Of a stretch of 64,000 nucleotides of DNA, positions 1-64,000 are shown in pieces. The notes beneath the pieces are model-generated. The model ran no database searches and was not told where the DNA came from. It worked only from the letters and a program-made list of their open reading frames with translations. Where the stretch lies: assembly GCF_030143245.1 (NCBI RefSeq), contig NZ_JARJNS010000004.1, forward strand, positions 372,001 through 436,000, written 5' to 3'. The position numbers and the translations under genes are program-made. Numbering within the stretch: position 1 is the stretch's first letter; each line of letters begins with the position of its first letter. This DNA is from Rhabdaerophilum sp. SD176. Its GTDB lineage: Bacteria > Pseudomonadota > Alphaproteobacteria > Rhizobiales > Beijerinckiaceae.

Positions 1-453
1 ATCACCCAGAATATCGACGGCCTGCACCAGGCGGCCGGCCTGCCGCCGGAGGACGTGGTCGAGATCCATGGCAACGGCACCTACGCCACATGCCTCGAAT
101 GCAGCCATAGGCATGAGCTGGCGCCCATCCGCGCCCATTTCGAGGCGCATGGCCATGCCCCCGCCTGTGACGCCTGTGGCGGACTGGTCAAGAGCGCCAC
201 GATCTCCTTCGGGCAGCGCATGCCGGCCGGGGCCATGGCCCGGGCGGTGGAACTCGCGCGATCCTGTGATCTCTTTCTCGTGGCCGGCTCCTCGCTGGTT
301 GTCTATCCCGCCGCCGAGCTGCCAGTCCTCGCCCGCCAGAACGGGGCGACGCTGGTGATCATCAACCGTGAGCCGACGCCGCTCGATGATCTGGCGGATC
401 ACGTCTGGCGCGGCGAGATCGGCTCGATTTTCAGGCAGATTGACGCCGGTTGA
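1..453 (+). CDS. Sir2-family NAD-dependent protein deacylase, 3' part (5' end outside window)
   Basis: The reading frame is open from base 1 and begins with ITQNIDGLHQ, the NAD-binding and catalytic-core motif of sirtuins. It is followed by the catalytic-histidine context EIHGN and a zinc ribbon made of two CxxC pairs (CLEC and CDAC). Sirtuins remove acyl groups from lysine using NAD+, giving nicotinamide and O-acyl-ADP-ribose, in the cytoplasm. About 150 residues are visible; the Rossmann-fold GAGxS motif must lie upstream of the window. The later segments VAGSSLVVYPAAELP and VIINREPTPLD are the usual C-terminal NAD-contacting strands, so the C-terminus looks intact. Family assignment is firm; the acyl preference cannot be read from this part. 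Confidence 0.95.
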   Translation: MTQNIDGLHQAAGLPPEDVVEIHGNGTYATCLECSHRHELAPIRAHFEAHGHAPACDACGGLVKSATISFGQRMPAGAMARAVELARSCDLFLVAGSSLVVYPAAELPVLARQNGATLVIINREPTPLDDLADHVWRGEIGSIFRQIDAG

Positions 454-648
454 AGCGAAAACCGGCAAAAGCGAAAGTGGTCGTGGATATTCATCGCTCC
501 TGATGCTTCCGCGTGATGTTTAGGGATTGCCGAACTCACGGAGTTGAAGGCATGGTTAACGCAGGAGAAAGATTCGTTGTGCGTCGGTAATCTCCGGCCC
601 GTTCGGAGAGTACCGGCACAACGAACTGAACGCGGGCCGTGTGTTGCG

Positions 649-1260
649 ATGGGTGAAGATTTCGGCGCCAAGGGATTTGGCAATCGCTTCCTGGTTCCGG
701 GGTCGGCCGGGGAGGCTGATCTGCGGCAGGATGACCAGCCGCTCGACCTGGTCGAGATTTCCGGTCGGATCAAATGGTTCGACGTCTCCAAGGGCTTCGG
801 CTTCATCATTCCGGACAATGGCATGCCGGATGTCCTCCTGCATGTCAGCTGCCTCCGCCGGGATGGCTACCAGACCGCGCCGGAAGGTGCGCGCATCGTG
901 GTCGAGGCCATCGAGCGGCAGCGCGGCTATCAGACCTTCCGCATTCTTTCCATGGATGTCTCCACGGCCACCCACCCTTCCCAGCTTCCACCGGCGCGCA
1001 CGCATGTGCAGGTTACGCCGACGGGCGGCTTCGAACGCGTGGTGGTCAAATGGTTCAACCGGCTCCGGGGCTTCGGCTTCGTCACCAGGGGCGACGGGAC
1101 CGAGGACATTTTCGTCCATATGGAAACGCTGCGCCGGACGGGTATCGCCGAGCTGACGCCCGGCGAGGTTGTCTATGTCCGGTTCGGGAACGGGCCGAAA
1201 GGGCTGATGGCTTCCGAGGTCCGGATCGCAGAGGATGGAAATCCGCCTGCATCACATTGA
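649..1260 (+). CDS. Double cold-shock-domain protein (CspA family)
   Basis: It contains two cold-shock domains in tandem. The first has GRIKWFDVSKGFGFI with the RNP2-like segment DVLLHVS; the second has VVKWFNRLRGFGFV with DIFVHME. These are the RNP1/RNP2 nucleic-acid-binding faces of the five-stranded OB-fold, so the protein should bind single-stranded RNA or DNA in the cytoplasm. A linker of about 30 residues joins the domains. Two-domain Csp proteins of about 200 residues are common in alphaproteobacteria. I chose the ATG at 649 (203 aa). An in-frame TTG at 577 is preceded by AGGAG with good spacing and is a real alternative, so the start is uncertain. The leader between the sirtuin gene and this start, about 195 nt, would suit a cold-responsive 5' UTR. 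Confidence 0.9.
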   Translation: MGEDFGAKGFGNRFLVPGSAGEADLRQDDQPLDLVEISGRIKWFDVSKGFGFIIPDNGMPDVLLHVSCLRRDGYQTAPEGARIVVEAIERQRGYQTFRILSMDVSTATHPSQLPPARTHVQVTPTGGFERVVVKWFNRLRGFGFVTRGDGTEDIFVHMETLRRTGIAELTPGEVVYVRFGNGPKGLMASEVRIAEDGNPPASH

Positions 1261-1396
1261 CCCACGCGGATTCTCGCATCGCGGTTGACTTAATTTTTTA
1301 ACATAATCGTGGATAGTTGCTTGGGAAGGCGCCCGAAAGGGCCGCCTCCCGAGTTCAACACGGATTGGAAGGGCGCCCGGAAACGGCGTCGGCAAC

Positions 1397-1978
1397 ATGA
1401 GCGAGAAGCTGGATCATACGAAGGCTGTCGAGCGGGGCAAAACCCGATCGCGCGTCTTTATCTTTGCACTGGTTGTCGTCCTGGTCGGGGTGATCGGCAT
1501 TTCCCTGACGACCAATCTCACCCGCATGTACCAGAAATGGGACGAGACGGCGAAGAGCACGCAGGGCGCGAGCGGGCAGGGCGGCAGCGTGGCCAGTGCC
1601 GACCAGCTCGAGCGGCTCGAGATCCAGTCCGGTGATCGGCGCCACATTTTCAATGTCGAGGTCGCCCGGAACGATGCCCAGCGCGCGCGGGGCCTGATGT
1701 TCCGGCAATCCATGCCGCCGGATCAGGGCATGCTGTTCGATTTCGAGCGCGACCAGTTGGTCACGATGTGGATGAAGAACACCTATCTCTCGCTCGACAT
1801 GGTCTTCATCTTTGCCGATGGCCGCGTCCACCGGATCGAGAGCCGCACCGAGCCGGAATCCGAGAAGATGATCTCCTCCGGCGTTCCGGTCCGCGCCGTG
1901 CTGGAACTCAATGCCAATGTCGCCAACCGGCTCGGCCTGAAGCCGGGAGACCGGATCGTCCATCCGATGTTCCGCTGA
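1397..1978 (+). CDS. DUF192 family protein, membrane-anchored or secreted
   Basis: The 193-residue product has a charged N-terminus, one hydrophobic segment at about residues 20-40 (FIFALVVVLVGVIGI), and then a DUF192 domain from about residue 75. The domain is recognised by FNVEVARNDAQRARGLMFR, a VTMWMKNTYLSLDMVFI-like strand and the closing VLELNANVANRLGLKPGD. DUF192 proteins are small beta-rich periplasmic or exported proteins of unknown biochemical role. Only the N-terminal anchor gives a location: inner membrane facing the periplasm, or secreted after cleavage. The gene sits alone between the cold-shock gene and tRNA-Pro. ATG start at 1397. Confidence 0.85.
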   Translation: MSEKLDHTKAVERGKTRSRVFIFALVVVLVGVIGISLTTNLTRMYQKWDETAKSTQGASGQGGSVASADQLERLEIQSGDRRHIFNVEVARNDAQRARGLMFRQSMPPDQGMLFDFERDQLVTMWMKNTYLSLDMVFIFADGRVHRIESRTEPESEKMISSGVPVRAVLELNANVANRLGLKPGDRIVHPMFR

Positions 1979-2053
1979 GGGTGGTGCCGGCTGATGCCGG
2001 CTTGTCCCGCCCCGGCAGGCATGCTAGCCGGACAACCTCGGCCGTTCGGCCCT

Positions 2054-2130
2054 CGGGGTATAGCGCAGTCTGGTAGCGCGGTAGTTTTGGGTACTACAGG
2101 TCGTAGGTTCGAATCCTGCTACCCCGACCA
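2054..2130 (+). tRNA. tRNA-Pro (anticodon UGG)
   Basis: The 77-nt gene folds as a cloverleaf: acceptor CGGGGTA pairs with TACCCCG, the anticodon stem GTAGT/ACTAC encloses loop TTTGGGT (anticodon TGG at 34-36), the T-arm carries GGTTCGAATCC, and CCA is encoded at 2128-2130. Its 3' 45 bp are the left attachment-type repeat of the downstream island, so the island leaves the tRNA intact. Confidence 0.97.
2086..2130 (+). repeat. Direct repeat, left copy (att-like, tRNA-Pro 3' end)
   Basis: This 45-bp stretch from the anticodon loop to the encoded CCA of tRNA-Pro is repeated without mismatch at 3465-3509. Bases immediately outside the repeat differ at both ends (T versus C before, A versus T after). 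Identity running from the anticodon loop to the tRNA 3' end is the usual geometry of tyrosine-recombinase attachment sites. Confidence 0.9.
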
Positions 2131-2300
2131 ATGACTTAGCTCACTTTCGGGGTGAGCGTTTTGCAGATCATTTTGCAGAGGCTGTATCCTAAATTTCGGC
2201 GATCGATTAGATATCAGCGCTCCAGGAACCAAGATTGGCAGGCCATCCGTTAGCCGTATTTCCCGCTTTGTCCGGGCAAAATCCAGGGTTAGGATGCACT

Positions 2301-2954
2301 ATGACCATACAGTCAGAAAAACAGGTTGTATCCGCATTCACCGAAGATCAGGCTTCGCGCCTGTCCGGGATCAGCGTGCATCAACTTCGATATTGGGATC
2401 GAACTGGTCTGTTCTCGCCGCAGTTCGCGGATGAGAACCGTAGGGCAGCTTACAGCCGTGTTTATTCATTTCAGGACATTACAGCACTCCGCGTCCTCAA
2501 TGTTCTCACGAAGCAGTACTCTGTTTCGGTTCAGCATCTGCGAGAGGTCGCGGAAAAGCTCTGTGCACTGGATAACAGTGCTTGGTCACGAGTTACGCTT
2601 TACGTTCTGAATCGGCGAGTGAATTTCGATGACCCCGAGGATGGGCGCCAACGGGAAGTGGTTAGCGGTCAATATTCTATCGGGATTCCGCTTGAAAAAG
2701 TGGTTTCCGACACACGCCGAGACATTAAGGATCTGTCGGAACGAGACGCCAAGCAGATAGGCAAAATCCAACGCAGCAGAAATGTATCGCATAATGCTCC
2801 GGTGATTTCAGGAACCCGTATCCCGGTCAGGGCAATCAAGAATTTTCATGAAGATGGATACACCATTGAGCAAATCCTCGCCGAATATCCAAGCCTAAGC
2901 GCAGCGGATGTAAAAGCGGCAATTGATTTTGAGCAAGGTAGCAAGGCTGCGTGA
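2301..2954 (+). CDS. MerR-like/DUF433 antitoxin
   Basis: The 217-residue protein has two parts. Residues ~10-90 form a MerR-type winged helix-turn-helix (RLSGISVHQLRYWDRTGLF, then YSFQDITALRVLNVL), expected to bind the operon's own promoter. Residues ~165-210 form a DUF433 domain (VISGTRIPVRAIKNF, then GYTIEQILAEYPSLSAADV). DUF433 proteins are known as antitoxins paired with DUF5615 PIN-like toxins. The ATG at 2301 has AGGA six bases upstream. The stop overlaps the toxin start (GTGA), so the two are translationally coupled. Base composition is more AT-rich than the surroundings, which supports acquisition by transfer. Function is inferred from domains and pairing. Confidence 0.85.
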   Translation: MTIQSEKQVVSAFTEDQASRLSGISVHQLRYWDRTGLFSPQFADENRRAAYSRVYSFQDITALRVLNVLTKQYSVSVQHLREVAEKLCALDNSAWSRVTLYVLNRRVNFDDPEDGRQREVVSGQYSIGIPLEKVVSDTRRDIKDLSERDAKQIGKIQRSRNVSHNAPVISGTRIPVRAIKNFHEDGYTIEQILAEYPSLSAADVKAAIDFEQGSKAA

Positions 2955-3349
2955 CGAAAAAGCCGAAGTTGAGGTTCTTTTTGGATGAGGGTGTTCCGCG
3001 CGCTGTAGGACGCCGCCTTTCGGATAATGGTCATTTAGTCATTTATTTGCAGGATGCTACTGCATCTGGTTCGCCGGATCAACTTGTTTGCGCGGTAGCT
3101 CAAGCCAATGAGGCAATTCTGGTTGCGCTCGACGGAGATATGAAGCAGCTAGCGCAACGTCACGGCGTCGGGCAAAGGCGCTACCGAAAGCTGAGCTTAC
3201 TGAAACTGTCCTGTCGTGAGCCTAGAGCTGCCGACCGTGTCGGCAGCGCTCTAAGCCTGATCGAGCACGAATGGAAATTCAGCGAAGGTAGTCCTGACAG
3301 GCGCATGTTTATTGATATCGGCGATGCATCAATTTCGACTAAGCGGTAA
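2951..3349 (+). CDS. DUF5615 PIN-like toxin
   Basis: The 132-residue protein begins with LRFFLDEGVPRAVGRRL, the acidic N-terminal strand typical of DUF5615 (Mut7-C/PIN-like) proteins, and continues with a second acidic strand (AILVALDGDMKQLA). These aspartates would form the metal site of a VapC-like ribonuclease. It starts at GTG within the GTGA overlap with the antitoxin gene. The C-terminal third (from about residue 85) is longer than the minimal PIN-like fold. As the toxin of the pair it would act on RNA when the antitoxin is lost; the target cannot be told from sequence. Confidence 0.82.
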   Translation: MTKKPKLRFFLDEGVPRAVGRRLSDNGHLVIYLQDATASGSPDQLVCAVAQANEAILVALDGDMKQLAQRHGVGQRRYRKLSLLKLSCREPRAADRVGSALSLIEHEWKFSEGSPDRRMFIDIGDASISTKR

Positions 3350-3694
3350 TTGCATTAAGCGGGCAATTTCATTTTGCAAACCGCCCGTAACCCGTTGAAA
3401 ATTCGTCGTCGAAGGGTCCGTTTTTTGCAAGGAAAGTCCATAAAAATCAATGCTCGGGCATGGCTTTGGGTACTACAGGTCGTAGGTTCGAATCCTGCTA
3501 CCCCGACCATTTTCGTTTCCCCGACGCAGCGACATCGAGGGCAGGCGGTTGACGCGCCCCGCGCGAGCGTGCAAACGCCTGACGATCGGAATCCCGTTGA
3601 TCCCGCCCGCCCGATGGGCCAGCGTTTCACGGGTTCAGCGCTGGCCGCGAATCGGGTTCGCCCGGCGCGGTGTCTTGAAGAGGGGTCTTCCGCA
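3350..3694 (+). other. Intergenic: island right end and leader of the NDUFS4-like gene
   Basis: This 345-bp stretch holds the AT-rich right end of the island, the right repeat at 3465-3509, and then ordinary GC-rich sequence up to the NDUFS4-like start. No gene is credible here. A reverse-strand frame over the repeat reads GVAGFEPTTCSTQS, which is simply antisense tRNA sequence. Confidence 0.7.
3465..3509 (+). repeat. Direct repeat, right copy (att-like, partial tRNA-Pro)
   Basis: A perfect 45-bp copy of the tRNA-Pro 3' end without the 5' half, so it cannot fold into a tRNA. It marks the right boundary of the toxin-antitoxin island. Confidence 0.9.
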
Positions 3695-4003
3695 ATGACC
3701 GCCAGAATCTATTGCCCGGCCAAGACGGCCATGCAGTCCGGAACGGCGAAGACCGGGCGCTGGCTGCTGGAATTCGAGCCGGCCCGGCAGGCGCGCAGCA
3801 TCGAGCCGCTGATGGGCTGGACCAGCTCTGCCGACACACTGTCTCAGGTCAAGCTGTGGTTCGACACCAAGGAAGAGGCGATCGCCTACGCGACCCGCAA
3901 CGGCCTCGCCTACCGCGTCGAGGAACCGCGCCAGGCCTCGCGCCGCCCGATGGCCTATTCCGACAATTTCCGCTTCGACCGGATCGGCACCTGGACACAT
4001 TGA
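3695..4003 (+). CDS. NDUFS4-like ETC complex I accessory subunit
   Basis: The 102-residue product starts at ATG 3695 behind a G-rich Shine-Dalgarno (AGAGGGG). It matches the ETC complex I conserved region: MTARIYCPAKTAMQSG, then WLLEFEP, then the GWTSS and SQVKLWF strands, ending in the SDNFRFDRIGTW motif seen in NDUFS4 homologues. In alphaproteobacteria and mitochondria this small protein is an accessory subunit at the NADH-oxidising arm of complex I. A longer in-frame extension back to 3374 runs through the tRNA repeat and is not real coding sequence. It sits directly upstream of tRNA-Arg, away from any nuo operon. Confidence 0.9.
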   Translation: MTARIYCPAKTAMQSGTAKTGRWLLEFEPARQARSIEPLMGWTSSADTLSQVKLWFDTKEEAIAYATRNGLAYRVEEPRQASRRPMAYSDNFRFDRIGTWTH

Positions 4004-4024
4004 GATCGGCGCCCCGCGCGGATC

Positions 4025-4101
4025 GGCCCCTTAGCTCAGCTGGATAGAGCGCGTGCCTTCTAAGCATGAGGTCGCAGGTTCGAGCCCTGCAGGGGTCGCC
4101 A
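4025..4101 (+). tRNA. tRNA-Arg (anticodon UCU)
   Basis: The 77-nt gene has acceptor GGCCCCT pairing with AGGGGTC, D-arm TAGCTCAGCTGGATAGAGC, anticodon stem-loop CGTGC-CTTCTAA-GCATG (anticodon TCT), T-arm GGTTCGAGCC and encoded CCA. No repeat of its 3' end was seen nearby. Confidence 0.97.
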
Positions 4102-4470
4102 ATATACACGGAATAACAAAGCGTTATCCATATATCTTCAGAAAATGATTCTGGCGCTTCATGTGCCGCATGAGCCCGGATTCACATCATTTCAGGCGGA
4201 AAACCGGGGCGCAGGGCCATAAACCTTCTCGCAGGGCCGGGGCAGATAGACTCGCCGATGTTAAGATTCGGTTTCAACCGGGCGAGAGTAACTTTCTGTC
4301 ATTGTCGTCTTGAATCAAAATCTCAGAGGGCGCACATACGCGTCCGGAAACCACGTGATCCTCGCCGGTTGGCGCGTTGATTTTGCGGGTGAATCAAAAT
4401 TTGAGCGGCATCTGCGCCCCGGGGCAATCGCCCTGTCGGCGCGGAGGGCCGGCCAAGCGAGTGACCGCTG
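4102..4470 (+). other. Intergenic, no gene recognised
   Basis: About 370 bp between tRNA-Arg and the GT39 gene. I see no credible ORF, tRNA or strong hairpin. It presumably holds the promoter of the 4471-7979 gene run, but no convincing -35/-10 pair was found by eye. Confidence 0.6.
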
Positions 4471-6216
4471 ATGCCCAATCCCGTCTCGGCCCTGTTCCAG
4501 CATGATTGGCGCGGCGTGCTTCATGCGCTGACGCGCACGCACCGGCGCGCCATGCTGGCTCTTGTGCTCATCTCGGCTTGCTTCTTCCTGCCGGGGCAGA
4601 TGTCACTCCAGCCGATGGACCGCGACGAACCCCGTTTCGCGCAGGCCTCGAAGCAGATGCTGGAGACGGGTGACTTTGTCGATATCCGGTTCCAGGAGGA
4701 GGCGCGCCACAAGAAGCCCGTCGGCATCTACTGGCTGCAGAGCGCCACCGTCTCGATCGGCGAATGGCTCGGCGTGCCCGATGCCCGCCGGACGATCGGC
4801 CTCTACCGTGTGCCTTCCTTCCTCGGCGCCATCGCGATGGTCCTGCTGACCTACTGGGCAGCCCTGGCCTTCCTCTCCCGCGAGGGGGCGCTGCTGGCCG
4901 CGCTGATGATGGCCGGCTCCGTGCTGCTTGGCGTCGAGGCACGCCTCGCGAAGACCGATGCCGTCCTCGGTGCGTTGAGTGTCGCCGCCTTCGGTTTCAT
5001 GGCCCGCGCCTATCTTTCAAGCCGGTCGCCGGGCGTTGCCCCCGGCCTGACGCAACGTCACCTCGTCCTGTTCTGGCTGGCCATCGGCGCGGCGGTGCTG
5101 GTCAAGGGCCCGATCACGCCGCTGGTTGCGGCCCTTGCCATCGCCGTCCTTGCCTGGCGCGACCGCGATCTCGGCTGGGCGAAGGGCATGCGCCCCGGTC
5201 TCGGCCTGCTGATCGTCGCGCTGGTGGTGCTGCCCTGGCTGTCGCTGATCCTTGCCAAGGCCGGCAGCAGCTTTTTTGCCGAATCGCTCGGCAAGGACAT
5301 GCTGGCCAAGGTGGGCTCGGCGCAGGAAAAGCACGGCGCGCCACCCGGTACCTATTTCGGCGTGTTCTGGCTGACCTTCTGGCCGGCGGCACCTTTGGCC
5401 CTGCTGGCCATTCCTTTCGCCTGGCGCGAAAGGCGGGATGACGGCGTGGCCTTCCTCCTCGCCTGGATCGTGCCCTTCTGGCTGATCCTCGAGGCCGTGC
5501 CGACCAAGCTTCCGCATTATGTCCTGCCGGTCTATCCCGCCATCGCCATCCTGATCATGATCGCGGCCGAGCGCTCCGGCCTGATGCAGCAGCGCTGGGC
5601 GCGCGGGCTGGCGGCATTCCTGCTGCTCCTCGTGCCGCTGGTCCTGCTGATCGGCGTGCCGGGCCTGTTCCTTCTGCTGGAAGAGGGACTCACCATCCTC
5701 CGGCTGCCCTTCCTCGCTTTGCCATTTCTCGCGCTTGCCTTTGCCCTCGGCGCCTACGGCACCTGGATGCTGGCACGGCAGGCCAAGCCGGTCCGTGCGC
5801 TGGTCGCCGGCCTTGCCGCAAGCCTGATGCTGACTTTGGCGGCCTACCCGAATGGCCTGCCCATGCTCAAGGCCTTCAACCTGTCGCCGCGCCTCGCCGA
5901 GGCGGCCCGGGCAACCGGCTGTGCCAGCCCCGCCTATGCGACCGTGGGCTATCGTGAACCGAGCCTCGTCTTCCTCACAGATACCGCCCTGCTGATGACC
6001 GATGCCGCCGGCGCCGCTGCCTTCATTGACCGCGAGGGCGAGGGCTGCCGCATTGCCTTCATCGAACGGGCCTCGGAGGAGGCGTTCCGTTCCGCCCTGC
6101 AGGGCCGCAGCGCGCCGGCCCTCGTCACACGGGTACGCGGGGTCAACATCAATGCGGCGCTCGACAAGCAGCGACGGTTGCGCGTGCTCGACATCGCCGT
6201 GTATGTCCGCCGCTGA
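4471..6216 (+). CDS. GT39/ArnT-like lipid-linked glycosyltransferase
   Basis: The 581-residue polytopic membrane protein has the N-terminal GT39/ArnT signature: DRDEPRFAQASKQML (the periplasmic DE catalytic pair), then FQEEARHKKPVGIYWLQ. About ten hydrophobic segments follow, and a non-membrane C-terminal region begins near residue 470. The family transfers a sugar from a polyprenyl phosphate to lipid A, core or protein on the periplasmic side. The next gene encodes the GT2 enzyme that would make such a donor, and the third a LpxB-N-domain protein, so a lipid A or core decoration role is likely. Sugar and acceptor are unknown. The reverse-strand frame beneath it is a composition artefact. Confidence 0.9.
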   Translation: MPNPVSALFQHDWRGVLHALTRTHRRAMLALVLISACFFLPGQMSLQPMDRDEPRFAQASKQMLETGDFVDIRFQEEARHKKPVGIYWLQSATVSIGEWLGVPDARRTIGLYRVPSFLGAIAMVLLTYWAALAFLSREGALLAALMMAGSVLLGVEARLAKTDAVLGALSVAAFGFMARAYLSSRSPGVAPGLTQRHLVLFWLAIGAAVLVKGPITPLVAALAIAVLAWRDRDLGWAKGMRPGLGLLIVALVVLPWLSLILAKAGSSFFAESLGKDMLAKVGSAQEKHGAPPGTYFGVFWLTFWPAAPLALLAIPFAWRERRDDGVAFLLAWIVPFWLILEAVPTKLPHYVLPVYPAIAILIMIAAERSGLMQQRWARGLAAFLLLLVPLVLLIGVPGLFLLLEEGLTILRLPFLALPFLALAFALGAYGTWMLARQAKPVRALVAGLAASLMLTLAAYPNGLPMLKAFNLSPRLAEAARATGCASPAYATVGYREPSLVFLTDTALLMTDAAGAAAFIDREGEGCRIAFIERASEEAFRSALQGRSAPALVTRVRGVNINAALDKQRRLRVLDIAVYVRR

Positions 6217-6236
6217 GCCAATCGACGGAGCGCCGC

Positions 6237-7025
6237 GTGGACCAGTCTGACAGCACCGCCGGGGATACGGAGGCCGCAACCGCGGTCTTGCCGCTGATCT
6301 CGGTTGTCGTTCCGGTGCGGAACGAAGAGGGCAATGTCGCGCCGCTTCTGGCGGAGATTGTCGCTGCGCTTGAAAGTGGCCCGGCTTTCGAGGTGCTCTT
6401 CGTTGATGACGGCTCGACCGACGAGACGCCCACGATCCTCGCGAACCTGCGCGGCAGCTACCCGCAATTGCGCCAGCTCCGCCATGCCCGGAGCGGTGGC
6501 CAGTCAGCCGCGATCCGCTCGGGGGTGCGCTTCGCCCACGGCACGTATATCGCCACGCTTGATGGCGACGGCCAGAACAACCCGGCCTTCATCCCGCAGA
6601 TGATCCGCCTCTTGCAGGAGGGGGAGGGCGCCGTCGGCATCGTGCAGGGCCAGCGCGTCGGTCGGAAGGACACACCCTTCAAACGCTGGCAGTCGCGGCA
6701 GGCCAACCGGATCCGTGGTGCGATCCTCAAGGACGGTACCCGCGATACCGGCTGCGGCCTCAAGGCCTTCCCCCGCGAGGTCTATCTCGCCTTGCCATAT
6801 TTCGATGCGATCCATCGCTTCATGCCGGCGCTCGTCAAGCGCGAGGGCTATGCGGTGGCGCATCTCGACGTGGTTGACCGGCCGCGTGGCTCGGGCGTGT
6901 CGAATTATGGCTTCTGGGGGCGCCTTCGCGTTGGCGTGCTCGATCTTGCCGGGGTCTGGTGGCTGATCAAGCGAAAGCGTCCCACCCCGCCTGTTGTCGA
7001 GGTCGGCGCCGCGCCGGGAGCCTGA
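6237..7025 (+). CDS. GT2 polyprenyl-phosphate glycosyltransferase (ArnC/Dpm1-like)
   Basis: The 262-residue protein carries the GT-A fold of dolichol-phosphate-mannose-synthase-like enzymes: ISVVVPVRNEEGNV at the N-terminus, VLFVDDGSTDETP, then ATLDGDGQNNP with the DxD-like metal site. A C-terminal segment around VLDLAGVWWLIKRKR may associate with the membrane, but the two transmembrane helices of ArnC are absent. It should transfer a sugar from a nucleotide donor to undecaprenyl or dodecaprenyl phosphate on the cytoplasmic face. GTG start at 6237, 20 bp after the GT39 gene; the following gene starts one base after its stop. Confidence 0.9.
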   Translation: MDQSDSTAGDTEAATAVLPLISVVVPVRNEEGNVAPLLAEIVAALESGPAFEVLFVDDGSTDETPTILANLRGSYPQLRQLRHARSGGQSAAIRSGVRFAHGTYIATLDGDGQNNPAFIPQMIRLLQEGEGAVGIVQGQRVGRKDTPFKRWQSRQANRIRGAILKDGTRDTGCGLKAFPREVYLALPYFDAIHRFMPALVKREGYAVAHLDVVDRPRGSGVSNYGFWGRLRVGVLDLAGVWWLIKRKRPTPPVVEVGAAPGA

Positions 7026-7026
7026 C

Positions 7027-7371
7027 ATGCTGATCCAGCTCTCGACCCATCTCAATTCCTTCCTGCATGATGTTTTCATCACCAACTTCACCTGGTGGGC
7101 GGTGCTGGGCGTGTTCGGGCAATTGCTCTTCGCCGCCCGCTTCATCGTGCAATGGATTGCCAGCGAGCGGGCCGGGCGCTCCGTCGTGCCGTTGGCCTTC
7201 TGGTTCTTCTCGATCGGCGGTGCGGCGATTGTGCTGGCCTACGGCATCCACAAGCGCGACCCGGTGATCATCCTCGGGCAGGCGCTCAGCTTCTTCATCT
7301 ATTTCCGCAACCTCGCCCTGATCGCGAAGGAACGGCGCGAACGCGGCAAGGTGGCCTCGCAGGGGGATTGA
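7027..7371 (+). CDS. LpxB N-terminal-domain (LAB_N) small membrane protein
   Basis: The 114-residue protein is made of about three hydrophobic helices with the LAB_N pattern: WWAVLGVFGQLLFAARFIVQW, SVVPLAFWFFSIGGAAIVLAY, then DPVIILGQALSFFIYFRNL. The domain is named from its fusion to some lipid-A-disaccharide synthases, but here it stands alone and has no catalytic part. Small proteins of this type are found beside GT2 enzymes for polyprenyl-phosphate sugars in rhizobia and may modulate that activity or flip the product; that role is inference. ATG at 7027, one base after the GT2 stop. Confidence 0.85.
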   Translation: MLIQLSTHLNSFLHDVFITNFTWWAVLGVFGQLLFAARFIVQWIASERAGRSVVPLAFWFFSIGGAAIVLAYGIHKRDPVIILGQALSFFIYFRNLALIAKERRERGKVASQGD

Positions 7372-7373
7372 CC

Positions 7374-7979
7374 GTGCAGCAGCCCGCCCCTTCGCTCTGG
7401 GACGATCTGGAAGCCACCCTCGCGGAGGTCTGGCGCTGCCTGGGTGCCGGCGCCTCGACACGCCGCTCGGCTTTCCATCACCCCACCATCGCGACCATGG
7501 GGCCTGACGGCGCGCCGCGCCTGCGCACCATGATCCTGCGCGGCGTCGAACCGGAGATCCGCCGGTTGCGGTTCCATACCGATATCCGCGCCGCGAAAGC
7601 AAACGATGTTGCAGCCAACGGCAGTGTGGCCGTCCATATCTATGATCCCGGCATGAAGCTGCAGGTCCGGATGACCGGCCTCGCCACGATCAGCCACGGC
7701 GATGCCACGGCCCGTATGGCGTGGCAGAACGCGCAGCCGATGAGCAAGGCCTGCTATGGCACCCGGCCGGCGCCGGGTACGCCCATCGAGACCGGCGATG
7801 GTTTTTCCCTGCCGGCCTCGCATTCACCGGAACTGGCCGAAGGCGAGACCAATTTCGCAGTCCTGCGGATGACCATCGAGACGATGGAAACGCTCTACCT
7901 CGCGCATGGCGGCCATCGCCGCGCCGCCTTCGGCTGGGAAGGCGCGGCCCTTGTCCGCAAGGACTGGCTCGCGCCCTGA
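7374..7979 (+). CDS. Pyridoxamine 5'-phosphate oxidase-family FMN-binding protein
   Basis: The 201-residue product has a split-barrel flavoprotein fold: HHPTIATMGPDGAPRLRTMIL, then LRFHTDIRAAKANDV, then VAVHIYDPGMKLQVRMTGLA. These are the strands that hold FMN in the PNPOx/Alr4036-like group. The C-terminal segment HGGHRRAAFGW resembles the end of PNPOx, but the canonical PLP-site residues are not clearly conserved, so a general FMN oxidoreductase is as likely as a vitamin B6 enzyme. GTG start at 7374, two bases after the LAB_N stop, so it is co-transcribed with the sugar-transfer genes although the functional link is unclear. Confidence 0.82.
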   Translation: MQQPAPSLWDDLEATLAEVWRCLGAGASTRRSAFHHPTIATMGPDGAPRLRTMILRGVEPEIRRLRFHTDIRAAKANDVAANGSVAVHIYDPGMKLQVRMTGLATISHGDATARMAWQNAQPMSKACYGTRPAPGTPIETGDGFSLPASHSPELAEGETNFAVLRMTIETMETLYLAHGGHRRAAFGWEGAALVRKDWLAP

Positions 7980-7985
7980 CCTGCC

Positions 7986-9170
7986 TTACGCCTTTGGCAT
8001 GGCCGCCAGCGCCGCATCGAGATCGGCGATCAGGTCAGCCGGGGTTTCCAGCCCGATATTCAGCCGGATTGCCCGTCCACCGAGGTTGAACGACGTCGCC
8101 GAGCGGTAGGCCGTGCAATCGAAGGGCACGGCAAGGCTTTCGAACCCGCCCCAGCTGTAGCCCATGCCGAACAGCTTCAGATGGTCGAGGAACGCGATGA
8201 CCTGCGCATCGCTTGTCGCATCAAGCACGATCGCGAAGAGGCTCGAGGCGCCCTTGAAGTCACGCTTGAAGAATTCGTGGCCAGGGCAGGAGGGCAGGGC
8301 CGGGTGCAGCACGCGGCGGATGCGCGGATGCTGGTCGAGATGCCGCGCCACAGCCAGCGCGTTCGCGCCCTGCTCGCGCAGCCGTAGCGGCATGGTCCGC
8401 AGGCCGCGCAGGGTGAGGAACACGTCGTCCGGGCCGAGATAGAGGCCGAGATCGCCATGGGTGGCCTGCAGGGCCGGCAGCGCCTTCTCGTTGGCGGCAA
8501 CAAGGCCGATCAGCACGTCGGAATGGCCGGACGGATATTTCGTGGCAGCATTGATCGAGATGTCGATCCCGAAATCGAGCGGCTTGAACAGCAGGGCCGT
8601 CGCCCAGGTATTGTCGATCAGCGTGGTGATCCCGTGCTTCTTCGCGACCGCGACGATCGAGGGCACATCCTGCACCTCGAATGTCTGCGAGCCCGGGCTT
8701 TCCATGTAGATTGCGCGGGTATTCGGCCGGATCAGCGCCTCGATCCCGGCGCCGATCATCGGATCGTAATAGGTCGTCTCCACCCCGTAGCGGGCCAGCA
8801 GCCCGTTGCAGAGCGCCCGGGTTGGCCGATAGGTCGAATCGACCATCAGCAGGTGATCGCCCGTCTTGAGGCAGGAAAGCAGGGCGGTCGAACAGGCCGA
8901 GGCGCCGGAGGGGCAGATCACGGTGCCCGCCGCGCCTTCCAGCTCCGACCAGGCCAGTTGCAGGGCTTCCATGGTCGGGTTGCCGCGACGGCCATAGGTG
9001 AAGCGGTTCCGCCCCGCCAGGCAGGATTCCGCATCCGGATAGACAACGGTCGAGCCGCGGAACGGCGGTACGTTGACGAACCCGTGCGTCTCGGCGGTGT
9101 TGCGGCCGGCAAGGACAAGCCGGGTATCATCGCCCATGGATCGTTTTTCTTCAGGAGACATCAGTTTCAT
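7986..9170 (-). CDS. metC: Cystathionine beta-lyase (trans-sulfuration PLP enzyme)
   Basis: The 394-residue protein belongs to the Cys/Met metabolism PLP family. It shows the cofactor-phosphate region with RFTYGRRGNPTMEAL and VICPSGASACSTALL, the PLP-contacting aspartate in TLIDNTWAT, and the Schiff-base lysine in INAATKYPSGHSD. The C-terminal IRLNIGLETPADLIADL is typical of MetC, which cleaves cystathionine to homocysteine, pyruvate and ammonia. The ATG at 9170 is followed shortly by in-frame ATG codons that could also serve. It is divergent from aapJ across 348 bp, and convergent with the FMN protein gene. Confidence 0.92.
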   Translation of the reverse strand: MKLMSPEEKRSMGDDTRLVLAGRNTAETHGFVNVPPFRGSTVVYPDAESCLAGRNRFTYGRRGNPTMEALQLAWSELEGAAGTVICPSGASACSTALLSCLKTGDHLLMVDSTYRPTRALCNGLLARYGVETTYYDPMIGAGIEALIRPNTRAIYMESPGSQTFEVQDVPSIVAVAKKHGITTLIDNTWATALLFKPLDFGIDISINAATKYPSGHSDVLIGLVAANEKALPALQATHGDLGLYLGPDDVFLTLRGLRTMPLRLREQGANALAVARHLDQHPRIRRVLHPALPSCPGHEFFKRDFKGASSLFAIVLDATSDAQVIAFLDHLKLFGMGYSWGGFESLAVPFDCTAYRSATSFNLGGRAIRLNIGLETPADLIADLDAALAAMPKA

Positions 9171-9518
9171 AACATTATTCTCATTTGTGGTTCTGAACCG
9201 GAAAAATTCTCTTATGTCGGATCATATCAGCGGACAAGACTTTTTCAAGCCAACCGGCCGCTCGCCTCGAAATTGGTCGGATTGCCGTTTTGGCTCTCAC
9301 CCTGCCGGTTTTTCACCAATTGCCTTCGGAAATCCGGAAATCCCGTTCCGGAATTTCACGTTTTGGCACATTGGCAGGGCAAAATTGCCCGATTTGCCCT
9401 TGACCTTTCGTCTAAGATCGCCTGCAATGAAAACTCCTGTCGCAATTGGGACAAACCCGACGGCGCCGTATCCGAGCGCTTGCGACGGGAGCAATGAAAC
9501 ACTCGGGGAGACGAGTTG
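9171..9518 (+). other. Divergent metC/aapJ intergenic region
   Basis: This 348-bp region is relatively AT-rich on the metC side and must hold both promoters. The only well-formed element seen is the candidate aapJ promoter at 9400-9428; no ORF or riboswitch-like structure was recognised. Confidence 0.6.
9400..9428 (+). promoter_or_regulatory. Candidate sigma-70 promoter of aapJQMP
   Basis: TTGACC at 9400-9405 is separated by 17 bp from TGCAAT at 9423-9428, giving a leader of about 85 nt before aapJ. The match is good at -35 (5 of 6) and moderate at -10 (4 of 6). Confidence 0.45.
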
Positions 9519-10535
9519 ATGAAGAAAGTACTGATGTCGGTTGCCGTTGGCGCCGCCTTCGTGATGGCGGCCGGTTCGGCTTCCGCGCAAACCCTCAACC
9601 AGGTCAAGAGCCGTGGCGTGCTGCAGTGCGGCTCGAACACCGGTCTTGCCGGGTTCGGCCAGCCGGACGCGCAGGGTAACTGGACGGGCCTCGACGTTGA
9701 TTATTGCCGCGCGATCGCTGCGGCCATCTTCAACGATGCCAGCAAGGTCAAGTTCGTTCCGCTTTCCGCGAAGGACCGCTTCACGGCGCTCCAGTCCGGC
9801 GAAGTGGACGTGCTCGTCCGCAACACCACCTGGACCATGTCGCGCGATACGCAGCTGGGCCTCGAGTTCGGTCCCGTCAACTACTATGACGGCCAGGGCT
9901 TCATGGTCCGCAAGAAGTTGAAGATCGCCTCGGCGATGGAACTCTCGGGCGCTTCGGTCTGCACCCAGCAGGGCACGACCACCGAGCTGAACCTCGCGGA
10001 CTTCTTCCGCGCCAACAAGCTGAAGTATGAAGTCGTCGCGTTCGCCTCGTCGGACGAGACGATCAAGGCCTATGATGCCGGCCGTTGCGACGTGTTCACG
10101 ACGGACGCCTCGGGCCTCTATGCCGAGCGCCTGAAGCTGACGGCCCCGGATGACCATATCGTCCTGCCGGAAATCATCTCGAAGGAGCCGCTCGGTGCCG
10201 CCTGGCGCCATGGCGACAACCAGTGGGGTGATATCGTCAAGTGGGTCCACTATGCCATGGTCAACGCCGAGGAATATGGCGTGACGAAAGCCAATGTCGA
10301 CGAGATGCTGAAGTCCGGCAATCCGGACGTGAAGCGCCTGCTCGGCACGGAAGGCAAGTTTGGCGAAGCCATTGGCCTCACCAACGACTGGGCCTACCGG
10401 GTCATCAAGCAGGTCGGCAATTACGGTGAATCGTTCGACCGGAACGTCGGCGCCGGTTCGCGCCTGAAGATCGCCCGCGGCGTCAATGCGCTGTGGTCGA
10501 AGGGTGGCCTGCAATACGCGCCGCCGATCCGCTGA
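9519..10535 (+). CDS. aapJ: General L-amino-acid ABC transporter, periplasmic binding protein
   Basis: The 338-residue protein has a Sec signal peptide (MKKVLMSVAVGAAFVM, cleavage after ASAQ) followed by a type II periplasmic amino-acid-binding fold: VKSRGVLQCGSNTGLAGF, LDVDYCRAIAAAIF, then KFVPLSAKDRFTALQSGEVD. Its length and the order of the next genes match AapJ of the AapJQMP system, which takes up a broad range of L-amino acids in rhizobia and relatives. The ATG at 9519 follows GGGGAG; a TTG directly upstream is less likely. A strong terminator after the gene should make its transcript more abundant than the downstream membrane components. Confidence 0.95.
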   Translation: MKKVLMSVAVGAAFVMAAGSASAQTLNQVKSRGVLQCGSNTGLAGFGQPDAQGNWTGLDVDYCRAIAAAIFNDASKVKFVPLSAKDRFTALQSGEVDVLVRNTTWTMSRDTQLGLEFGPVNYYDGQGFMVRKKLKIASAMELSGASVCTQQGTTTELNLADFFRANKLKYEVVAFASSDETIKAYDAGRCDVFTTDASGLYAERLKLTAPDDHIVLPEIISKEPLGAAWRHGDNQWGDIVKWVHYAMVNAEEYGVTKANVDEMLKSGNPDVKRLLGTEGKFGEAIGLTNDWAYRVIKQVGNYGESFDRNVGAGSRLKIARGVNALWSKGGLQYAPPIR

Positions 10536-10548
10536 GGATTGCCAATCC

Positions 10549-10584
10549 GGGGGATGGCTGCTGTCGGCCATCCCCCTTTTTATT
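10549..10584 (+). terminator. Rho-independent terminator between aapJ and aapQ
   Basis: GGGGGATGGC (10549-10558) pairs perfectly with GCCATCCCCC (10567-10576) around an 8-nt loop and is followed by TTTTTATT. Lying inside the operon, it probably terminates partially, giving excess binding protein. Confidence 0.9.
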
Positions 10585-10751
10585 GTTTTCGGGGGAGCGT
10601 GACTGCCGTCGGCCGGAGATCGGTCAACGTCAGTTGGCGGCGTATCACCAAGGCCCGGAGTGATGGGCCCGGGCGGGGTGGTTGCCGGGTTTGCAAGCAC
10701 AGGTTGCAAGCGCATGCATTTCTCCCGCATAATTGAAGTGGGGAGACTTCA

Positions 10752-11960
10752 ATGAGTTCGGTCGATGCCCCGAAACTGGGCGAAACGGGCGGGGACGAGA
10801 AGCCGCGCGTTGCCTTCTGGAACGACCCTGAAAAACGCGGCTATCTGTTTCAGGCGCTCCTTTTTGTCATCGTCATGTTCCTGGTCTACGAGGCCGCGTC
10901 AAACGCGATCGCCAACATGACCAAGCAGAAGATCGCTACCGGTTTCGGTTTCTGGAACAACACCGCCGGGTTCGATATCGGCCAGCGTCTCGTTCCTTAC
11001 GAAACAACATCGAGCTATGGCCGTGCCTTCTGGGTCGGGCTGGTCAATACGCTGCTGGTGGCCGGAATCGGCATTGTCCTCGCGACCATGCTCGGCTTCA
11101 TCATCGGCGTGGCGCGCCTCTCGAAGAATGTGCTCGTCAACAAGCTTGCAGCCATTTATGTCGAGGTGATCCGGAATACGCCGCTGCTGCTGCAATTGCT
11201 GTTCTGGTACAATGCCGTGCTGAAGGCGCTGCCGGAAGTGCGGGACTCGGTCGCCATGCCGGGCGGTTTCTTCCTCAACAATCGCGGCCTGTTCATGCCC
11301 GAGCCCGTTTTCGGGGCCAGCTTCTCCTGGGTCACCTGGGCGCTGAGTGCCGGCCTCATGGGTTATTTTGCCTACGGGCGCTGGGCCAGGAAAAGGCAGG
11401 AAAGAACCGGTCAGCAATCGCCGGTCCTGCTGGTCGGGTTCGGCCTGGTCATTGCTGTGCCGCTGCTGATCTACATCGCGGCGGGGCAACCGCTGAGCTT
11501 CAACATCCCGGATCTGGGCCGCTTCAACATCCGCGGCGGGGTTCAGGTCTACCCGGAATTCGTGGCGCTGTTGCTCGGGCTCGTCATCTACACGGCGGCC
11601 TTTATCGCCGAAGTGGTGCGCGCCGGTATCCAGGCCGTGTCCAAGGGCCAGACCGAGGCTGCCTATGCCCTTGGCCTCCGGCCGGGACCGACCCTCGATC
11701 TCGTCGTCATCCCGCAGGCGATGCGCGTGATCATCCCGCCGCTGACCTCGCAATACCTGAACCTCACGAAGAATTCCTCGCTGGCGGTCGCTGTCGGCTA
11801 TCCGGATCTCGTGCAGGTCTTCATGGGCACCGTGCTGAACCAGACGGGTCAGGCGGTCGAGGTCATCGCCATCACCATGGCCGTCTATCTCACCATCAGT
11901 CTTTTCACCTCGCTGGTGATGAACTGGTACAATTCCCGCAAGGCCCTGGTCGAGCGCTGA
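10752..11960 (+). CDS. aapQ: General L-amino-acid ABC transporter, permease AapQ
   Basis: The 402-residue permease has an extended soluble N-terminus (to about residue 30) and about eight hydrophobic segments. The HisQM-type hallmark EVIRNTPLLLQLLFWY is near residue 135 and the EAA loop for the ATPase (EAAYALGLRPGPTLDLVVIPQ) is near residue 300. The long insertion between the first membrane block and the EAA region, about residues 155-265, is characteristic of AapQ rather than short HisQ-type permeases. It forms the channel with AapM. ATG at 10752, with AapM following after 10 bp. Confidence 0.93.
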   Translation: MSSVDAPKLGETGGDEKPRVAFWNDPEKRGYLFQALLFVIVMFLVYEAASNAIANMTKQKIATGFGFWNNTAGFDIGQRLVPYETTSSYGRAFWVGLVNTLLVAGIGIVLATMLGFIIGVARLSKNVLVNKLAAIYVEVIRNTPLLLQLLFWYNAVLKALPEVRDSVAMPGGFFLNNRGLFMPEPVFGASFSWVTWALSAGLMGYFAYGRWARKRQERTGQQSPVLLVGFGLVIAVPLLIYIAAGQPLSFNIPDLGRFNIRGGVQVYPEFVALLLGLVIYTAAFIAEVVRAGIQAVSKGQTEAAYALGLRPGPTLDLVVIPQAMRVIIPPLTSQYLNLTKNSSLAVAVGYPDLVQVFMGTVLNQTGQAVEVIAITMAVYLTISLFTSLVMNWYNSRKALVER

Positions 11961-11970
11961 GGAGGAGCGA

Positions 11971-13128
11971 ATGAACACCGAAATCGTCTCTGCCTCGTCG
12001 AAGGCCTATGTCCGGCAGGAACCCGCCGCGGTCCTGCCGCCGCCGGGAAGCCTGGTCGGTCCCCTTGCCTGGATGCGCGACAACCTGTTCTCGTCGCCCG
12101 GCAACATACTGCTCACGGTCGTGGCTGCGGCCGTGGCCTATATCTCAATCCCCGGCTTCCTGAACTTCCTCATCTTCGATGCGGTCTGGACCGGGGCTGA
12201 CCGCGAGGCCTGCATTGCGAAGAATGGCGTCGTGCCCGGAGCCTGCTGGGCTTTCGTGCGCGAGCGCGTCAACTTCTTCATCTATGGCTTCTATCCCGTC
12301 GACCAACGCTGGCGGGTGGATGTATTCTTCGTCCTCGGGGCGATCGGCGTGGCCTGGATGCTCTGGCTGAAGGCTCCGCGCCGCGATATCGGCATGATCT
12401 ATTTCCTGGTCGTGCTTCCCCTCATTTCCTACTTCCTGCTGGGTGGAGCCGATTGGCTTGGCCTCTCGGCGGTCGACACGGCCCGCTGGGGCGGCCTGAT
12501 GGTCACGCTGGTCGTGGCCGGGGTCGGTATCGTGGCCTCCCTGCCGCTCGGCATCCTGCTCGCGCTTGGTCGGCGGTCGAAACTTCCGGTCATCAAGTTC
12601 TTCTCGGTGATGTTCATCGAGTTCGTCCGCGGCGTCCCGTTGATCACGGTGCTCTTCATGGCGAACACGATGCTGCCGCTGTTCCTGCCGGACAACATCA
12701 CGGTGGACAAGCTGCTGCGGGCTCTCGTCGGGATCGGCCTCTTCGCCTCGGCCTACATGGCCGAAGTGGTGCGCGCTGGCCTCCAGGCGCTGCCGAAGGG
12801 CCAGTATGAGGGCGCGATGGCCATGGGCCTGGGCTACTGGCAGATGATGCGTCTCATCATTCTGCCGCAGGCGCTCAAGGTCACGATCCCCAATATCGTG
12901 AACACCTATATCGGCCTGTTCAAGGATACGTCGCTATTGCTGATTGTCGGCATCTTCGACTTCCTCAAGGCGATCGAGACCGCCCGGATCGACCCGCAAT
13001 GGGCCGCGCCGACGACCTCGACGACAGGCTATGCCTTCGCCGCGATCGTCTATTTTCTGTTCTGCTATGGCATGGCAAGCTACGCCCGCGCGATGGAGCG
13101 GCGGCTTTCTGTGGCCGACAAGAGGTAA
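11971..13128 (+). CDS. aapM: General L-amino-acid ABC transporter, permease AapM
   Basis: This 385-residue permease is the second AapQMP membrane subunit. Residues ~205-225 carry EFVRGVPLITVLFMANTML, matching the EFVRGTP-like motif of the family, and the EAA loop EGAMAMGLGYWQMMRLIILPQ lies around residue 272. The periplasmic loop between the first two membrane segments holds three cysteines (positions ~72-98, including EACIAKNGVVPGACWAF), common in AapM. The ATG follows GAGGAG. It is flanked by aapQ (10 bp) and aapP (12 bp). Confidence 0.93.
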   Translation: MNTEIVSASSKAYVRQEPAAVLPPPGSLVGPLAWMRDNLFSSPGNILLTVVAAAVAYISIPGFLNFLIFDAVWTGADREACIAKNGVVPGACWAFVRERVNFFIYGFYPVDQRWRVDVFFVLGAIGVAWMLWLKAPRRDIGMIYFLVVLPLISYFLLGGADWLGLSAVDTARWGGLMVTLVVAGVGIVASLPLGILLALGRRSKLPVIKFFSVMFIEFVRGVPLITVLFMANTMLPLFLPDNITVDKLLRALVGIGLFASAYMAEVVRAGLQALPKGQYEGAMAMGLGYWQMMRLIILPQALKVTIPNIVNTYIGLFKDTSLLLIVGIFDFLKAIETARIDPQWAAPTTSTTGYAFAAIVYFLFCYGMASYARAMERRLSVADKR

Positions 13129-13140
13129 GGGAGTAACCTC

Positions 13141-13911
13141 ATGGCTGTCTTGAACCTGAAGCCGACACCGCTGACGCATGATACTGCGGTCGAGATGATC
13201 GGCGTGCACAAGTGGTATGGCGAATTCCACGTCCTGAAGGACGTGAACCTCAAGGTCACGCGCGGCGAGAAGATCGTCGTTTGCGGTCCCTCGGGGTCCG
13301 GCAAGTCCACGATGATCCGCTGCATCAATCGCCTCGAGGAGCACCAGAAGGGCTCCATCGTGGTCGACGGCACGGAACTGACGAACGACCTCAAGAAGAT
13401 CGACGAGATCCGCCGGGATGTCGGCATGGTCTTCCAGCACTTCAACCTGTTCCCGCACCTCACCATCCTCGAGAACTGCACGCTCGCCCCGATCTGGGTG
13501 AAGAAGATGCCGAAGAAGGATGCCGAGGAAGTGGCGATGCACTACCTCGCCCGGGTCAAGATCCCGGAACAGGCGAACAAGTATCCGGGCCAGCTCTCGG
13601 GTGGCCAGCAGCAGCGCGTGGCGATTGCCCGCTCGCTCTGCATGAGCCCGAAGATCATGCTCTTCGATGAGCCGACCTCGGCGCTTGACCCTGAAATGGT
13701 CAAGGAAGTGCTCGACACCATGGTCAGCCTCGCCGAAGAGGGCATGACGATGATGTGCGTGACCCATGAAATGGGCTTCGCCCGCCAGGTCGCCGACCGG
13801 GTCATCTTCATGGATCAGGGCCAGGTCGTCGAGATGAACGAGCCGAACGAGTTCTTCAAGAACCCGCAGCACGAGCGCACCAAGCTGTTCCTGAGCCAGA
13901 TCCTGCATTGA
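13141..13911 (+). CDS. aapP: General L-amino-acid ABC transporter, ATP-binding protein AapP
   Basis: The 256-residue ABC ATPase is complete: Walker [10 protein letters not shown] (~residue 50), Q-loop [12 protein letters not shown], signature LSGGQQQR, Walker [16 protein letters not shown] and H-loop VTHEMGFA. It energises AapQM at the cytoplasmic face and closes the operon, which ends at the hairpin terminator at 13938-13962. The ATG at 13141 is preceded by a purine-rich AGGTAAGGGAG stretch. Confidence 0.95.
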
Positions 13912-13937
13912 GCGCGATTGGCCTGGGATGAAACAAG

Positions 13938-13962
13938 AAGGGCGCCCTGAGGCGCCCTTTTT
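13938..13962 (+). terminator. Terminator after aapP (probably bidirectional with sseA)
   Basis: AAGGGCGCC (13938-13946) pairs with GGCGCCCTT (13951-13959) around CTGA and runs into five T residues. On the other strand the stem is followed by the T-rich CTTGTTT, so it may also stop sseA transcripts. Confidence 0.9.
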
Positions 13963-14004
13963 CGTGATGCCGGCCCCGGAACCGGCAAGGGTAACCCGGA
14001 AGGG

Positions 14005-14871
14005 TCAGGCGCCTTTTGGTGCGCCCATCCCCACCGGCAGATCCTCGCGGCTGCCCCATTCGGCCCAGGAGCCGTCATAGATCGCCGCGACGGGCATATC
14101 GGCCCGGCTCATGGCCATCGCGATGATGCAGGCCGAAACGCCGGACCCGCAGGAACAGATGACCGGCTTCGCGGGGTCGATCCCCGCCGCGGCGATGGCA
14201 GCGCGGAGCGCCTCGGGGTCCTTGAGGGCGCCATCGGCAGCGATGGCATCATAGGGCAGGTTGAGGCTGCCCGGCATGTGGCCCACCCGGACGCCGGGGC
14301 GCGGCTCCGGCGCATCGCCGCGGAAGCGGGCGGCCGGCCGGGCATCGACAACCTGCGCCGAGCCGTTCTGCAAGGCCTCGGCCACGCGGTCGAGATCGGC
14401 CACGGAGGACCGGTCAAGCCGGGCGGTGAAGGTCGCCGGCGCGGGGCTGGCCATGCCCGCTTCCACCGGGCGCCCCTCCGCCTTCCAGCGTGGCAGGCCG
14501 CCCTCCATGATCCGCACATCGCGGGCCCCGTAGAGCCGCAGCATCCACGCCACGCGCGGCGCCGTGAACAGGCCGAGCTGGTCATAGACGAGGATCGTGT
14601 CGCCCTCCGAAAGGCCGAGCGCGCCGGCCTTCTCCGCGAAGAACGCGGGTTCGGGCAGCATATGGGGCAGGGAGCTGGCCGGATCCGAGATGACGTCGAT
14701 ATCGAAGAACACCGCCTCCGGCAGATGCGCCTCGAGATATTCCGCCGCGCCCTTCCGGCCTGTCGGCGGCAGGTGCCAGGAGCCGTCCACCACCCGGATT
14801 CCGGGCTTGCCGATCATTGCGGCGACCTCCGCCGTGGTGACGAAGGGAATGTCCTTGAAGATGTTGATCAT
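14005..14871 (-). CDS. sseA: 3-mercaptopyruvate sulfurtransferase (two rhodanese domains)
   Basis: The 288-residue protein has two rhodanese domains. The inactive N-terminal one (about residues 8-130) includes RVVDGSWHLPP and FFDIDVISDP, typical of mercaptopyruvate sulfurtransferases. The C-terminal one (about 160-280) carries the persulfide cysteine in ICSCGSGVSA, and CGSG(V/I) is the SseA-type loop rather than the CRKG of thiosulfate sulfurtransferase. It moves sulfur from 3-mercaptopyruvate to thiol acceptors in the cytoplasm. The ATG at 14871 follows the AlaX gene by 17 bp on the same strand. It pairs sensibly with the sulfur-amino-acid enzyme MetC upstream in the window. Confidence 0.93.
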   Translation of the reverse strand: MINIFKDIPFVTTAEVAAMIGKPGIRVVDGSWHLPPTGRKGAAEYLEAHLPEAVFFDIDVISDPASSLPHMLPEPAFFAEKAGALGLSEGDTILVYDQLGLFTAPRVAWMLRLYGARDVRIMEGGLPRWKAEGRPVEAGMASPAPATFTARLDRSSVADLDRVAEALQNGSAQVVDARPAARFRGDAPEPRPGVRVGHMPGSLNLPYDAIAADGALKDPEALRAAIAAAGIDPAKPVICSCGSGVSACIIAMAMSRADMPVAAIYDGSWAEWGSREDLPVGMGAPKGA

Positions 14872-14888
14872 GCTGCGCGTCCTTGTTT

Positions 14889-15671
14889 TCAGGCGAAACC
14901 GATCCGAACGCGGCGGTTCTGCTTGCCCTTCTTTTCGATATTGGTGACGAGCATCGGCCCGATTTCCCGCGTGTTCCGCACATGGGTGCCGCCGCAAGGC
15001 TGGAGGTCGAGCCCGGCAATCTCGACCAGCCGAACCCGGCCCGAGCCGCGCGGCGGCTTGACCGACATGGTCTTCACCAGTTGCGGATTGGCGTCGAGTT
15101 CCTCGTCGGTGATCCAGCGCGAGGTAATCTCCGCCGCCTGGTCAATCAGCCGGTTAAGTTCGGCCGTGATGGCCTCCTTCTCCAGCCCCGCTTCGGGAAT
15201 GTCGAAATCGAGCCGGCCATCCTCGACACCGATCGCGCCGCCCGTCACCGGATAGGGCAGGGCGACAGAAAGCAGATGCAGCGCTGAGTGAACGCGCATG
15301 AGTTGGTAGCGGCGCTCGAAATCCAGTTGCATCTCGACCTCCGCGCCGTCCCAGGCGGCCGGGTGCTCGCTCTCGGGCAGCTTGTGGCCAACGATGGTTT
15401 TTGCTGCGTCAAGATAGCGCAACTCGCCCGCCGGGAAGCTGTGTCCACCGGATTTGACAATCAACCCCGCATCCGAGGGTTGTCCACCGGAGGCGGGGTA
15501 GAACAGGGTGCAATCCAGAACGAGGAAGTCCGAATATCGGCCGATTACCCGCGCTTTGGCGCTTTTCAGATAGGCATCGTCACGAAAGAGCAGGTGGGTC
15601 GGCGGAAAGGGCGGCAATTCGGACGTTTCGCTCAAGGCCGGTCTCGCTGGCAGGGGGGAATTGACTTCCAC
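14889..15671 (-). CDS. AlaX-type alanyl-tRNA editing hydrolase
   Basis: The protein (about 250-260 aa) matches the free-standing AlaRS editing domain. It has the ASGGQPSDAG glycine-rich strand and the zinc ligands HSALH (HxxxH) and CGGTH (CxxxH), followed by RNTREIGPM. Such proteins hydrolyse mischarged Ser- or Gly-tRNA(Ala) in trans. The true start is uncertain: a GTG at 15671 (260 aa) and a TTG at 15635 (248 aa, giving MSETSEL) are both possible, and neither has a good Shine-Dalgarno. The frame stays open to 15887, but that part lacks family similarity. It lies 17 bp upstream of sseA and is probably co-transcribed. Confidence 0.88.
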   Translation of the reverse strand: MEVNSPLPARPALSETSELPPFPPTHLLFRDDAYLKSAKARVIGRYSDFLVLDCTLFYPASGGQPSDAGLIVKSGGHSFPAGELRYLDAAKTIVGHKLPESEHPAAWDGAEVEMQLDFERRYQLMRVHSALHLLSVALPYPVTGGAIGVEDGRLDFDIPEAGLEKEAITAELNRLIDQAAEITSRWITDEELDANPQLVKTMSVKPPRGSGRVRLVEIAGLDLQPCGGTHVRNTREIGPMLVTNIEKKGKQNRRVRIGFA

Positions 15672-15931
15672 TATAGCGAAGCGCCGGCGGGAGAGAAGCC
15701 GTGCCGCGATCCCCGTCCACCCCTGTTTCTGCGGCAATGAGCCCCGTTGCGCACGGGACCCGCGCGGGACTACGCCTTCTTTCCAGCTGCACGACTCGCC
15801 GCCGATGATCCAAAATCGGTTGCAGGGCGTAGAGCGAACAGTTAGGTGCACGATCTTCGACAGCCAGTCGTCAATCGGGCAGGACATTTTCTGGCAAGAC
15901 GCTTTTCTGGAACGGGCAGGAGCAGGACTTC

Positions 15932-16582
15932 GTGGAAACGATGAACGCCATTCAGGATGGACAGCCTCTGGAGCTGATGCTTGCAGGCTACGCCGCCGGC
16001 ACCCTCCCGCGTGCCCTCCACGCGCTTGTCGGGGCTCATCTGGAGCTCTCCCCGGTTAATCGTGGCTTTGTCGCCCGGTTGGAAGAGGGGCTCTCGCGCA
16101 ATGTTGCTGCGCAGAAGCCTGTGGCCATCCGGGGGCGCGATGCCCGGCTGGACGCGATCTTCTCTGCCGGGCCGGTGGAAGCCGCGATCGCCGAGCGCAA
16201 GGCGCTCGAGCCTCGTGCCCTGCGCCACTTCTTTGGCAAGTCGATTGACGATCTGACCTTCCGCACGGTTCTGCCGGGCGTGAAGGAATTCCGCCTCGAA
16301 ACCGATGACGACACCCGCGCCGTCCTCTACCGCATCCGGGCCGGCCGCAAGATGCCGCAGCATTCGCATGAGGGCGCTGAAGTTACACTCGTCCTGCAGG
16401 GTGGCTTCACGGATGAAACAGGTCATTACCGCCGTGGCGACATGGTGATCGCCGACGAGCATCTCGACCATGTTCCGGTTGCGGATGCCGACGAGGAATG
16501 CATCTGCTTCGCCGTGATGGATGCGCCCTTGCGCCTGACGGGCACGTTCGGCCGCTTGGTCAATCGCTTCGTAAGCCATTGA
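15932..16582 (+). CDS. ChrR-like cupin anti-sigma-type protein with eroded N-terminal zinc site
   Basis: The 216-residue protein follows ChrR architecture. An N-terminal anti-sigma segment contains LMLAGYAAGTLPRALHALVGAHLEL (split here as LMLAGYAAGTLP and HALVGAHLEL). A C-terminal cupin carries HSHEGAEVTLVLQG and DEHLDHVPV with the expected metal ligands. In ChrR of Rhodobacter the N-terminal domain binds zinc through two histidines and a CxxC and sequesters sigma-E until singlet oxygen appears. Here the CxxC position reads SPVN and the early histidine is missing, so that zinc site cannot form. No ECF sigma gene is adjacent. GTG at 15932, with an ATG three codons in as alternative. The stop overlaps the SDR start (TTGA). 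Confidence 0.85.
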   Translation: METMNAIQDGQPLELMLAGYAAGTLPRALHALVGAHLELSPVNRGFVARLEEGLSRNVAAQKPVAIRGRDARLDAIFSAGPVEAAIAERKALEPRALRHFFGKSIDDLTFRTVLPGVKEFRLETDDDTRAVLYRIRAGRKMPQHSHEGAEVTLVLQGGFTDETGHYRRGDMVIADEHLDHVPVADADEECICFAVMDAPLRLTGTFGRLVNRFVSH

Positions 16583-17379
16583 AACCGGCCGTCTCGAAAC
16601 CGGAAGACGGGCTGTTCTGGATCACCGGCGCCAGCTCGGGGATCGGCTATGCCGTCGCCCTCGAAGCCGCCCGCCGCGGCTGGCGCGTTGTTGCCACGGC
16701 CCGGCGCCCCGATGAACTCGCCACATTGGCTGCGGCCGCCACCGGGTTTCCCGGCCGCATCATCCCCGCGCCGGCTGACGTGACCGATGCCGCCGCCCTG
16801 GCGGATCTCGTCCGGCAGGTCGAGGCGGAACACGGCCCCATTACCCGCGCTTTCCTCAATGCCGGCATCTACCTGCCCGTGCGGTTGTTTCCGTTCGAGG
16901 CCGGCAAGATGCATCGCAGCTTCGCGGTCAATGTCGGCGGCACGATCAACGCGCTCGATGCGCTGGTGCCCCATATGGTGCCGCGGGGACGGGGTCAGAT
17001 CGTGTTCAACGCCTCGGTGGCCGGCTATTCCGGCCTGCCGACTTCTGCCGGCTATGGCGCCACCAAGGCCGCCTTGATCAATATGGCTGAATCGCTGCGG
17101 CTCGACGGCGAACTCTCCGGTATCCTGATCCAGGTCGTCAATCCCGGCTTCATCCGCACGCCGGCAACCGATACCAACCCCTTCCCGATGCCGTTCCTGA
17201 TGGATGTCGAGCCGGCAGCCATCCGCGTCCTGGACGGGATGGAGAGCCGCGCCTTCGAGATCACTTTCCCGCGGCGTTTTACCTATTTCCTGAAATTCCT
17301 GCGCATGCTGCCACGCAGCTGGTACCTGCCGCTCGTCAGCTGGTCGACCGGATGGAACGACAAGGGCAAGCAGCCCTGA
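16579..17379 (+). CDS. SDR-family NAD(P)-dependent oxidoreductase
   Basis: A classical short-chain dehydrogenase of about 266 residues. It has the dinucleotide motif TGASSGIG near the N-terminus, the NAG motif (FLNAGIYLP), the catalytic serine in FNASVAGYSG, and the YGATK active-site Tyr/Lys. The PGFIRTPATD loop follows. The C-terminus (FPRRFTYFLKFLRMLP) is hydrophobic and basic, suggesting a membrane-associated lipid-type substrate. I chose the TTG at 16579 because it overlaps the ChrR-like stop as TTGA; there is no better start before the Rossmann motif. An SDR next to ChrR and the photolyase/Cfa genes recalls singlet-oxygen regulons of other alphaproteobacteria. Confidence 0.88.
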   Translation: MKPAVSKPEDGLFWITGASSGIGYAVALEAARRGWRVVATARRPDELATLAAAATGFPGRIIPAPADVTDAAALADLVRQVEAEHGPITRAFLNAGIYLPVRLFPFEAGKMHRSFAVNVGGTINALDALVPHMVPRGRGQIVFNASVAGYSGLPTSAGYGATKAALINMAESLRLDGELSGILIQVVNPGFIRTPATDTNPFPMPFLMDVEPAAIRVLDGMESRAFEITFPRRFTYFLKFLRMLPRSWYLPLVSWSTGWNDKGKQP

Positions 17380-17450
17380 TCGATCCCTTGCCTGACGCCG
17401 CTTGAGCCGGGGCGGAGGCAGGTCCCAGCTTTTGCCCCGACCAACCCCGC

Positions 17451-18692
17451 TCAGTGCCGCCGATAGACGATCTGCCGCACGTCGATCGTGGCGACATCGA
17501 ACCCCGCCTCGCAATAGCAGAGATAATAGCGCCAGAGCCGGCGGAAGCGCTCGTCGAAGCCCATCGGCAGCAGGCGGGGCCAGGAACTTTCGAAATTGTC
17601 CCGCCATTGCCGCAAAGTCTCGGCGTAATCGCCGCCGAACACACGCTCGGCCTCGAGCTTGAGGCCCACATCGCGAGCGAGATCACCGAGGCGCGAGGGC
17701 GAGGGCAGCATGCCGCCCGGGAAGATGTGCCGGCGGATGAAATCCACGTTCCGGCGGTAATCCTCGAAGAAATGATCGGGGATCGTGATGATCTGCAGCC
17801 CGGCTGTGCCGCCCGGCTTCAGCCGTTCCCGGAGCGTCCGGAAGAAATGCGGCCAGTAGCTTTCCCCGACCGCCTCGAACATCTCGATCGAACCGATCCG
17901 GTCATAGGTTCCGGTCTCGTCGCGGTAATCCTGGAAGCGGATCTCGACACGGTCGGACAGCCCGGCCTGCGCGATGCGCTCGCGCGCATAATCATACTGT
18001 TCGCGGCTGATGGTCAGCGCGGTAACGCGGGCCGAACGTTCCCGCGCGAGGAATTCCGCGAATCCGCCCCAGCCGCAACCGATCTCGAGCACGTGGTCGC
18101 CGGGGCGAACCCCCATCGCATCGGCGAGGATGCGGTATTTCCGGTCCTGCGCGGCTGTCAGGTCATTGTCGCCCGGCTCGAAGATCGCCGAGGAATAGGT
18201 CATGCCACGGTCAAGCCAGCTCGAATAGAAGCTGTTGCCGAGGTCGTAATGCGCTGAAATATTGCGTTTCGAGCCGGATTTTGTGTTTCGGTTCAGCACG
18301 AGATGGCGGAGCTGGAGGGCAAACCGCGCCAGCGGCGACCGGGCGAGGAAATTGTCGACAAGATCGGCATTGGACGCGAACAGCGCCACCACGGCCGTCA
18401 CGTCGGGGCTGTCCCAGTCACCGTCGCGATAGGTCTCGCCGAGGCCGACATCGCCGGCGAACATCACGCGGCGGGCAAAACGCCAGTTCAGGACGTGCAA
18501 TTGAGCCTGCGGGCCGGCTTCCGGGCCGGCAATCCGGAAATGATGTCCCGTCGGCAGGATGAAATCGATCCGGCCGCGCCGGATCCCCGTGGCAAAACGC
18601 AAGGCGGCCTGCATGGTTTGCGGCAGGCCGCGCGTGGTCTTGCCGACATTTTCGGCCGTCAGCACAACGGGTTGCTGTGTTTCAGGCTGCAT
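17451..18692 (-). CDS. Cyclopropane-fatty-acid-synthase-like SAM methyltransferase
   Basis: The 413-residue protein has the CFA synthase layout: an N-terminal lipid-binding region (to about residue 130) and a class I methyltransferase domain with VLEIGCGWGGFAEFLAR as the SAM-binding motif I. These are followed by ALTISREQYDYAR and IGSIEMFEAVGESYW. It is expected to methylate unsaturated acyl chains of membrane phospholipids. Its partners (DUF1365 protein, flavin oxidoreductase, photolyase) are the set found in singlet-oxygen regulons and furan-fatty-acid (Ufa) loci, so a UfaM-like reaction is possible instead of cyclopropane formation. The ATG at 18692 overlaps the DUF1365 gene by 11 bp; it is the last gene of the minus-strand operon. 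Confidence 0.9.
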   Translation of the reverse strand: MQPETQQPVVLTAENVGKTTRGLPQTMQAALRFATGIRRGRIDFILPTGHHFRIAGPEAGPQAQLHVLNWRFARRVMFAGDVGLGETYRDGDWDSPDVTAVVALFASNADLVDNFLARSPLARFALQLRHLVLNRNTKSGSKRNISAHYDLGNSFYSSWLDRGMTYSSAIFEPGDNDLTAAQDRKYRILADAMGVRPGDHVLEIGCGWGGFAEFLARERSARVTALTISREQYDYARERIAQAGLSDRVEIRFQDYRDETGTYDRIGSIEMFEAVGESYWPHFFRTLRERLKPGGTAGLQIITIPDHFFEDYRRNVDFIRRHIFPGGMLPSPSRLGDLARDVGLKLEAERVFGGDYAETLRQWRDNFESSWPRLLPMGFDERFRRLWRYYLCYCEAGFDVATIDVRQIVYRRH

Positions 18693-19563
18693 GCCCGGTC
18701 TCCCCTGTCCCGGTCGAACCGGGCTTCTTCCCCAAATGATGGCCGTCCAGAAACCGCCCGTCATGGCTGATCGCGGGCGGTCGCGCCGGTCGGGAGAAAA
18801 AACGTATCCCCTTCAGCCAGAGCCGCAAGGCCTCGAAATGAATCCCTGCAACGACCTTCAGCGTCATCAGCGGCATGCCGAAGCTGAGGCGCAGGCATGA
18901 ACGATCGGTGATGGCTTCCGGCCGGCCTGTGAAAGTCGCTGCAAGCATCGGTCCGTCCGGATCCTTCTCGAGGATCCGGAGGCTGAGCCGTTCGCCGCCA
19001 GGCGGCAGGAGCCGGAAAAGGTATTGCATGGTCTGGTCCAGGAAGGGCGAGACATAGAACAGCTTGTTCGCGCTCTGCCGCAGGCCGGCCGGGCTGATCT
19101 CGCCCTGCTGCACCGGCGCGACATAGGAATGCCGCTCGCCGAACGTGTTCCGCACCTCATAGACCACGCCGATCAGGCGGTCGCCCCGGCCATAGGCGAA
19201 ATAGACGGAAAGCGGATTAAACACGAAACCCATAACCCTAGGATAGCAAAGGAGAAATACCTTCTCCACCGGCTCGGCCATGCCGGCCTCTTCCAGCATA
19301 CGGGGGATGGCGCGGCGTGGATCATCGCCGGGACGGGGCCCGTGCGGCCGCATGTCGAAACCGATCAGGTTGAATCGACCGATTGAGAAAAAGCGCGACA
19401 GCCGGTCCGCTTCGTCCAGTCGGTCAAGGTCCACCAGCAGCGAGAAGACCTGATACTGGAAGCGGTGCGGCACCGGCCGGAACCGGGCATGCATCACCGG
19501 GCCGACATAGAAGACGGCCGGGACATCCGGTGGCGGAAAGGCCATGGCATCGGCGCGTGTCAT
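18682..19563 (-). CDS. DUF1365 family protein
   Basis: The 293-residue protein matches DUF1365: AVFYVGPVMHARFRPVPHRF at the N-terminus, FLLCYPRVMGFVFNPLSVYF in the middle, and HSYVAPVQQ. The biochemical function of the family is not settled, but it nearly always occurs between a flavin amine-oxidase-like gene and a Cfa-like methyltransferase gene, exactly as here. It presumably acts in the same lipid modification or stress response. The ATG at 19563 has GGGAG four bases upstream and lies 10 bp after the flavin oxidoreductase stop. Confidence 0.9.
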   Translation of the reverse strand: MTRADAMAFPPPDVPAVFYVGPVMHARFRPVPHRFQYQVFSLLVDLDRLDEADRLSRFFSIGRFNLIGFDMRPHGPRPGDDPRRAIPRMLEEAGMAEPVEKVFLLCYPRVMGFVFNPLSVYFAYGRGDRLIGVVYEVRNTFGERHSYVAPVQQGEISPAGLRQSANKLFYVSPFLDQTMQYLFRLLPPGGERLSLRILEKDPDGPMLAATFTGRPEAITDRSCLRLSFGMPLMTLKVVAGIHFEALRLWLKGIRFFSRPARPPAISHDGRFLDGHHLGKKPGSTGTGETGHAA

Positions 19564-19573
19564 CGGGCTCCCT

Positions 19574-20890
19574 TCAGGCCAGAGCCTGATCGGCGGCCAC
19601 GTGATGGCCGGCCTGATCCGCGATCAGCCGGGCTGCCGCGTCGAAGCCGGCCCGAAGGCCATCCTCGTGGAAACCATACCCCATCCAGGCCCCGGCGAAA
19701 TACAGCCTTCCTTGCCCCTGCAGGCCGGGCATCCGGCCCTGTGCGGTGATCGCCGCCTGGTCATATTGCGGATGGGCGTAGCGGTAATGGCCAAACACCG
19801 TGCCCTCGGCTGGCGGTGCGGGCGGATTCAGCGTCACGAAGAGCGGACGGGCGGGGTCGATCCCCTGCAGCCGGTTCATCCAGTAGGTCACCGTCACCGG
19901 GGCGGCATCGCGCGCGGGCTTTCTCAGCACGTTCCAGGCGGCCCAGGCCCGCTTGCGCCGCGGCATGAAAGCAGGGTCGCGATGCAGGTATACATCGGCC
20001 TCGGCATAGCGGATATCGGCAACCACCGCCGCTTCCTCGGGCCAGTGGGCGGCGATCAGTTCGGAGGCGGTGTCGGAATGCGTGGCCATCACAGCGGCAT
20101 CGAAATGCTCGATGCGGCCGCTTTCAAGAACGATGCGCACGCCGTTGCCCTCGCGCTGCACCTCAAGCACGGGATCGCCATAAACCGTCTGGTGGCCCGA
20201 CCGGCCGATCAGCGCCCGGACATAGTTCCGGCTTCCGCCGGTTACCGTCCGCCAGCGCGGCCGCGACAGATGCAGCAGCCGGTGGTTGTTGAAGAAGGCC
20301 ACGAAGCTCTGCGCCGGGAAATCCAGCACGGCCGAGGAGGGCATCGACCAGATCGCAGCACCCATCGGCAGGATGTAATTGTCGCGGAAGAAGGCGCCAT
20401 AGCCGCCGGCGGCGAGGTAATCGCCCAGCCGGAGCCCGGCCAGCCGGCCGGCCTCGAGATCCTTCACGGCCTTCGAATTGAAGCGCATCATATCCGCCAG
20501 CATGCGCCAGAACGCCGGCCGCAGCGCGTTGGCGGGCTGCGCGAACATCGAGGCGAGCACATCCTTGTCCTGGCCGGACCATTCGAAGGCGCCGTCATCA
20601 AGCGACAGCGCAAAACCCATATCGGAAAGCTGCGTCTCGACGCCGAGTTCCGCGAACAGGGCCGACATGAGCGGATAGTTCAGCTCGTTATAGACGATGA
20701 ACCCGGTATCGACTGAAATCGGCGTGCCATCATAGACGATATCGACCGTCGCACTGTGGCCTCCCGGGCGGTTTTCCTTTTCGAAGACGGTGACGGCGGC
20801 AGCTCCGTAGGCCTTGGTCAACTGGTAGGCGGCGCCATGACCGGCAATGCCGCTCCCGATAATCGCAATTCGCAAGGCGTGTCCTTTCAA
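19574..20890 (-). CDS. FAD-dependent amine-oxidase-like oxidoreductase
   Basis: The 438-residue flavoprotein starts with the dinucleotide fold IAIIGSGIAGHGAAYQL and the GG motif ENRPGGHSATVD, then VDTGFIVYNELNYP, which identifies the group encoded with DUF1365 and Cfa-like genes. The C-terminal FAD contact is LYFAGAWMGYGFHEDGL. Members accompany membrane-lipid methyltransferases and may desaturate the methylated acyl chain (UfaD-like); this is inference from context. It starts at TTG 20890, overlapping the photolyase stop as TTGA, with GGGGAG upstream. The start codon and overlap repeat the style of the ChrR-SDR junction. Confidence 0.88.
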   Translation of the reverse strand: MKGHALRIAIIGSGIAGHGAAYQLTKAYGAAAVTVFEKENRPGGHSATVDIVYDGTPISVDTGFIVYNELNYPLMSALFAELGVETQLSDMGFALSLDDGAFEWSGQDKDVLASMFAQPANALRPAFWRMLADMMRFNSKAVKDLEAGRLAGLRLGDYLAAGGYGAFFRDNYILPMGAAIWSMPSSAVLDFPAQSFVAFFNNHRLLHLSRPRWRTVTGGSRNYVRALIGRSGHQTVYGDPVLEVQREGNGVRIVLESGRIEHFDAAVMATHSDTASELIAAHWPEEAAVVADIRYAEADVYLHRDPAFMPRRKRAWAAWNVLRKPARDAAPVTVTYWMNRLQGIDPARPLFVTLNPPAPPAEGTVFGHYRYAHPQYDQAAITAQGRMPGLQGQGRLYFAGAWMGYGFHEDGLRAGFDAAARLIADQAGHHVAADQALA

Positions 20891-22407
20891 AGAGGCTCCC
20901 CGGAGAGAGACTGGAAGGCAGCGAGTGCACGCTGTCGGGCATGCTCATGCTGGACGACAGGCGCGGGATAGGTCTGTCCCAACACGATACCCGCAGCCTG
21001 CCGGATCGGATGCGGCGCTTCCCACGGTTTGTGGATGAACTTGTCCGGAAGACGGGCCAGTTCCGGAACAAATTTACGCACATAGTCGCCGTCCGGATCG
21101 AATTTCTCCCCCTGCGTGACCGGATTGAAGATCCGGAAATAGGGCGCCGCATCGGCACCTGACCCTGCAACCCATTGCCAGCTTGCCGCATTGTTCGCCG
21201 GATCCGCATCGCACAGCGTATCCCAGAACCAGTTTTCGCCAAGCCGCCAATCAATCATCAGGTGCTTGATGAGGAAGGATGCGACAATCATCCGCACCCG
21301 GTTGTGCATGAAACCGGTCTCCCAGAGTTCGCGCATCCCGGCATCGACGATCGGATAGCCGGTCCGGCCACGCTGCCAGGCTGCGAGCCCCTCCGGGTTC
21401 TCTTCCCACGGGAAGGAATCGAATTTCGGCTGATAGTTCGTTTTCGGCAGGGTGGGAAAGTGAAACAGCAGGTGGTGAGAGAATTCCCGCCACCCCAGTT
21501 CGGAAAAGAACTTCTCGATATCGTCCGCGCTCCCGGCGGCCTGCCCGGCCATGCGGGCAGCCTCGGTCGCGTGCCAGATCTGCCGCGGCGAGATTTCGCC
21601 AAACGCCAGATGCGGCGACAGCCGGGAGGTAGAAACATAATCCGGGCGGTTGCGGTTCTCGCCGTAATCGCGCAGCGGGCCACCAAGGAAATCCGCCAGC
21701 CTGCCGGCTGCCCCGGTCTCACCCGGTTGCCAGCTGGCCCGGAGTCCGCCGGCCCAGTCCGGCCGGGTCGGCAGCAGCGCAAGATCAGACAGGGAGAGAC
21801 TGTCGGTCGGCGTCGTGGCAGCCGCTGGCGGAAGCCGCTCCGGCGCGGCAACCGGCTGGTCCGGCTCGCGCAGGGCACGGCAGGCCCGCCAGAACGGGGT
21901 GAAGACGCGCATCGGGCCCCCGGCCTTCGAGCGGATCTCCATCGGTTCGAAGAGCAGGGCACCGTTGAAGCTTTCGGCCGTGATGCCGTCGGCCTTCAGC
22001 GTGGCCTTGATGCCGGCATCCATATCCCGCTCCGGCTGGCCATAGCGCCGGTTCCAGACCACGCGGCCCGCGCTGCACCGTTTGGCCAATGCAGGGATGA
22101 TCTGCCGGGAATCCCCCTTGAAGAACAGCAGCTTCTGCCCCCGTTCCGCAAGGCTCCGACCGAGGCTCTCCAGCGAGTGATGCAGCCACCACCGACTGGC
22201 TCCGCCGCGTGGACGCAGGCCATCATTCGTCTCGTCGATAAAGACGAACAGGGCTTCCTTCGCTCCACGTGCAGCAACGACGGCAGGGTTGTCGGTCAGG
22301 CGGAGATCGCTGCGGAACCAGATGAGGACCCGGTCGGGGGAGGGGGCGACTGGAGAGGGCACGGTGGAAGATGAGGCGAGGCGTGTCATCGTTCCGAGAT
22401 ATCGCAT
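20887..22407 (-). CDS. Cryptochrome/DNA photolyase family protein
   Basis: The protein (about 506 aa) has the N-terminal antenna-domain strand LIWFRSDLRLTDNPA and a C-terminal FAD domain with GRTGYPIVDAGMRELWETGFMH split across motif boundaries, then RMIVASFLIKHLMIDWRLGE and DADPANNAASWQWVAG. These are the canonical features of class I CPD photolyases, which repair UV dimers with blue light. It heads the four-gene minus-strand operon, facing the ankyrin gene. The ATG at 22407 has GGAG upstream but close; an in-frame ATG at 22389 is an alternative, and nothing before either matches the family. Confidence 0.92.
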   Translation of the reverse strand: MRYLGTMTRLASSSTVPSPVAPSPDRVLIWFRSDLRLTDNPAVVAARGAKEALFVFIDETNDGLRPRGGASRWWLHHSLESLGRSLAERGQKLLFFKGDSRQIIPALAKRCSAGRVVWNRRYGQPERDMDAGIKATLKADGITAESFNGALLFEPMEIRSKAGGPMRVFTPFWRACRALREPDQPVAAPERLPPAAATTPTDSLSLSDLALLPTRPDWAGGLRASWQPGETGAAGRLADFLGGPLRDYGENRNRPDYVSTSRLSPHLAFGEISPRQIWHATEAARMAGQAAGSADDIEKFFSELGWREFSHHLLFHFPTLPKTNYQPKFDSFPWEENPEGLAAWQRGRTGYPIVDAGMRELWETGFMHNRVRMIVASFLIKHLMIDWRLGENWFWDTLCDADPANNAASWQWVAGSGADAAPYFRIFNPVTQGEKFDPDGDYVRKFVPELARLPDKFIHKPWEAPHPIRQAAGIVLGQTYPAPVVQHEHARQRALAAFQSLSGEPL

Positions 22408-22512
22408 CGTGCTCCAAAGGGAAGGCCGTCGAGACAATGTGAATCGCGTCGGCACCCCGCTATGCTAGCCTTCCCAAGGGGGCGGCTGCCGAGCTGGACC
22501 CGGGGGAGTCCG

Positions 22513-23190
22513 ATGATGGAAAGCCGGAGACGTCTGATCGCATTGTCCGCTGCATCCACGCTGCTGGTGATGCTGTCTTCCGCGCAATCCCGCGACGAGG
22601 CCTCCGCCATCGCCATGATCCATGCCGCCGCGTCCGGCGATGCCGATGCTGTCGCGCGGTTCCTCGGCATCGGCGTGCCGGTGGATGTGCGCGACCGGAC
22701 AGGCCGGACGGCCCTGCTGACCGCCGTGCAGGGCAACCATGTCGAGGTCGCGCGGATCCTGATCCAGGCCGGCGCCGATGTGAACGCGAAGGACTCGATC
22801 AGCGACTCGCCCTTCCTGCTGGCTGGCGCCCGAGGCCGACTGGAGATCCTCGAGATGACGCTGGCCCATGGTGCCGATCTTACATCGACCAACCGCTATG
22901 GCGGCACGGCGCTGATCCCCGCCTGCCATTACGGCCATGTCGAGGTGGTCTACCGGCTGCTCAAGACGAAGATCAACGTCAATCACGTCAACCGCCTCGG
23001 CTGGACGGCCTTGCTGGAAGCCGTCATTCTCGGCGATGGAGGCCCCGCCTATGTCGAGATCGTCGATGCCCTCCTCGAAGCCGGCGCGGATCCGCGCCTT
23101 GCCGATCGCGAGGGAGTGACGCCGTTCGACCATGCGATGCGGCGCGGCTACGTGTTGATTGCCGCGCTGATCGAGAAGAAAACCCGATAG
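22513..23190 (+). CDS. Exported ankyrin-repeat protein
   Basis: The 225-residue protein has a signal peptide (basic MMESRRR, hydrophobic LIALSAASTLLVML, likely cleavage near SSAQS) and then about five ankyrin repeats from residue ~35. Typical units are DRTGRTALLTAVQGNHVEVARILIQAG (given in parts as GRTALLTAVQGNHVEVA and RILIQAGADVN) and GWTALLEAVIL. A periplasmic protein-binding role is likely; the partner is unknown. Periplasmic ankyrin proteins have been linked to catalase and oxidative-stress protection in some bacteria, which would fit the neighbouring photolyase operon, but that is only context. The ATG at 22513 follows GGGGGAG. Confidence 0.88.
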   Translation: MMESRRRLIALSAASTLLVMLSSAQSRDEASAIAMIHAAASGDADAVARFLGIGVPVDVRDRTGRTALLTAVQGNHVEVARILIQAGADVNAKDSISDSPFLLAGARGRLEILEMTLAHGADLTSTNRYGGTALIPACHYGHVEVVYRLLKTKINVNHVNRLGWTALLEAVILGDGGPAYVEIVDALLEAGADPRLADREGVTPFDHAMRRGYVLIAALIEKKTR

Positions 23191-23207
23191 GAACGCGCTT
23201 TCCGGCC

Positions 23208-24236
23208 TCAGCCGGCAAGATCGACCGGCAGGCCGGTCCGGCCCGATTCCAGCAACGCATCGATCAGCCGGTGGACATGCAGCACGTCCCGGCCGGGAAT
23301 GCGCGGCGCCCGCTTCTCGCGGAGGGCCGCAGCAAAGTCGGCGATGACGCCCCGGTGGTAATCATGCGGGAAGGCCATCGGATCCGCCCCCGTCCCGCCG
23401 GGCGAATTGTCCGGCCGGATGGTTTCATGCCCGCCATCATGGCTATGGATGTCGAGAGAGGAGCCGGCGAGGATCGCCGTGCCGTTGCGGCAGATCATCT
23501 CGATCCGCTCGGGAAAACCGGGGAAGCAGGCGGTTGTCGCATCGAGCGTGCCCACAGCGCCGCACGCGAAACGCAGGCTGGCGGTCACGAGATCTTCGGT
23601 CTCCATGCGGTGGACTGGGCTGGTGAGGGCATCGCCACAGACTCGGCTCACCGGCCCGGCCAAGCTTATCATCAGGTCCAGCGTGTGGATGCCCTGCGTC
23701 AGCAGCACGCCGCCACCATCTCGCGCCAGGGTTCCCCGGCCCGGCTCGTCGTAATAGGTTTGCGGCCGCCAGAGCGGAATCGCCGCGCTGCACCGGATCA
23801 GCGGCCCAAGGCTGCCCTGGCGGACGCGGGCGGCGAGGCGTTCGGCCGCCGGCTTGAACCGGTGCTGGAGCATGATTGCCAGTGTCACCCCGGCCCGCTC
23901 GCAGGCCATGACGAGCGCTTCCGCCCTGCGCGTCGAGATGTCGAGCGGCTTTTCAAGGAGGATAGCCTTGCCAGTGGCGGCGATCCGCTCGACCAGTTCG
24001 AGATGGGTGTTCGGCGGGGTCAGCACCATCACCGCATCGAGGCTTGGATCCTCGACGATATCCTCGACCCGTCCGCAGGTGGGAAACCCGAACGTCTTCG
24101 CGAAGCCGGCCCGCCGCTCCGGGCTGGGGCTGAAGGCATGGACAAGCTCGATCTCGCCCGCAAGGTCCTGCAGGCTCCTGGCATGTGGCGCCACTGCCAT
24201 GCCGAGGCCGATCATTCCGAAACGCAGGCGTGTCAT
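23208..24236 (-). CDS. Gfo/Idh/MocA-family oxidoreductase
   Basis: The 342-residue protein has the N-terminal Rossmann fold (RFGMIGLGMAVAPHARSL), the VMVLTPPNTHLEL strand and the EKPLD motif with the conserved lysine that positions NAD(P) and substrate. The C-terminal alpha/beta domain contains GGGVLLTQGIHTLDLM, with the catalytic-type GxHxxD. The family oxidises or reduces sugars, inositols and similar polyols. The substrate is not predictable here. The ATG at 24236 gives a normal family length. It is divergent from the substrate-binding protein gene at 24471 and may belong to that catabolic region. Confidence 0.9.
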   Translation of the reverse strand: MTRLRFGMIGLGMAVAPHARSLQDLAGEIELVHAFSPSPERRAGFAKTFGFPTCGRVEDIVEDPSLDAVMVLTPPNTHLELVERIAATGKAILLEKPLDISTRRAEALVMACERAGVTLAIMLQHRFKPAAERLAARVRQGSLGPLIRCSAAIPLWRPQTYYDEPGRGTLARDGGGVLLTQGIHTLDLMISLAGPVSRVCGDALTSPVHRMETEDLVTASLRFACGAVGTLDATTACFPGFPERIEMICRNGTAILAGSSLDIHSHDGGHETIRPDNSPGGTGADPMAFPHDYHRGVIADFAAALREKRAPRIPGRDVLHVHRLIDALLESGRTGLPVDLAG

Positions 24237-24470
24237 AAGCCGCTTTCTTGCCACCACGATGGGACGCTGCAGTCGAAACGGTTCATTCCGGGGCGTCAAG
24301 CGGGCATGCGGCCGGCCCTTCGCCATAAAATGAGACGCTGGGATATGGGCGGTTTCGGGGTTGAACGGCAGCCTTCCACGAGGCGCGGCTGAAGATCGCG
24401 CTGCGAGACGAGCAGGCTTGTCACGGCGTCATGGCCGGCGGGACCTGCCACGTCACAGGGAGGAACACCT

Positions 24471-25736
24471 ATGCGCAAGACTTTGCTCGGAGCCGTTGCG
24501 ATCACCGCCCTCATGCTGCCAGGCGCAGCCATGGCGCAGGGCGGAACCATCAAGATCGGCATTCTCGTCGCGCTTGAAGGCGCGTTTGCGACCGGGGGCC
24601 AGGATGGCGTCCGCAACGTCGAACTCGCCCTCAAGCAGATCAACAACACCATTGCCGGCAAGAAGGTGGAGACGGTCGTCGCGCCGACCGACACCAAGCC
24701 GGACACCACGATCCGCATGGCGCGCAAGCTGATCGAGCAGGACAAGGTCGATCTCATCATCGGCCCGCTTTCCGGCTCGGAAGGTATCGCCATGCGCGAC
24801 TTCGCCAAGACCATCCCCGACAAGGTGGTGATCAACGGGATTTCCGGTGCGCTCGAGACCACCTGGGTCGATCCCGCGCCGAATTTCTACCGGTTCAACC
24901 TCGATGGCGCCCAATGGGGCTATGGCCTTGGTTCCTATGCGGTCAAGACCAAGGGCTTCAAGCGGATCGCAACCATCGCGGCCGATTACTCGTTCGGCTA
25001 CACGAACTTCATGGGCTTCGCGGTGGATTACTGCAAGGCGGGCGGTGATATCGTGCAGCGCTTCTGGCAGCCGCTCGGCCAGTCCGATTTCGGCGGCATC
25101 ATCGCCCAGCTGCCGGAAAACGTCGACGCGATTTATCTCGGTCTCGGCGGCACGGACGCGATCAACTTCCTGAACCAGTACCAGCAGGCCGGCGAGAAGA
25201 CCCGTCTCATCGGGGGTACGATCATGGCGGACCAGACCGTCCTGACGGCCCGGGGCAAGGCCAAGGAAGCCCTGTTCGGCACACCGGTTTCCGGTCCCTT
25301 TGCCAATGACAATCCCGATCCGGCCTGGAAATCCTATGTGAAGCTCTACCAGGATTCCTTCCCGGCCAACCAGCGCCTGCCATCGCCCTCGCTGTTCGGG
25401 CTGGGCTACTACACGGCCACGCTCGCGGCCATCAAGGGCCTGGAAGCGGCCGGCGGCGACCTGTCGAACGGCCAGGCCAAGTTCAAGGAAGCCCTCAACA
25501 AGCTCCAGCTGGACAGCCCGGTCGGCAAGATCACGCTCAACGAGAACCGCCAGGCCACCGGCACGGTGTTCATCAACGAGGTGGTTGATGGGGCGGATGG
25601 CAACATGACCACGAAAATGGTGGCAAAGTCCGACAACGTCACCCAGACGCTGGGTATGACTGTGGATCAGTTCCGTGCTCTCGGCCTCCCGTCCCGCAAC
25701 GTGGTGGATTGCGCGAAGCTGCGCTCGGGCGGCTGA
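24471..25736 (+). CDS. Branched-chain/HAAT-type ABC transporter substrate-binding protein
   Basis: The 421-residue protein has a Sec signal peptide (MRKTLLGAVAITALMLPGA, cleavage after AMAQ) and a type I periplasmic binding fold of the LivK/AmiC group: IKIGILVALEGAFATGGQDG, DLIIGPLSGSEGIAM, and a final NVTQTLGMT segment. The domain set matches the LivHMGF-type components encoded from 28012, so it is their likely receptor although a dehydrogenase-like gene and an AraC gene intervene. The ligand could be an amino acid, amide, or an aromatic or heterocyclic acid. AGGGAGG precedes the ATG. Confidence 0.92.
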   Translation: MRKTLLGAVAITALMLPGAAMAQGGTIKIGILVALEGAFATGGQDGVRNVELALKQINNTIAGKKVETVVAPTDTKPDTTIRMARKLIEQDKVDLIIGPLSGSEGIAMRDFAKTIPDKVVINGISGALETTWVDPAPNFYRFNLDGAQWGYGLGSYAVKTKGFKRIATIAADYSFGYTNFMGFAVDYCKAGGDIVQRFWQPLGQSDFGGIIAQLPENVDAIYLGLGGTDAINFLNQYQQAGEKTRLIGGTIMADQTVLTARGKAKEALFGTPVSGPFANDNPDPAWKSYVKLYQDSFPANQRLPSPSLFGLGYYTATLAAIKGLEAAGGDLSNGQAKFKEALNKLQLDSPVGKITLNENRQATGTVFINEVVDGADGNMTTKMVAKSDNVTQTLGMTVDQFRALGLPSRNVVDCAKLRSGG

Positions 25737-25764
25737 GAAGCCCTCCTCATCGACATGCCGACAT

Positions 25765-25791
25765 GCGGCTGGCCCTCCGGGGGCCAGCCGC
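25765..25791 (+). terminator. GC-rich hairpin after the binding-protein gene (possible terminator)
   Basis: GCGGCTGGCCC (25765-25775) pairs perfectly with GGGCCAGCCGC (25781-25791) around a 5-nt loop. The tail TCTCTCCTT is not a clean T-run, so it may instead stabilise the 3' end of the binding-protein mRNA. Confidence 0.5.
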
Positions 25792-25853
25792 TCTCTCCTT
25801 CGCGCAGACAGAAAAGGGGCGGCGCCAGATCGCCCTCGCCGGGAGTGCTGCGG

Positions 25854-26909
25854 ATGACCCTGATAGGCTATCTGACCCGGACCCATTTCGCCGAGGCAGC
25901 CATTGAGGATGCGCTGCCCGAGGAAGCCGGGGCCCTGTCCGAGGCTCTGGTGCTGGCCGATGAAGAGCCCGGTGCCCGCGCCGCTCTTGTCCGCGTTCGC
26001 GAGGCGCTGGACCGCATCCCGCTGATTGTCCATGCCCTTCCGCCCGGCGCCCCATCGCGCGGGGAAACCCGCGCCCTGCTGGCCCGCCTGCGGCAGATTG
26101 GCACCTCCACCCTGATCGCTGTCGGCGGGGCCCAGGCTGTCGGTCAGGCGCGGCTGGCGGCGGCCGAGGCATCCCGGAACGGCGAGAGGCTGACAGTCAT
26201 CGCCGTGCCGGTCGGGTTGTTCGATCTCGGCCTCGGTCGTCATGTCCGCCCGCGCGATGGCCGGCCGGCCCCATGCCCGCGGCCCGACCGGGTGATCGTC
26301 GATCCGACCGTGCTCGAACAGGTGCCGATCCGCCGGATTGCCGCCTCGGCCATGGAAATCATGGTCCATGCGATCGAGGCCTATGCCAGCCCGAGCTACA
26401 ACCCGCCTGCCGATGGCCTCGCCCTCGAGGCCGTTCGCCGCATGACGCATTGGCTACCGGTGGTTCTCGGCGTGCCGGGCCATCGCGAGGCGAGGCGCGA
26501 GATCATGGCGGCGGCGATGACTGCCGGCCTCGCGCTCGAAAAGGCCGTGGGCGGGGTCGATGCGCTGGCCTTGCCCATCGAGCCGGAATTACAGTCCGGC
26601 TTTCTACCGGGTGACCTCCACGCCCCGCTTCTCGCGGCGATGGCCGATTTCAACGCCCAGGCCGTGGGTGATCGCTATGCCGCGCTCGCCATGACGCTGG
26701 CGCGCCGGGACGGGCAGGTCTCGCTCAGCACCGAGATCGGCGCCTTCGCCCGTGGCCTCGGCCTGCCGACAAGCCTGCGGGAAATCGGCATCGACCGGCG
26801 GCGTTTCGACCGTTTCGCCGAGATGGCGGCGAATGATCCGGCTGCCCTTGCCAATCCGCGCCGCCTGACCCCGGGCGACTGCCGCCGCATCCTTGAGGCC
26901 GCATGGTGA
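25854..26909 (+). CDS. Fe-ADH / maleylacetate-reductase-like protein with degenerate active site
   Basis: The 351-residue protein has the overall pattern of iron-containing alcohol dehydrogenases and maleylacetate reductases: STLIAVGGAQAVGQARLA, RVIVDPTVLEQVPIRRIAAS, MVHAIEAYASPSYNPPADG and AEMAANDPAALANPR at the end. Key positions are altered. The nucleotide-binding GGGSxxD reads GGAQAVG, the metal-ligand Asp of SGMDALTHAIEAY reads Glu (SAMEIMVHAIEAY), the VHAxxHPLG segment reads VDALALPIEP, and the PHG histidine is lost. It may be metal-independent, have a changed reaction, or be non-catalytic. The ATG at 25854 has GGGAG upstream. It lies between the binding-protein gene and the AraC gene, all on the same strand. 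Confidence 0.8.
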   Translation: MTLIGYLTRTHFAEAAIEDALPEEAGALSEALVLADEEPGARAALVRVREALDRIPLIVHALPPGAPSRGETRALLARLRQIGTSTLIAVGGAQAVGQARLAAAEASRNGERLTVIAVPVGLFDLGLGRHVRPRDGRPAPCPRPDRVIVDPTVLEQVPIRRIAASAMEIMVHAIEAYASPSYNPPADGLALEAVRRMTHWLPVVLGVPGHREARREIMAAAMTAGLALEKAVGGVDALALPIEPELQSGFLPGDLHAPLLAAMADFNAQAVGDRYAALAMTLARRDGQVSLSTEIGAFARGLGLPTSLREIGIDRRRFDRFAEMAANDPAALANPRRLTPGDCRRILEAAW

Positions 26910-27006
26910 GCCCGATGCAGCCTCTCTCCCAATCACCGGTTGCCAGTTATCCGGCTGCCTATACATTCGTCGTAATCCGCGAAGAAAAACAAGCGGGAGG
27001 AAACCG

Positions 27007-27843
27007 ATGAGCATCGCTCACGCTGTCGCACATGGTGCGTTCGGGCGGGCTTGCCTCTACGAGCTGGACCGGCCGATGGTGCCGCATGCCCATCGGGAAG
27101 GGCATCTGATCTTCCACGTCCGCGGACCGGCGGCAAAGGTCGTGATCGATGGCCGGGCCTATCCGCTCAATCCGCTCGAGGCGACAGCGATCAGCCCCTG
27201 GCAGCCGCATTACTTCATGCCGGTGGATCGCCGCATCCCGACCCTGACACTGGTGCTCTATATCCGTCCCGGCTGGTTCGTGGAGGCCAGCGGTCAGGCG
27301 TCGGAAATCCTGCGTTTCGGCCGTCCGGTCGTCTGTATGGATGACCATATCGCCCGCCTTGCGGCCGAAACCGCGCGGCAGCTTGCTGCCTATTCCGACG
27401 GCGATGGCAATTTCGAGGACAGGCTCAGCGCCCTGACGCAAGCGGCCTTCGACCAGACCTGGCAATGGCAGGCGGGCGGGCAGGGCGGCGACCGTCTGCG
27501 CCTCGGCTTCCGCGATTTCCGGATCCGGCGGGCGATCAGCCTGCTGAGCGAGACCCTGGGCGAGCCGATCGATCTGAGCGCCGTCTCGCGCGCGGCGGGC
27601 CTTTCGCGGCCGCATTTCTTCAAGCTGTTCCGTGAGCAGGTTGGCCTGCCGCCGACGCTCTATCTCAACGCCCTCCGCATGGAACGCGCCATCGAGCGGC
27701 TGGCGCGTGGCGAGGAGACGGTCTCGGAAATCGGCCTCGATCTCGGCTTCGCCACGCCGGCCAGCTTCTCGCGCTTCTTCATCGCCAATGGTGTCGTGCC
27801 CCCCAGCGCCTACCGGCGCAGCGTGCTCGGGGCCGTCCATTGA
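27007..27843 (+). CDS. AraC-family transcriptional regulator
   Basis: The 278-residue protein has an N-terminal cupin-like effector domain (VPHAHREGHLIFHVRGPAA, LNPLEATAISPWQPHYF) and a C-terminal double helix-turn-helix: IDLSAVSRAAGLSRPHFFKL and ETVSEIGLDLGFATPASFSR, ending SAYRRSVLG. It is the only obvious regulator in the 24.5-47.5 kb block and immediately precedes the long transport/degradation gene run, so it probably controls it in response to the substrate. The ATG at 27007 follows GGAGGAAA. Confidence 0.92.
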   Translation: MSIAHAVAHGAFGRACLYELDRPMVPHAHREGHLIFHVRGPAAKVVIDGRAYPLNPLEATAISPWQPHYFMPVDRRIPTLTLVLYIRPGWFVEASGQASEILRFGRPVVCMDDHIARLAAETARQLAAYSDGDGNFEDRLSALTQAAFDQTWQWQAGGQGGDRLRLGFRDFRIRRAISLLSETLGEPIDLSAVSRAAGLSRPHFFKLFREQVGLPPTLYLNALRMERAIERLARGEETVSEIGLDLGFATPASFSRFFIANGVVPPSAYRRSVLGAVH

Positions 27844-28011
27844 GGCTGGCCCCGCATTTCCCGAAAGAAAAGACGTTCGGGAAAGCGTGCCGCCCGGCGC
27901 TCATTCTAGTCTTGGCCGCGAGGGGTGGCGAAAGGGCGCCATCCGGGTCCGGCATATCCCTGCGAAGACAGGAAGCCGGCCCGAGGACAAGGTCTTCCGA
28001 GACACGCCGCG

Positions 28012-29028
28012 ATGGATGACATCATCAAGCGCAATCCGCTCCGGAGCCTGATCATCGCGATCCTGATCGCGGTGTTCCTCTGGCTTGTCTTCGCGCCCTG
28101 GCCGCCGGAACTGGTGGCGAAATGGGGCCGCAAGCAGATCTTCCTCAACGCGCTGCTCGGCGGAATCACGCTTGGCGCGCTGTACTTCCTCGTCGCCGCC
28201 GGTTTCACGCTGATCTTCGGCCTAATGCGGGTCGTCAACCTTGCCCATGGCTCGCTTTTCCTGCTCGGCGGCTATCTCGGCTACGAAATTTCCAGCCTTA
28301 CCGGCTCCTGGTTCATCGCCTTTCCTGTGGTGTTCCTCGTTGTCGGCCTGCTTGGCCTGCTCATGCAGCGCTTCATCTTTTCGAAAATGGAGGGCGAGGA
28401 ACTGCGGCAAACGCTGGTCAGCATCGGCATTTCCATCGTCCTCGCCGATCTTATGCTCTGGCTCTGGGGCGGCCAGTCCTACTCGATCCTCGCGCCCGGC
28501 TTCCTCACCGGGCCGATGGAACTGCCGATCATCAACTCGATCAATGCCAGCACCGGCGCCACCAACTGGCTGCGCTACCCGGCGGTGCGGATCTGGATCC
28601 TGATTGCCGCCATCGTCATCGGCGTGGCGATGTGGCTGGTCCTGAACCGGACAGCGCTTGGCATGCTGATCCGCGCCGGCGTGGATGACCGCGAGATGCT
28701 TGCCGCTTCCGGCGTGCGAATCCAGCTCGTCTTCCTCGCTGTGTTCGGCTTCGGCGCCGGCCTTGCGGGCATGGCGGGCATTATCGGCGGCACCTTCCAG
28801 TCGCTCTCGCCGGGCGAGGATACGCGATTCCTGCTGGCCAGCCTCGTCGTTGTCATTGTCGGGGGCATGGGCTCGATTGTCGGTGCGGCCCTCGGCTCGC
28901 TGATCATCGGCGTCACAGAGCAGATGGGCTTCGTCTATGCGCCAACCTATTCGGTGGTCTTCACCTTCCTGATCATGGCCGCCGTGCTGGCTTTCCGCCC
29001 CCATGGCCTGCTCGGGGTGAGGCGCTAG
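28012..29028 (+). CDS. LivH-type ABC transporter permease
   Basis: The 338-residue permease of the branched-chain/HAAT family has an extra N-terminal hydrophobic helix. It then has the LivH hallmark FLNALLGGITLGALYFLVAAGF and TLIFGLMRVVNLAHGSLFLL (given in two parts), and a C-terminal SLVVVIVGGMGSIVGAALGS followed by FRPHGLLGVRR. It pairs with the LivM-type permease that starts three bases after its stop. ATG at 28012. It is the first gene of an 18-gene same-strand run with very short gaps. Confidence 0.92.
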   Translation: MDDIIKRNPLRSLIIAILIAVFLWLVFAPWPPELVAKWGRKQIFLNALLGGITLGALYFLVAAGFTLIFGLMRVVNLAHGSLFLLGGYLGYEISSLTGSWFIAFPVVFLVVGLLGLLMQRFIFSKMEGEELRQTLVSIGISIVLADLMLWLWGGQSYSILAPGFLTGPMELPIINSINASTGATNWLRYPAVRIWILIAAIVIGVAMWLVLNRTALGMLIRAGVDDREMLAASGVRIQLVFLAVFGFGAGLAGMAGIIGGTFQSLSPGEDTRFLLASLVVVIVGGMGSIVGAALGSLIIGVTEQMGFVYAPTYSVVFTFLIMAAVLAFRPHGLLGVRR

Positions 29029-29031
29029 GCC

Positions 29032-30096
29032 ATGGCGATGACCGACCACGCCCCCCGTTTCGCCAACCGCGCCGACCAGAAACTCTGGTTCGAGCGCATC
29101 CCCGCGCCCTGGTGGGCGCTGGCGGTGGTGCTGCTGTTCCTTCCGGTCGTGGCCAACAATTTCTGGCTGTTCCAGATCATGGGCTGGACCTTCATTCTCG
29201 GCATGATCGGGCTCAGCCTGATGTTTCTTGCCGGCTATGGCGGTATGGTCAGCTTGCTGCAGATGACCGTGGCCGGGATGGCCGGCTACATGGTGGCGAT
29301 CCTCGGGACGTCGGGCACGGTCACCGTCAGCCTCGGCCTTGCCTGGTGGATCGTCCTGCCCGCCGCCTTCCTGATCGCCGCGCTTTTTGCCACGGTTTCC
29401 GGTGCCCTCGCGGTGCGGACAGAGGGCATCTACACAATCATGATCACGCTCGCCATCGCGGCGGCATTCTTCTATTTCACCCGGCAGAACTACACGATCT
29501 TCAACGGCTATTCCGGGTTCAACCTTGTCCTGCCGCCGCAGCTTTTCGGCGTGAACTGGCGCGATCCCGTGCCCTTCTACTATCTCAGCCTCGCCTTGGC
29601 CTCCTTGTCCTATGGTGCAGTGGTCTATGTCTCGCGCTCGCCGTTCGGCCTCGCCTTGCAGGGCGTACGGGACAATCCCCGCCGGATGGCCGCGCTCGGC
29701 TTCAACGTCACCGCCCATCGTGTCGCGGCCTATGCGCTCGCCAGCGTCTTCGCCTCGGCTGGCGGCATCCTTCTGGTCTGGCAAAATGCCCAGATCGCGC
29801 CGGGCACGATCGGCATTCCCGCCGCGATCGATGTGCTCGTCGTGGCTGTGGTCGGCGGCATGAGAAGGCCGCTCGGGCCCTTCATCGGCGCCTTCATCTA
29901 TGTGATGCTGCAAGTCTTCTCGCCGGATATCCTCGGCTTTTTCGGCTTCTCCGCCGAGCGTTTCAAGCTGATCATCGGCCTCGGCTTCCTCGCGGTCGTG
30001 CTGTTCTCGCCCGATGGCGTGCTCGGCCTCTGGGACCGCTGGCGCGCGCGCCGCAGGCAGCAGCAGGACCAGCAGGCAGGAGGAGGTGCGGCATGA
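29032..30096 (+). CDS. LivM-type ABC transporter permease
   Basis: The 354-residue permease carries LivM features: the repeated helices with MIGLSLMFLAGYGGMVSLLQM, the ATPase-contact loop LALQGVRDNPRRMAALGFNV, and the conserved VLVVAVVGGMRRPLGPFIGA. The long soluble N-terminus typical of enteric LivM is short here. The C-terminal tail after SPDGVLGLWDRW is basic and glutamine-rich. It overlaps the LivG-type gene by 4 bp (ATGA). Confidence 0.92.
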   Translation: MAMTDHAPRFANRADQKLWFERIPAPWWALAVVLLFLPVVANNFWLFQIMGWTFILGMIGLSLMFLAGYGGMVSLLQMTVAGMAGYMVAILGTSGTVTVSLGLAWWIVLPAAFLIAALFATVSGALAVRTEGIYTIMITLAIAAAFFYFTRQNYTIFNGYSGFNLVLPPQLFGVNWRDPVPFYYLSLALASLSYGAVVYVSRSPFGLALQGVRDNPRRMAALGFNVTAHRVAAYALASVFASAGGILLVWQNAQIAPGTIGIPAAIDVLVVAVVGGMRRPLGPFIGAFIYVMLQVFSPDILGFFGFSAERFKLIIGLGFLAVVLFSPDGVLGLWDRWRARRRQQQDQQAGGGAA

Positions 30097-30896
30097 ACGC
30101 CCCCGTCACACCGCCACGGCCGGTCGCCCTTGGCCAGAGCCATGTCAGCGCAGGCAACGCGCTGGAACTGCGGGGCATCACCAAGATGTTCGGCGCGCTG
30201 GCTGCCATATCCGATGTGACGCTCTCGGTCCGCCCGGGCGAACGGCGCGCCGTGCTTGGCTCGAACGGCGCCGGCAAGACCACTTTGTTCAACTGCATCA
30301 CCGGCGATTTCCTGCCGACAGCCGGGCTGATCCGCTTCTTCGGTGAGGATGTCACCACCTTCCCGCCGCATGAGCGGATCCGGCGCGGCCTGCGCCGTAC
30401 CTACCAGATCTCCTCGCTTTTCGCCGGCCTCTCGGTGATCGACAATGTCTATCTGGCCTGCCGGGGCGTCTCGCGGAATCGCTTCTCGCTGATCCGCCCG
30501 CGGCGCGACGATGCCCTCGTCCATGCGGCCGAGACGCTGGTCGAGGCCGTGCATCTGAGCGCGGAGAAGGACCGGCTCGTCGGCGAACTCGCCTATGGCC
30601 AGCAGCGCCAGCTCGAAATCGCGCTCGCCTTGTCCGGTGCGCCGCGCTTCATCCTGTTCGACGAGCCGGCGGCGGGCCTCTCGCCGACCGAGCGGCGCGA
30701 CCTCGTGTCGATCCTCACCACGTTGCCCGGCCATATCGGCTACATCATCATCGAGCACGACATGGATGTGGCTTTGCGCGTCGTCGAGAGCGTGACGATG
30801 ATGCATAATGGCCGCATCTTCAAGGAAGGCCGGCCGGAGGAGATCGAGGACGATCCCGAGGTGCAGGAACTTTACCTCGGAGGCGGCCATGAGTGA
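30093..30896 (+). CDS. LivG-type ABC transporter ATP-binding protein
   Basis: The 267-residue ATPase has Walker [10 protein letters not shown], the LivG-type inserted loop after [17 protein letters not shown], a signature motif [12 protein letters not shown] (Y-G-Q-Q form common in LivG), Walker [14 protein letters not shown] and H-loop IEHDMDV. The ATG at 30093 overlaps the LivM stop, and its own stop overlaps the next start by 8 bp, so the ATPase genes are translationally coupled to the permeases. Confidence 0.93.
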
Positions 30897-33114
30897 ACGC
30901 CCCGTCCGCGGCGCCGGCGCGCCGATCCTGCAACTCCAGGGCGTCAACGTCTTCTATGGCCGCTCGCATGCCGTGCAGGGTGTCGATCTCGCCCTCCATT
31001 CGGGCGTACTCTCGGTGGTCGGCCGCAACGGCATGGGCAAGACCACCATGTGCAAGGCCATCATGGGACTCGTGCCGGTCTCGTCCGGCTCGATCCGCTT
31101 CATGGGCGAGGAACTGGTTGGCCGCACCTCCGCTGAGATTGCCCGGCTGGGCATTGGCTATGTGCCGCAGGGCAGGCGACTCTGGCGGTCGCTGACGGTG
31201 GACGAGCATCTCCGCCTGATGTCGCGCGGGAAAGGCGCCTGGACGCCGGAGCGCATCTACGAAGTCTTCCCGCGCCTCGCGGAACGGCGGCGCAATGGCG
31301 GCGGCCAGCTCTCGGGCGGCGAGCAGCAGATGCTGGCGATCAGCCGCGCCCTGCTCATGAATCCGCGCCTGCTCATCATGGACGAGCCCACCGAGGGCCT
31401 CGCCCCGGTCATCGTCGCCCATGTCGAGGAAACGCTGGTGCGCCTCGCGGCCGAGGGCGACGTCTCGATCCTCGTGATCGAGCAGAATATCGGCGTTGCG
31501 ACCCAGATGTCGGACACGATCGCCATCATGGTCAATGGCCGGATCCACCGCGTCATCGCCTCGTCGATCCTCGCCGCCGACCGCGATCTCCAGCAGCGCC
31601 TGCTCGGCGTCGGCCGGCACAGCCATGACGAGACCGAGCCCGCCGCTACCGGAGCGCCTTCCGGCGCTGCCGGCCCGGCCGCCCCGGCCCCGCAGGGCCC
31701 CATCCGGGTCTACAATGCCAATCCCACACTCCCGACGCGCTGGTCGCAGGATGTGCCGGCCGCCCGGATCGAGGCGCAGGCCCGCACCATCTCGCGGCCG
31801 ACCCTCGCCACGATCGACGGCCGGCGTGTCGGCGATGTCTCACCGCTCGCGGCCCGCGCGCCGCAGGAGCCGCATGTCATCATCGCCGGCACGCTCGATA
31901 CCAAGGGCGACGAACTGCGTTTCCTGCGCGACGCGATCAAGGCCGCGGGCTTGCGCACCCGCCTTGTCGATCTCTCGACCAATGGCCGCAACCAGGGCGC
32001 CGATGTCTCGGCGCAGGAAGTGGCCCTGGCCCTGCCGACCGGCTCGGCCGGCATTGCCTCTGGCGATCGCGGCAAGGCCGTCGCCGCGATGACCGAGGCC
32101 TTCCGCGCCTGGATGGCCCGCCAGCAGGGCGTGATCGGCATTCTCTCGGCTGGCGGATCGGGGGGCACTGCCATCGCCACCGCCGGCATGCAGACCCTGC
32201 CGGTCGGGGTCCCCAAGCTTATGGTTTCCACCATGGCCTCGGGCAATGTGGCGGCCTATGTCGGAGCGACCGACATCACGATGATGCATTCCGTGACCGA
32301 TGTTCAGGGGCTGAACCGCGTCTCGCGGACAGTACTCGGCAATGCTGCGCAGGCCATGGCAGCCATGGCGCGGAATTTCCATGAACAACAGCACGGGCCC
32401 GCGACGCGCCGGCCAGAGGCCGAAAAACCGTTGGTCGGGCTGACCATGTTCGGCGTCACCACGCCCTGCGTCCAGCAGGTGACGCGGCTGATCGAGCGGG
32501 AATGGGAGCCGCTTGTCTTCCATGCCACCGGCACGGGCGGCCGCTCCATGGAGAAGCTGATCGATTCCGGGCTCGTGCCCGGAGTGATCGACGTCTCGAC
32601 CACTGAGATCTGCGACATGATGATGGGCGGCATCCTGCCCGCCACCGAAGATCGCTTCGGCGCGGTGATCCGCACCAGGATTCCGTATGTCGGTTCGGTC
32701 GGTGCGCTCGACATGGTCAATTTCGGCGCGCCAGAAACCGTGCCGCAGCATTATCGCCAGAGGCTCTTCTACCCGCACAACCCGCAGATCACCCTGATGC
32801 GGACTACGGCGGAGGAGAATGCCCGGATGGGCCGCTGGATCGGCGAGCGCCTCAACCAGATGGAAGGGCCCGTGCGCTTCCTCCTTCCGGAAGGCGGCGT
32901 CTCGGCTCTTGATGCGCCGGGGCAGCCCTTCTGGGATCCCGCCGCCGATGCCGCTCTTTTCGACGCCTTGGCCTCGACGATCCGCGTCACCGCAACCCGG
33001 CAGCTCATCCGGCTTCCGCATCACATCAACGACCCCGCCTTTGCGGCGGCCCTCGTGCAGCATTTCCGTGCGCTGCATCAGGGCCGCTTCCGGGGCGCCA
33101 CCGGCAGGACCTGA
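30889..33114 (+). CDS. LivF-type ABC ATPase fused to a Tm-1-like (UPF0261) domain
   Basis: The 741-residue protein has two clear parts. Residues 1-240 are a complete LivF-type ATPase: Walker A GRNGMGKT at 45-52, LSGGEQ at 141-146, Walker B LLIMDEP at 161-167, then IEQN. A Pro/Ala/Gly-rich linker spans ~241-327. Residues ~328-741 are UPF0261/Tm-1-like: [58 protein letters not shown] and [11 protein letters not shown]. In the tomato Tm-1 protein the UPF0261 part is followed by a TIM-barrel domain; here that barrel is the next gene (33118). The fusion ties an importer ATPase to a putative ATP-binding enzyme of unknown reaction. ATG at 30889; no frameshift at the junction. Confidence 0.9.
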
Positions 33115-33117
33115 GAC

Positions 33118-33972
33118 ATGCCCCGCTTTTCCCGCACCGAATTGCTCGCTCTCTACCGCGCGATGATCGCGCGGGGAGAGCCGATTGTCGGCGGCGGTGC
33201 CGGCACCGGCCTTTCCGCGAAATGCGAGGAAGCCGGCGGCATCGACCTGATCGTCATCTACAATTCCGGCCGGTTCCGCATGGCAGGGCGCGGCTCGCTT
33301 TCCGGCCTGATGCCTTACGGCGACGCCAATGCCATCGTCATGGACATGGCAAGCGAGGTGCTGCCGGTGGTGAAGAAGACCCCGGTTATTGCCGGGGTCT
33401 GCGGCACCGATCCCTTCCGCTCGATGGATGTCTTCCTCGACGATGTCGCTCGGATCGGCTTTTCCGGCGTGCAGAACTTCCCGACTGTCGGGCTGATTGA
33501 CGGCGTCTTCCGCGCCAATCTCGAGGAAACCGGCATGGGCTTCGGCCTCGAGGTCGAGATGATCCGGCTGGCCGGGCAGAAGGGCCTGCTGACCACGCCC
33601 TATGTCTTCTCGGAGGCTGATGCCGCCGCCATGGCCGGCGCGGGGGCGGATATCATTGTCTGCCATCTCGGCCTGACGACCGGCGGTTCGATCGGCGCGG
33701 AAACCGCGCTCAAGCTGAAGGATTGCCCGGCCATTGTCGATGCCTGGGCGGCGGCGGCCCTCGCCGTCAAGCCGGATGCGATCATCCTCGTCCATGGCGG
33801 GCCGGTGGCCGAACCGCCGGATGCCGATTTCATCATGAAGAACACCCGCCATTGCCACGGCTTCTACGGCGCCTCCTCGATGGAGCGCCTGCCGGTGGAA
33901 GTGGCGATCCGCGAGCAGACGAGGGCTTTCAAGACAATCAGCCGCACGGGCGGCACGCCGGGTCCGGCGTGA
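33118..33972 (+). CDS. Phosphoenolpyruvate-hydrolase-family TIM-barrel protein (Tm-1 C-terminal-like)
   Basis: The 284-residue protein has the TIM-barrel signature of the phosphoenolpyruvate hydrolase-like / TIM-barrel signal-transduction family: [57 protein letters not shown] and [15 protein letters not shown]. It corresponds to the C-terminal domain of Tm-1-like proteins, whose N-terminal half is encoded by the preceding gene. The starts are 3 bp apart from the previous stop, and the two products probably form one enzyme or complex. The reaction is not known. Confidence 0.9.
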
Positions 33973-33996
33973 GGCAGGCTGAGGGAGGAACGTGAC

Positions 33997-36621
33997 ATGA
34001 CGGGGCAACTGATCGGAACCCTCATTCTCTGGCTTATCGTGGCGGTGATCGTGATCGCGATCATCGTCTATCTGGTGAACTGGCTCTATCGCCGCTCGTC
34101 GAAGGAGGTGTCCTTCGTCCGGACCGGCCTGTTTGGCGAAAAGGTGGTGATCAATGGCGGCGCCTTCGTGCTGCCGATCATCCATGATGTCACGCCGGTG
34201 AACATGAATGTCCTGCGCATGGCCGTTACCCGGGCCAACCAGGACGCGCTGATCACGCGGGACCGGATGCGCGTCGATATCGATGCGGAATTCTATGTCC
34301 GCGTTCGCCCGGACAAGCCCTCGGTCTCCATCGCCGCTGCCACTTTGGGTCGGCGGACCCTCCAGCCCGACCAGCTCAATGCGCTGCTCTCTGGCAAGTT
34401 CATTTCCGCCCTGCGCTCGGTCGCTTCGGAAATGTCGATGGAGGAAATGCACGAGCAGCGCGGCCTCTATGTTCAGCGCGTGCGCGATGCCGCCGTCGAC
34501 ATGATGGAACAGAACGGTCTTGTACTGGAATCGGTGGCGATTACGGATCTCGACCAGACCGACCTGCAATATTTCAACCCGTCCAACCGGTTTGATGCCG
34601 AAGGTCTGACGCGGATCATCGAGGAGATTGAGGAAAAGCGGAAGCTCCGCAATGACATCGAGCAGGATTCGATGATCCGTATCCGCACCCGCAATCTCGA
34701 GGCGGAGCGGCAGGCCCTTGATATCGAGCGCGAGAGCGAGACCGCCCGGCTGGACCAGCAGCGCGAGATCGAGATCCGGCGGGCCATGCAGCGCGCCGAG
34801 GTGGCCCGCGAGCGGGCGGCCCGCGATACCGAGGCCGAGCAGGCGCAGATCCTCTCGCGCGAGGAGATCGAGAAGTCGAAGATCGCCAATGAGCGCGCCA
34901 TCAGCGAGGCGCGGATCTCCTCCGACCGCGAAGTCCGCCAGCGCGAGATCGAACGCACCAAGGCGGTTGAATCCGCCGAGATTCTCGCCCGCGAGGAGAT
35001 CGAGAAGGCCCGGATCTTCAACGACAAGACCATCCAGGCTGCCCGGATCGCCTCCGAACTGGAAACCCGCCAGAAGGAGATCGAGCGGACACGGATGCTC
35101 GAGGCGGCGGAAATCGCCGCGCGGGAATCGACCGAAAAGGCCCGCATCACGCAGGAAGCCCTCGTCAATGCAGAGCGGATCGGGCGCGAGCAGGAGATCC
35201 GCAATCTCGAGATCGCCCGGAACCGCGCGCTGGACGAGGCCGAGATTGCCGCCCGCGAAGCGGTGGAGAAGGCCCGGATCGCGCAGGAAAACGCTGTCAC
35301 CGCCGAGCGGATCAGCTTCGAGGAAGGCCGTCGCAAGCTGGAAATCGAGCGCAACAAGGTGGTCGAAACGGCAGAGATCACCGCCCGCGAGGCCACCGAA
35401 GCCGCCCGCATTGCGCAGGAAAAGGCCATCGCTGCCGAGCGCATCGCCTCCGAACTCGAGACCCGCCGGCTGGAAATCCGCCGGACCGAGGAACTCGAAG
35501 CTGCCGAGATTCACCGCCGCGATGCGGTCGAGCGGCAGCGTATTGCCGCCGAGCTGAAGATCGATGAGGAACGCATCGCTTCGACCCGGACGCGCGAGAT
35601 TCTGCAGATCGAGCAGAAGCGCGTCGTCGAACTGGCCGAGGAAGACCGCGCCATCACGCTCGCCGCGAAGAAGGCCGAGCGTACCGATGCGGACAAGGCG
35701 CTGCGTCAGGCCGAGATCGTCGCCAAGCAGGAGGTCGAGCGGACCGATGTCGCCCGCGAGCAGGCGCTGGAGGCTGCCCGCCTCGAACGCAAGCGCGTGA
35801 TCGAGCAGCTGGAAATTGCCCGGGTCCAGGCGCTGCAGGAAGCGCAGATCGTCTCGAACGAGGAGGTAGAGCGCGCCCGGATCGCTTCGGATCGTGGCCT
35901 CGATGCCGCCCGGGTCGGCCGCCAGCGCGACCTGCGCAAGCTCGAGATCGAGCGCGAGCGCGATGTCGAGAATGCCTCGATGGAAAAGGCGATCACGCTC
36001 TACACCAAGTCACTCGAGGAGAGTGCGGCGGCGGTGCAGGCGGAAATCGCCAAGGCCAAGGCCGTCGAGGCCGCGGAGATGGTCACCACCGTGCGCGAGC
36101 GCGAGACGGCGAAGCGCCGCAAGACCGTGGAAGTCATGATGGCGGAGAAAGCGGCCGAGGAAACCCGCATTGCTGCCGAGGCTGACAAGGTCCGTCGCGC
36201 GGTCGAGGCCGAGGCCCAGCGCCTGCTCTACGAGGCCGAGAATGTGCTGACGGATGGCGCCCGCTATGGCCTGTTCCGTCGCCGCCTGCTCGACCGGATC
36301 GAGGGTATCGTCCGCGAGAGCGTCAAGCCGATGGAGAAGATCGACGGCATCAAGATCCTCCATGTCGATGGCCTGTCCGGCTCCGGTTCCGGCTCCGGCC
36401 GCACCCCGACCGACGAGGTGATCGAGAGCGCGCTGCGCTACCGTGTCCAGGCACCGCTGATCGACGAGGTGCTGAAGGAGATCGGCATCGAGGGCGGCAG
36501 CCTCGCCAAGATGGGCGGGCTGATGCGCGAGGCCTCCGACATGCAGCGCGTCGCCAAGGATGCCCAGCCGCCCAAGCCCAGGGAAGGTGGCGGCAAGGAT
36601 GGCGGCGGTGAGAAAAAGTAA
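33997..36621 (+). CDS. Flotillin-like SPFH protein with long hendecad-repeat coiled coil
   Basis: The 874-residue protein has a membrane helix (residues ~8-28), an SPFH domain (~35-210: FVRTGLFGEKVVINGGAFVL and the ISALRSVASEMSMEEMHEQR segment) and a very long charged helix (~210-780). Within the helix, residues 281-544 are six tandem 44-residue units, each beginning like EAAEIAAREAxEKARI and ending like xLEIERxxxV. A 25-residue break follows (545-569) and then two more units (570-657). Forty-four is four hendecads, indicating a continuous coiled coil. A Gly/Ser-rich hinge (~790) leads to a short C-terminal region ending in a Gly/Lys tail. Flotillins scaffold membrane microdomains; here it sits inside a catabolic operon. 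Confidence 0.92.
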   Translation: MTGQLIGTLILWLIVAVIVIAIIVYLVNWLYRRSSKEVSFVRTGLFGEKVVINGGAFVLPIIHDVTPVNMNVLRMAVTRANQDALITRDRMRVDIDAEFYVRVRPDKPSVSIAAATLGRRTLQPDQLNALLSGKFISALRSVASEMSMEEMHEQRGLYVQRVRDAAVDMMEQNGLVLESVAITDLDQTDLQYFNPSNRFDAEGLTRIIEEIEEKRKLRNDIEQDSMIRIRTRNLEAERQALDIERESETARLDQQREIEIRRAMQRAEVARERAARDTEAEQAQILSREEIEKSKIANERAISEARISSDREVRQREIERTKAVESAEILAREEIEKARIFNDKTIQAARIASELETRQKEIERTRMLEAAEIAARESTEKARITQEALVNAERIGREQEIRNLEIARNRALDEAEIAAREAVEKARIAQENAVTAERISFEEGRRKLEIERNKVVETAEITAREATEAARIAQEKAIAAERIASELETRRLEIRRTEELEAAEIHRRDAVERQRIAAELKIDEERIASTRTREILQIEQKRVVELAEEDRAITLAAKKAERTDADKALRQAEIVAKQEVERTDVAREQALEAARLERKRVIEQLEIARVQALQEAQIVSNEEVERARIASDRGLDAARVGRQRDLRKLEIERERDVENASMEKAITLYTKSLEESAAAVQAEIAKAKAVEAAEMVTTVRERETAKRRKTVEVMMAEKAAEETRIAAEADKVRRAVEAEAQRLLYEAENVLTDGARYGLFRRRLLDRIEGIVRESVKPMEKIDGIKILHVDGLSGSGSGSGRTPTDEVIESALRYRVQAPLIDEVLKEIGIEGGSLAKMGGLMREASDMQRVAKDAQPPKPREGGGKDGGGEKK
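34837..35967 (+). repeat. Tandem 132-bp (44-codon) coding repeat in the flotillin gene
   Basis: Eight units of 44 codons can be aligned. Six are contiguous (residues 281-544), then comes a 25-residue irregular segment, then two more (570-613 and 614-657). Protein similarity between units is high at the AEI/EKARI/AERI/LEIER positions, while DNA identity is partial, so the duplications are old or under coding selection. Confidence 0.85.
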
Positions 36622-36650
36622 TCAGGTTTCGTAAAGTGAGCAGGTGACCC

Positions 36651-37088
36651 ATGGCACGCGTCTACGCTTCCAGCGTGATCAATGCTCCGGCGGCCCGGGT
36701 CTGGGCCCGGGTGCGGGATTTCAACGGCCTGCCGAACTGGCACCCGGCCATTGCCGAGAGCCGGATCGAGAATGGCGAGCCGGCCGACAAGGTCGGCTGC
36801 ATCCGGGCCTTCTCGCTCCGGAACGGCGACCGCCTGCGCGAGCAGCTGCTGGGCCTGTCGGATTACGACATGTTCTGCACCTATTCGATCCTCGACTCGC
36901 CCATGCCGCTGACCAATTATGTCGCGACCCTGCGCCTGACGCCGGTCACCGATCAGGACCGGACCTTCATCGAATGGTCGGCCGAATTCGATTGCGCGGC
37001 CGACAAGGAGGCCGATCTGGTCAGTGGCATCGGCGGTAATGTCTTCCAGGGCGGGTTCGACGCGCTGAAGCGGGCTTTCGGAGGCTGA
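36651..37088 (+). CDS. SRPBCC-family protein (first of two paralogues)
   Basis: The 145-residue protein belongs to the START/Bet v1-like SRPBCC superfamily (polyketide-cyclase-type). It begins with VYASSVINAPAARVWARVRDF and contains NGLPNWHPAIAES and ADKVGCIRAFSLRNGDRLRE. Such folds bind hydrophobic ligands or act as cyclases; CO-dehydrogenase clusters often include a SRPBCC protein, CoxG. It is a clear paralogue of the next gene (VGC[IV]R, LREQLL.LSD, the second motif in both). ATG at 36651; the next gene starts two bases after its stop. Confidence 0.88.
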   Translation: MARVYASSVINAPAARVWARVRDFNGLPNWHPAIAESRIENGEPADKVGCIRAFSLRNGDRLREQLLGLSDYDMFCTYSILDSPMPLTNYVATLRLTPVTDQDRTFIEWSAEFDCAADKEADLVSGIGGNVFQGGFDALKRAFGG

Positions 37089-37089
37089 C

Positions 37090-37542
37090 ATGCCCAAAGT
37101 GGTGCGCAGCACGATCATCGATGTGCCGGTTGACCGCCTCTGGGCTGTCGTGCGCGATTTCAACGCCCATGACCAGTATCACCCGATCGTGGCCACCAGC
37201 CAGATCGAGCGGGGTCATCCGGTGGACAAGGTCGGCTGCGTGCGGCGCTTCACCCTGCGCGACGGCAGCGAATTGCGCGAACAACTGCTCAGCCTCTCCG
37301 ACCTCGAGATGAGCTATTCCTATTGCCTGCTCGATACGCCGGTTCCGCTCTTCAACTATGTCGCGCATATCCGGCTGCTGCCGGTGACCGACGGCAACCG
37401 GAGCTTCTGGCACTGGGAGAGCCGCTTCACAACCCCCGCCGGCCGTGAGGAGGAATTCGCCCGGATGGTGGGCGAGGATGTCTATGTCGCCGGCATGGAA
37501 GCCGTCCGCCAGATGCCGCAACTTCTTGAGACGGGAGCCTGA
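37090..37542 (+). CDS. SRPBCC-family protein (second paralogue)
   Basis: A 150-residue SRPBCC protein, homologous over its full length to its upstream neighbour: VPVDRLWAVVRDFNAHDQYH, VDKVGCVRRFTLRDGSELRE and LLSLSDLEMSYSYCLLDTPV. The two probably arose by tandem duplication and could form a heterodimer. The context with Mo-hydroxylase genes suggests a role in substrate handling or enzyme anchoring, as proposed for CoxG; this is inference. The following CoxM-like start is one base after its stop. Confidence 0.88.
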   Translation: MPKVVRSTIIDVPVDRLWAVVRDFNAHDQYHPIVATSQIERGHPVDKVGCVRRFTLRDGSELREQLLSLSDLEMSYSYCLLDTPVPLFNYVAHIRLLPVTDGNRSFWHWESRFTTPAGREEEFARMVGEDVYVAGMEAVRQMPQLLETGA

Positions 37543-37543
37543 C

Positions 37544-38365
37544 ATGCCCCTTGCGCTGCGTGTGGTCCAGAGCCTGTCCGAAGCCGCCGGCATCCTCGCC
37601 GCGGATTCCCGCACCACCCTGCTTTCGGGCGGGACCCTCGTGATGCGCGACGTCAACGAGGGCCGCCTGACCGATGGCACCCTCCTGCGCGTGACCGACC
37701 CGGCCTGGCAGCAGATCCAGGTCTCTGGCACGCGGATCGAGCTCGGTGCCGGCGCGACCATGGCTGCGATCCTCGCCCAGCGCGAACTCGGCTTCCTCCA
37801 CGCCGCCGCGCGGGCGGTGGGGGGGCCGGCCATCCGCAACATGGCGACAATCGGCGGCAACCTCTTCGCGGCCGCGCCTTATGGCGATTTCGCGGTTGCG
37901 CTGCTGGCGCTCGATGCCCAGGTGATGGTGCTTGCCGGCTATGGCAGCCCGCGTGCCGTTCCGATCGAGGAATTCCTCGCCGGGCGATCGCGCGGGGAAG
38001 CTCGCCTTGTCGCCTCGGTCCAGTTCAACCGGCCGGTCGCGCCGGGCGATTTCCGCTTCCTCAAGGTCAGCCGCGTCAAGCCGAAAGGCCTTTCGGTCCT
38101 CTCCATCGCCACCCATTTGCCGGGCCATGCCAGCCGGATCGGTCAGGCACGAGTCGCCTATGGCGCGATGGGGCCGTTGCCGGTCCGGGCCCGAGGGGTT
38201 GAGCGTGCCCTTGAAGGCAAGGCGCTCGACGCCAACGGCATCGCCGCGGCCCGGGCCGCCGCGCTCGAGGGCGTCCAACCCGTGACCGACGCGATCGCCA
38301 GCGACTGGTATCGGCGCGAGGTCCTGCCGGTCCATCTCGGCCGGCTGCTGGCCAACCAGAGCTGA
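37544..38365 (+). CDS. CoxM-like FAD-binding subunit of a molybdenum hydroxylase
   Basis: The 273-residue medium subunit has the VAO-type FAD fold: LLSGGTLVMRDVNEG near the N-terminus (a variant of the AGGT[DS]L flavin loop), then AVGGPAIRNMATIGGNLFAA, the TIGGN(L/I) FAD motif, and the C-terminal CO_deh_flav_C region with AYGAMGPLPVRA. It passes electrons from the 2Fe-2S subunit to its acceptor. The CoxS-like gene follows after 11 bp. Confidence 0.9.
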   Translation: MPLALRVVQSLSEAAGILAADSRTTLLSGGTLVMRDVNEGRLTDGTLLRVTDPAWQQIQVSGTRIELGAGATMAAILAQRELGFLHAAARAVGGPAIRNMATIGGNLFAAAPYGDFAVALLALDAQVMVLAGYGSPRAVPIEEFLAGRSRGEARLVASVQFNRPVAPGDFRFLKVSRVKPKGLSVLSIATHLPGHASRIGQARVAYGAMGPLPVRARGVERALEGKALDANGIAAARAAALEGVQPVTDAIASDWYRREVLPVHLGRLLANQS

Positions 38366-38376
38366 AGGAGGCGAGG

Positions 38377-38862
38377 ATGGCGAAAGTTCCCGTGCAATTC
38401 CGCCTCAACGGCTCCGACCGAGCCGCCTTCGCCGATCCGGCGGACAGCCTGCTGACCGTCCTGCGGCGCGGCCTGAACGATTTCGGCCCGAAATATGGCT
38501 GCGGGCAGGGCACTTGCGGCACCTGTTCGGTCCTGATCGACGGCGGGCTGCGCCTCGCCTGCCTGACGTTGGCCGCTTCCTGCGAGGGAGCAAGCATCGA
38601 GACCGTCTCCGGAATGGCTGATGGGCCCAACCTGCATCCATTGCAGACTGCTTTCATGGAGCATTTCGCCGCGCAATGCGGCTTCTGTACGCCGGGCATG
38701 CTGACGGCGGCAAAAGCGCTGCTGGACCGCAACCCCAATCCCAGCCGCGAAGACGTGATCGATGCCATTGCCGGCAATATCTGCCGTTGCACGGGCTACG
38801 AGCCGATCATCCAGGCCATCCTCGCCGCGGCCCGGACGCTGCCGGCGCAGCGCCGATCCTGA
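38377..38862 (+). CDS. CoxS-like 2Fe-2S subunit of a molybdenum hydroxylase
   Basis: The 161-residue small subunit has all eight cysteines: a plant-type ferredoxin cluster (YGCGQGTCGTCSVLIDG plus a downstream C in LACLT) and the family-specific helical 2Fe-2S cluster (QCGFCTPGM and NICRCTGYEPI). It conducts electrons between the Mo and FAD subunits. ATG at 38377 with a GGAGG upstream. Confidence 0.95.
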   Translation: MAKVPVQFRLNGSDRAAFADPADSLLTVLRRGLNDFGPKYGCGQGTCGTCSVLIDGGLRLACLTLAASCEGASIETVSGMADGPNLHPLQTAFMEHFAAQCGFCTPGMLTAAKALLDRNPNPSREDVIDAIAGNICRCTGYEPIIQAILAAARTLPAQRRS

Positions 38863-38876
38863 GGAGGCAACCCGCC

Positions 38877-40598
38877 ATGGAATTCCGCAAGGACCTCTTC
38901 CAGAACGAGCGCGACGACAATCTCAATGTCGTCGGCAAGGGCGTGCAACGGCAGGACATGCCGGGCCATGTCACCGGCCGCTCGCCCTTTTTCGATGACC
39001 ATGCCTTCGAGGGCCTGCTGCATCTCAAGGTGGTCCGCTCGCCGCACCCCCATGCGCGGATCCGCCGGATCGACATTGCTGCCGCCGAAAGAGCACCGGG
39101 CGTGAAGCGCATCCTGCGCGGTTCCGATGTACCGGTTAACAAGAACACGCTGCTTTCGCTGATCAATTTCGGCAAGGATGACGAACCGACCCTTGCGGTG
39201 GACAAGGTGCGCTACAAGGGCGAGCCGATCGTCGCGATCATCGCCGAGAGCGAGGCGCAGGCGCTGGCGGTGCGGGCGCTGGTTCGGGTGGAGTACGAGC
39301 CGTTGCCGGCCGTGTTCGACGTCGAGGAGGCGCTGAAGCCCGGCGCTCCGGTCATCAACGATACCTATCCTGGCAACTATTTCGAATATCACGAGAAATA
39401 CGACCATCAGAAGCTGCGCTTCGGCGATGTCGAACGCGGCTTCGCGATGGCGGACCATATCGTCGAGGACCGCTACCAGATGTCGCCGATCGAGCATGCG
39501 CCGACGGAGACGAACGGCTCGATCGCCGCGCCGGAGCAGAATGACCGCTTTGTCGTGCATTCCTGCGCGCAGGGCCTGTTCTTCTCGCTCGGCACGGCAG
39601 CGAAGATCGTCAATCTCGATTCCAACCGCCTGCATTTCATCGGCGGTACGGTGGGCGGCGGCTTCGGCGGCAAGGTGGATTCCCTCACCGAACCGCTCTC
39701 CATCCTCGGCGCGATGATGACAGGCCGCCCGGTCCGTTATGTCCTCGATCGCGAGGAGGAGATGCTCTATGGCAGCCCGCGCGGCGCCGAGCGCATCTAT
39801 ATCAAGGACGGCATTGCCCGCGATGGCCGCATCCTCGCGCGGCAGATCCGCTCCTATTTCGATGCCGGCGCCTATACCCGGCTGTCGAGCTATGCCGCGA
39901 TCAAATGCACGGCCCATCTGCCGGGGCCCTACACGATCCCGAATGTCGCTTCGGACATCTATGTCGCCTATACCAACCGCTGCCCTTCGACCGCGATGCG
40001 CGGCTTCGGGATCACGGCTGTTGATTTCGCCCTCGAGGTCCATATGGACAAGGGCGCCGAGGCCTGCGGGCTGGATCCGATGGAGTTCCGGATCCTCAAC
40101 GCCTATCGTGATGGCGACATGAAGGCCCATCGCCGTGTGGCGAAGAACACGGCCCTCATCGAATGTGTGCAGGTCGCAGCGGAAAAGGCCCGTTGGCCGC
40201 TCTCCGACGAGGCGCGGCGGCAATCCTCGCTGACCGGCGGCGGCGGTGCTCGCGCCGAGATCCCCGCGACGCCGATCGACGAGAATGGCCGCATCAACCG
40301 TCCGGAAACGCGCGGCGGTCGCCCGACCCAGACCCTCCCGGCCGGCACGATGCGGGTTCCGATGACCAAGCAGCCGATCATGGAAGGCTCGACCGAGAAC
40401 CGACCCAAGGCGCCTGCCGTGCCGCAATACGAGCCCTATCGCCCGGCGGCTGCCGCACCGCCGCCCGTGGCCCCGCCAATGACCGCGCCTCCGCCGCCGG
40501 CTGCACCTCCCGCGGTCGCGCCATCGCCCAGCCCGGCACCGGCCTCGCAGCATGGCGCGCATCGCTTCTCATCGGTCTTCGGCACAAGGAGGCGCTGA
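38877..40598 (+). CDS. Molybdenum hydroxylase large subunit, N-terminal half (split CoxL/XdhB)
   Basis: This 573-residue protein holds the first part of an aldehyde-oxidase/CO-dehydrogenase-type large subunit. It has the hammerhead domain (~25-140: MPGHVTGRSPFFDDH, VRSPHPHARI) and the first molybdopterin-binding domain (~150-420: GGTVGGGFGGKVDSLTEPL, then CPSTAMRGFG with the conserved arginine). Normal large subunits continue directly into the second cofactor domain; here a region of about 150 residues follows instead, strongly Pro/Ala-rich at the end, and then a stop at 40596. The second domain is encoded by the next gene. ATG at 38877 after GAGGAGG. Confidence 0.92.
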   Translation: MEFRKDLFQNERDDNLNVVGKGVQRQDMPGHVTGRSPFFDDHAFEGLLHLKVVRSPHPHARIRRIDIAAAERAPGVKRILRGSDVPVNKNTLLSLINFGKDDEPTLAVDKVRYKGEPIVAIIAESEAQALAVRALVRVEYEPLPAVFDVEEALKPGAPVINDTYPGNYFEYHEKYDHQKLRFGDVERGFAMADHIVEDRYQMSPIEHAPTETNGSIAAPEQNDRFVVHSCAQGLFFSLGTAAKIVNLDSNRLHFIGGTVGGGFGGKVDSLTEPLSILGAMMTGRPVRYVLDREEEMLYGSPRGAERIYIKDGIARDGRILARQIRSYFDAGAYTRLSSYAAIKCTAHLPGPYTIPNVASDIYVAYTNRCPSTAMRGFGITAVDFALEVHMDKGAEACGLDPMEFRILNAYRDGDMKAHRRVAKNTALIECVQVAAEKARWPLSDEARRQSSLTGGGGARAEIPATPIDENGRINRPETRGGRPTQTLPAGTMRVPMTKQPIMEGSTENRPKAPAVPQYEPYRPAAAAPPPVAPPMTAPPPPAAPPAVAPSPSPAPASQHGAHRFSSVFGTRRR

Positions 40599-40599
40599 G

Positions 40600-41634
40600 A
40601 TGGCCCGCTACAAGGGACGTGGCATGGCGTCCGTCAACTATCCGATCGGCATGAACCTTGGCGGCGATCCCAGCCAGGCGCTGATCCATTCCAATCCGGA
40701 CGGGAAATTCACCGTCGCACTTTCGGCGATCGATCTTGGCCAGGGCATGAAGCAGGTGACCCGGCAGGTTGCGGCGGAAACGCTGGGCGTGCCGATCGAG
40801 GATGTCTATGTCGACACCGCCGACAGCGATACCGGCCCGCATGACATGGGCTCCTTCGCCTCCCGCGGCACGCATCGCATGGGCAATGCCGTCATCGCGG
40901 CCGCCCGCGAGGCAAGGGGCGTGCTGCTGGAGGCGGCGGCCGAGGAACTCGAGGTCAATGCCGCCGATCTCGTGACTGACGGCAAGGGCAATATCCATGT
41001 GAAGGGCGCACCCTCGCGCGCCATCACAGTCCGCGCCACCGCGCAGGCGGCCCAGTTCAAGCAGGGCAAGACGATTGCCGGGCGCGGTATCTTCCTCATC
41101 CCGCTCTCCTCTGTCGATCCCGAGACGGGCGAGATGAACCCGAACACCGCCTTCGCCCATGCCTGCCTCGTGGCGGATGTCGAGGTGGATGACGAGACCG
41201 GCGAGGTCTCCGTCCTTGGCATGAGTTCGGCCTATGAACTTGGCCGGGTCATCAACCCCAAAATGGTCGAGCAGCAGCTCGTTGGCGGCGCCTGGATGGG
41301 CATCAGCCATGCCCTCTACGAGACGCCGGAGCCCTATTATCCGAACCCGGATCACGGCCCGCGAGATTTCAACGAATATCTGATGCCCGGCCCGGGCGAT
41401 CTCGCGCCCTACAGCATCACCATCCTCGAACGGCCTGCGCCGGACGGGCCCTTCGGCGGCAAGGGCCCGGGCGAGATGTGCGCGAACCCGGTCCTGCCGG
41501 CCGTCGCCAATGCGGTCTACAATGCCGTCGGCGTGCGGGTGAACGACCTGCCGATCACGCCTGAGAAGATCCTGCGCGGCATCCGGGCGAATGGCGGCGC
41601 GAAGCCGCAGGCGCGGCGCGGCGGAGCGCTCTGA
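40600..41634 (+). CDS. Molybdenum hydroxylase large subunit, C-terminal half (split CoxL/XdhB)
   Basis: The 344-residue product is the second molybdopterin-binding domain of the large subunit. It contains IDLGQGMKQVTRQVAAETLG, DTGPHDMGSFASRGTHRMG and, near the C-terminus, GPFGGKGPGEMCANPVLPA, whose GE carries the catalytic glutamate. It begins with its own ATG at 40600, one base after the stop of the first half and seven bases after AAGGAGG, so translation is efficient and coupled. The two halves must assemble to form the active site. The hydroxylated substrate is unknown. Confidence 0.92.
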   Translation: MARYKGRGMASVNYPIGMNLGGDPSQALIHSNPDGKFTVALSAIDLGQGMKQVTRQVAAETLGVPIEDVYVDTADSDTGPHDMGSFASRGTHRMGNAVIAAAREARGVLLEAAAEELEVNAADLVTDGKGNIHVKGAPSRAITVRATAQAAQFKQGKTIAGRGIFLIPLSSVDPETGEMNPNTAFAHACLVADVEVDDETGEVSVLGMSSAYELGRVINPKMVEQQLVGGAWMGISHALYETPEPYYPNPDHGPRDFNEYLMPGPGDLAPYSITILERPAPDGPFGGKGPGEMCANPVLPAVANAVYNAVGVRVNDLPITPEKILRGIRANGGAKPQARRGGAL

Positions 41635-41637
41635 GCC

Positions 41638-42522
41638 ATGACGATCCGCGCGCTCCCCAACGGTCTGTCCAGCCCCGAGGCCCTGTCGGAGGCCCTGCGC
41701 GCGGCCTTCTATCTTGCCGATGATGGCATCGCTACGGCGGCGTTCCTGTCGCTGGCGCTCGGGAAGCCCTTGCTGCTCGAAGGGGCGCCTGGCGTCGGCA
41801 AGACCGAGGCGGCGAAGGCTCTGGCCGGCATTCTCGGCCGCCAGTTGATCCGCCTGCAATGTTTCGAGGGCATCGATGCCAACGCGGCCCTCTACGAATG
41901 GAACTATCCGCGCCAGATGCTGGCCATCCGGCAGGCGCGGGAGGGCGAGAGCGCCGATCTCTACCGCGACGACTTCCTGATCGAGCGGCCGATGCTCTCG
42001 GCCCTCAGGCGGCCGGAATCCACCGTGCTGCTGATCGACGAAATCGACCGGTCGGACCATGAATTCGAGGCGTTCCTGCTCGAATTCCTGTCGGATTTCT
42101 CGATCTCCATCCCCGAGCGTGGTACCTTGCGGGCCGCGGAACGGCCGGTCGTGATCCTCACCTCGAACCGCACGCGGGACCTGCACGAGGCGCTCCGCCG
42201 CCGCTGCATCTACCACTACATCGCCTATCCCGATCCGGCGCGAGAGGCGGCGATCATCATGCTCCGCTCCTCGGCCGTGGCCGAGCAGACCGCCCGCGCC
42301 GTGGTCCAGGCCGTCGGCCTGCTGCGGCAGGAACCGCTGACCAAGCCGCCCGGCGTGGCCGAGGCGGTGGACTGGGCGGAGGCCGCGACCGCCCTGGCGC
42401 GGACGGGCGCCGCCTGGCCGGATGCCTTCCGTCGGTCCATTGGCGCAGCGCTGAAGGACGAGGAGGATCTCGCCTTCCTCCGCCCGCGGCTGGATTCCCT
42501 CATCGCGGCGGTGGCGGCATGA
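41638..42522 (+). CDS. MoxR-type AAA ATPase (CoxD-like maturation factor)
   Basis: The 294-residue AAA+ protein has Walker A GAPGVGKTEAAKAL, Walker B VLLIDEIDRSDHEFEAFLLE, sensor 1 VILTSNRTRDLHEAL and an arginine finger region (RRRCIYHYI). MoxR proteins paired with VWA proteins insert or mature metal centres; CoxD helps build the Mo-site cluster of CO dehydrogenase. Here it follows the split large subunit by three bases and overlaps the VWA gene by 4 bp. Confidence 0.92.
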   Translation: MTIRALPNGLSSPEALSEALRAAFYLADDGIATAAFLSLALGKPLLLEGAPGVGKTEAAKALAGILGRQLIRLQCFEGIDANAALYEWNYPRQMLAIRQAREGESADLYRDDFLIERPMLSALRRPESTVLLIDEIDRSDHEFEAFLLEFLSDFSISIPERGTLRAAERPVVILTSNRTRDLHEALRRRCIYHYIAYPDPAREAAIIMLRSSAVAEQTARAVVQAVGLLRQEPLTKPPGVAEAVDWAEAATALARTGAAWPDAFRRSIGAALKDEEDLAFLRPRLDSLIAAVAA

Positions 42523-43661
42523 CGGACAGGCGCGCCAACCCCCTGCCGGCCGCGAGCCGCCCCTTTGTCGCGTTCCCCGCCTTGCTGCGCGAGCATGGCT
42601 TCGCCGTGGCACCCGACCAGACCCTGACCTTCCTCGAGGCGATCACCGTGCTCGGGCCGCGCTCGCTGGAGCAGGTCCGGCAGGCTGCCTGGGCGACGCT
42701 GGCGCCGCAGCCGCACCAGCGCGGGACCTTCGACACCCTGTTCGATTTCCACTTCCTCGGTGGCTTGGCCGAACCGGGCGAGGCGGATGACTGGCAGCCC
42801 GACGAGGAGCTGAAGGTCCAGGAGGACGAGGGCAGCCGCGAGATCCTGATCGGCGAGAGCATCAACGAGACCGGCCAGCAGGCCATCGAGGCCGAGGCTC
42901 TGGCCATCCGGGCGCTGCGTCCGCCGGATGCCGCCGATACGCTGGCGCGCTTCGCCCGCGACCTGCCGGCCGCCCTGCCACGCCGGCGCGGCTATCGCTA
43001 CCGCCGGGCCCGCCGCGGCGCGACGATCGACCTCGCCCGCAGCCTGCGCGCCGCGATCCGCACCGATGGCGATGTGATGGCCCTCAGCCGCCGCCGCCGC
43101 GCCAGCCGGCCCCGGCCGATCCTGCTGATGATCGACGTGTCCGGCTCGATGAAACAGCGCAGCGATGCCAATCTCGCGCTGGCCCATGTGATCGTGCAGA
43201 GCGCGCCGCGCGTCGAGGTGTTCACCTTCGGCACGCGGCTCACCCGCGTCACCCGGGCGCTGAAGCTGCGGAACCGCGAGCAGGCCCTCGCCACGGCATC
43301 CGGCCTTGTCGCGGATTGGGATGGCGGCACGCGGATCGGCGATGCGCTGGCGGCCTTCCTCGCCGTGCCGCGATTTGCGGGCTATGCGCGCGGCGCCGTG
43401 GTGGCGATCCTCTCGGACGGGCTCGAACGCGGCGATCCCGCCGCCATGATCGGCGCCGTCCGTCGTCTGGCCACCCGCGCCTTCCGCATCGACTGGTTCT
43501 CGCCGCTGGCGGCCGACCCGGATTACCAGCCGCAGACCGAGGCGCTGGCGGCGATCCGGCCGATGCTGGGCAGCCTCGCCAATGGTAATTCGACCGCCGC
43601 GATCTGCCGGCACCTGTTGGCGCTCGGGCAAGGCCCCGCCCGGCCGGGGAGGGCGGCATGA
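42519..43661 (+). CDS. VWA-domain protein (CoxE-like)
   Basis: The 380-residue protein has an N-terminal CoxE-type region and, from about residue 200, a von Willebrand A domain with the MIDAS sequence LMIDVSGSMKQRSD, then VFTFGTRLTRVTRAL and the late acidic segment AILSDGLERGDP. It is the usual partner of MoxR ATPases, here probably in maturing the Mo hydroxylase encoded just upstream. It overlaps the genes on both sides by 4 bp (ATGA). Confidence 0.9.
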   Translation: MTDRRANPLPAASRPFVAFPALLREHGFAVAPDQTLTFLEAITVLGPRSLEQVRQAAWATLAPQPHQRGTFDTLFDFHFLGGLAEPGEADDWQPDEELKVQEDEGSREILIGESINETGQQAIEAEALAIRALRPPDAADTLARFARDLPAALPRRRGYRYRRARRGATIDLARSLRAAIRTDGDVMALSRRRRASRPRPILLMIDVSGSMKQRSDANLALAHVIVQSAPRVEVFTFGTRLTRVTRALKLRNREQALATASGLVADWDGGTRIGDALAAFLAVPRFAGYARGAVVAILSDGLERGDPAAMIGAVRRLATRAFRIDWFSPLAADPDYQPQTEALAAIRPMLGSLANGNSTAAICRHLLALGQGPARPGRAA

Positions 43662-44536
43662 TCGACGCACATTTCCATATCTGGCGGCAGGCGGACCTGC
43701 CCTGGCTCGTGGGACCGATGCAACAGCGCATTTTCGGCCCCTACGAGCCGATCCGCCGCGATTATCCGATCGAGGAATATCTCGCCGATGCCGCGGCGGC
43801 CGGCATGACCGGCGCGGTCTATGTCCAGGCGAACTGGGCGCCGGGCCGGGCCCTGGACGAGGTGCGCTTCGTGGCGGATTCCGCCGGGCGGGCCGGCTTC
43901 CCCGTCGCGATCGTCGCCTATGCCGACATGCTGGCTGGGGATATACGCCCGGCTCTGGACGCGCTCGCCACAGAGCCCTCGGTGCGCGGTGTCCGCATGC
44001 AGCTCCATTGGCACGCCAATCCGCTCTACCGGTTTGCCTCCGGGCCGGATCTTGCCCGCGACCCCGTGCTCCAACGCAATGTTGCGGCACTCGCCGCCTT
44101 TGGCTGGAGCTTCGATCTTCAGGTCTTTGCGGGGCAGATGGAGAGCGCGGCAGAACTCTCCGCCGCCTGTCCGGGCGTTACATTCGTGCTCCAGCATGCG
44201 GGCATGCTGGAAGACCTGTCGGAGGCGGGGATCGCGCAATGGCGTGAAGGCATGGCCCGGCTGGCGGCGCAGCCGAATATCGTCAGCAAGCTTTCGGGCC
44301 TCGGCACCTTCCTGCGGAAGAACGACCCCGCCCATACCGCCTTTATCCTGCGCGAGACTGTCGCGCTGTTCGGCGCCGGGCGCTGCCTGTTCGGCTCGAA
44401 TTTCCCGATTGAGAAGCTCTGGACGACCTATGCCGACCTTGTCGCCGCCCACCGCTCCGCCGCCGCCGCGCTGCCGGAGGCGGACAGGGCGCTGATTTTC
44501 GCGGGCACCGCCCGCAAAACCTACAAACTGACATAA
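43658..44536 (+). CDS. Amidohydrolase of the 2-pyrone-4,6-dicarboxylate-hydrolase type
   Basis: The 292-residue TIM-barrel metal-dependent hydrolase has MIDAHFHIWRQADLPWLVGP (HxH metal site), MQLHWHANPLYRF, FVLQHAGM and the C-terminal CLFGSNFPIEKLW. This pattern fits COG3618 amidohydrolases, which open lactone rings such as 2-pyrone-4,6-dicarboxylate or fuconolactone. In this operon it may hydrolyse a lactone or cyclic amide made after hydroxylation. ATG at 43658 overlapping the VWA stop. Confidence 0.9.
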   Translation: MIDAHFHIWRQADLPWLVGPMQQRIFGPYEPIRRDYPIEEYLADAAAAGMTGAVYVQANWAPGRALDEVRFVADSAGRAGFPVAIVAYADMLAGDIRPALDALATEPSVRGVRMQLHWHANPLYRFASGPDLARDPVLQRNVAALAAFGWSFDLQVFAGQMESAAELSAACPGVTFVLQHAGMLEDLSEAGIAQWREGMARLAAQPNIVSKLSGLGTFLRKNDPAHTAFILRETVALFGAGRCLFGSNFPIEKLWTTYADLVAAHRSAAAALPEADRALIFAGTARKTYKLT

Positions 44537-44551
44537 CGAGGAGGAACCCCC

Positions 44552-45400
44552 ATGCCGCTGGAAATCAAGGTGCTCGACTATGGCGACATCGAGCTGGAAT
44601 CGAGCTTCCTCGTGCTGGGGCGCGGCTGCGGCCAGCGCAAGCGCGTTTATACCTATGGCTTCCTGATCCTCGGCGGCCCCTGGCCAGTCGTGGTCGATAC
44701 CGGCTATCGCCACAACCAGATCATGGAAAGCCTCGGCATGCGCGGGCTGCAATTCCACGAGAATATGATCGAGAACCAGCTTCAGAAACACGGCGTCCGC
44801 ATGGGCGATGTGCGTTATGTCGCCCATACCCACCTGCATATCGACCATGCCGGCAAAGATGAGCTGTTCCCGATGAACACCACGGTGATCATCAACCGGC
44901 GCGAACTGGAATATTCGGTATCCGGGCTGATGCATCCGCAATATCCCGCGCCGGATATCAAGCATCTGATCGACCGCCTCCACACCAAGCATGCCTTGCG
45001 GCTGGAGGATCTCGAGCTCAGCGGCATGATCGAACTGTTCCCCGGCTGTTATCTCGAAGCGGCCGGCGCCCATACCGAGGGCTCGATGAATGTCCATGTC
45101 GATACGGCCGAGGGCCGCGCGACGATCTGCGGCGATGTGATTTACGATTTCAACGACCAGATCGTTGACCCGTATCACGAGATCCATGCCGACGAGCCGC
45201 GCGTCACCGGCAATCACGGCACCACGAAGCGGCAGGAAAAAGCAGCGATCAAGAAGTTGCTCAACACCTCGCGCTTCCTGCTTCCCGTGCACGACAAGCC
45301 CGCGAAGATCGAGGCGGGGCAGGTGGTCGGCCGGCTGGACATGGCCGTGCCGGGCCCGATGGTCCAGAGCGTGCCGAAGCGGAACTGGTTCCCGGTCTGA
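44552..45400 (+). CDS. Metallo-beta-lactamase-fold lactonase (AHL-lactonase-like)
   Basis: The 282-residue protein has the HTHLHIDHAGKDELF zinc motif (HxHxDH), the later ligands in AGAHTEGSMNVHV and TICGDVIYDFND, and the closing LLPVHDKPAKI. It is similar in layout to N-acyl-homoserine lactonases (AiiA type), but members also hydrolyse other lactones and esters. Among lactone-opening enzymes in the same operon, a catabolic rather than quorum-quenching role is more likely. GAGGAGG precedes the ATG. Confidence 0.9.
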   Translation: MPLEIKVLDYGDIELESSFLVLGRGCGQRKRVYTYGFLILGGPWPVVVDTGYRHNQIMESLGMRGLQFHENMIENQLQKHGVRMGDVRYVAHTHLHIDHAGKDELFPMNTTVIINRRELEYSVSGLMHPQYPAPDIKHLIDRLHTKHALRLEDLELSGMIELFPGCYLEAAGAHTEGSMNVHVDTAEGRATICGDVIYDFNDQIVDPYHEIHADEPRVTGNHGTTKRQEKAAIKKLLNTSRFLLPVHDKPAKIEAGQVVGRLDMAVPGPMVQSVPKRNWFPV

Positions 45401-45449
45401 CACCGGGAACCGCCCGAACCCCGAGGATCCGGAAGACGGAGGAACGCCC

Positions 45450-47039
45450 ATGACCACGCATGTCGCGCTTGACCCGGCCTTTGCCGATCTGGTCGATCTC
45501 TGGGCCCCCGTGCGCCAGATCGGCACCGGCTTCGACTTCACCGAAGGGCCGGTCTGGCACCCGCGGGACCAGTATTTGCTGTTCTCGGACATGCCCGGCG
45601 ATGTCCGCCGCCGCTGGGACCGGAGCGGCATCACCGAGGTGATGCGCCCGGCCAACAAATGCAACGGCATGACCTATGATGCCGATCTGAACCTCATCGT
45701 CTGCGAGCACGCGACCTCGACTTTGGTGCGCGAGCGGTCCGATGGCCGGCGGGAAATCCTCGCCTCCCATTTCGACGGGCGCGAGCTCAACAGCCCGAAT
45801 GATGTTGTCGTGAAATCCGACGGGGCGATTTATTTCTCCGACCCCTGGTATGGCCGCATGCCGGTTTACGGCGTCGAGCGGCCGCGCCAGCTCGGCTTCC
45901 AGGGCGTCTATCGCATCGCGCCCGGCGGTGGTGCGCCGCAATTGCTGGTCGAGCGGATGATGTTCGACCAGCCGAACGGCCTCTGCTTCTGCCCGGACGA
46001 AAGCAAGCTCTACATCAACGACACGGTCCAGCATGTGATCCGCGTCTTCGATGTCCAGCCCAATGGCCTGCTGGCCAATGGCCGGGTCTTTGCCTCCGGC
46101 ATCGTCTCGGCCAGTGAGCCTGGCGTGCCGGACGGCATGAAATGCGACCTGTTCGGCAATGTCTGGGTCTGCGGCCCCGGCGGCGTCTGGGTCTATGCGC
46201 CGGATGGCCGGCTGATCGGCAAGCTGCGCGTGCCGGAACTCGTCGGCAATCTCGCCTGGGGCGGGCCGGATTTCCGCACCCTGTTCCTCACCGCCACCCA
46301 TTCGGTCTATGCGGTGGATACAAAAGTTGGCCCCCGCAGCGAGCCCTATATGCGCCAGGCGCCTGCCCGGAGCAGCGCGGCGCCGCAGGCCGGCGCCAGC
46401 ATCGCCCGGAACGGCACGAAAAAGGCCGCGCCGGGCTATGCGCTTGATCCCGCCCGCTGCGCGGTGATCATCCAGGACATGCAGAACGATGTCGTGATGG
46501 AGGGCGGGGCCTTTGCCGCATCGGGTTCGCCCGTGCATTGCCGCGAGCAGAACGCGATCGGCAATGCCGCGCGCCTTGCCGCTGCGGCGCGGGCCAAGGG
46601 CATCCCGGTGATCCATGTCTGGTTCGTGGTCGAGCCCGGCTGCCCGGGCGTGACGATGAACGCCCCGCTCTTCGAGGGGCTGGCCGACGCGCGGGCGCTG
46701 GTGCGCGGCACCTGGGGTGTCGCCCCGGTGCCGGGGCTGGAGGCGCAGCCGGGCGACCATGTCGTCGAGAAGCAGCGCATGAGCGCCTGGGAAGGCACCC
46801 GCCTCGAAACCGTGCTCAAGGCCCTGAAGCGCGACATCGTGGTGGTGACCGGCGCCTGGACCAACATGTCCATCGAGCACACTTCGCGGACGGGTGCGGA
46901 CAAGGGTTATTTCATGGTCGTGCCGGAGGATTGCTGCTCGACCATGAATGCCGAATGGCACACGGCCTCGGTGAATTACGCGCTCCAGAATGTGGCCGTC
47001 ATCACCGACGCCGAGGCGCTGATCGGCGCCTGGAACTGA
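45450..47039 (+). CDS. SMP-30/gluconolactonase domain fused to isochorismatase-like cysteine hydrolase without the cysteine
   Basis: The 529-residue protein joins two enzymes. Residues ~10-300 are a six-bladed SMP-30/LRE lactonase: GFDFTEGPVWHPRDQYLLFS, NSPNDVVVKSDGAIYFSDPW, and PDGMKCDLFGNVWVCGPGG with the metal-site residues. A linker of ~35 residues leads to an isochorismatase-like domain (~335-529) with the Asp of IIQDMQNDVV and the Lys of VEKQRMSAWEG. The nucleophile position of the TNxCVE-type motif reads TNMSIEHT, a serine. This would abolish normal amidase chemistry unless serine or water substitutes, as in isochorismatases that lack cysteine. A second lactone-hydrolysing step in the operon is implied. 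Confidence 0.9.
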   Translation: MTTHVALDPAFADLVDLWAPVRQIGTGFDFTEGPVWHPRDQYLLFSDMPGDVRRRWDRSGITEVMRPANKCNGMTYDADLNLIVCEHATSTLVRERSDGRREILASHFDGRELNSPNDVVVKSDGAIYFSDPWYGRMPVYGVERPRQLGFQGVYRIAPGGGAPQLLVERMMFDQPNGLCFCPDESKLYINDTVQHVIRVFDVQPNGLLANGRVFASGIVSASEPGVPDGMKCDLFGNVWVCGPGGVWVYAPDGRLIGKLRVPELVGNLAWGGPDFRTLFLTATHSVYAVDTKVGPRSEPYMRQAPARSSAAPQAGASIARNGTKKAAPGYALDPARCAVIIQDMQNDVVMEGGAFAASGSPVHCREQNAIGNAARLAAAARAKGIPVIHVWFVVEPGCPGVTMNAPLFEGLADARALVRGTWGVAPVPGLEAQPGDHVVEKQRMSAWEGTRLETVLKALKRDIVVVTGAWTNMSIEHTSRTGADKGYFMVVPEDCCSTMNAEWHTASVNYALQNVAVITDAEALIGAWN

Positions 47040-47109
47040 TCCCCGGCGGGATGGATTCAGCCGAAGGCTTCGCCTAGTGTTTCCCGGGCGGCAAACCGGA
47101 ACGGGGTCC

Positions 47110-47460
47110 ATGGGCAAGGCAGGCGGCATTTCCATCCACGCGGTTGATGTCTCGACCGGCCGGGTCGCGGCGGGTCTGGCCGTGGAGTTGCACCGGCTCG
47201 AACCCCTGCCGGCTCTGGTCGCGACCGGGATGATCGGCCCGAACGGCCTGCTCGACCACCCTTCTGCGTCGGGCGAGGGCATCACGGCAGGGCTCTACGA
47301 GGTCCGTTTCGATCTCGGCGCCTTCTTCGCGGCGGCGGGCCGGGAGGCTCCTTTCCTCGATCTGGTCCCGTTCCGCTTCCATGTCCGGCAGGTCGCCGAG
47401 CATTATCACCTGCCGTTCAAGTTCACGCCCTTCGGCTTCTCGCTGTTCCGGGGTGCCTGA
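47110..47460 (+). CDS. Hydroxyisourate-hydrolase-like (transthyretin-fold) protein
   Basis: The 116-residue protein has the transthyretin-like fold of 5-hydroxyisourate hydrolases: SIHAVDVSTGRVAAGLAVEL (first catalytic His) and the C-terminal EHYHLPFKFTPFGFSLFRGA (second His). In true HIUases the C-terminal signature is YRGS and a conserved Arg lies in a DGR loop; here these read FRGA and NGL. The protein may therefore act on a different ring. ATG at 47110. It is the last plus-strand gene of the run and is convergent with the deaminase gene, whose stop codon begins at the next base. Confidence 0.85.
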   Translation: MGKAGGISIHAVDVSTGRVAAGLAVELHRLEPLPALVATGMIGPNGLLDHPSASGEGITAGLYEVRFDLGAFFAAAGREAPFLDLVPFRFHVRQVAEHYHLPFKFTPFGFSLFRGA

Positions 47461-49029
47461 TCAGCGCGCATTGTAATGCGTGTGCGGCGGGAGTGGCTCC
47501 TCCGGCAGCCAGCGATCATAGAAGGTCTTCACATGCGGGAACACCGCCTCGGCCAGGTGCTGCCGGTCGATCTCGCCCGGCGTGAGCGGCGCGGCGAGGC
47601 TCTCGCGGATCGCCTCATGGATGGCCTCACGGTCAATCCGCGTGAACCGGCCTTCGGCATAGATCACCTCGCCTCCAACCATGACCGCCTCGATGGCCTC
47701 CGGTTTCGCGCGATGGACCAGCACGTCGACCAGAGGCGTCCCGGCATGCTGGTAGGGCCGGGTGACGCGCGCATGGTCCAGCATCACGAGATCCGCCTCA
47801 GAGCCGGGCCGGAGCGAGCCGATCGCGCTGCCGAAGGGCGTCGTTGCGGCGCCATGCTCGGTTGCCATCCGGAAGATATCCGCTGCCGAAGGATGCGGCG
47901 CGTCGATGCCCGGCTCGCGATGGGCGCGCAGCACAAGCCGCATTTCCTGCAGCATGTCGCGGTCATCGTTGAGGCCGGCCTCGTCGATACCGATGCAGAC
48001 CGGGATGCCCTTCGCGAGGAAACGGTTTACCGGCGCGATGCCGCTCTTGAGCCGGAAATTCGACGAGCAATTGTGGCAGATCCGCACGCCATGCGCCGCG
48101 CAGAGATCGATTTCGGCCTCGCCCATCCAGACGCCATGCCCGAGCGTCAGCCGGTCATGGACGAGCCCGAACCGCGTCAGATGCGCCAAAGCCGATCCCC
48201 CCGTCCGCCGCCGCGCATATTCCCGCTGATAGGGCGTCTCCAGCAGATGCATATGCATCGGCAGGCCATGCCGGGCGGATAGGTCGGCCGCGAGCCCGAG
48301 TGCCGCGTCTGACAGCCAGTGCAGGTTCGCCGGGGCGATCTGCAGGCGGATGCGGCTGTCCCCGGCCAGCTCCGCAAGCAGGGCGTCGAACACCGCGACC
48401 TGCTGATCCAGCGGCAGCGTGAACCGCTCGAAATAGGCCCGCAAGGCCGGGCGAAGCGCATCCGGAACGCTCTCGGTGAAGCGCCGGTCATCGGCATAGA
48501 CCAGCCGGTTCTGGTCCCGCAGGGCCATGGAATAGGAGGCCCGCATGCCGATTTCGCGATACGCGCCGATCACCTTGCGCGCCGCGCCCAGCACAGCCTC
48601 GGCATCGCCCGGCGCCCGCGAATGCAAATGCTGCACCGTGGTGATGCCGCTGGCGATCATCTCGAAGGCGGAGAACAGCGTATCGAGCCGGAGATCAATG
48701 TCACGCAGCGCGAGGCGCGAGGCGAACCACAATTCCAGCGGGTGATCGGGCGAGCCGAGCTGGAACGGCGTCAGCCCGACATGGTGATGCGCATTGATCA
48801 GCCCGGGCATGATCACCTTGCCGCGCCCGCCGATCTCGCGGGCGCCGGGATGGCTTGCCCGCATCGTTGCCGCCGGGCCGATCGCCACCACGCGCCCGGC
48901 CTCGACGAGGAGGGCAGCGTCCTCATGGATCTGCGGCGCGCCGTCCGGCGCAAAACCTTCGATGATCCGGTCGCCGGCCACGAGAACGGTTTCGGGCATC
49001 ATCGGCTGATCCTCACGAACTCTCATCAT
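47461..49029 (-). CDS. Chlorohydrolase/deaminase-type amidohydrolase (8-oxoguanine deaminase/AtzB-like)
   Basis: The 522-residue metal-dependent hydrolase has the AtzA/TrzN/guanine-deaminase layout: VIMPGLINAHHHVGLTPFQL (HxH ligands), LPMHMHLLET, LTLGHGVWM and VCIGIDEAGLNDDRDMLQEM with the catalytic Asp. Substrates of this group are N-heterocycles such as 8-oxoguanine or chlorinated triazines, which are deaminated or dechlorinated. Here it is plausibly a ring amidohydrolase of the predicted pathway. The ATG at 49029 overlaps the upstream deacetylase stop by 4 bp (ATGA); a second ATG follows immediately. Confidence 0.88.
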   Translation of the reverse strand: MMRVREDQPMMPETVLVAGDRIIEGFAPDGAPQIHEDAALLVEAGRVVAIGPAATMRASHPGAREIGGRGKVIMPGLINAHHHVGLTPFQLGSPDHPLELWFASRLALRDIDLRLDTLFSAFEMIASGITTVQHLHSRAPGDAEAVLGAARKVIGAYREIGMRASYSMALRDQNRLVYADDRRFTESVPDALRPALRAYFERFTLPLDQQVAVFDALLAELAGDSRIRLQIAPANLHWLSDAALGLAADLSARHGLPMHMHLLETPYQREYARRRTGGSALAHLTRFGLVHDRLTLGHGVWMGEAEIDLCAAHGVRICHNCSSNFRLKSGIAPVNRFLAKGIPVCIGIDEAGLNDDRDMLQEMRLVLRAHREPGIDAPHPSAADIFRMATEHGAATTPFGSAIGSLRPGSEADLVMLDHARVTRPYQHAGTPLVDVLVHRAKPEAIEAVMVGGEVIYAEGRFTRIDREAIHEAIRESLAAPLTPGEIDRQHLAEAVFPHVKTFYDRWLPEEPLPPHTHYNAR

Positions 49030-49922
49030 GGCGGACAAGCCGCGGCGAAGGCGCGGGCAATGGCATCACGCCGGGCGACATAGACCCGGTCGCCGAGGGC
49101 GGCGAGCCGGGCAAGAACCTGTTCGAAGGCGGGGAAGCGCGCCGGGCGCCCGCAGATGCGGAGATGATAGCCGATATTGATCAGCCTTGGCCGGCCCTGA
49201 TCGGCTTCGGCGAGAAGAACGTCCAGCGCATCGGAGACATACTCCACCATCTCGCCGGAACGGACGAAGCCGTTGGGATGGAAGAACTTCATGTCATTCG
49301 TATCCAGCGCATAGGGCAGGACGAGCAGGGGCGCGCCATCCTCGCGGTCCCAATAGGGCAGGTCATCGTCGAAGGCGTTCGAGGCATAGGCAAAGCCGCG
49401 CTCGCGGAGCAGCCCGCGCGTCCAGTCGCTTTCGGCGCCCCGGCAGAAGAACCCGGCCGGACGCGTGCCGCAGGCGGCTTCGATCACCGCAAGGGAGCGG
49501 TCGAGATCCCGCGCTTCGTCCTTGCGGCTGGCATAATCCGCATGAGGCCGCCAGCGCCAGCCATGCAGGGCAGGCTCATGGCCACGCCGGACCACCTCGG
49601 CGGCGAGGGCAGGGGAACGTTCCACCGCCTGCCCGCAGAGGAAGAAGGTCGCGGGCAAGCGATGCCGGTCCAGCGCGTCGAGCATGCGCCAGAGGCCGGC
49701 CCGCATGCCATAGGCGAAGATCTGCTCCTGCCCGCGATCCCGCCGCCCCGGCTCGACCACACTGATCACCTCGCCCATACGCTCGCTGGCCGGATCGCCA
49801 TAGCCGACCTGCATCTCTGCGCCTTCCTCGAAATTGACGACAACGGAGACGGCGAGCCTGGCCCCGTTCGGCCAGCGGATGTCCGGCCATGTGCCGCCAT
49901 AGCCGGTCAGGTCATTCGTCAT
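49026..49922 (-). CDS. PuuE-like polysaccharide-deacetylase-family protein (A)
   Basis: The 298-residue protein resembles PuuE-type allantoinases, the polysaccharide-deacetylase-fold enzymes of urate catabolism: GGTWPDIRWPNGARLAVSVV, FAYGMRAGLWRMLDALDRHR, LPATFFLCGQAVERSP, EPALHGWRWRPHADY and FFCRGAESDW. PuuE proteins hydrolyse allantoin-type cyclic amides without the usual metal set. Its start at ATG 49922 has GAGG five bases upstream; an in-frame ATG at 49958 is less likely. It is co-directional and overlapping with the deaminase gene, and has a paralogue at 54055 on the other strand. Confidence 0.87.
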   Translation of the reverse strand: MTNDLTGYGGTWPDIRWPNGARLAVSVVVNFEEGAEMQVGYGDPASERMGEVISVVEPGRRDRGQEQIFAYGMRAGLWRMLDALDRHRLPATFFLCGQAVERSPALAAEVVRRGHEPALHGWRWRPHADYASRKDEARDLDRSLAVIEAACGTRPAGFFCRGAESDWTRGLLRERGFAYASNAFDDDLPYWDREDGAPLLVLPYALDTNDMKFFHPNGFVRSGEMVEYVSDALDVLLAEADQGRPRLINIGYHLRICGRPARFPAFEQVLARLAALGDRVYVARRDAIARAFAAACPP

Positions 49923-50035
49923 GGGGGCCTCGGAAAGGGCAGGCAAGGTTGAAGCCATCGGATAGGGCGTAGGGGCAGTTCTTCCTCATCAAGCAAGGGC
50001 AGTGCCGGTGCCCGTTCCTGCCGCCGGCATGCGAT

Positions 50036-50085
50036 TGCCTGAATTTTAGGCAGCATTGCGTATTTTGTATAAAAAATTCTACAAT
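50036..50085 (+). promoter_or_regulatory. Candidate promoter/operator region ahead of the polyamine-type ABC genes
   Basis: In an AT-rich divergent intergenic region, TGCCT-N7-AGGCA (50036-50052) forms a dyad. TTGCGT (50056-50061) lies 18 bp from TACAAT (50080-50085), resembling -35/-10 elements. Overlapping them is TTGTA-N10-TACAA (50065-50084), a second dyad. Together they look like a promoter with operator sites. Confidence 0.45.
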
Positions 50086-50185
50086 TCGCTCAGGAGATAG
50101 GCAATCAAGGCCCCCGACCGCCCCTTTCAGGGTGGCACGGGCGTTGCGTGGACCTTTGGCAAGTCGTGTCGTCCGGAAGAACCGC

Positions 50186-51301
50186 GTGTCCCTGCAAGCC
50201 CCTGCCATCCCGCCGGATATCCAGAGCCAGCCGCTGACGCTGGACGCCATATCGCACAGTTATGGCGATGCGCTGGCGGTCAACGAGGTTACGCTGGAAG
50301 TCCGGGCCGGCGAGCTGATCGCCCTGTTGGGTCCCTCCGGCTGCGGAAAATCGACCCTCCTGCGGATCGTTGCAGGCTTCATCAACCAGACCTCGGGCCG
50401 CGTCGTCATCGCCGACCGGGTTGTCGACGCCCTGCCGCCGAACCGGCGAGAAGTCGGCATCGTCTTCCAGTCCTACGCGCTGTTCCCGCACATGACGGTT
50501 GCGGAGAACATCGCCTATGGGCTTGAAGCCCGCGGCGAGAGCAAGACCACCTGCCGCGAGCGGGTCAAGGAGATGCTCGCCACCGTCCGCATGGAAGGGT
50601 TCGCGGACCGCAAGCCCCGGCAGCTTTCCGGTGGCCAGCAGCAGCGCGTGGCACTTGCGCGCGCCCTGGCGGTCCGGCCGCGCATTCTCCTGCTCGACGA
50701 GCCCTTCGCCGCGCTCGACAAGAATCTCCGCCTCGACATGCAGATCGAGATCAAGCGCCTTCAGCGGCAATTCGGCCTGACGGCCATCCTCGTAACGCAT
50801 GACCAGGACGAGGCCATGTCGATCGCCGACAGGATCGCCGTGATGAGCAAGGGCCGGATCGAGCAGCTCGGTTCGCCGGTCGAGATCTACGACCAGCCGG
50901 AAACCCTTTTCGTCAACGATTTCATCGGTTCCTCAAACCGCTTTGCCGGCGTGATCGAGAGCGCGGGCGAGGGCGCCTACTCTGTCCGCCTCGCCAGCGG
51001 CGCGCTCTGGCAGGTGACCAGCCGCAAGCCCTTCGCGCCGGGAGATCGGGTTGTCGCCACGATCCGGCCCGAGCAGCTCGTCCTGACGGATGAAGCCACC
51101 GCCGGGAGCATCCCTGTCACGCTCAAGCTCAGCCTGCCGATCGGCGGCGAGCTGATTCATGACGTCGAAACCCGCTCCGGCGAGGCCTTCAAGGTTGCTG
51201 CCGGTCGCAGGCCGGGCGAACCCGCCAGCCCGATGGCCGCTACGCATTGCGCCCTGGCCCCGCATGCGAGGCCGATCCTCTTTCCCCAACCCGCCGCATG
51301 A
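50186..51301 (+). CDS. Spermidine/putrescine-type ABC transporter ATP-binding protein
   Basis: The 371-residue ATPase has a PotA-like layout. The ABC domain has Walker [11 protein letters not shown]-loop [20 protein letters not shown], signature [15 protein letters not shown], Walker [13 protein letters not shown] and H-loop [11 protein letters not shown]-terminal TOBE domain (from about residue 280) contains [15 protein letters not shown]. The GTG at 50186 has GGAAG upstream; an upstream GTG at 50132 is possible. It leads a four-gene transporter set with the binding protein and two permeases. Confidence 0.9.
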
Positions 51302-51333
51302 GGCGGCGTACGACGTCACAAGGAGAAGCCGAC

Positions 51334-52362
51334 ATGACCGATCTGACCCGCCGTTCAGCCCTCAAGGGCGTTGCTGCGCTCGGCGCCGCCGCTGCCCTGC
51401 CGTTGCCCGCCCGCGCCTCGACATCCCTCAATGCTGCGATTTATCCGGGCACCTGGGATGAAGCCTATCGCGCGATCATCGCACCGCAGCTCAAGGCCAA
51501 GCACGGCGTCGATGTCGCCTTCGACACGCTCTGGGCCGTCGACCAGGTGACGAAGGTGCGTGCTGCCCGCGGCGTGCCGCCCTTCGATTGCTTCGTGCTG
51601 GATCCGGGCCCGGCTGCTGCCGCCCGGCAGGCCGGCCTGTTCGATCCGATTGATGCCTCCAAGCTCCCCAATGCCTCGAAGCTCCCGGCCGGCCTGATCG
51701 CGCCGGATGCCGTGACGGTGAACCTGCAGGTCGTCGGCATCTGCTACAACCCGAAAAAGGTTCCGAACCCGCCCAAGACCTGGGCGCAGCTCTTCGAGTC
51801 GCCCTATGTCGAGCGGCTGGGCCTGACCGGCTTCCAGACGACTTTCGGCACTGTGTCGCTCGTCGAGATGGCCAAGGCTTTCGGCGGTTCGGCCACGAAT
51901 ATCGAGCCGATCTTCAAGAAGCTGAAGGAAGTCCTGCCGAAAGTCGCTGCCGTATCGACGCCGGCCGCGCTGCCGGGCCTGTTCCAGCAGGGCCAGATCG
52001 ACATCATGTACACCAACACCAACAATGCCGCGACGCTGAAGGCCAAGGGCGTCGACATCGCGTTCATCGCGCCGGAAAGCGGGGCCATCACCTTCTCGAC
52101 CACGCTGCATATCGTGAAGGGCTCGGAGAACCGCGAGGCCGCGCACAAATATATCGACACGGTGATCGCAGCCGATGCGCAGTCGAAGCTGCAGCTCTCG
52201 CCCTACAACATGATCCCGGTCAACAAGGATGTGAAGCTCTCCGACAATCTCGACGTGAAGTCGCTCGACGAGGTGGCGAAGATGGTCACGCATGACTGGA
52301 ACGTGATCAATCCGCAGCGCGCGGCCTGGATCGAGCGCTTCAACAAGGAAATCACCAAGTAA
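51334..52362 (+). CDS. Spermidine/putrescine-type ABC transporter substrate-binding protein (Tat-exported)
   Basis: The 342-residue binding protein has a twin-arginine-type N-terminus (DLTRRSALKGVAALGAAAAL, cleavage near ARAS). The remainder is a type II periplasmic fold of the PotD/Fe-binding group: NAAIYPGTWDEAYRAIIAPQ, PPFDCFVLDPGPAAAARQAG, VNLQVVGICYNPKKVPNPPK and FIAPESGAITFSTTLHIVKG. The ligand pocket acidic residues typical of PotD cannot be confirmed by eye, so a polyamine or another small cationic or amide compound is possible. AAGGAG precedes the ATG. Confidence 0.9.
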   Translation: MTDLTRRSALKGVAALGAAAALPLPARASTSLNAAIYPGTWDEAYRAIIAPQLKAKHGVDVAFDTLWAVDQVTKVRAARGVPPFDCFVLDPGPAAAARQAGLFDPIDASKLPNASKLPAGLIAPDAVTVNLQVVGICYNPKKVPNPPKTWAQLFESPYVERLGLTGFQTTFGTVSLVEMAKAFGGSATNIEPIFKKLKEVLPKVAAVSTPAALPGLFQQGQIDIMYTNTNNAATLKAKGVDIAFIAPESGAITFSTTLHIVKGSENREAAHKYIDTVIAADAQSKLQLSPYNMIPVNKDVKLSDNLDVKSLDEVAKMVTHDWNVINPQRAAWIERFNKEITK

Positions 52363-52374
52363 GGTGGCGGGAAC

Positions 52375-53226
52375 ATGAGCGGGGCGGCAACAGGGGAGAC
52401 GGCAGGAGTGGAGTGGCGCCTCGCGGCGCCGCTCGGCCTGACCTATCTCGCCTTCTTCGCTGCCCCGCTCCTTATCCTGCTGGTGATGTCCTTCTCGGTG
52501 GATGACAATCTCGGCGGGTTTTCGCTGGCCGCCTGGGCCAAGTTCTGGGGCGACCCGTTCTATCGCGGCGTCGTCTGGGACACCTTGCGGCTTGGCCTCG
52601 TGACCGTGGCCATGACCACGCTCTTCGCCTACCCGATCGCGCTGCTCTTCATCGCCAGCGGGCCGGGATTGCAGCGCCTGCTGCTCTTCATCGTGCTGCT
52701 GCCGCTGCTGACCTCGGTGGTGATCCGGACCTTCGCCTGGATCGCCATCCTCAGCCGGGAAGGCGTGCTGAACCAGGCGCTTCTGGCGCTCGGTCTGACC
52801 ACCGCACCGCTCAACCTGCTCCAGACGGAACTTGGCCTCGTCATCGCGCTGATGCAGATCGAAATGCCGCTGATGTTGCTGCCGCTGATCACCGTGATGC
52901 GCCAGATCGATCCAAGCCTGTCGGATGCCTCGCGTGCCCTCGGCGGCTCGAAATGGCGAACCTTCCGCAAGGTCATCCTGCCGCTTTCGCTGCCGGGCTG
53001 GATTGCCGGTGCCACCCTCGTCTTCGCCTCGGCGACCACGGCCTTCATCTCGCAGACCGTGATCGGTGGCGCGCGGCTTGTCTATCTCCCGACCCTGATC
53101 TGGCAGCAGGCCATGGTGGTCTATAACTGGCCTTTCGCCGCCGTGGCCTCGGTCACGCTGCTGGTCGCCGTTCTGGCCGGCGTCAGCCTCTTCGCCATGC
53201 TCGGCCGCTTCGCGAGGACCGCATGA
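52375..53226 (+). CDS. PotB-type ABC transporter permease
   Basis: The 283-residue permease has six predicted membrane segments and the EAA loop DPSLSDASRALGGSKWRTFRKVILPLSLPG (given as SDASRALGGSKWRTFRKV). Its N-terminal periplasmic stretch FSVDDNLGGFSLAAWAKFWG resembles PotB-type permeases, which pair with a PotC-type partner. It overlaps the next gene by 4 bp. Confidence 0.9.
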   Translation: MSGAATGETAGVEWRLAAPLGLTYLAFFAAPLLILLVMSFSVDDNLGGFSLAAWAKFWGDPFYRGVVWDTLRLGLVTVAMTTLFAYPIALLFIASGPGLQRLLLFIVLLPLLTSVVIRTFAWIAILSREGVLNQALLALGLTTAPLNLLQTELGLVIALMQIEMPLMLLPLITVMRQIDPSLSDASRALGGSKWRTFRKVILPLSLPGWIAGATLVFASATTAFISQTVIGGARLVYLPTLIWQQAMVVYNWPFAAVASVTLLVAVLAGVSLFAMLGRFARTA

Positions 53227-54047
53227 CGCGCCAGCTCAACACACCGACCGACCGGGGCTATTCGCTGGTCATGGGCACGCTGGCGGTGATCGGCCTCGGC
53301 ATCCTGATCGTGCCGGTCATCATCGTCCTGCTCAGTTCCTTCACCTCCTCGACCGTGCTGAAATTCCCGCCGCCGGGCTTCTCGCTGCGCTGGTACGAGG
53401 CGCTGCTCGATCCCGTCCGCTCGCGCCATGTCCATGTCGCCCTGTCGAACTCGCTCTGGGTCGCGCTCAGCGCCACGGCGCTCGCGGCGATCCTCGCGAC
53501 CCTGGCCGCGCTAGCGCTCAACCGGGTCAGCCGCCCCTCGGCCCGGGCCATGGAGGCCGGCTTCCTCTCGCCGTTGATCCTGCCGGGCCTCGCTTTCGGC
53601 CTCGCCACGCTGATGTATTTCTCGATCCTCGGCTTCCGGCCCTCGCTCAACTTGCTGATCGCCGGGCATATCGTCGTGATCGCGCCCTTCATCTTCCGCA
53701 CCACTTTGGCAAGCCTGACGCAGTTGGATCCGGCGCTGCATGAAAGTTCCGCCAGCCTCGGCGCCGGGCGGCTCTACACGTTCCGCCGGATTACCCTGCC
53801 GATCATTGCCCCGGGCATCGCTGCCGGGGCCTTCCTCGCCTTCGTGGCCTCGATGGACAATGTGCCGGTCTCGCTCTTCCTGTCGAACGCCCGGACCAAC
53901 ATGCTGCCGATCCGGATGTGGGGCATGATGGAGACAACGCTGGATGTCCGCGTCGCAGCGATGTCCGGTGCGCTGATTGTTGTCGTGCTGGTCCTGATGA
54001 TCGTGATGGACCGGCTCACCAACCTGACCCGCCGCATGAGCATGTGA
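53223..54047 (+). CDS. PotC-type ABC transporter permease
   Basis: The 274-residue second permease has a PotC-like N-terminus (VIGLGILIVPVIIVLLSSF, then STVLKFPPPGFSLRWYEALL) and EAA loop HESSASLGAGRLYTFRRITL. Together with the upstream gene it forms the channel of the polyamine-type importer. It is followed after 7 bp by a PuuE-like deacetylase gene, so the transporter and the hydrolase are likely co-expressed. Confidence 0.9.
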   Translation: MTRQLNTPTDRGYSLVMGTLAVIGLGILIVPVIIVLLSSFTSSTVLKFPPPGFSLRWYEALLDPVRSRHVHVALSNSLWVALSATALAAILATLAALALNRVSRPSARAMEAGFLSPLILPGLAFGLATLMYFSILGFRPSLNLLIAGHIVVIAPFIFRTTLASLTQLDPALHESSASLGAGRLYTFRRITLPIIAPGIAAGAFLAFVASMDNVPVSLFLSNARTNMLPIRMWGMMETTLDVRVAAMSGALIVVVLVLMIVMDRLTNLTRRMSM

Positions 54048-54054
54048 GACCGCC

Positions 54055-54960
54055 ATGACCTACGAACGTGACCTGATCGGCTATGGCGCCAACCCGCCCG
54101 ATCCGTGCTGGCCCGGTGGCGCCCGGATCGCGATCAATTTCGTGATGAACTACGAGGAGGGCTCCGAGCCCTCGATCCAGGATGGAGAGGATTTCACGGA
54201 AATCGGCCTGACCGAGGCGCATGGCCTCAACCAGGGCGTGCCGGGCCGCGATCTCGCGGGGGAGGGCATGTTCGCCTATGGCAGCCGTGTCGGCTTCTGG
54301 CGCCTGATGCGGTTGTTCCAGGAGCGCGGCCTGCCGATGACCATCTTTGGCTGCGCCCTTGCCATTGAACGCAACCCGCAGGCTGCAGCGGCGATCCGCG
54401 CCTCCGGCTTTGATTGCTGCTGCCACGGCTGGCGCTGGATCAAGCATTTCCTGCTCAGCGAGGAGGAGGAGCGCGAGCATATCCGCCTCGCAGTCGAATC
54501 TCTCCGCAAGACGCTCGGCGAGCGCCCGCTCGGCTGGTATTGCCGCTACGGGCCCAGCGTGAACACGCGCCGCCTTGTGGTCGAGGAGGGCGGCTTCCTC
54601 TATGATTCCGACGCCTATGATGACGAGCTGCCCTACTGGAAGACGGTCTCGGGCAAGCCGCATCTCGTCGTGCCCTATTCGCTCGCCAATAATGACGGCA
54701 AGTTCTGCGGCGCTTTCGCCACCTCGAACGACTATTTCGAATGGCACAAGGACGCGTTCGACATGCTCTGGCGTGAGGGGAAGACGCAGCCGAAGATGAT
54801 GTCGGTGGGCCTGCATATGCGGCTGATCGGCCATCCTGCCCGGGCGGCAGGGCTCGAGCGCTTCCTCGACTATATCCAGGGCCACGAGGGCGTCTGGGTT
54901 ACACGGCGGCTGGACATTGCCCGCCACTGGGCTGCCACCCATCCCTTTCCCGGATCCTGA
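54055..54960 (+). CDS. PuuE-like polysaccharide-deacetylase-family protein (B)
   Basis: The 301-residue paralogue of the 49026-49922 gene has the same motif series: DLIGYGANPPDPCWPGGARI, FVMNYEEGSEPSIQDGE, FAYGSRVGFWRLMRLFQERG, CHGWRWIKHFLLSEEEEREH and SDAYDDELPYWK. The RDLIGYG start and HGWRW motif are typical of PuuE allantoinases. It probably opens a cyclic amide imported by the preceding transporter. The start follows the permease by 7 bp; the propeller gene follows its stop by three bases. Confidence 0.88.
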   Translation: MTYERDLIGYGANPPDPCWPGGARIAINFVMNYEEGSEPSIQDGEDFTEIGLTEAHGLNQGVPGRDLAGEGMFAYGSRVGFWRLMRLFQERGLPMTIFGCALAIERNPQAAAAIRASGFDCCCHGWRWIKHFLLSEEEEREHIRLAVESLRKTLGERPLGWYCRYGPSVNTRRLVVEEGGFLYDSDAYDDELPYWKTVSGKPHLVVPYSLANNDGKFCGAFATSNDYFEWHKDAFDMLWREGKTQPKMMSVGLHMRLIGHPARAAGLERFLDYIQGHEGVWVTRRLDIARHWAATHPFPGS

Positions 54961-54963
54961 GCG

Positions 54964-55827
54964 ATGACAAGGAACACGCCGCCGCTCCACAGGCTGGCCG
55001 TCGCCCTCGGCGAGCGCGTCTTCACGGTTACGCGGCCCTTCGGCACCTGGCCCGCCAATAGCGGCAAGGTCTCGGATGTGACGGTCGCGCCCGATGGCCG
55101 GATCTATGTGCTGCTGCGCCATGATCCGCTGGTCGACCCGGATGATCCGCGCGTCATCATCCTCGCGCCGGACGGCGCCTTTCTCGGAGCCTTCGGCGGG
55201 GAGGAGATTGCGGACAGCCATTGCCTGACCGCCCATCCGGACGGCCGCATCTTCGTTGTCGACCGCGACATGCACGAGATCATCATCTTCTCGTCCGAAG
55301 GCGTCCGGCTCGGCGGGATCGGCACCCGCGGCGTGCCGCATGCGCCTTTCAATCACCCGACCGACATCGCCGTGGCGCCCTCCGGGGAGCTCTACGTCTC
55401 GGATGGCTATGCTGGCTGGCATGTCCATCGTTTCGCAGCCGACGGCCGCCATCTCGCCACCTGGGGAAGCTTCGGCACGGGCCCGGGCGAATTCGCCGAG
55501 CCCCATGCCCTCTGGTGCCTGCCGGATGGGAGGGTGGTCGTCGTCGATCGCTGCAATCACCGCCTGCAGGTCTTCAACGCCGAGGGCCATTATCTCACGG
55601 AATGGGGCGGCTTCCGGCGTCCGGTCGCGATCTGGGGCGATGCAGCCGGGCGGCTCTATGTCACGGATGAGACGCCGAGCCTGACCTGTCTCGGCCCGGA
55701 TGGCCAGAGGATCGGCCGGGCCCGACCCATGCTGAACGGTGCGCATGGAATCTACGGGCAAGGCGATGGATCCCTGCTGCTTGCGGAAGCCAATCCAAGC
55801 CGGGTCACGCGTCTCTCGCCGGCCTGA
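54964..55827 (+). CDS. NHL-repeat beta-propeller protein
   Basis: The 287-residue protein consists of NHL-type blades: DVTVAPDGRIYVLLRHDPLV, FNHPTDIAVAPSGELYVSDG, GPGEFAEPHALWCLPDGRVV and VVDRCNHRLQVFNAEGHYLTE, reminiscent of peptidyl-alpha-hydroxyglycine alpha-amidating lyases and related six-bladed propellers. No signal peptide is evident, so a cytoplasmic lyase or lactonase-like role is more likely than an export role. It ends the 50.2-55.8 kb same-strand transporter group. Confidence 0.85.
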   Translation: MTRNTPPLHRLAVALGERVFTVTRPFGTWPANSGKVSDVTVAPDGRIYVLLRHDPLVDPDDPRVIILAPDGAFLGAFGGEEIADSHCLTAHPDGRIFVVDRDMHEIIIFSSEGVRLGGIGTRGVPHAPFNHPTDIAVAPSGELYVSDGYAGWHVHRFAADGRHLATWGSFGTGPGEFAEPHALWCLPDGRVVVVDRCNHRLQVFNAEGHYLTEWGGFRRPVAIWGDAAGRLYVTDETPSLTCLGPDGQRIGRARPMLNGAHGIYGQGDGSLLLAEANPSRVTRLSPA

Positions 55828-55887
55828 TTCTGCGGGCATCCTTGACCCGCTCGAGGCCATTGCGGGCGGGAGCCAGCGAGCAGTTTT

Positions 55888-55921
55888 TTGACATAACAAA
55901 GATTGTTATAATCAATTGATT
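55888..55921 (+). promoter_or_regulatory. AT-rich promoter-like region with two dyads ahead of the chemoreceptor gene
   Basis: It contains ATAACAA-AGA-TTGTTAT (55893-55909), a perfect 7-3-7 dyad, and the 12-bp palindrome AATCAATTGATT (55910-55921). TTGACA (55888-55893) and TATAAT (55907-55912) are present but only 13 bp apart, so they are unlikely to work together as one promoter. Confidence 0.4.
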
Positions 55922-56035
55922 TTCCAGTAATATGGCTTTCGAGCGCAGTTGGAATTGTATCAAATTTTACGAATATTTAGCAACCTAGAGTAATTATAGC
56001 AATGTCGGCCATCATTTGATCAAAAAAGAGGCAGC

Positions 56036-57391
56036 ATGAAAGTGGCTATGGCAACGGCTATGGACATGCAGGAACGCGACGTCCGTCTCCGCTTCCTGCG
56101 CATTAATGCCAAGACCAGTGCGCTGCTCCGCGAACTCTGGCCGCACGTGGCCAAGGCCATGCCGGATGTCCTCGATGGCTTCTACCGCCATGTGACGAGC
56201 GAGCAGAAGCTCGCGGACATGATGGGGACGCAGGTCGAACGGCTCAAGAAAGTCCAGGGCAGCCATTGGGAAAGGCTGTTCAACGGCAAGTTCGATGCGG
56301 ACTATATCAACGGCGTTCGCACCATCGGCGCTGTCCATAACAAGATCGGGCTCGAGCCGCGCTGGTTTATCGGCGGCTATGCCTATGTTCTCTCAAGGCT
56401 GAACGATGTTGTCGTCTCGCAGTTCCGCTGGCGTCCGGCCAAGATGCGGGCGGCGCTCGCGGCCGTCAACAGCGCCCTCATGCTTGACATGGATATCGCC
56501 ATCTCGGTCTACCAGGAAGCCATGATCGAGGATCGTGCCAGGCGGCAGCGGAACATGGACGTGCTGATCGCCCAGTTCGAGAAGGAAATCACCATTGCCC
56601 TGAAGGGCTTGTCGGCTGCCTCGGAGGAACTCAACAGCACCGCCGCCAACATGGCGCGCACAGCCGAGGAAACCACACAGCAATCAGCCTCTGTGGCGGC
56701 GGCGTCCGAACAGGCAATGATCAATGTCTCGTCCGTTGCTGCGGCTGCCGAGGAAATGACCTCCACGATCAGCGAGATCGGCAAGCAGGTCGAACAATCC
56801 GACGGGATCGGCCGGAAGGCCGTGCAGGAAGCTGCGGCGACGATCAATGACATCAAGATGCTGGCTGATATGGCAACCGGCATCGACAATGTCGTCCAGA
56901 TCATCAACAACATCGCGGCCCAGACCAATCTCCTCGCCCTGAACGCGACCATCGAGGCCGCCCGTGCCGGCGAGGCGGGGCGCGGCTTCGCCGTCGTCGC
57001 TTCCGAGGTAAAGGCACTGGCTGGCCAGACCGCGAAGGCGACCGAAGAGATTGCCGCCCAGATCCGCGCCATGCAGTCGGCTACGATCGACTCGGTCGCG
57101 AAGATCGAGCATATCGGCAAGACCATCAGCGAGATCTCGATGATCACGACCTCCATCGCTGTGGCCATGGAAGAGCAGAGCGCCACATCGCGCGATATCG
57201 CCCGGAACATCGAGGAAGCGGCCAAGGGAACCGGCGAGGTCTCCTCGAACATCACCGTGGTGAGTCAGGGCGCCAGCGTCACCGGCGAGGCGGCTTCCAC
57301 GGTGCAGGCGGCTTCATCCGACGTCGCCACGCAGAGCGAGCGCCTCCAGAAGGATGTCGAGGAATTCCTGGCGGGCATCCGCGCCGCCTGA
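56036..57391 (+). CDS. Soluble globin-coupled methyl-accepting chemotaxis protein (HemAT-like)
   Basis: The 451-residue protein lacks transmembrane helices. Residues ~15-170 form a globin-coupled sensor domain: [40 protein letters not shown] and the proximal-heme-histidine segment [20 protein letters not shown] (His101). A methyl-accepting signalling domain follows (~190-445) with the hairpin tip [20 protein letters not shown] at 293-312. It should bind heme and oxygen and feed CheA/CheW for aerotaxis. The C-terminal FLAGIRAA lacks a CheR-binding pentapeptide. ATG at 56036, with other ATG codons shortly after. Confidence 0.93.
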
Positions 57392-57471
57392 TCGCCCGGA
57401 AGCCGGACGCGAATCCCGATTGTCTCGATGCCCCGCATCGCCTATGCGCGGCAGGGTTCTGGGAGCACCGC

Positions 57472-58008
57472 ATGGGACAGGCGAAACAGAAACGGCAGGC
57501 CGGCGCGCGGATCAGCTGGTGCCGGACATGCACCTATTGCTGTGTCCTGCCCAAGATCATGGCCCTCGACAAGCCGATGTACCGGCGCTGCGCCCATATC
57601 CGTGACCAGGGCTGCAGCCTGTTCGGGCAGCCGGAGCGGCCTGCCGCCTGCCTCAGCTATAATTGCGCCTACCTCTCCGCGCGCCTGACCGACAGCCCGG
57701 ACAGGAACCGCATTCCTCATCCCCTTGAAGCCGGAGCCTATTTCCACCGGGATCCGGTGGAGAAGGCGGTGGTGCTGTTCGTCGATCCGGAAAGGCCCGA
57801 CCTCTGGAAGGCGTCGGTTATTCCTGACTTGATGCGGTCCGTGCTTCGGGGCGGCGAGACGCTGGTGATCTTCGATCGCGGCTATCAGATGATCGTCCAG
57901 ACGCAGGAACATCTCGACGCCATCATCGCACGCGATTTTGTGGCTTTCGCCGCAGCGCAGGGCCGGAAGCCCGATTTTCCCGAATTCGCGGAATGGGCCG
58001 GGCCCTGA
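57472..58008 (+). CDS. YkgJ-like cysteine-cluster protein
   Basis: The 178-residue protein begins with a cysteine array: SWCRTCTYCCVLPKI, then RCAHI, GCSLF and CLSYNCAYL. The CxxCxxCC...C...C pattern matches YkgJ-type metal-binding clusters, which probably hold zinc or Fe-S. The C-terminal half (from ~85) has no recognised domain. Function is not established for the family. It lies 80 bp after the chemoreceptor gene. Confidence 0.82.
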   Translation: MGQAKQKRQAGARISWCRTCTYCCVLPKIMALDKPMYRRCAHIRDQGCSLFGQPERPAACLSYNCAYLSARLTDSPDRNRIPHPLEAGAYFHRDPVEKAVVLFVDPERPDLWKASVIPDLMRSVLRGGETLVIFDRGYQMIVQTQEHLDAIIARDFVAFAAAQGRKPDFPEFAEWAGP

Positions 58009-58612
58009 AGGAGGGGGCAGCGGGTGCAGCCGCAAGAAAACCGGCTCCTCGAGTTGTCAGGCACACTCTCGCAAGATCAGTGATTTAATCCGATTTTGCG
58101 GGACCAGACCGCTCACTGAAATTGCTCGCGAGTTTTCGCGCTTCCGCAGGGGGCTATCCATGTCGATCGAGCGCGGCTTCCGGGCCCCGCACTCAGAGGA
58201 CCACTTCACCGATGGCAGCGGGCTCGGCCTGCCGATTGATGGTTGCTGGGGAGGAGCATTCCACGCTTCATTTGCGCGTCGACAGCCGGAAAGCAACTTG
58301 TGCCAACAGCCCGCATCGGTAATCTGTGTCAACTGAATTGGACACAGGCGGAAGTCAGGTCGATGGACCGCATCGCTGAGATAGGGCAGGTTCCGGGGGC
58401 CGGTCTCGTGCTGGTTGTAGCGGGCCGGGAAGGCTTCGCCTGCTCGGCGGATTGTCTTCCTGACCGTTTCGCGTTGCCGGCCTTTGGCTTGTCGTTCGGC
58501 AAAACGGCAACCGGACGGGCAGGTGAGGGCGAGCGCCCTGTCGATATCGAGCACAATCGCCGGGCAAATCCATCCATTCGTATCCTTTCGAGTTCCAGCC
58601 GATGCGCCTTGC
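58009..58612 (+). other. Intergenic, mostly non-coding; contains possible kinase remnant
   Basis: About 600 bp separate the cysteine-cluster gene and the DedA-like gene. Only the fragment at 58160-58322 resembles protein-coding sequence; the rest shows no supported gene, tRNA or clear terminator. Confidence 0.5.
58160..58322 (+). pseudogene. Possible remnant of a sensor histidine kinase C-terminus
   Basis: One frame reads MSIERGFRAPHSEDHF then TDGSGLGLPI, resembling the F-box and G2 box (GSGLGLxI) of a HATPase domain. About 15 bases later another frame reads EEHSTLHLRVDSRKATC, like the closing strands of the same domain (HGGTLxLR). A one-frame shift and loss of the N-terminal part would make this a decayed kinase gene. 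The match is short and judged by eye. Confidence 0.3.
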
Positions 58613-59053
58613 ATGACGACGACCGCCGCCACCCTGACCAGCCTGTTCTTCGTCGCATTCGGCGCGGCCTCGCTGCTGCCTGTGGCTTCCGAACCCGTCT
58701 TGATCGGGCTGCTGCTCGCGGGCCATGTCGAGCCATGGCTGCTGGTTGCAGTGGCAAGCGTCGGCAATACGCTGGGCTCGCTCGTCAACTACGGACTGGG
58801 GCGAATGGTGGAGCGATTTCGGCACCGGCGCTGGTTCCCTGCAAGCGAGGCCTCGCTGGATCGCGCCCGGCACTGGTACCATCGGTGGGGCCGCTGGTCG
58901 CTGCTGCTCAGCTGGGCGCCTATCATCGGCGACCCGCTGACCTTGGTCGCCGGGATCCTGCGCGAGCCGCTGCCCAGTTTCATCCTCCTTGTTGCGATCG
59001 CCAAGACGGCCCGCTACGTCGTGCTCGCCCTCGTCACGCTGGGTGCGACGTAA
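58613..59053 (+). CDS. Small DedA/YqaA-like membrane protein
   Basis: The 146-residue protein has three or four hydrophobic segments with the YqaA/SNARE-associated pattern: TLTSLFFVAFGAASLLPVAS, VASVGNTLGSLVNYGLG, then SLLLSWAPIIGDPLTLVAGI and an amphipathic stretch. Small YqaA-type proteins are inner-membrane proteins of uncertain function, related to DedA lipid scramblases. ATG at 58613; upstream in-frame starts would add unrelated sequence. It precedes the CrtI-family gene by 85 bp. Confidence 0.8.
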   Translation: MTTTAATLTSLFFVAFGAASLLPVASEPVLIGLLLAGHVEPWLLVAVASVGNTLGSLVNYGLGRMVERFRHRRWFPASEASLDRARHWYHRWGRWSLLLSWAPIIGDPLTLVAGILREPLPSFILLVAIAKTARYVVLALVTLGAT

Positions 59054-59138
59054 TGGCTGCCGCACATCCCCTTGTGTTTCCTGGCCCGGAAACGCGAAGC
59101 TGCGGCTTCTGCTGAGCCTCTCCCAGGATGGAGTTTCG

Positions 59139-60656
59139 ATGAACATGATCTCGTCCCCGCCTCGCCCCCACGCCGTTGTCATCGGCTCGGGATTCGGCGG
59201 GCTCGCCGCTGCGGTGAGGCTGCTGGCGCGAGGCTTCCGGGTGACGGTGCTGGAAAAGCTCGATGCCCCGGGGGGGCGTGCCTACACGTTCCACCAGGAT
59301 GGCTTCACCTTTGACGCCGGGCCGACCATCATCACGGCGCCCTACCTGCTGGAGGAGCTCTGGTCCCTGCATGGCGAGCGGATGCAGGGCGCGGTCGATC
59401 TGCGGCCCATCGACCCCTTCTATGTCATCCGCTTCGACGACGGAACGGAGTTCCGCGCCAGTGCCGATGTCACGAAGATGCGCGCCGAGGTGGCCCGCAT
59501 CGCGCCCGAGGATCTGGAGGGCTTCGAGCGCCACCTCGCGGCGAGCGAGGCCATCTACAAGGTCGCCTTCGCAGAACTGGCTGACCAGCCGTTCCACCGC
59601 TTCACGACCATGTTGAAAACCATTCCCGACATGATCCGTCTTCAGGGGTATCGATCGGTTTTCGCGAAGGTTTCGTCCAATTTCAAGAACCCCAAGATGC
59701 GGTTGGTCTTCAGCTTCCATCCGCTTCTGATCGGCGGGAACCCGCTCAGCACCACCGCCTTTTACTGCCTGATCGCGCATCTCGAGAAGCTGCATGGTGT
59801 CCATTACGCCATGGGCGGCACGGGTGCGATCGTGCGCGCGCTTGCTGAACTCATCACCCGCCATGGCGGTGCCTTGCGGATGAAGAGCGAGGTGGCAGAG
59901 ATCCTCACGCGCGATGGCAAGGCCGCGGGTGTGCGGCTGGCCTCGGGAGAGGTGATCCCGGCCGAGATCGTTGTCTCGAACGCCGATCCCGCCTGGACTT
60001 ATGGGAAGCTGCTGGGCACCATCAGGCGCCGCCGCTGGACGGACGCGAAGCTCAACCGCGCCGCCTTCTCGATGGGGCTGTTCGTCTGGTATTTCGGCAC
60101 CGACCGGCGCTTCGATGATGTCTACCATCACACCATGGTGATGGGTCCGCGCTATGAGGGGCTTCTGCGCGACATTTTCGTCCACAAGACGCTCGCCGAG
60201 GATTTCTCCCTCTACCTCCATAGGCCGACGGCGAGCGACCCCTCGCTGGCACCCGCTGGCTGCGACAGTTTCTATGTTCTCTCGCCTGTGCCCAATCTCG
60301 GTGGGGGTGTCGACTGGACGCGAGAAGCGGAACCCTATCGCGACCGCGTGCTTCGGCGGCTGGAAGAAACCGTGATGCCAGGCCTCGGACGTCACATCAT
60401 CTCGCAGAGGATCATGACCCCTCTCGATTTCCGCGACCGCTTGAACTCCCGCGACGGCGCAGCCTTCGCGATGGAGCCGAAACTGTTCCAGTCCGCATGG
60501 TTTCGTCCGCACAACGTCAGCGAGGAGGTAGAGAACCTGTTTCTCGTCGGGGCGGGCACGCATCCGGGCGCCGGCGTACCGGGCGTGATCGCCTCGGCCC
60601 GTGTTCTGGATCAGGTCGTTCCGGAGGCGGCGAGCTTCCAGATACCCCGTATCTGA
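59139..60656 (+). CDS. CrtI-family phytoene-desaturase-like flavoprotein
   Basis: The 505-residue FAD enzyme has the N-terminal dinucleotide fold HAVVIGSGFGGLAAAVRLLA and EKLDAPGGRAYTFHQDGFTF, the substrate-region DAGPTIITAPYLLEELW, and the C-terminal motif NLFLVGAGTHPGAGVPGVIA, all diagnostic of CrtI-type carotenoid desaturases. It would dehydrogenate phytoene or a related polyene. No crtB or crtE is in the window, so carotenoid synthesis must involve genes elsewhere, or the substrate differs. The ATG at 59139 has AGGATGGAG upstream. Confidence 0.92.
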   Translation: MNMISSPPRPHAVVIGSGFGGLAAAVRLLARGFRVTVLEKLDAPGGRAYTFHQDGFTFDAGPTIITAPYLLEELWSLHGERMQGAVDLRPIDPFYVIRFDDGTEFRASADVTKMRAEVARIAPEDLEGFERHLAASEAIYKVAFAELADQPFHRFTTMLKTIPDMIRLQGYRSVFAKVSSNFKNPKMRLVFSFHPLLIGGNPLSTTAFYCLIAHLEKLHGVHYAMGGTGAIVRALAELITRHGGALRMKSEVAEILTRDGKAAGVRLASGEVIPAEIVVSNADPAWTYGKLLGTIRRRRWTDAKLNRAAFSMGLFVWYFGTDRRFDDVYHHTMVMGPRYEGLLRDIFVHKTLAEDFSLYLHRPTASDPSLAPAGCDSFYVLSPVPNLGGGVDWTREAEPYRDRVLRRLEETVMPGLGRHIISQRIMTPLDFRDRLNSRDGAAFAMEPKLFQSAWFRPHNVSEEVENLFLVGAGTHPGAGVPGVIASARVLDQVVPEAASFQIPRI

Positions 60657-60707
60657 AGACCTTGAGCCCGGACGGAGCTGTCGGTCCGCTGCGGGCGTTG
60701 CTGCCCG

Positions 60708-61436
60708 TCAGGCCGCTGCAGCCCGCCGCGCCCTCATGCCGAGATCGACCTTGCGCCGGTGCCAGATGATGAGTCCGACGCCGATCGCAAGCGGGATGGA
60801 CCACATTGCGGGGTGGAGCGCCAGCCACGGCATGATCCGCACCGAGCCGAAGGCGAAGAAGGCGGTGTAGACGCTGATGCCGGCGCCGACGAGGCCCTTG
60901 ATATGCTCCTTCAGCCAGTCCATCTGGCCGGGATTCGGGTTCAGGATGAACCAGAGATTGGTCGCCACTGTCGCAAAGCCGACGATGGCAATGCCGATCA
61001 TGAGAGGTTGCCCGATCCGCCAGCCATCGAGCGCGCAGGCGAAGGCCGATACGAGGAGGAGCCCCTGGAGGCCGAGATTGATCGGCGTCCGGTTGGCGGC
61101 ATGGTCGCGCCGGTTTGCCACGCATTGCCAGCCATACCAGACCAGATTCACGGTCAGGATGCCATTATGCAGCATCATCCATCCAAAGATGCCGCGGACG
61201 AAATCGGCCTCGAACAGGCCCACGAGATGGGGATGGGTGCCGAGAGGATCGAGTAGCGTCAACAGGCTCATCCCGACGGCGAGGCCGCTGGTGATCAGCA
61301 GGCAGACGTTGAATACCTTGCCCCAGCGCTTGTGGTTGACGCCGCCCTTCCGGCCGCTCACGGGCACCCAGAAGGCGATGGCGCCGATGCTGCCGGTCAC
61401 GATATGGAGGGCAACAAAGCTATGAAACAGGATCAT
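60708..61436 (-). CDS. DUF2306-like polytopic membrane protein
   Basis: The 242-residue protein has about seven hydrophobic helices: FHSFVALHIVTGSIGAIAFW, then the basic RKGGVNHKRWGKVFN loop, WMMLHNGILTVNLVWYGWQ and GVGLIIWHRRKVD. The GxxxHxRxGxxF-like loop after the first two helices fits DUF2306-type membrane proteins; function is unknown. The ATG at 61436 was chosen because the earlier in-frame start at 61475 lies in the operator-like region. It is divergent from the P450 gene. Confidence 0.75.
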   Translation of the reverse strand: MILFHSFVALHIVTGSIGAIAFWVPVSGRKGGVNHKRWGKVFNVCLLITSGLAVGMSLLTLLDPLGTHPHLVGLFEADFVRGIFGWMMLHNGILTVNLVWYGWQCVANRRDHAANRTPINLGLQGLLLVSAFACALDGWRIGQPLMIGIAIVGFATVATNLWFILNPNPGQMDWLKEHIKGLVGAGISVYTAFFAFGSVRIMPWLALHPAMWSIPLAIGVGLIIWHRRKVDLGMRARRAAAA

Positions 61437-61460
61437 GCGACGTGCCCTCGGCTTGCCTTG

Positions 61461-61505
61461 AAGTGACAATATCACTTGACAGTTTTATGTGTAAAGCATC
61501 ACATA
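61461..61505 (+). promoter_or_regulatory. Divergent regulatory region between the DUF2306-like and P450 genes
   Basis: It contains two perfect dyads: AAGTGA-N5-TCACTT (61461-61477) and TATGTG-N8-CACATA (61486-61505), with TTGACA (61476-61481) between them. The layout suggests a promoter facing the P450 gene under control of a dimeric regulator; the regulator is not in the window. Confidence 0.5.
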
Positions 61506-61530
61506 CGCTGTCGATGAACGGCACTGCGCG

Positions 61531-62934
61531 ATGAACCTTGCTGTCACGCCCCCAAAGGGCTCCGAGATCTTCACTCCCCCAAAACCGACCTCCTTTGCGG
61601 CCCTGCTGGCCCTGATGCGTGTCCTGTTGCGGGGGGACGGCGACCTGCTGTCGCTGCTGCCGTCCTCGGCTTATCGCGTGGAGGTGGGGCATCTGGGCTG
61701 GTCGCGTCGCCAGACGGTGATCGTGAACCGTCCTGATCAGGTGCGCCGTGTGCTCTCGGATCCCGAGGGCATTTTTCCGAAAAGCGATCTGATGGTCGAG
61801 GCGCTGGACCCGTTGATCGGCGACAGCATCTTCGTGTCGTCCGGGGCGGTCTGGAAACGCCAGCGGCGCATGATCGACCCCTCGCTCAGCCTGATGCGGG
61901 TCACGAATGCCTACCCGGCGATGGTGGCCGGTTGCGAGGCCACGGAGGAGATGCTTGACCGCGCTGCGGCGGAAGCCGAACCCTTTTCCCTCGATCTTGC
62001 AATGAGCCACCTGACGGCCGACATCATCTGCCGGACGGTTTTCTCGACCACGCTACGGCACCAGGCCGCACATGACGTGTTCGATGCTTTCACCCTGTTC
62101 GAGCGCAGCGTCGCGCAGGTGGAGATCAAGCGCCTCATCTTCGACCCGGCCTGGACCAGCGCCCCCCAGAAGCCCGAGGTTCTGGCGGCCTGTGCCACGA
62201 TCCGCTCCCATCTGGCGAGCCTCATCGACACGCATGTCGGGGCTGATGCGGCGCGTTTCGACGATATCGCCACCGCCATTCTCGGCGCACGCGATCCCGA
62301 CACCAACACTCCCTTCAGTCGGGAAGAGCTGATCGACCAGTTGGGCGTGCTCTTTCTTGCCGGCCACGAGACAAGCGCCAGCGCGCTGACATGGGTCTTC
62401 TACCTCCTGGCGACCCATCCGGGAATGGTGGCACGGCTGCGCGCCGAGCTGCGTGAGGTCTGCGGCGAGGGGCCGGTCGAATTCGAGCATACCAAACGGC
62501 TGCCTTTCATCCGGAACGTCTTCCGGGAAACGCTGCGCCTCTATCCGCCCATTACTTTCCTGCCGCGCGTGGCTCTGGAGGCCACGACCATCGGCAACCT
62601 CAACGTCAGGCGCGGGGCGCTTGTCATGGTGGCGCCCTGGGTGCTGCACCGGCACAAGCGCTACTGGAGAAACCCGCATGTCTTCGATGCCGACCGGTTC
62701 AGCCCCGAGCGGGAGGGCGAGATCATGCCTGGCACCTATATCCCGTTCGGCCAGGGACCGCGCGTCTGCGCCGGTGCGGCGTTCGCCACCACGGAGGCCA
62801 TCCTCCTCATCGCGCGGCTGTTCCGCCGCTTTGATTTCCATATCCGGGCGCCTGAGCGCGTGCTCCCCGCTGCCCGTCTCACGACCCGCCCGACCGAGCA
62901 GATCGTCTGCACGGTCACCCGGGCCGGCCGATGA
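61531..62934 (+). CDS. Cytochrome P450
   Basis: The 467-residue P450 has the I-helix oxygen-binding motif FLAGHETSASALTWVFYLL, the K-helix ExxR (FRETLRLYPP), the meander region around DADRFSPER and the heme-cysteine loop PFGQGPRVCAGAAFA. Its length and the YPPITFLPR segment are closest to CYP175/CYP102-like soluble bacterial P450s, which include carotenoid hydroxylases; together with the CrtI-family gene this makes a hydroxylated polyene product possible. The ATG at 61531 follows the operator-like dyads. Its stop overlaps the ATP-grasp start by 4 bp. Confidence 0.92.
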   Translation: MNLAVTPPKGSEIFTPPKPTSFAALLALMRVLLRGDGDLLSLLPSSAYRVEVGHLGWSRRQTVIVNRPDQVRRVLSDPEGIFPKSDLMVEALDPLIGDSIFVSSGAVWKRQRRMIDPSLSLMRVTNAYPAMVAGCEATEEMLDRAAAEAEPFSLDLAMSHLTADIICRTVFSTTLRHQAAHDVFDAFTLFERSVAQVEIKRLIFDPAWTSAPQKPEVLAACATIRSHLASLIDTHVGADAARFDDIATAILGARDPDTNTPFSREELIDQLGVLFLAGHETSASALTWVFYLLATHPGMVARLRAELREVCGEGPVEFEHTKRLPFIRNVFRETLRLYPPITFLPRVALEATTIGNLNVRRGALVMVAPWVLHRHKRYWRNPHVFDADRFSPEREGEIMPGTYIPFGQGPRVCAGAAFATTEAILLIARLFRRFDFHIRAPERVLPAARLTTRPTEQIVCTVTRAGR

Positions 62935-64000
62935 GCGCGCCGACCGTCCTCATCACGCTGGGACGTTTGCCCAAGGCCCTCGATGTCGCGCGCAGTTTCG
63001 CCTCGCTGGGCTGCAAGGTCGTGGTGGCAGAGCCGTTCGCGCGGCATCTGACCGGCGTCTCGCGGTCGGTCGCGAAATCGGTGGTGGTGCGCCCGCCCAG
63101 TGCCGGCAAGCGGGCCTATCTCGAAGATCTCGCCCGGGTGGTGCAGGAGGAAGCGGTGGATATCGTCATCCCCATCTCCGAGGAGACGATGCATGTCTCG
63201 TTTCTCCGCGATCTGGTCCCGGAGACCGTCACGATCTTCACGCCACCGCCCGGGACGCTGCTGCCGCTGTACGACAAATATGGCTTCACCCGGCTTTGCG
63301 CTGCCTATGGCGTGCGGACTCCTGAAACCCACCGTCTTGGCACGCCCGAGGCCGCAGGCCTGGCGGCACGCAATAAGGTTGTTGTGAAGCCGATCCACTC
63401 ATGCGGCGGGCGCGGCGTCCGGATCCTGCCTGCGGGGAGTGCCGTGCCTGAAGAAGACGTCCCCTGCGTGGTCCAGCGCTTCGTAGACGGAGAGATCTAC
63501 TCGTCATGCGCCATCGCGCATGAGGGGCGCATTGTCGGGAACATCATCTATCGGGGCCGGATGTTTCAGGGGTCCGTGGCCATCCTTTTCGAGCGGGTGG
63601 AGGAAGCGCGCATCGCGGATTGGATCACGCGCTTTGTTGCCGCCTCCGGCCATACCGGCTTCATTTCGTTTGACCTCATCCTCGATGCCGAGGGCGAGGT
63701 CTGGGGCATCGAGTGCAATCCCCGGACGACCTCTGGTCTCCATTTTTTCGAGAATCGGAGCATCGCCGCAGCAGTGCTTGAGGGCTTGCCCGCCGTGCCC
63801 AGGGCCGAGACACGATTGCAGCAATTCTATTCGGTGCTGACAGTTCTGTCGGGCGTCATGTTCCGGCGGGGATATTTTTCGGTGATGCAGCAATTGCTGG
63901 GCACCCGCGATGTGACATGGTCCTGGCGCGACCCGATGCCAGCGCTCTCCATGACCTGGACGACCTGGCCCATCATCCGGCTCGCGATCGATAAAGGCGT
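62931..64000 (+). CDS. ATP-grasp protein, 3' end outside window
   Basis: The frame starts at ATG 62931 (ATGA overlap with the P450 stop) and remains open to the end, at least 356 codons. It reads SAPTVLITLGRLPKALDVA, a pre-ATP-grasp Rossmann-like domain, then NKVVVKPIHSCGGRGVRI for the central ATP-binding loop, VVQRFVDGEIYSSCAI, and WGIECNPRTTSGLH with the metal-binding Glu and Asn. ATP-grasp enzymes ligate a carboxylate to an amine or thiol through an acyl phosphate. Coupling to a P450 suggests a biosynthetic ligase, not a housekeeping enzyme. The C-terminal part is missing. Confidence 0.9.
   Translation, partial: MSAPTVLITLGRLPKALDVARSFASLGCKVVVAEPFARHLTGVSRSVAKSVVVRPPSAGKRAYLEDLARVVQEEAVDIVIPISEETMHVSFLRDLVPETVTIFTPPPGTLLPLYDKYGFTRLCAAYGVRTPETHRLGTPEAAGLAARNKVVVKPIHSCGGRGVRILPAGSAVPEEDVPCVVQRFVDGEIYSSCAIAHEGRIVGNIIYRGRMFQGSVAILFERVEEARIADWITRFVAASGHTGFISFDLILDAEGEVWGIECNPRTTSGLHFFENRSIAAAVLEGLPAVPRAETRLQQFYSVLTVLSGVMFRRGYFSVMQQLLGTRDVTWSWRDPMPALSMTWTTWPIIRLAIDKG

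Follow-up and report, generated by a model that had tools for sequence, protein, structure and literature searches.

A conserved modular operon in Rhabdaerophilum sp. SD176 that combines a HAAT importer, a Tm-1 pair, a flotillin and a split molybdenum hydroxylase

What might an ABC importer, relatives of plant Tm-1, a flotillin, a molybdenum (Mo) hydroxylase and a series of hydrolases do together? They adjoin one another in the window, a stretch of 64,000 nucleotides from Rhabdaerophilum sp. SD176. An earlier note, made from the letters alone, had described one-strand genes with overlaps or short gaps, and the ORF check bears this out: 28012-47460 holds 18 ORFs, each complete, free of internal stops and on the + strand, with intergenic gaps of −8 to +70 bp. 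Twelve of the 18 have GGAG at most 18 bases 5' of the start codon. The domain identities given in the note agree with our profile searches.

A conserved gene run

The extent of the unit needs correction at both ends. The run is real, but the same-strand unit begins before 28012, at 24471, and its last gene is not a conserved member. The features are:

24471..25736, + strand: HAAT substrate-binding protein (Peripla_BP_6; domain match), upstream of AraC in relatives reaching that far
25755..26909, + strand: Fe-ADH-like protein (domain match), an optional part present in some relatives
27007..27843, + strand: AraC-family regulator (domain match), likely cognate, kept upstream of perm1
28012..29028, + strand: BPD_transp_2 permease 1 (perm1; domain match)
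29032..30096, + strand: BPD_transp_2 permease 2 (domain match)
30093..30896, + strand: LivG-type ATPase (domain match)
30889..33114, + strand: LivF-type ATPase joined through a Pro/Ala-rich linker to UPF0261 (Tm-1 N-domain), a putative aromatic kinase
33118..33972, + strand: PEPH, a PEP_hydrolase-like TIM barrel (Tm-1 C-domain) with a PEP mutase/isocitrate lyase-like fold
33997..36621, + strand: flotillin (Band_7 and Flot domain matches), with a long stalk
36651..37088, + strand: SRPBCC protein 1 (domain match)
37090..37542, + strand: SRPBCC protein 2 (SRP2; domain match)
37544..38365, + strand: FAD subunit of the Mo hydroxylase (domain match)
38377..38862, + strand: [2Fe-2S] subunit (domain match)
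38877..40598, + strand: Mo subunit part 1 (NdhL-like, MoCoBD_1), with a Pro/Ala-rich tail of about 130 aa
40600..41634, + strand: Mo subunit part 2 (NdhM-like, MoCoBD_2), with its own GGAG site and ATG
41638..42522, + strand: MoxR-type AAA+ ATPase (CoxD-like; domain match)
42519..43661, + strand: VWA/CoxE-like protein (domain match)
43658..44536, + strand: Amidohydro_2 hydrolase, closest among named families to L-fuconolactonase (105 bits, cut-off 400)
44552..45400, + strand: MBL-fold hydrolase, lactonase-like
45450..47039, + strand: SGL (SMP-30) propeller fused to an isochorismatase-like domain, one ORF
47077..47460 (ATG at 47110), + strand: TTR/HIUase-like protein, an add-on of near relatives

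The gene count is refined by the two fusions. LivF and UPF0261 form a single 741-aa ORF in this genome and share one ORF in 77 of the 77 unique loci with both; SGL and the isochorismatase-like domain form a single 529-aa ORF and are joined in 80 of 80. Scanned against consensus motifs, 27700-47660 has 14 terminator-like sites, against 9.7 ± 2.9 in shuffles, and a single promoter-like site, which lies on the − strand; these results are a weak guide either way to whether there is a single transcript.

Gene order is maintained in Bosea, Phreatobacter, Xanthobacter, Bradyrhizobium, Shinella and Yoonia. Among the 94 unique loci with at least four of the genes, 87 have one strand and one order, and the seven flagged loci are explained by paralogue matches or missing genes. 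The co-directional conserved run exceeds chance. The genes are not scattered without co-occurrence, though the whole unit is patchily distributed between genomes, and the single functional unit suggested by the earlier note (from the importer through a split Mo hydroxylase with MoxR/VWA to the hydrolases) is conserved across genera. In those long-cluster regions extending far enough, the AraC gene, which the note had named as the natural regulator, lies directly 5' of perm1. The Fe-ADH-like gene was matched at the same place in G014, G179, G601, G625, G966, Shinella and Yoonia; the regions from genera g44 and g12 (taken as Bradyrhizobium and Bosea) gave none. Amidohydro_2 is missing at its usual place in two loci (L064 and L105). 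In G038 (L051), PEPH adjoins LivG, with no other genes of the unit within the 8 kb available.

The TTR/HIUase-like gene is a lineage-specific add-on outside the conserved unit; of 96 unique loci, four have it, namely those of the window and of three close relatives. Its PF00576 score is over the cut-off, and it reaches 71.9 bits against the TIGR02962 cut-off of 87.45. Hydroxyisourate hydrolases end in YRGS; this protein ends in FRGA. A purine or urate pathway is ruled out by the sub-cut-off score, the absence of catalytic residues and the rarity of the gene.

A front end with an importer, a Tm-1 pair and a flotillin

The importer is a complete HAAT system, with the substrate-binding protein, two permeases and two ATPases. 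The closest solved structures of the binding protein are 4ZPJ, 4EY3 and 4EVQ, and presumably these nearest relatives include HAAT aromatic-acid binders.

The UPF0261 domain belongs to the UPF0261/Tm-1 family (PF06792, 202.1 bits, and PF23189, 300.2 bits, with cut-offs of 27; NF002673, 611 bits, cut-off 520). In structural alignments it matches over its full length and is 35% identical to 9MPY and roughly 40% identical to Tm-1. 9MPY is the UPF0261 relative Saro_1862 and, according to the structure title, was solved with bound acetovanillone, an aromatic ketone. In N. aromaticivorans, acetovanillone catabolism begins with the single-component kinase MarK (PMC13101465, accessible text), and Saro_1862 is probably a MarK-type kinase. 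(The available part of PMC9618137 deals with a two-component acetovanillone route and not with a UPF0261 protein.) The acetovanillone in 9MPY and the single-component kinase MarK together lead us to infer an aromatic-kinase role for UPF0261, here tied to the importer. As in the bacterial Tm-1 pairs covered by the accessible part of PMC5028733, UPF0261 has a PEPH partner gene; unlike Saro_1862/MarK and plant Tm-1, it shares its chain with the ATPase of an ABC importer. The predicted model of UPF0261 (pLDDT 79.5) has a high rmsd to its structural matches and that of PEPH has a modest pLDDT (69.2), so fold matches past direct relatives are leads only. The trio UPF0261-PEPH-SRPBCC occurred in only 2 of 28 new loci of a Tm-1 survey, so this grouping is not general for Tm-1 pairs.

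The flotillin matches Band_7 (59.9 bits) and Flot (118 bits), and no other protein of the genome matches PF15975 at E ≤ 0.001. At 874 aa it is much longer than the FloT model (477 positions), and it scores 27.5 bits against the cut-off of 700 for the FloT scaffold NF058507. About 520 residues separate its Band_7 and Flot matches, and 44-residue repeats of the stalk fill part of this span. It resembles flotillin/SPFH cages in its Band_7 and Flot domains and charged stalk. It differs in that its gene is embedded in a catabolic operon and that the separation of its domains compares with 186 residues in the wall of the human flotillin cage (PMC11260169, available excerpt). PF10604 is matched by both SRPBCC genes; neither has a hit to the COXG model.

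UPF0261, PEPH, the SRPBCC pair and the flotillin had no role in the earlier note; they form a separable front end. This front end, which comprises the importer including LivF~UPF0261, the flotillin and two SRPBCC proteins, is also found without the Mo enzyme, so the operon is modular. In Variovorax, such a front end adjoins annotated FAH and amidohydrolase genes, with a Rieske dioxygenase a few genes on. By eye from their N-termini, the neighbors are FAH-like and amidohydrolase-like in G349 and G416 and amidohydrolase-like in G311. In the Mo-free version, the SRP2 relative has 489-511 aa; the C-terminal part of the Variovorax one reads by eye as a quinone oxidoreductase. PEPH is absent from two front ends.

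The split Mo hydroxylase and the hydrolases

In 89 of 89 unique loci the Mo subunit comes from two separate ORFs, with MoCoBD_1 on one and MoCoBD_2 on the other, and the first chain has its Pro/Ala-rich tail in 86 of the 89. As the split is conserved in all of these loci, a frameshift as its origin is ruled out. For both chains, the best solved match, a distant one, is nicotinate dehydrogenase NdhL/NdhM (3HRD), with the same split; the top-scoring solved relatives are this enzyme and 4-hydroxybenzoyl-CoA reductase. The NdhFSLM enzyme of Eubacterium barkeri likewise has separate FAD and 2Fe-2S subunits (PMC10331938, accessible part). In contrast to NdhFSLM, the operon adds the Mo tail, the SRPBCC genes, MoxR/VWA and other hydrolases, and the top match of its FAD subunit is xanthine dehydrogenase, nicotinate dehydrogenase coming lower in the list.

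The 3-hydroxypyridine dehydrogenase HpdA of Ensifer adhaerens HP1 is reportedly a Mo-type hydroxylase, for which a PEP-utilising kinase pair is said to be required. A CoxG homologue (SRPBCC) has been proposed as its partner, according to the accessible text of a citing paper. The operon is similar in combining a Mo-type hydroxylase with SRPBCC genes. We know of no flotillin, Tm-1 pair or HAAT fusion in the HpdA system. The N-heteroaromatic substrate suggested by the earlier note thus gains some support, from the nicotinate dehydrogenase matches and from the partner proposed for 3-hydroxypyridine dehydrogenase.

The MBL gene falls in an AHL-lactonase-like group and scores below every curated equivalog cut-off of the listed lactonases. 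Lactonases of the AHL/pyridoxolactonase group have the ligands HxHxDH, a later H, D..Y and H, and the metal ligands and the D..Y pair are conserved in an 81-row alignment. The SGL ligands are also conserved. Isochorismatase-fold cysteine amidohydrolases have a catalytic Cys after a GxxTN motif; here the residue is Ser (TNMS) in 80 of 80 loci. So, although import, Mo oxidation and ring opening fit, the "amide hydrolase" of the earlier note, which rests on this domain, is weak.

What the operon may do

We propose, with a probability of roughly 45%, that the operon is modular and serves to break down a small aromatic or N-heteroaromatic acid or phenol. First, the HAAT importer would take up the compound, as its domains indicate. 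Second, the UPF0261 domain fused to LivF may phosphorylate the compound on entry, like the Novosphingobium aromatic-monomer kinase, with PEPH (a PEP mutase/lyase-like TIM barrel) perhaps working alongside it. Third, the flotillin may assemble the machinery at a membrane patch, and the two SRPBCC proteins might pass on the ligand or anchor the oxidoreductase. Fourth, homology argues strongly for a Mo hydroxylase of the nicotinate dehydrogenase type, with four subunits and maturation by MoxR/VWA, that would add water-derived oxygen to the ring or oxidise an aldehyde. Finally, to judge from their folds, the Amidohydro_2, MBL and SGL enzymes may open the ring or lactone. We favor this reading because of the conserved order, the invariant LivF~UPF0261 fusion, the acetovanillone in 9MPY, MarK, the Mo-free front ends, the match of both Mo chains to NdhL/NdhM, the aromatic-acid-binder-like relatives of the binding protein, and the conserved MBL metal ligands, D..Y pair and SGL ligands. 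Against it count the fact that the identity of Saro_1862 with MarK is presumed, Mo cores without UPF0261, sugar-like neighbors, an FAD subunit nearest xanthine dehydrogenase, and the two front ends that lack PEPH.

If the proposal is true, then the widespread bacterial UPF0261/TIM-barrel pair, relatives of plant Tm-1, would have a function, ABC import would be physically linked to phosphorylation, and bacterial flotillins would gain a concrete metabolic job. As the only Flot-domain match in the genome lies in the operon, the phenotype of a flotillin knockout is clearly predictable. A bolder version, which we consider improbable, is a membrane-based metabolic compartment: an ABC importer with a kinase-bearing ATPase (import-coupled aromatic phosphorylation, a PTS-like trapping), with the oxidoreductase and hydrolases enclosed by a tall, repeat-walled flotillin cage. 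The component families are already known, and we found no description of their combination: our literature searches returned no paper combining flotillin, molybdopterin and isochorismatase, no account of the cluster under UPF0261/Tm-1-like or COG5441/COG5564, and none linking acetovanillone with AcvF/UPF0261. The accessible parts of PMC6867892 and PMC2364660 give no function, and that of PMC12167813 lacks the wording we searched it for.

A second possibility is that an N-heterocycle or lactone-forming ring is hydroxylated and stepwise hydrolysed without phosphorylation, while UPF0261/PEPH are otherwise engaged (e.g., in signaling). A Mo core without UPF0261, PEPH or flotillin is present in the examined stretches of G461, G349, G617, Sinorhizobium sp. 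BG8, Nonomuraea and a haloarchaeon (in the first five with Amidohydro_2 and no Tm-1 pair nearby), so phosphorylation is not required in every version. Also, a sigma-54 regulator next to a Tm-1 pair contains a PEPH-like domain, so the PEPH fold could act as a sensor, and nicotinate dehydrogenase as the nearest relative of the split Mo chains would suit this explanation. We nevertheless consider it rather unlikely because UPF0261 shares an ORF with the importer ATPase in all 77 loci and has a relative that binds an aromatic catabolic substrate.

Third, a lactone could arise when the Mo enzyme oxidises a sugar-like aldehyde or hemiacetal, and the fuconolactonase-like, MBL and SGL enzymes would then open it. 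The short Mo core of G461 and G349 adjoins a ribose-type importer, and Yoonia adds an SDR gene, an ALDH gene resembling alpha-KG semialdehyde dehydrogenase (488 bits, cut-off 770) and an FAH gene near 2,4-didehydro-3-deoxy-L-rhamnonate hydrolase (412 bits, cut-off 500); these importer and Yoonia genes lean to sugar-like chemistry. Tm-1 pairs elsewhere adjoin sugar ABC importers, and L-fuconolactonase is the family nearest to Amidohydro_2. However, the importer of the long cluster is HAAT rather than sugar type, no sugar-acid dehydratase is among the unit's domain matches, the ligand in the solved UPF0261 relative is an aromatic ketone, and the best solved relatives of the Mo chains act on nicotinate and 4-hydroxybenzoyl-CoA. 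A sugar or sugar-acid lactone pathway therefore seems improbable to us.

Fourth, the system might scavenge or quench AHL-like lactone signals instead of supporting growth, which we regard as very improbable. The MBL protein with its retained ligands would fit, and Variovorax VAI-C, which was isolated on AHLs (PMC8142574, accessible text), has the front end, but this link is one of isolation history rather than of a gene test. Moreover, the MBL gene is missing from Shinella and G601, which retain the other genes, and an acyl-homoserine lactone makes a Mo hydroxylase unnecessary.

Finally, a gas-oxidation cluster is scarcely credible: the CoxM/S/L-type subunits, the CoxD/CoxE-like genes and the presence of CO dehydrogenase chains among the solved matches of the Mo chains recall the cox operon (coxDE, coxG), but the Mo active-site loop is AMRGFG, without the Cu-binding Cys of CoxL, which together with SRPBCC genes that lack a COXG match leads us to reject CO dehydrogenase, and an importer and hydrolases would be superfluous.

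The downstream tails, which extend to at most 6 kb, have no gene family that keeps a constant position from genus to genus; families common to several genera (e.g., ABC ATPases and TRAP proteins) have scattered positions and strands. A flavodoxin-fold gene, azoreductase-like by eye, is downstream in 35 loci, all of them from Bradyrhizobium.

The gene run and its conservation

The host genome comprises 3.96 Mb in 25 contigs, the window's own contig being 556 kb, and the nearest named records to the window are Beijerinckiaceae and "Methylobacterium sp." MAGs. The eighteen-gene, one-strand run that an earlier note had described is indeed present: we found 18 ORFs with intergenic gaps of −8 to +70 bp.

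Genes of the run (28012-47460, +) and 5' of it
5' of the run, +: binding protein, Fe-ADH-like protein, AraC
Import, +: two HAAT permeases, LivG, LivF fused to UPF0261
After the importer, +: PEPH (PEP_hydrolase-like TIM barrel), flotillin of 874 aa, two SRPBCC proteins
Mo enzyme, +: FAD, 2Fe-2S and two Mo subunits, then MoxR and VWA/CoxE
End of the run, +: Amidohydro_2, MBL, SGL fused to isochorismatase, TTR/HIUase-like protein

PEPH has a match (E ≤ 0.001) in 55 of the 298 genomes of the window's family. Among the regions retrieved from the family, 18 of 20 follow the long gene order to the extent that they cover it. (The other two were a 3.9-kb contig with the middle genes only and genome G038, where PEPH adjoins LivG without the rest.) A search of genome contigs with MoC, the second Mo chain, yielded 496 loci, and the 80 kept came from Bosea, Phreatobacter, Xanthobacter, Aquabacter, Microvirga, Bradyrhizobium, and others. 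Where these loci are long enough, their gene order is identical, except that L064 and L105 lack Amidohydro_2. Pooling gave 111 loci, or 96 once 15 with a MoC core sequence identical to another's were removed. In this set, LivF and UPF0261 share an ORF wherever both were found (77/77 loci), SGL and isochorismatase are also one ORF (80/80), and the Mo chains are separate ORFs (89/89). (The SGL/isochorismatase frame is broken in L112, as seen before the identical cores were removed.) Conservation of gene order, which the earlier note had raised, extends across Bosea, Xanthobacter, Bradyrhizobium and other genera: 87 of the 94 loci with at least four genes passed a strict test of strand and order, and the seven failures (L064, L110, L130, L131, G461, G617, G349) can be traced to paralogue hits or missing genes.

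The order also holds in five more distantly related members of the class (G601, G625, G797, G966, G813), with about 48-80% identity from the first permease to the isochorismatase gene; MBL is missing from G601, and the contig of G813 stops after Amidohydro_2. Sampling of 398 phylum genomes and 385 class genomes gave MoC homologues (E ≤ 1e-60) in 16 and 8, respectively, counting the window's own, so the unit is accessory and patchy. PEPH also matches 57 Klebsiella plasmid records; among the matches listed, only residues 13-54 align (76% identity), a short gene fragment.

Import and ring chemistry as apparently separate modules

A short core of AraC, SRPBCC-1, FAD, FeS, two Mo chains, MoxR, VWA and Amidohydro_2 occurs in G461, G349 and G617, genomes of the same taxonomic order as the window genome, and in Sinorhizobium sp. 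BG8. The stretches read around these four cores held no flotillin or Tm-1 pair (UPF0261 and PEPH). In Nonomuraea the genes from FAD through Amidohydro_2 are present, with neither AraC nor SRPBCC matched. The four Mo-enzyme chains are accompanied by a cyclase-family gene and an SRPBCC gene in the haloarchaeon Salinigranum and stand alone in G854 and G940.

Conversely, G311, G349, G416 and one Variovorax paradoxus replicon have the front end (permeases, binding protein, LivG, LivF-UPF0261, flotillin, two SRPBCC and optionally PEPH), and the 30-40 kb read in each case held no Mo enzyme. SRPBCC-2 is 489-511 aa in these front ends, and the Variovorax one, the only one examined in full, reads as a quinone oxidoreductase in its C-terminal part. 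The Variovorax front end is preceded by annotated FAH, alpha/beta hydrolase and amidohydrolase genes and followed by a VOC gene, two opposite-strand regulators, and Rieske dioxygenase genes. By eye, FAH-like and amidohydrolase-like genes lie beside the front end in G349 and G416, and an amidohydrolase-like gene in G311. As each part occurs without the other, import handling and ring chemistry look like separate modules that are united in the window's operon. G349 and G416 each carry a short core and, elsewhere, a front end without the Mo enzyme (the core of G416 is known from MoC and SRPBCC-1 hits only).

A UPF0261-PEPH-SRPBCC trio adjoins sugar or BMP importers in Terrarubrum, Bosea vestrisii and Ensifer and also occurs in Azospirillum, but of the 28 new loci from the phylum search only 2 contain it.

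Entry, scaffold and molybdenum enzyme

The UPF0261 domain matches Tm-1 and 9MPY, titled "Saro_1862, a UPF0261 domain protein from Novosphingobium aromaticivorans with bound acetovanillone". According to an excerpt of one report, the single-component kinase MarK begins acetovanillone breakdown in that species (PMC13101465); we infer that Saro_1862 is MarK. The fusion of UPF0261 to LivF suggests phosphorylation upon entry, in which the joined UPF0261 domain would act on the imported compound. UPF0261 co-evolves with its TIM-barrel partner (correlation 0.886, from an excerpt of PMC5028733), and the predicted PEPH structure, of modest model confidence, resembles PEP mutase/isocitrate lyase enzymes. 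On an NGR234 plasmid (L139, 11640-13469), a sigma-54 regulator encoded next to a Tm-1 pair holds a PEPH-like domain (36% identity), which suggests that this type of TIM barrel can serve as a ligand sensor. Opposite-strand proteins of about 580-620 aa with PEPH-like domains also lie next to trios (L201, 10487-12337; L202, 10453-12189; L203, 6016-7797).

The window's flotillin contains a repeat of 44 residues (37% identity at lag 44) and may form a cage. Flotillins are about 870 to 1541 aa in the Mo version (76 sequences, approximate starts) and 562, 690, 729 and 735 aa in the version without the Mo enzyme. Excerpts of two papers report or propose that CoxG-type SRPBCC proteins recruit oxidoreductases to membranes (PMC4240915, PMC11962113).

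The best-scoring solved structures for MoN (the first Mo chain) and MoC are the large and medium Mo subunits of nicotinate dehydrogenase, whose Mo subunit is divided at the same place, a split described in part of a review (PMC10331938). The FAD subunit scores highest with xanthine dehydrogenase. Except in the three short-core loci, MoN ends in a Pro/Ala-rich tail (86 of 89 loci). The Mo-enzyme loop reads AMRGFG, without the Cys of what we take to be the CoxL motif. In Rhizobium etli (L204, 4014-11565), the large and FeS subunits of a different Mo hydroxylase have an MBL relative (46%) as their neighbour, and XdhC lies about 3 kb off; this is an independent MBL-Mo hydroxylase link.

Hydrolases and substrate class

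The nearest relatives of Amidohydro_2 are L-fuconolactonase and 4DLF, far under the family cut-off. Across the aligned loci, MBL and SGL keep the residues that we take to be metal ligands. Asp and Lys are retained in the isochorismatase domain, whereas the usual Cys position is Ser in 80/80 rows, so the amide hydrolase of the earlier note is unlikely to be a Cys-type amidase. Among solved structures the binding protein best matches 4ZPJ, 4EY3 and 4EVQ, the latter two presumably aromatic-acid binders.

As a guess, we rank an aromatic or N-heteroaromatic substrate first and a sugar-like one second. Some observations count against the proposed reading: other genomes have the short core without a nearby Tm-1 pair, and ribose-type importers and, in Yoonia, sugar-acid-like enzymes lie close by.

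Three other features of the window are listed here.
47461-49038 (-): TRZ/ATZ-type amidohydrolase facing the run's end, 8-oxoguanine deaminase-like (under cut-offs), with homologues downstream in L035, L052, L054 and L080
56036-57391: haem-based receptor of the aerotaxis type, in which protoglobin is joined to an MCP signalling domain
18682-22455 (-): consecutive DUF1365, FAD amine-oxidase-like and photolyase genes
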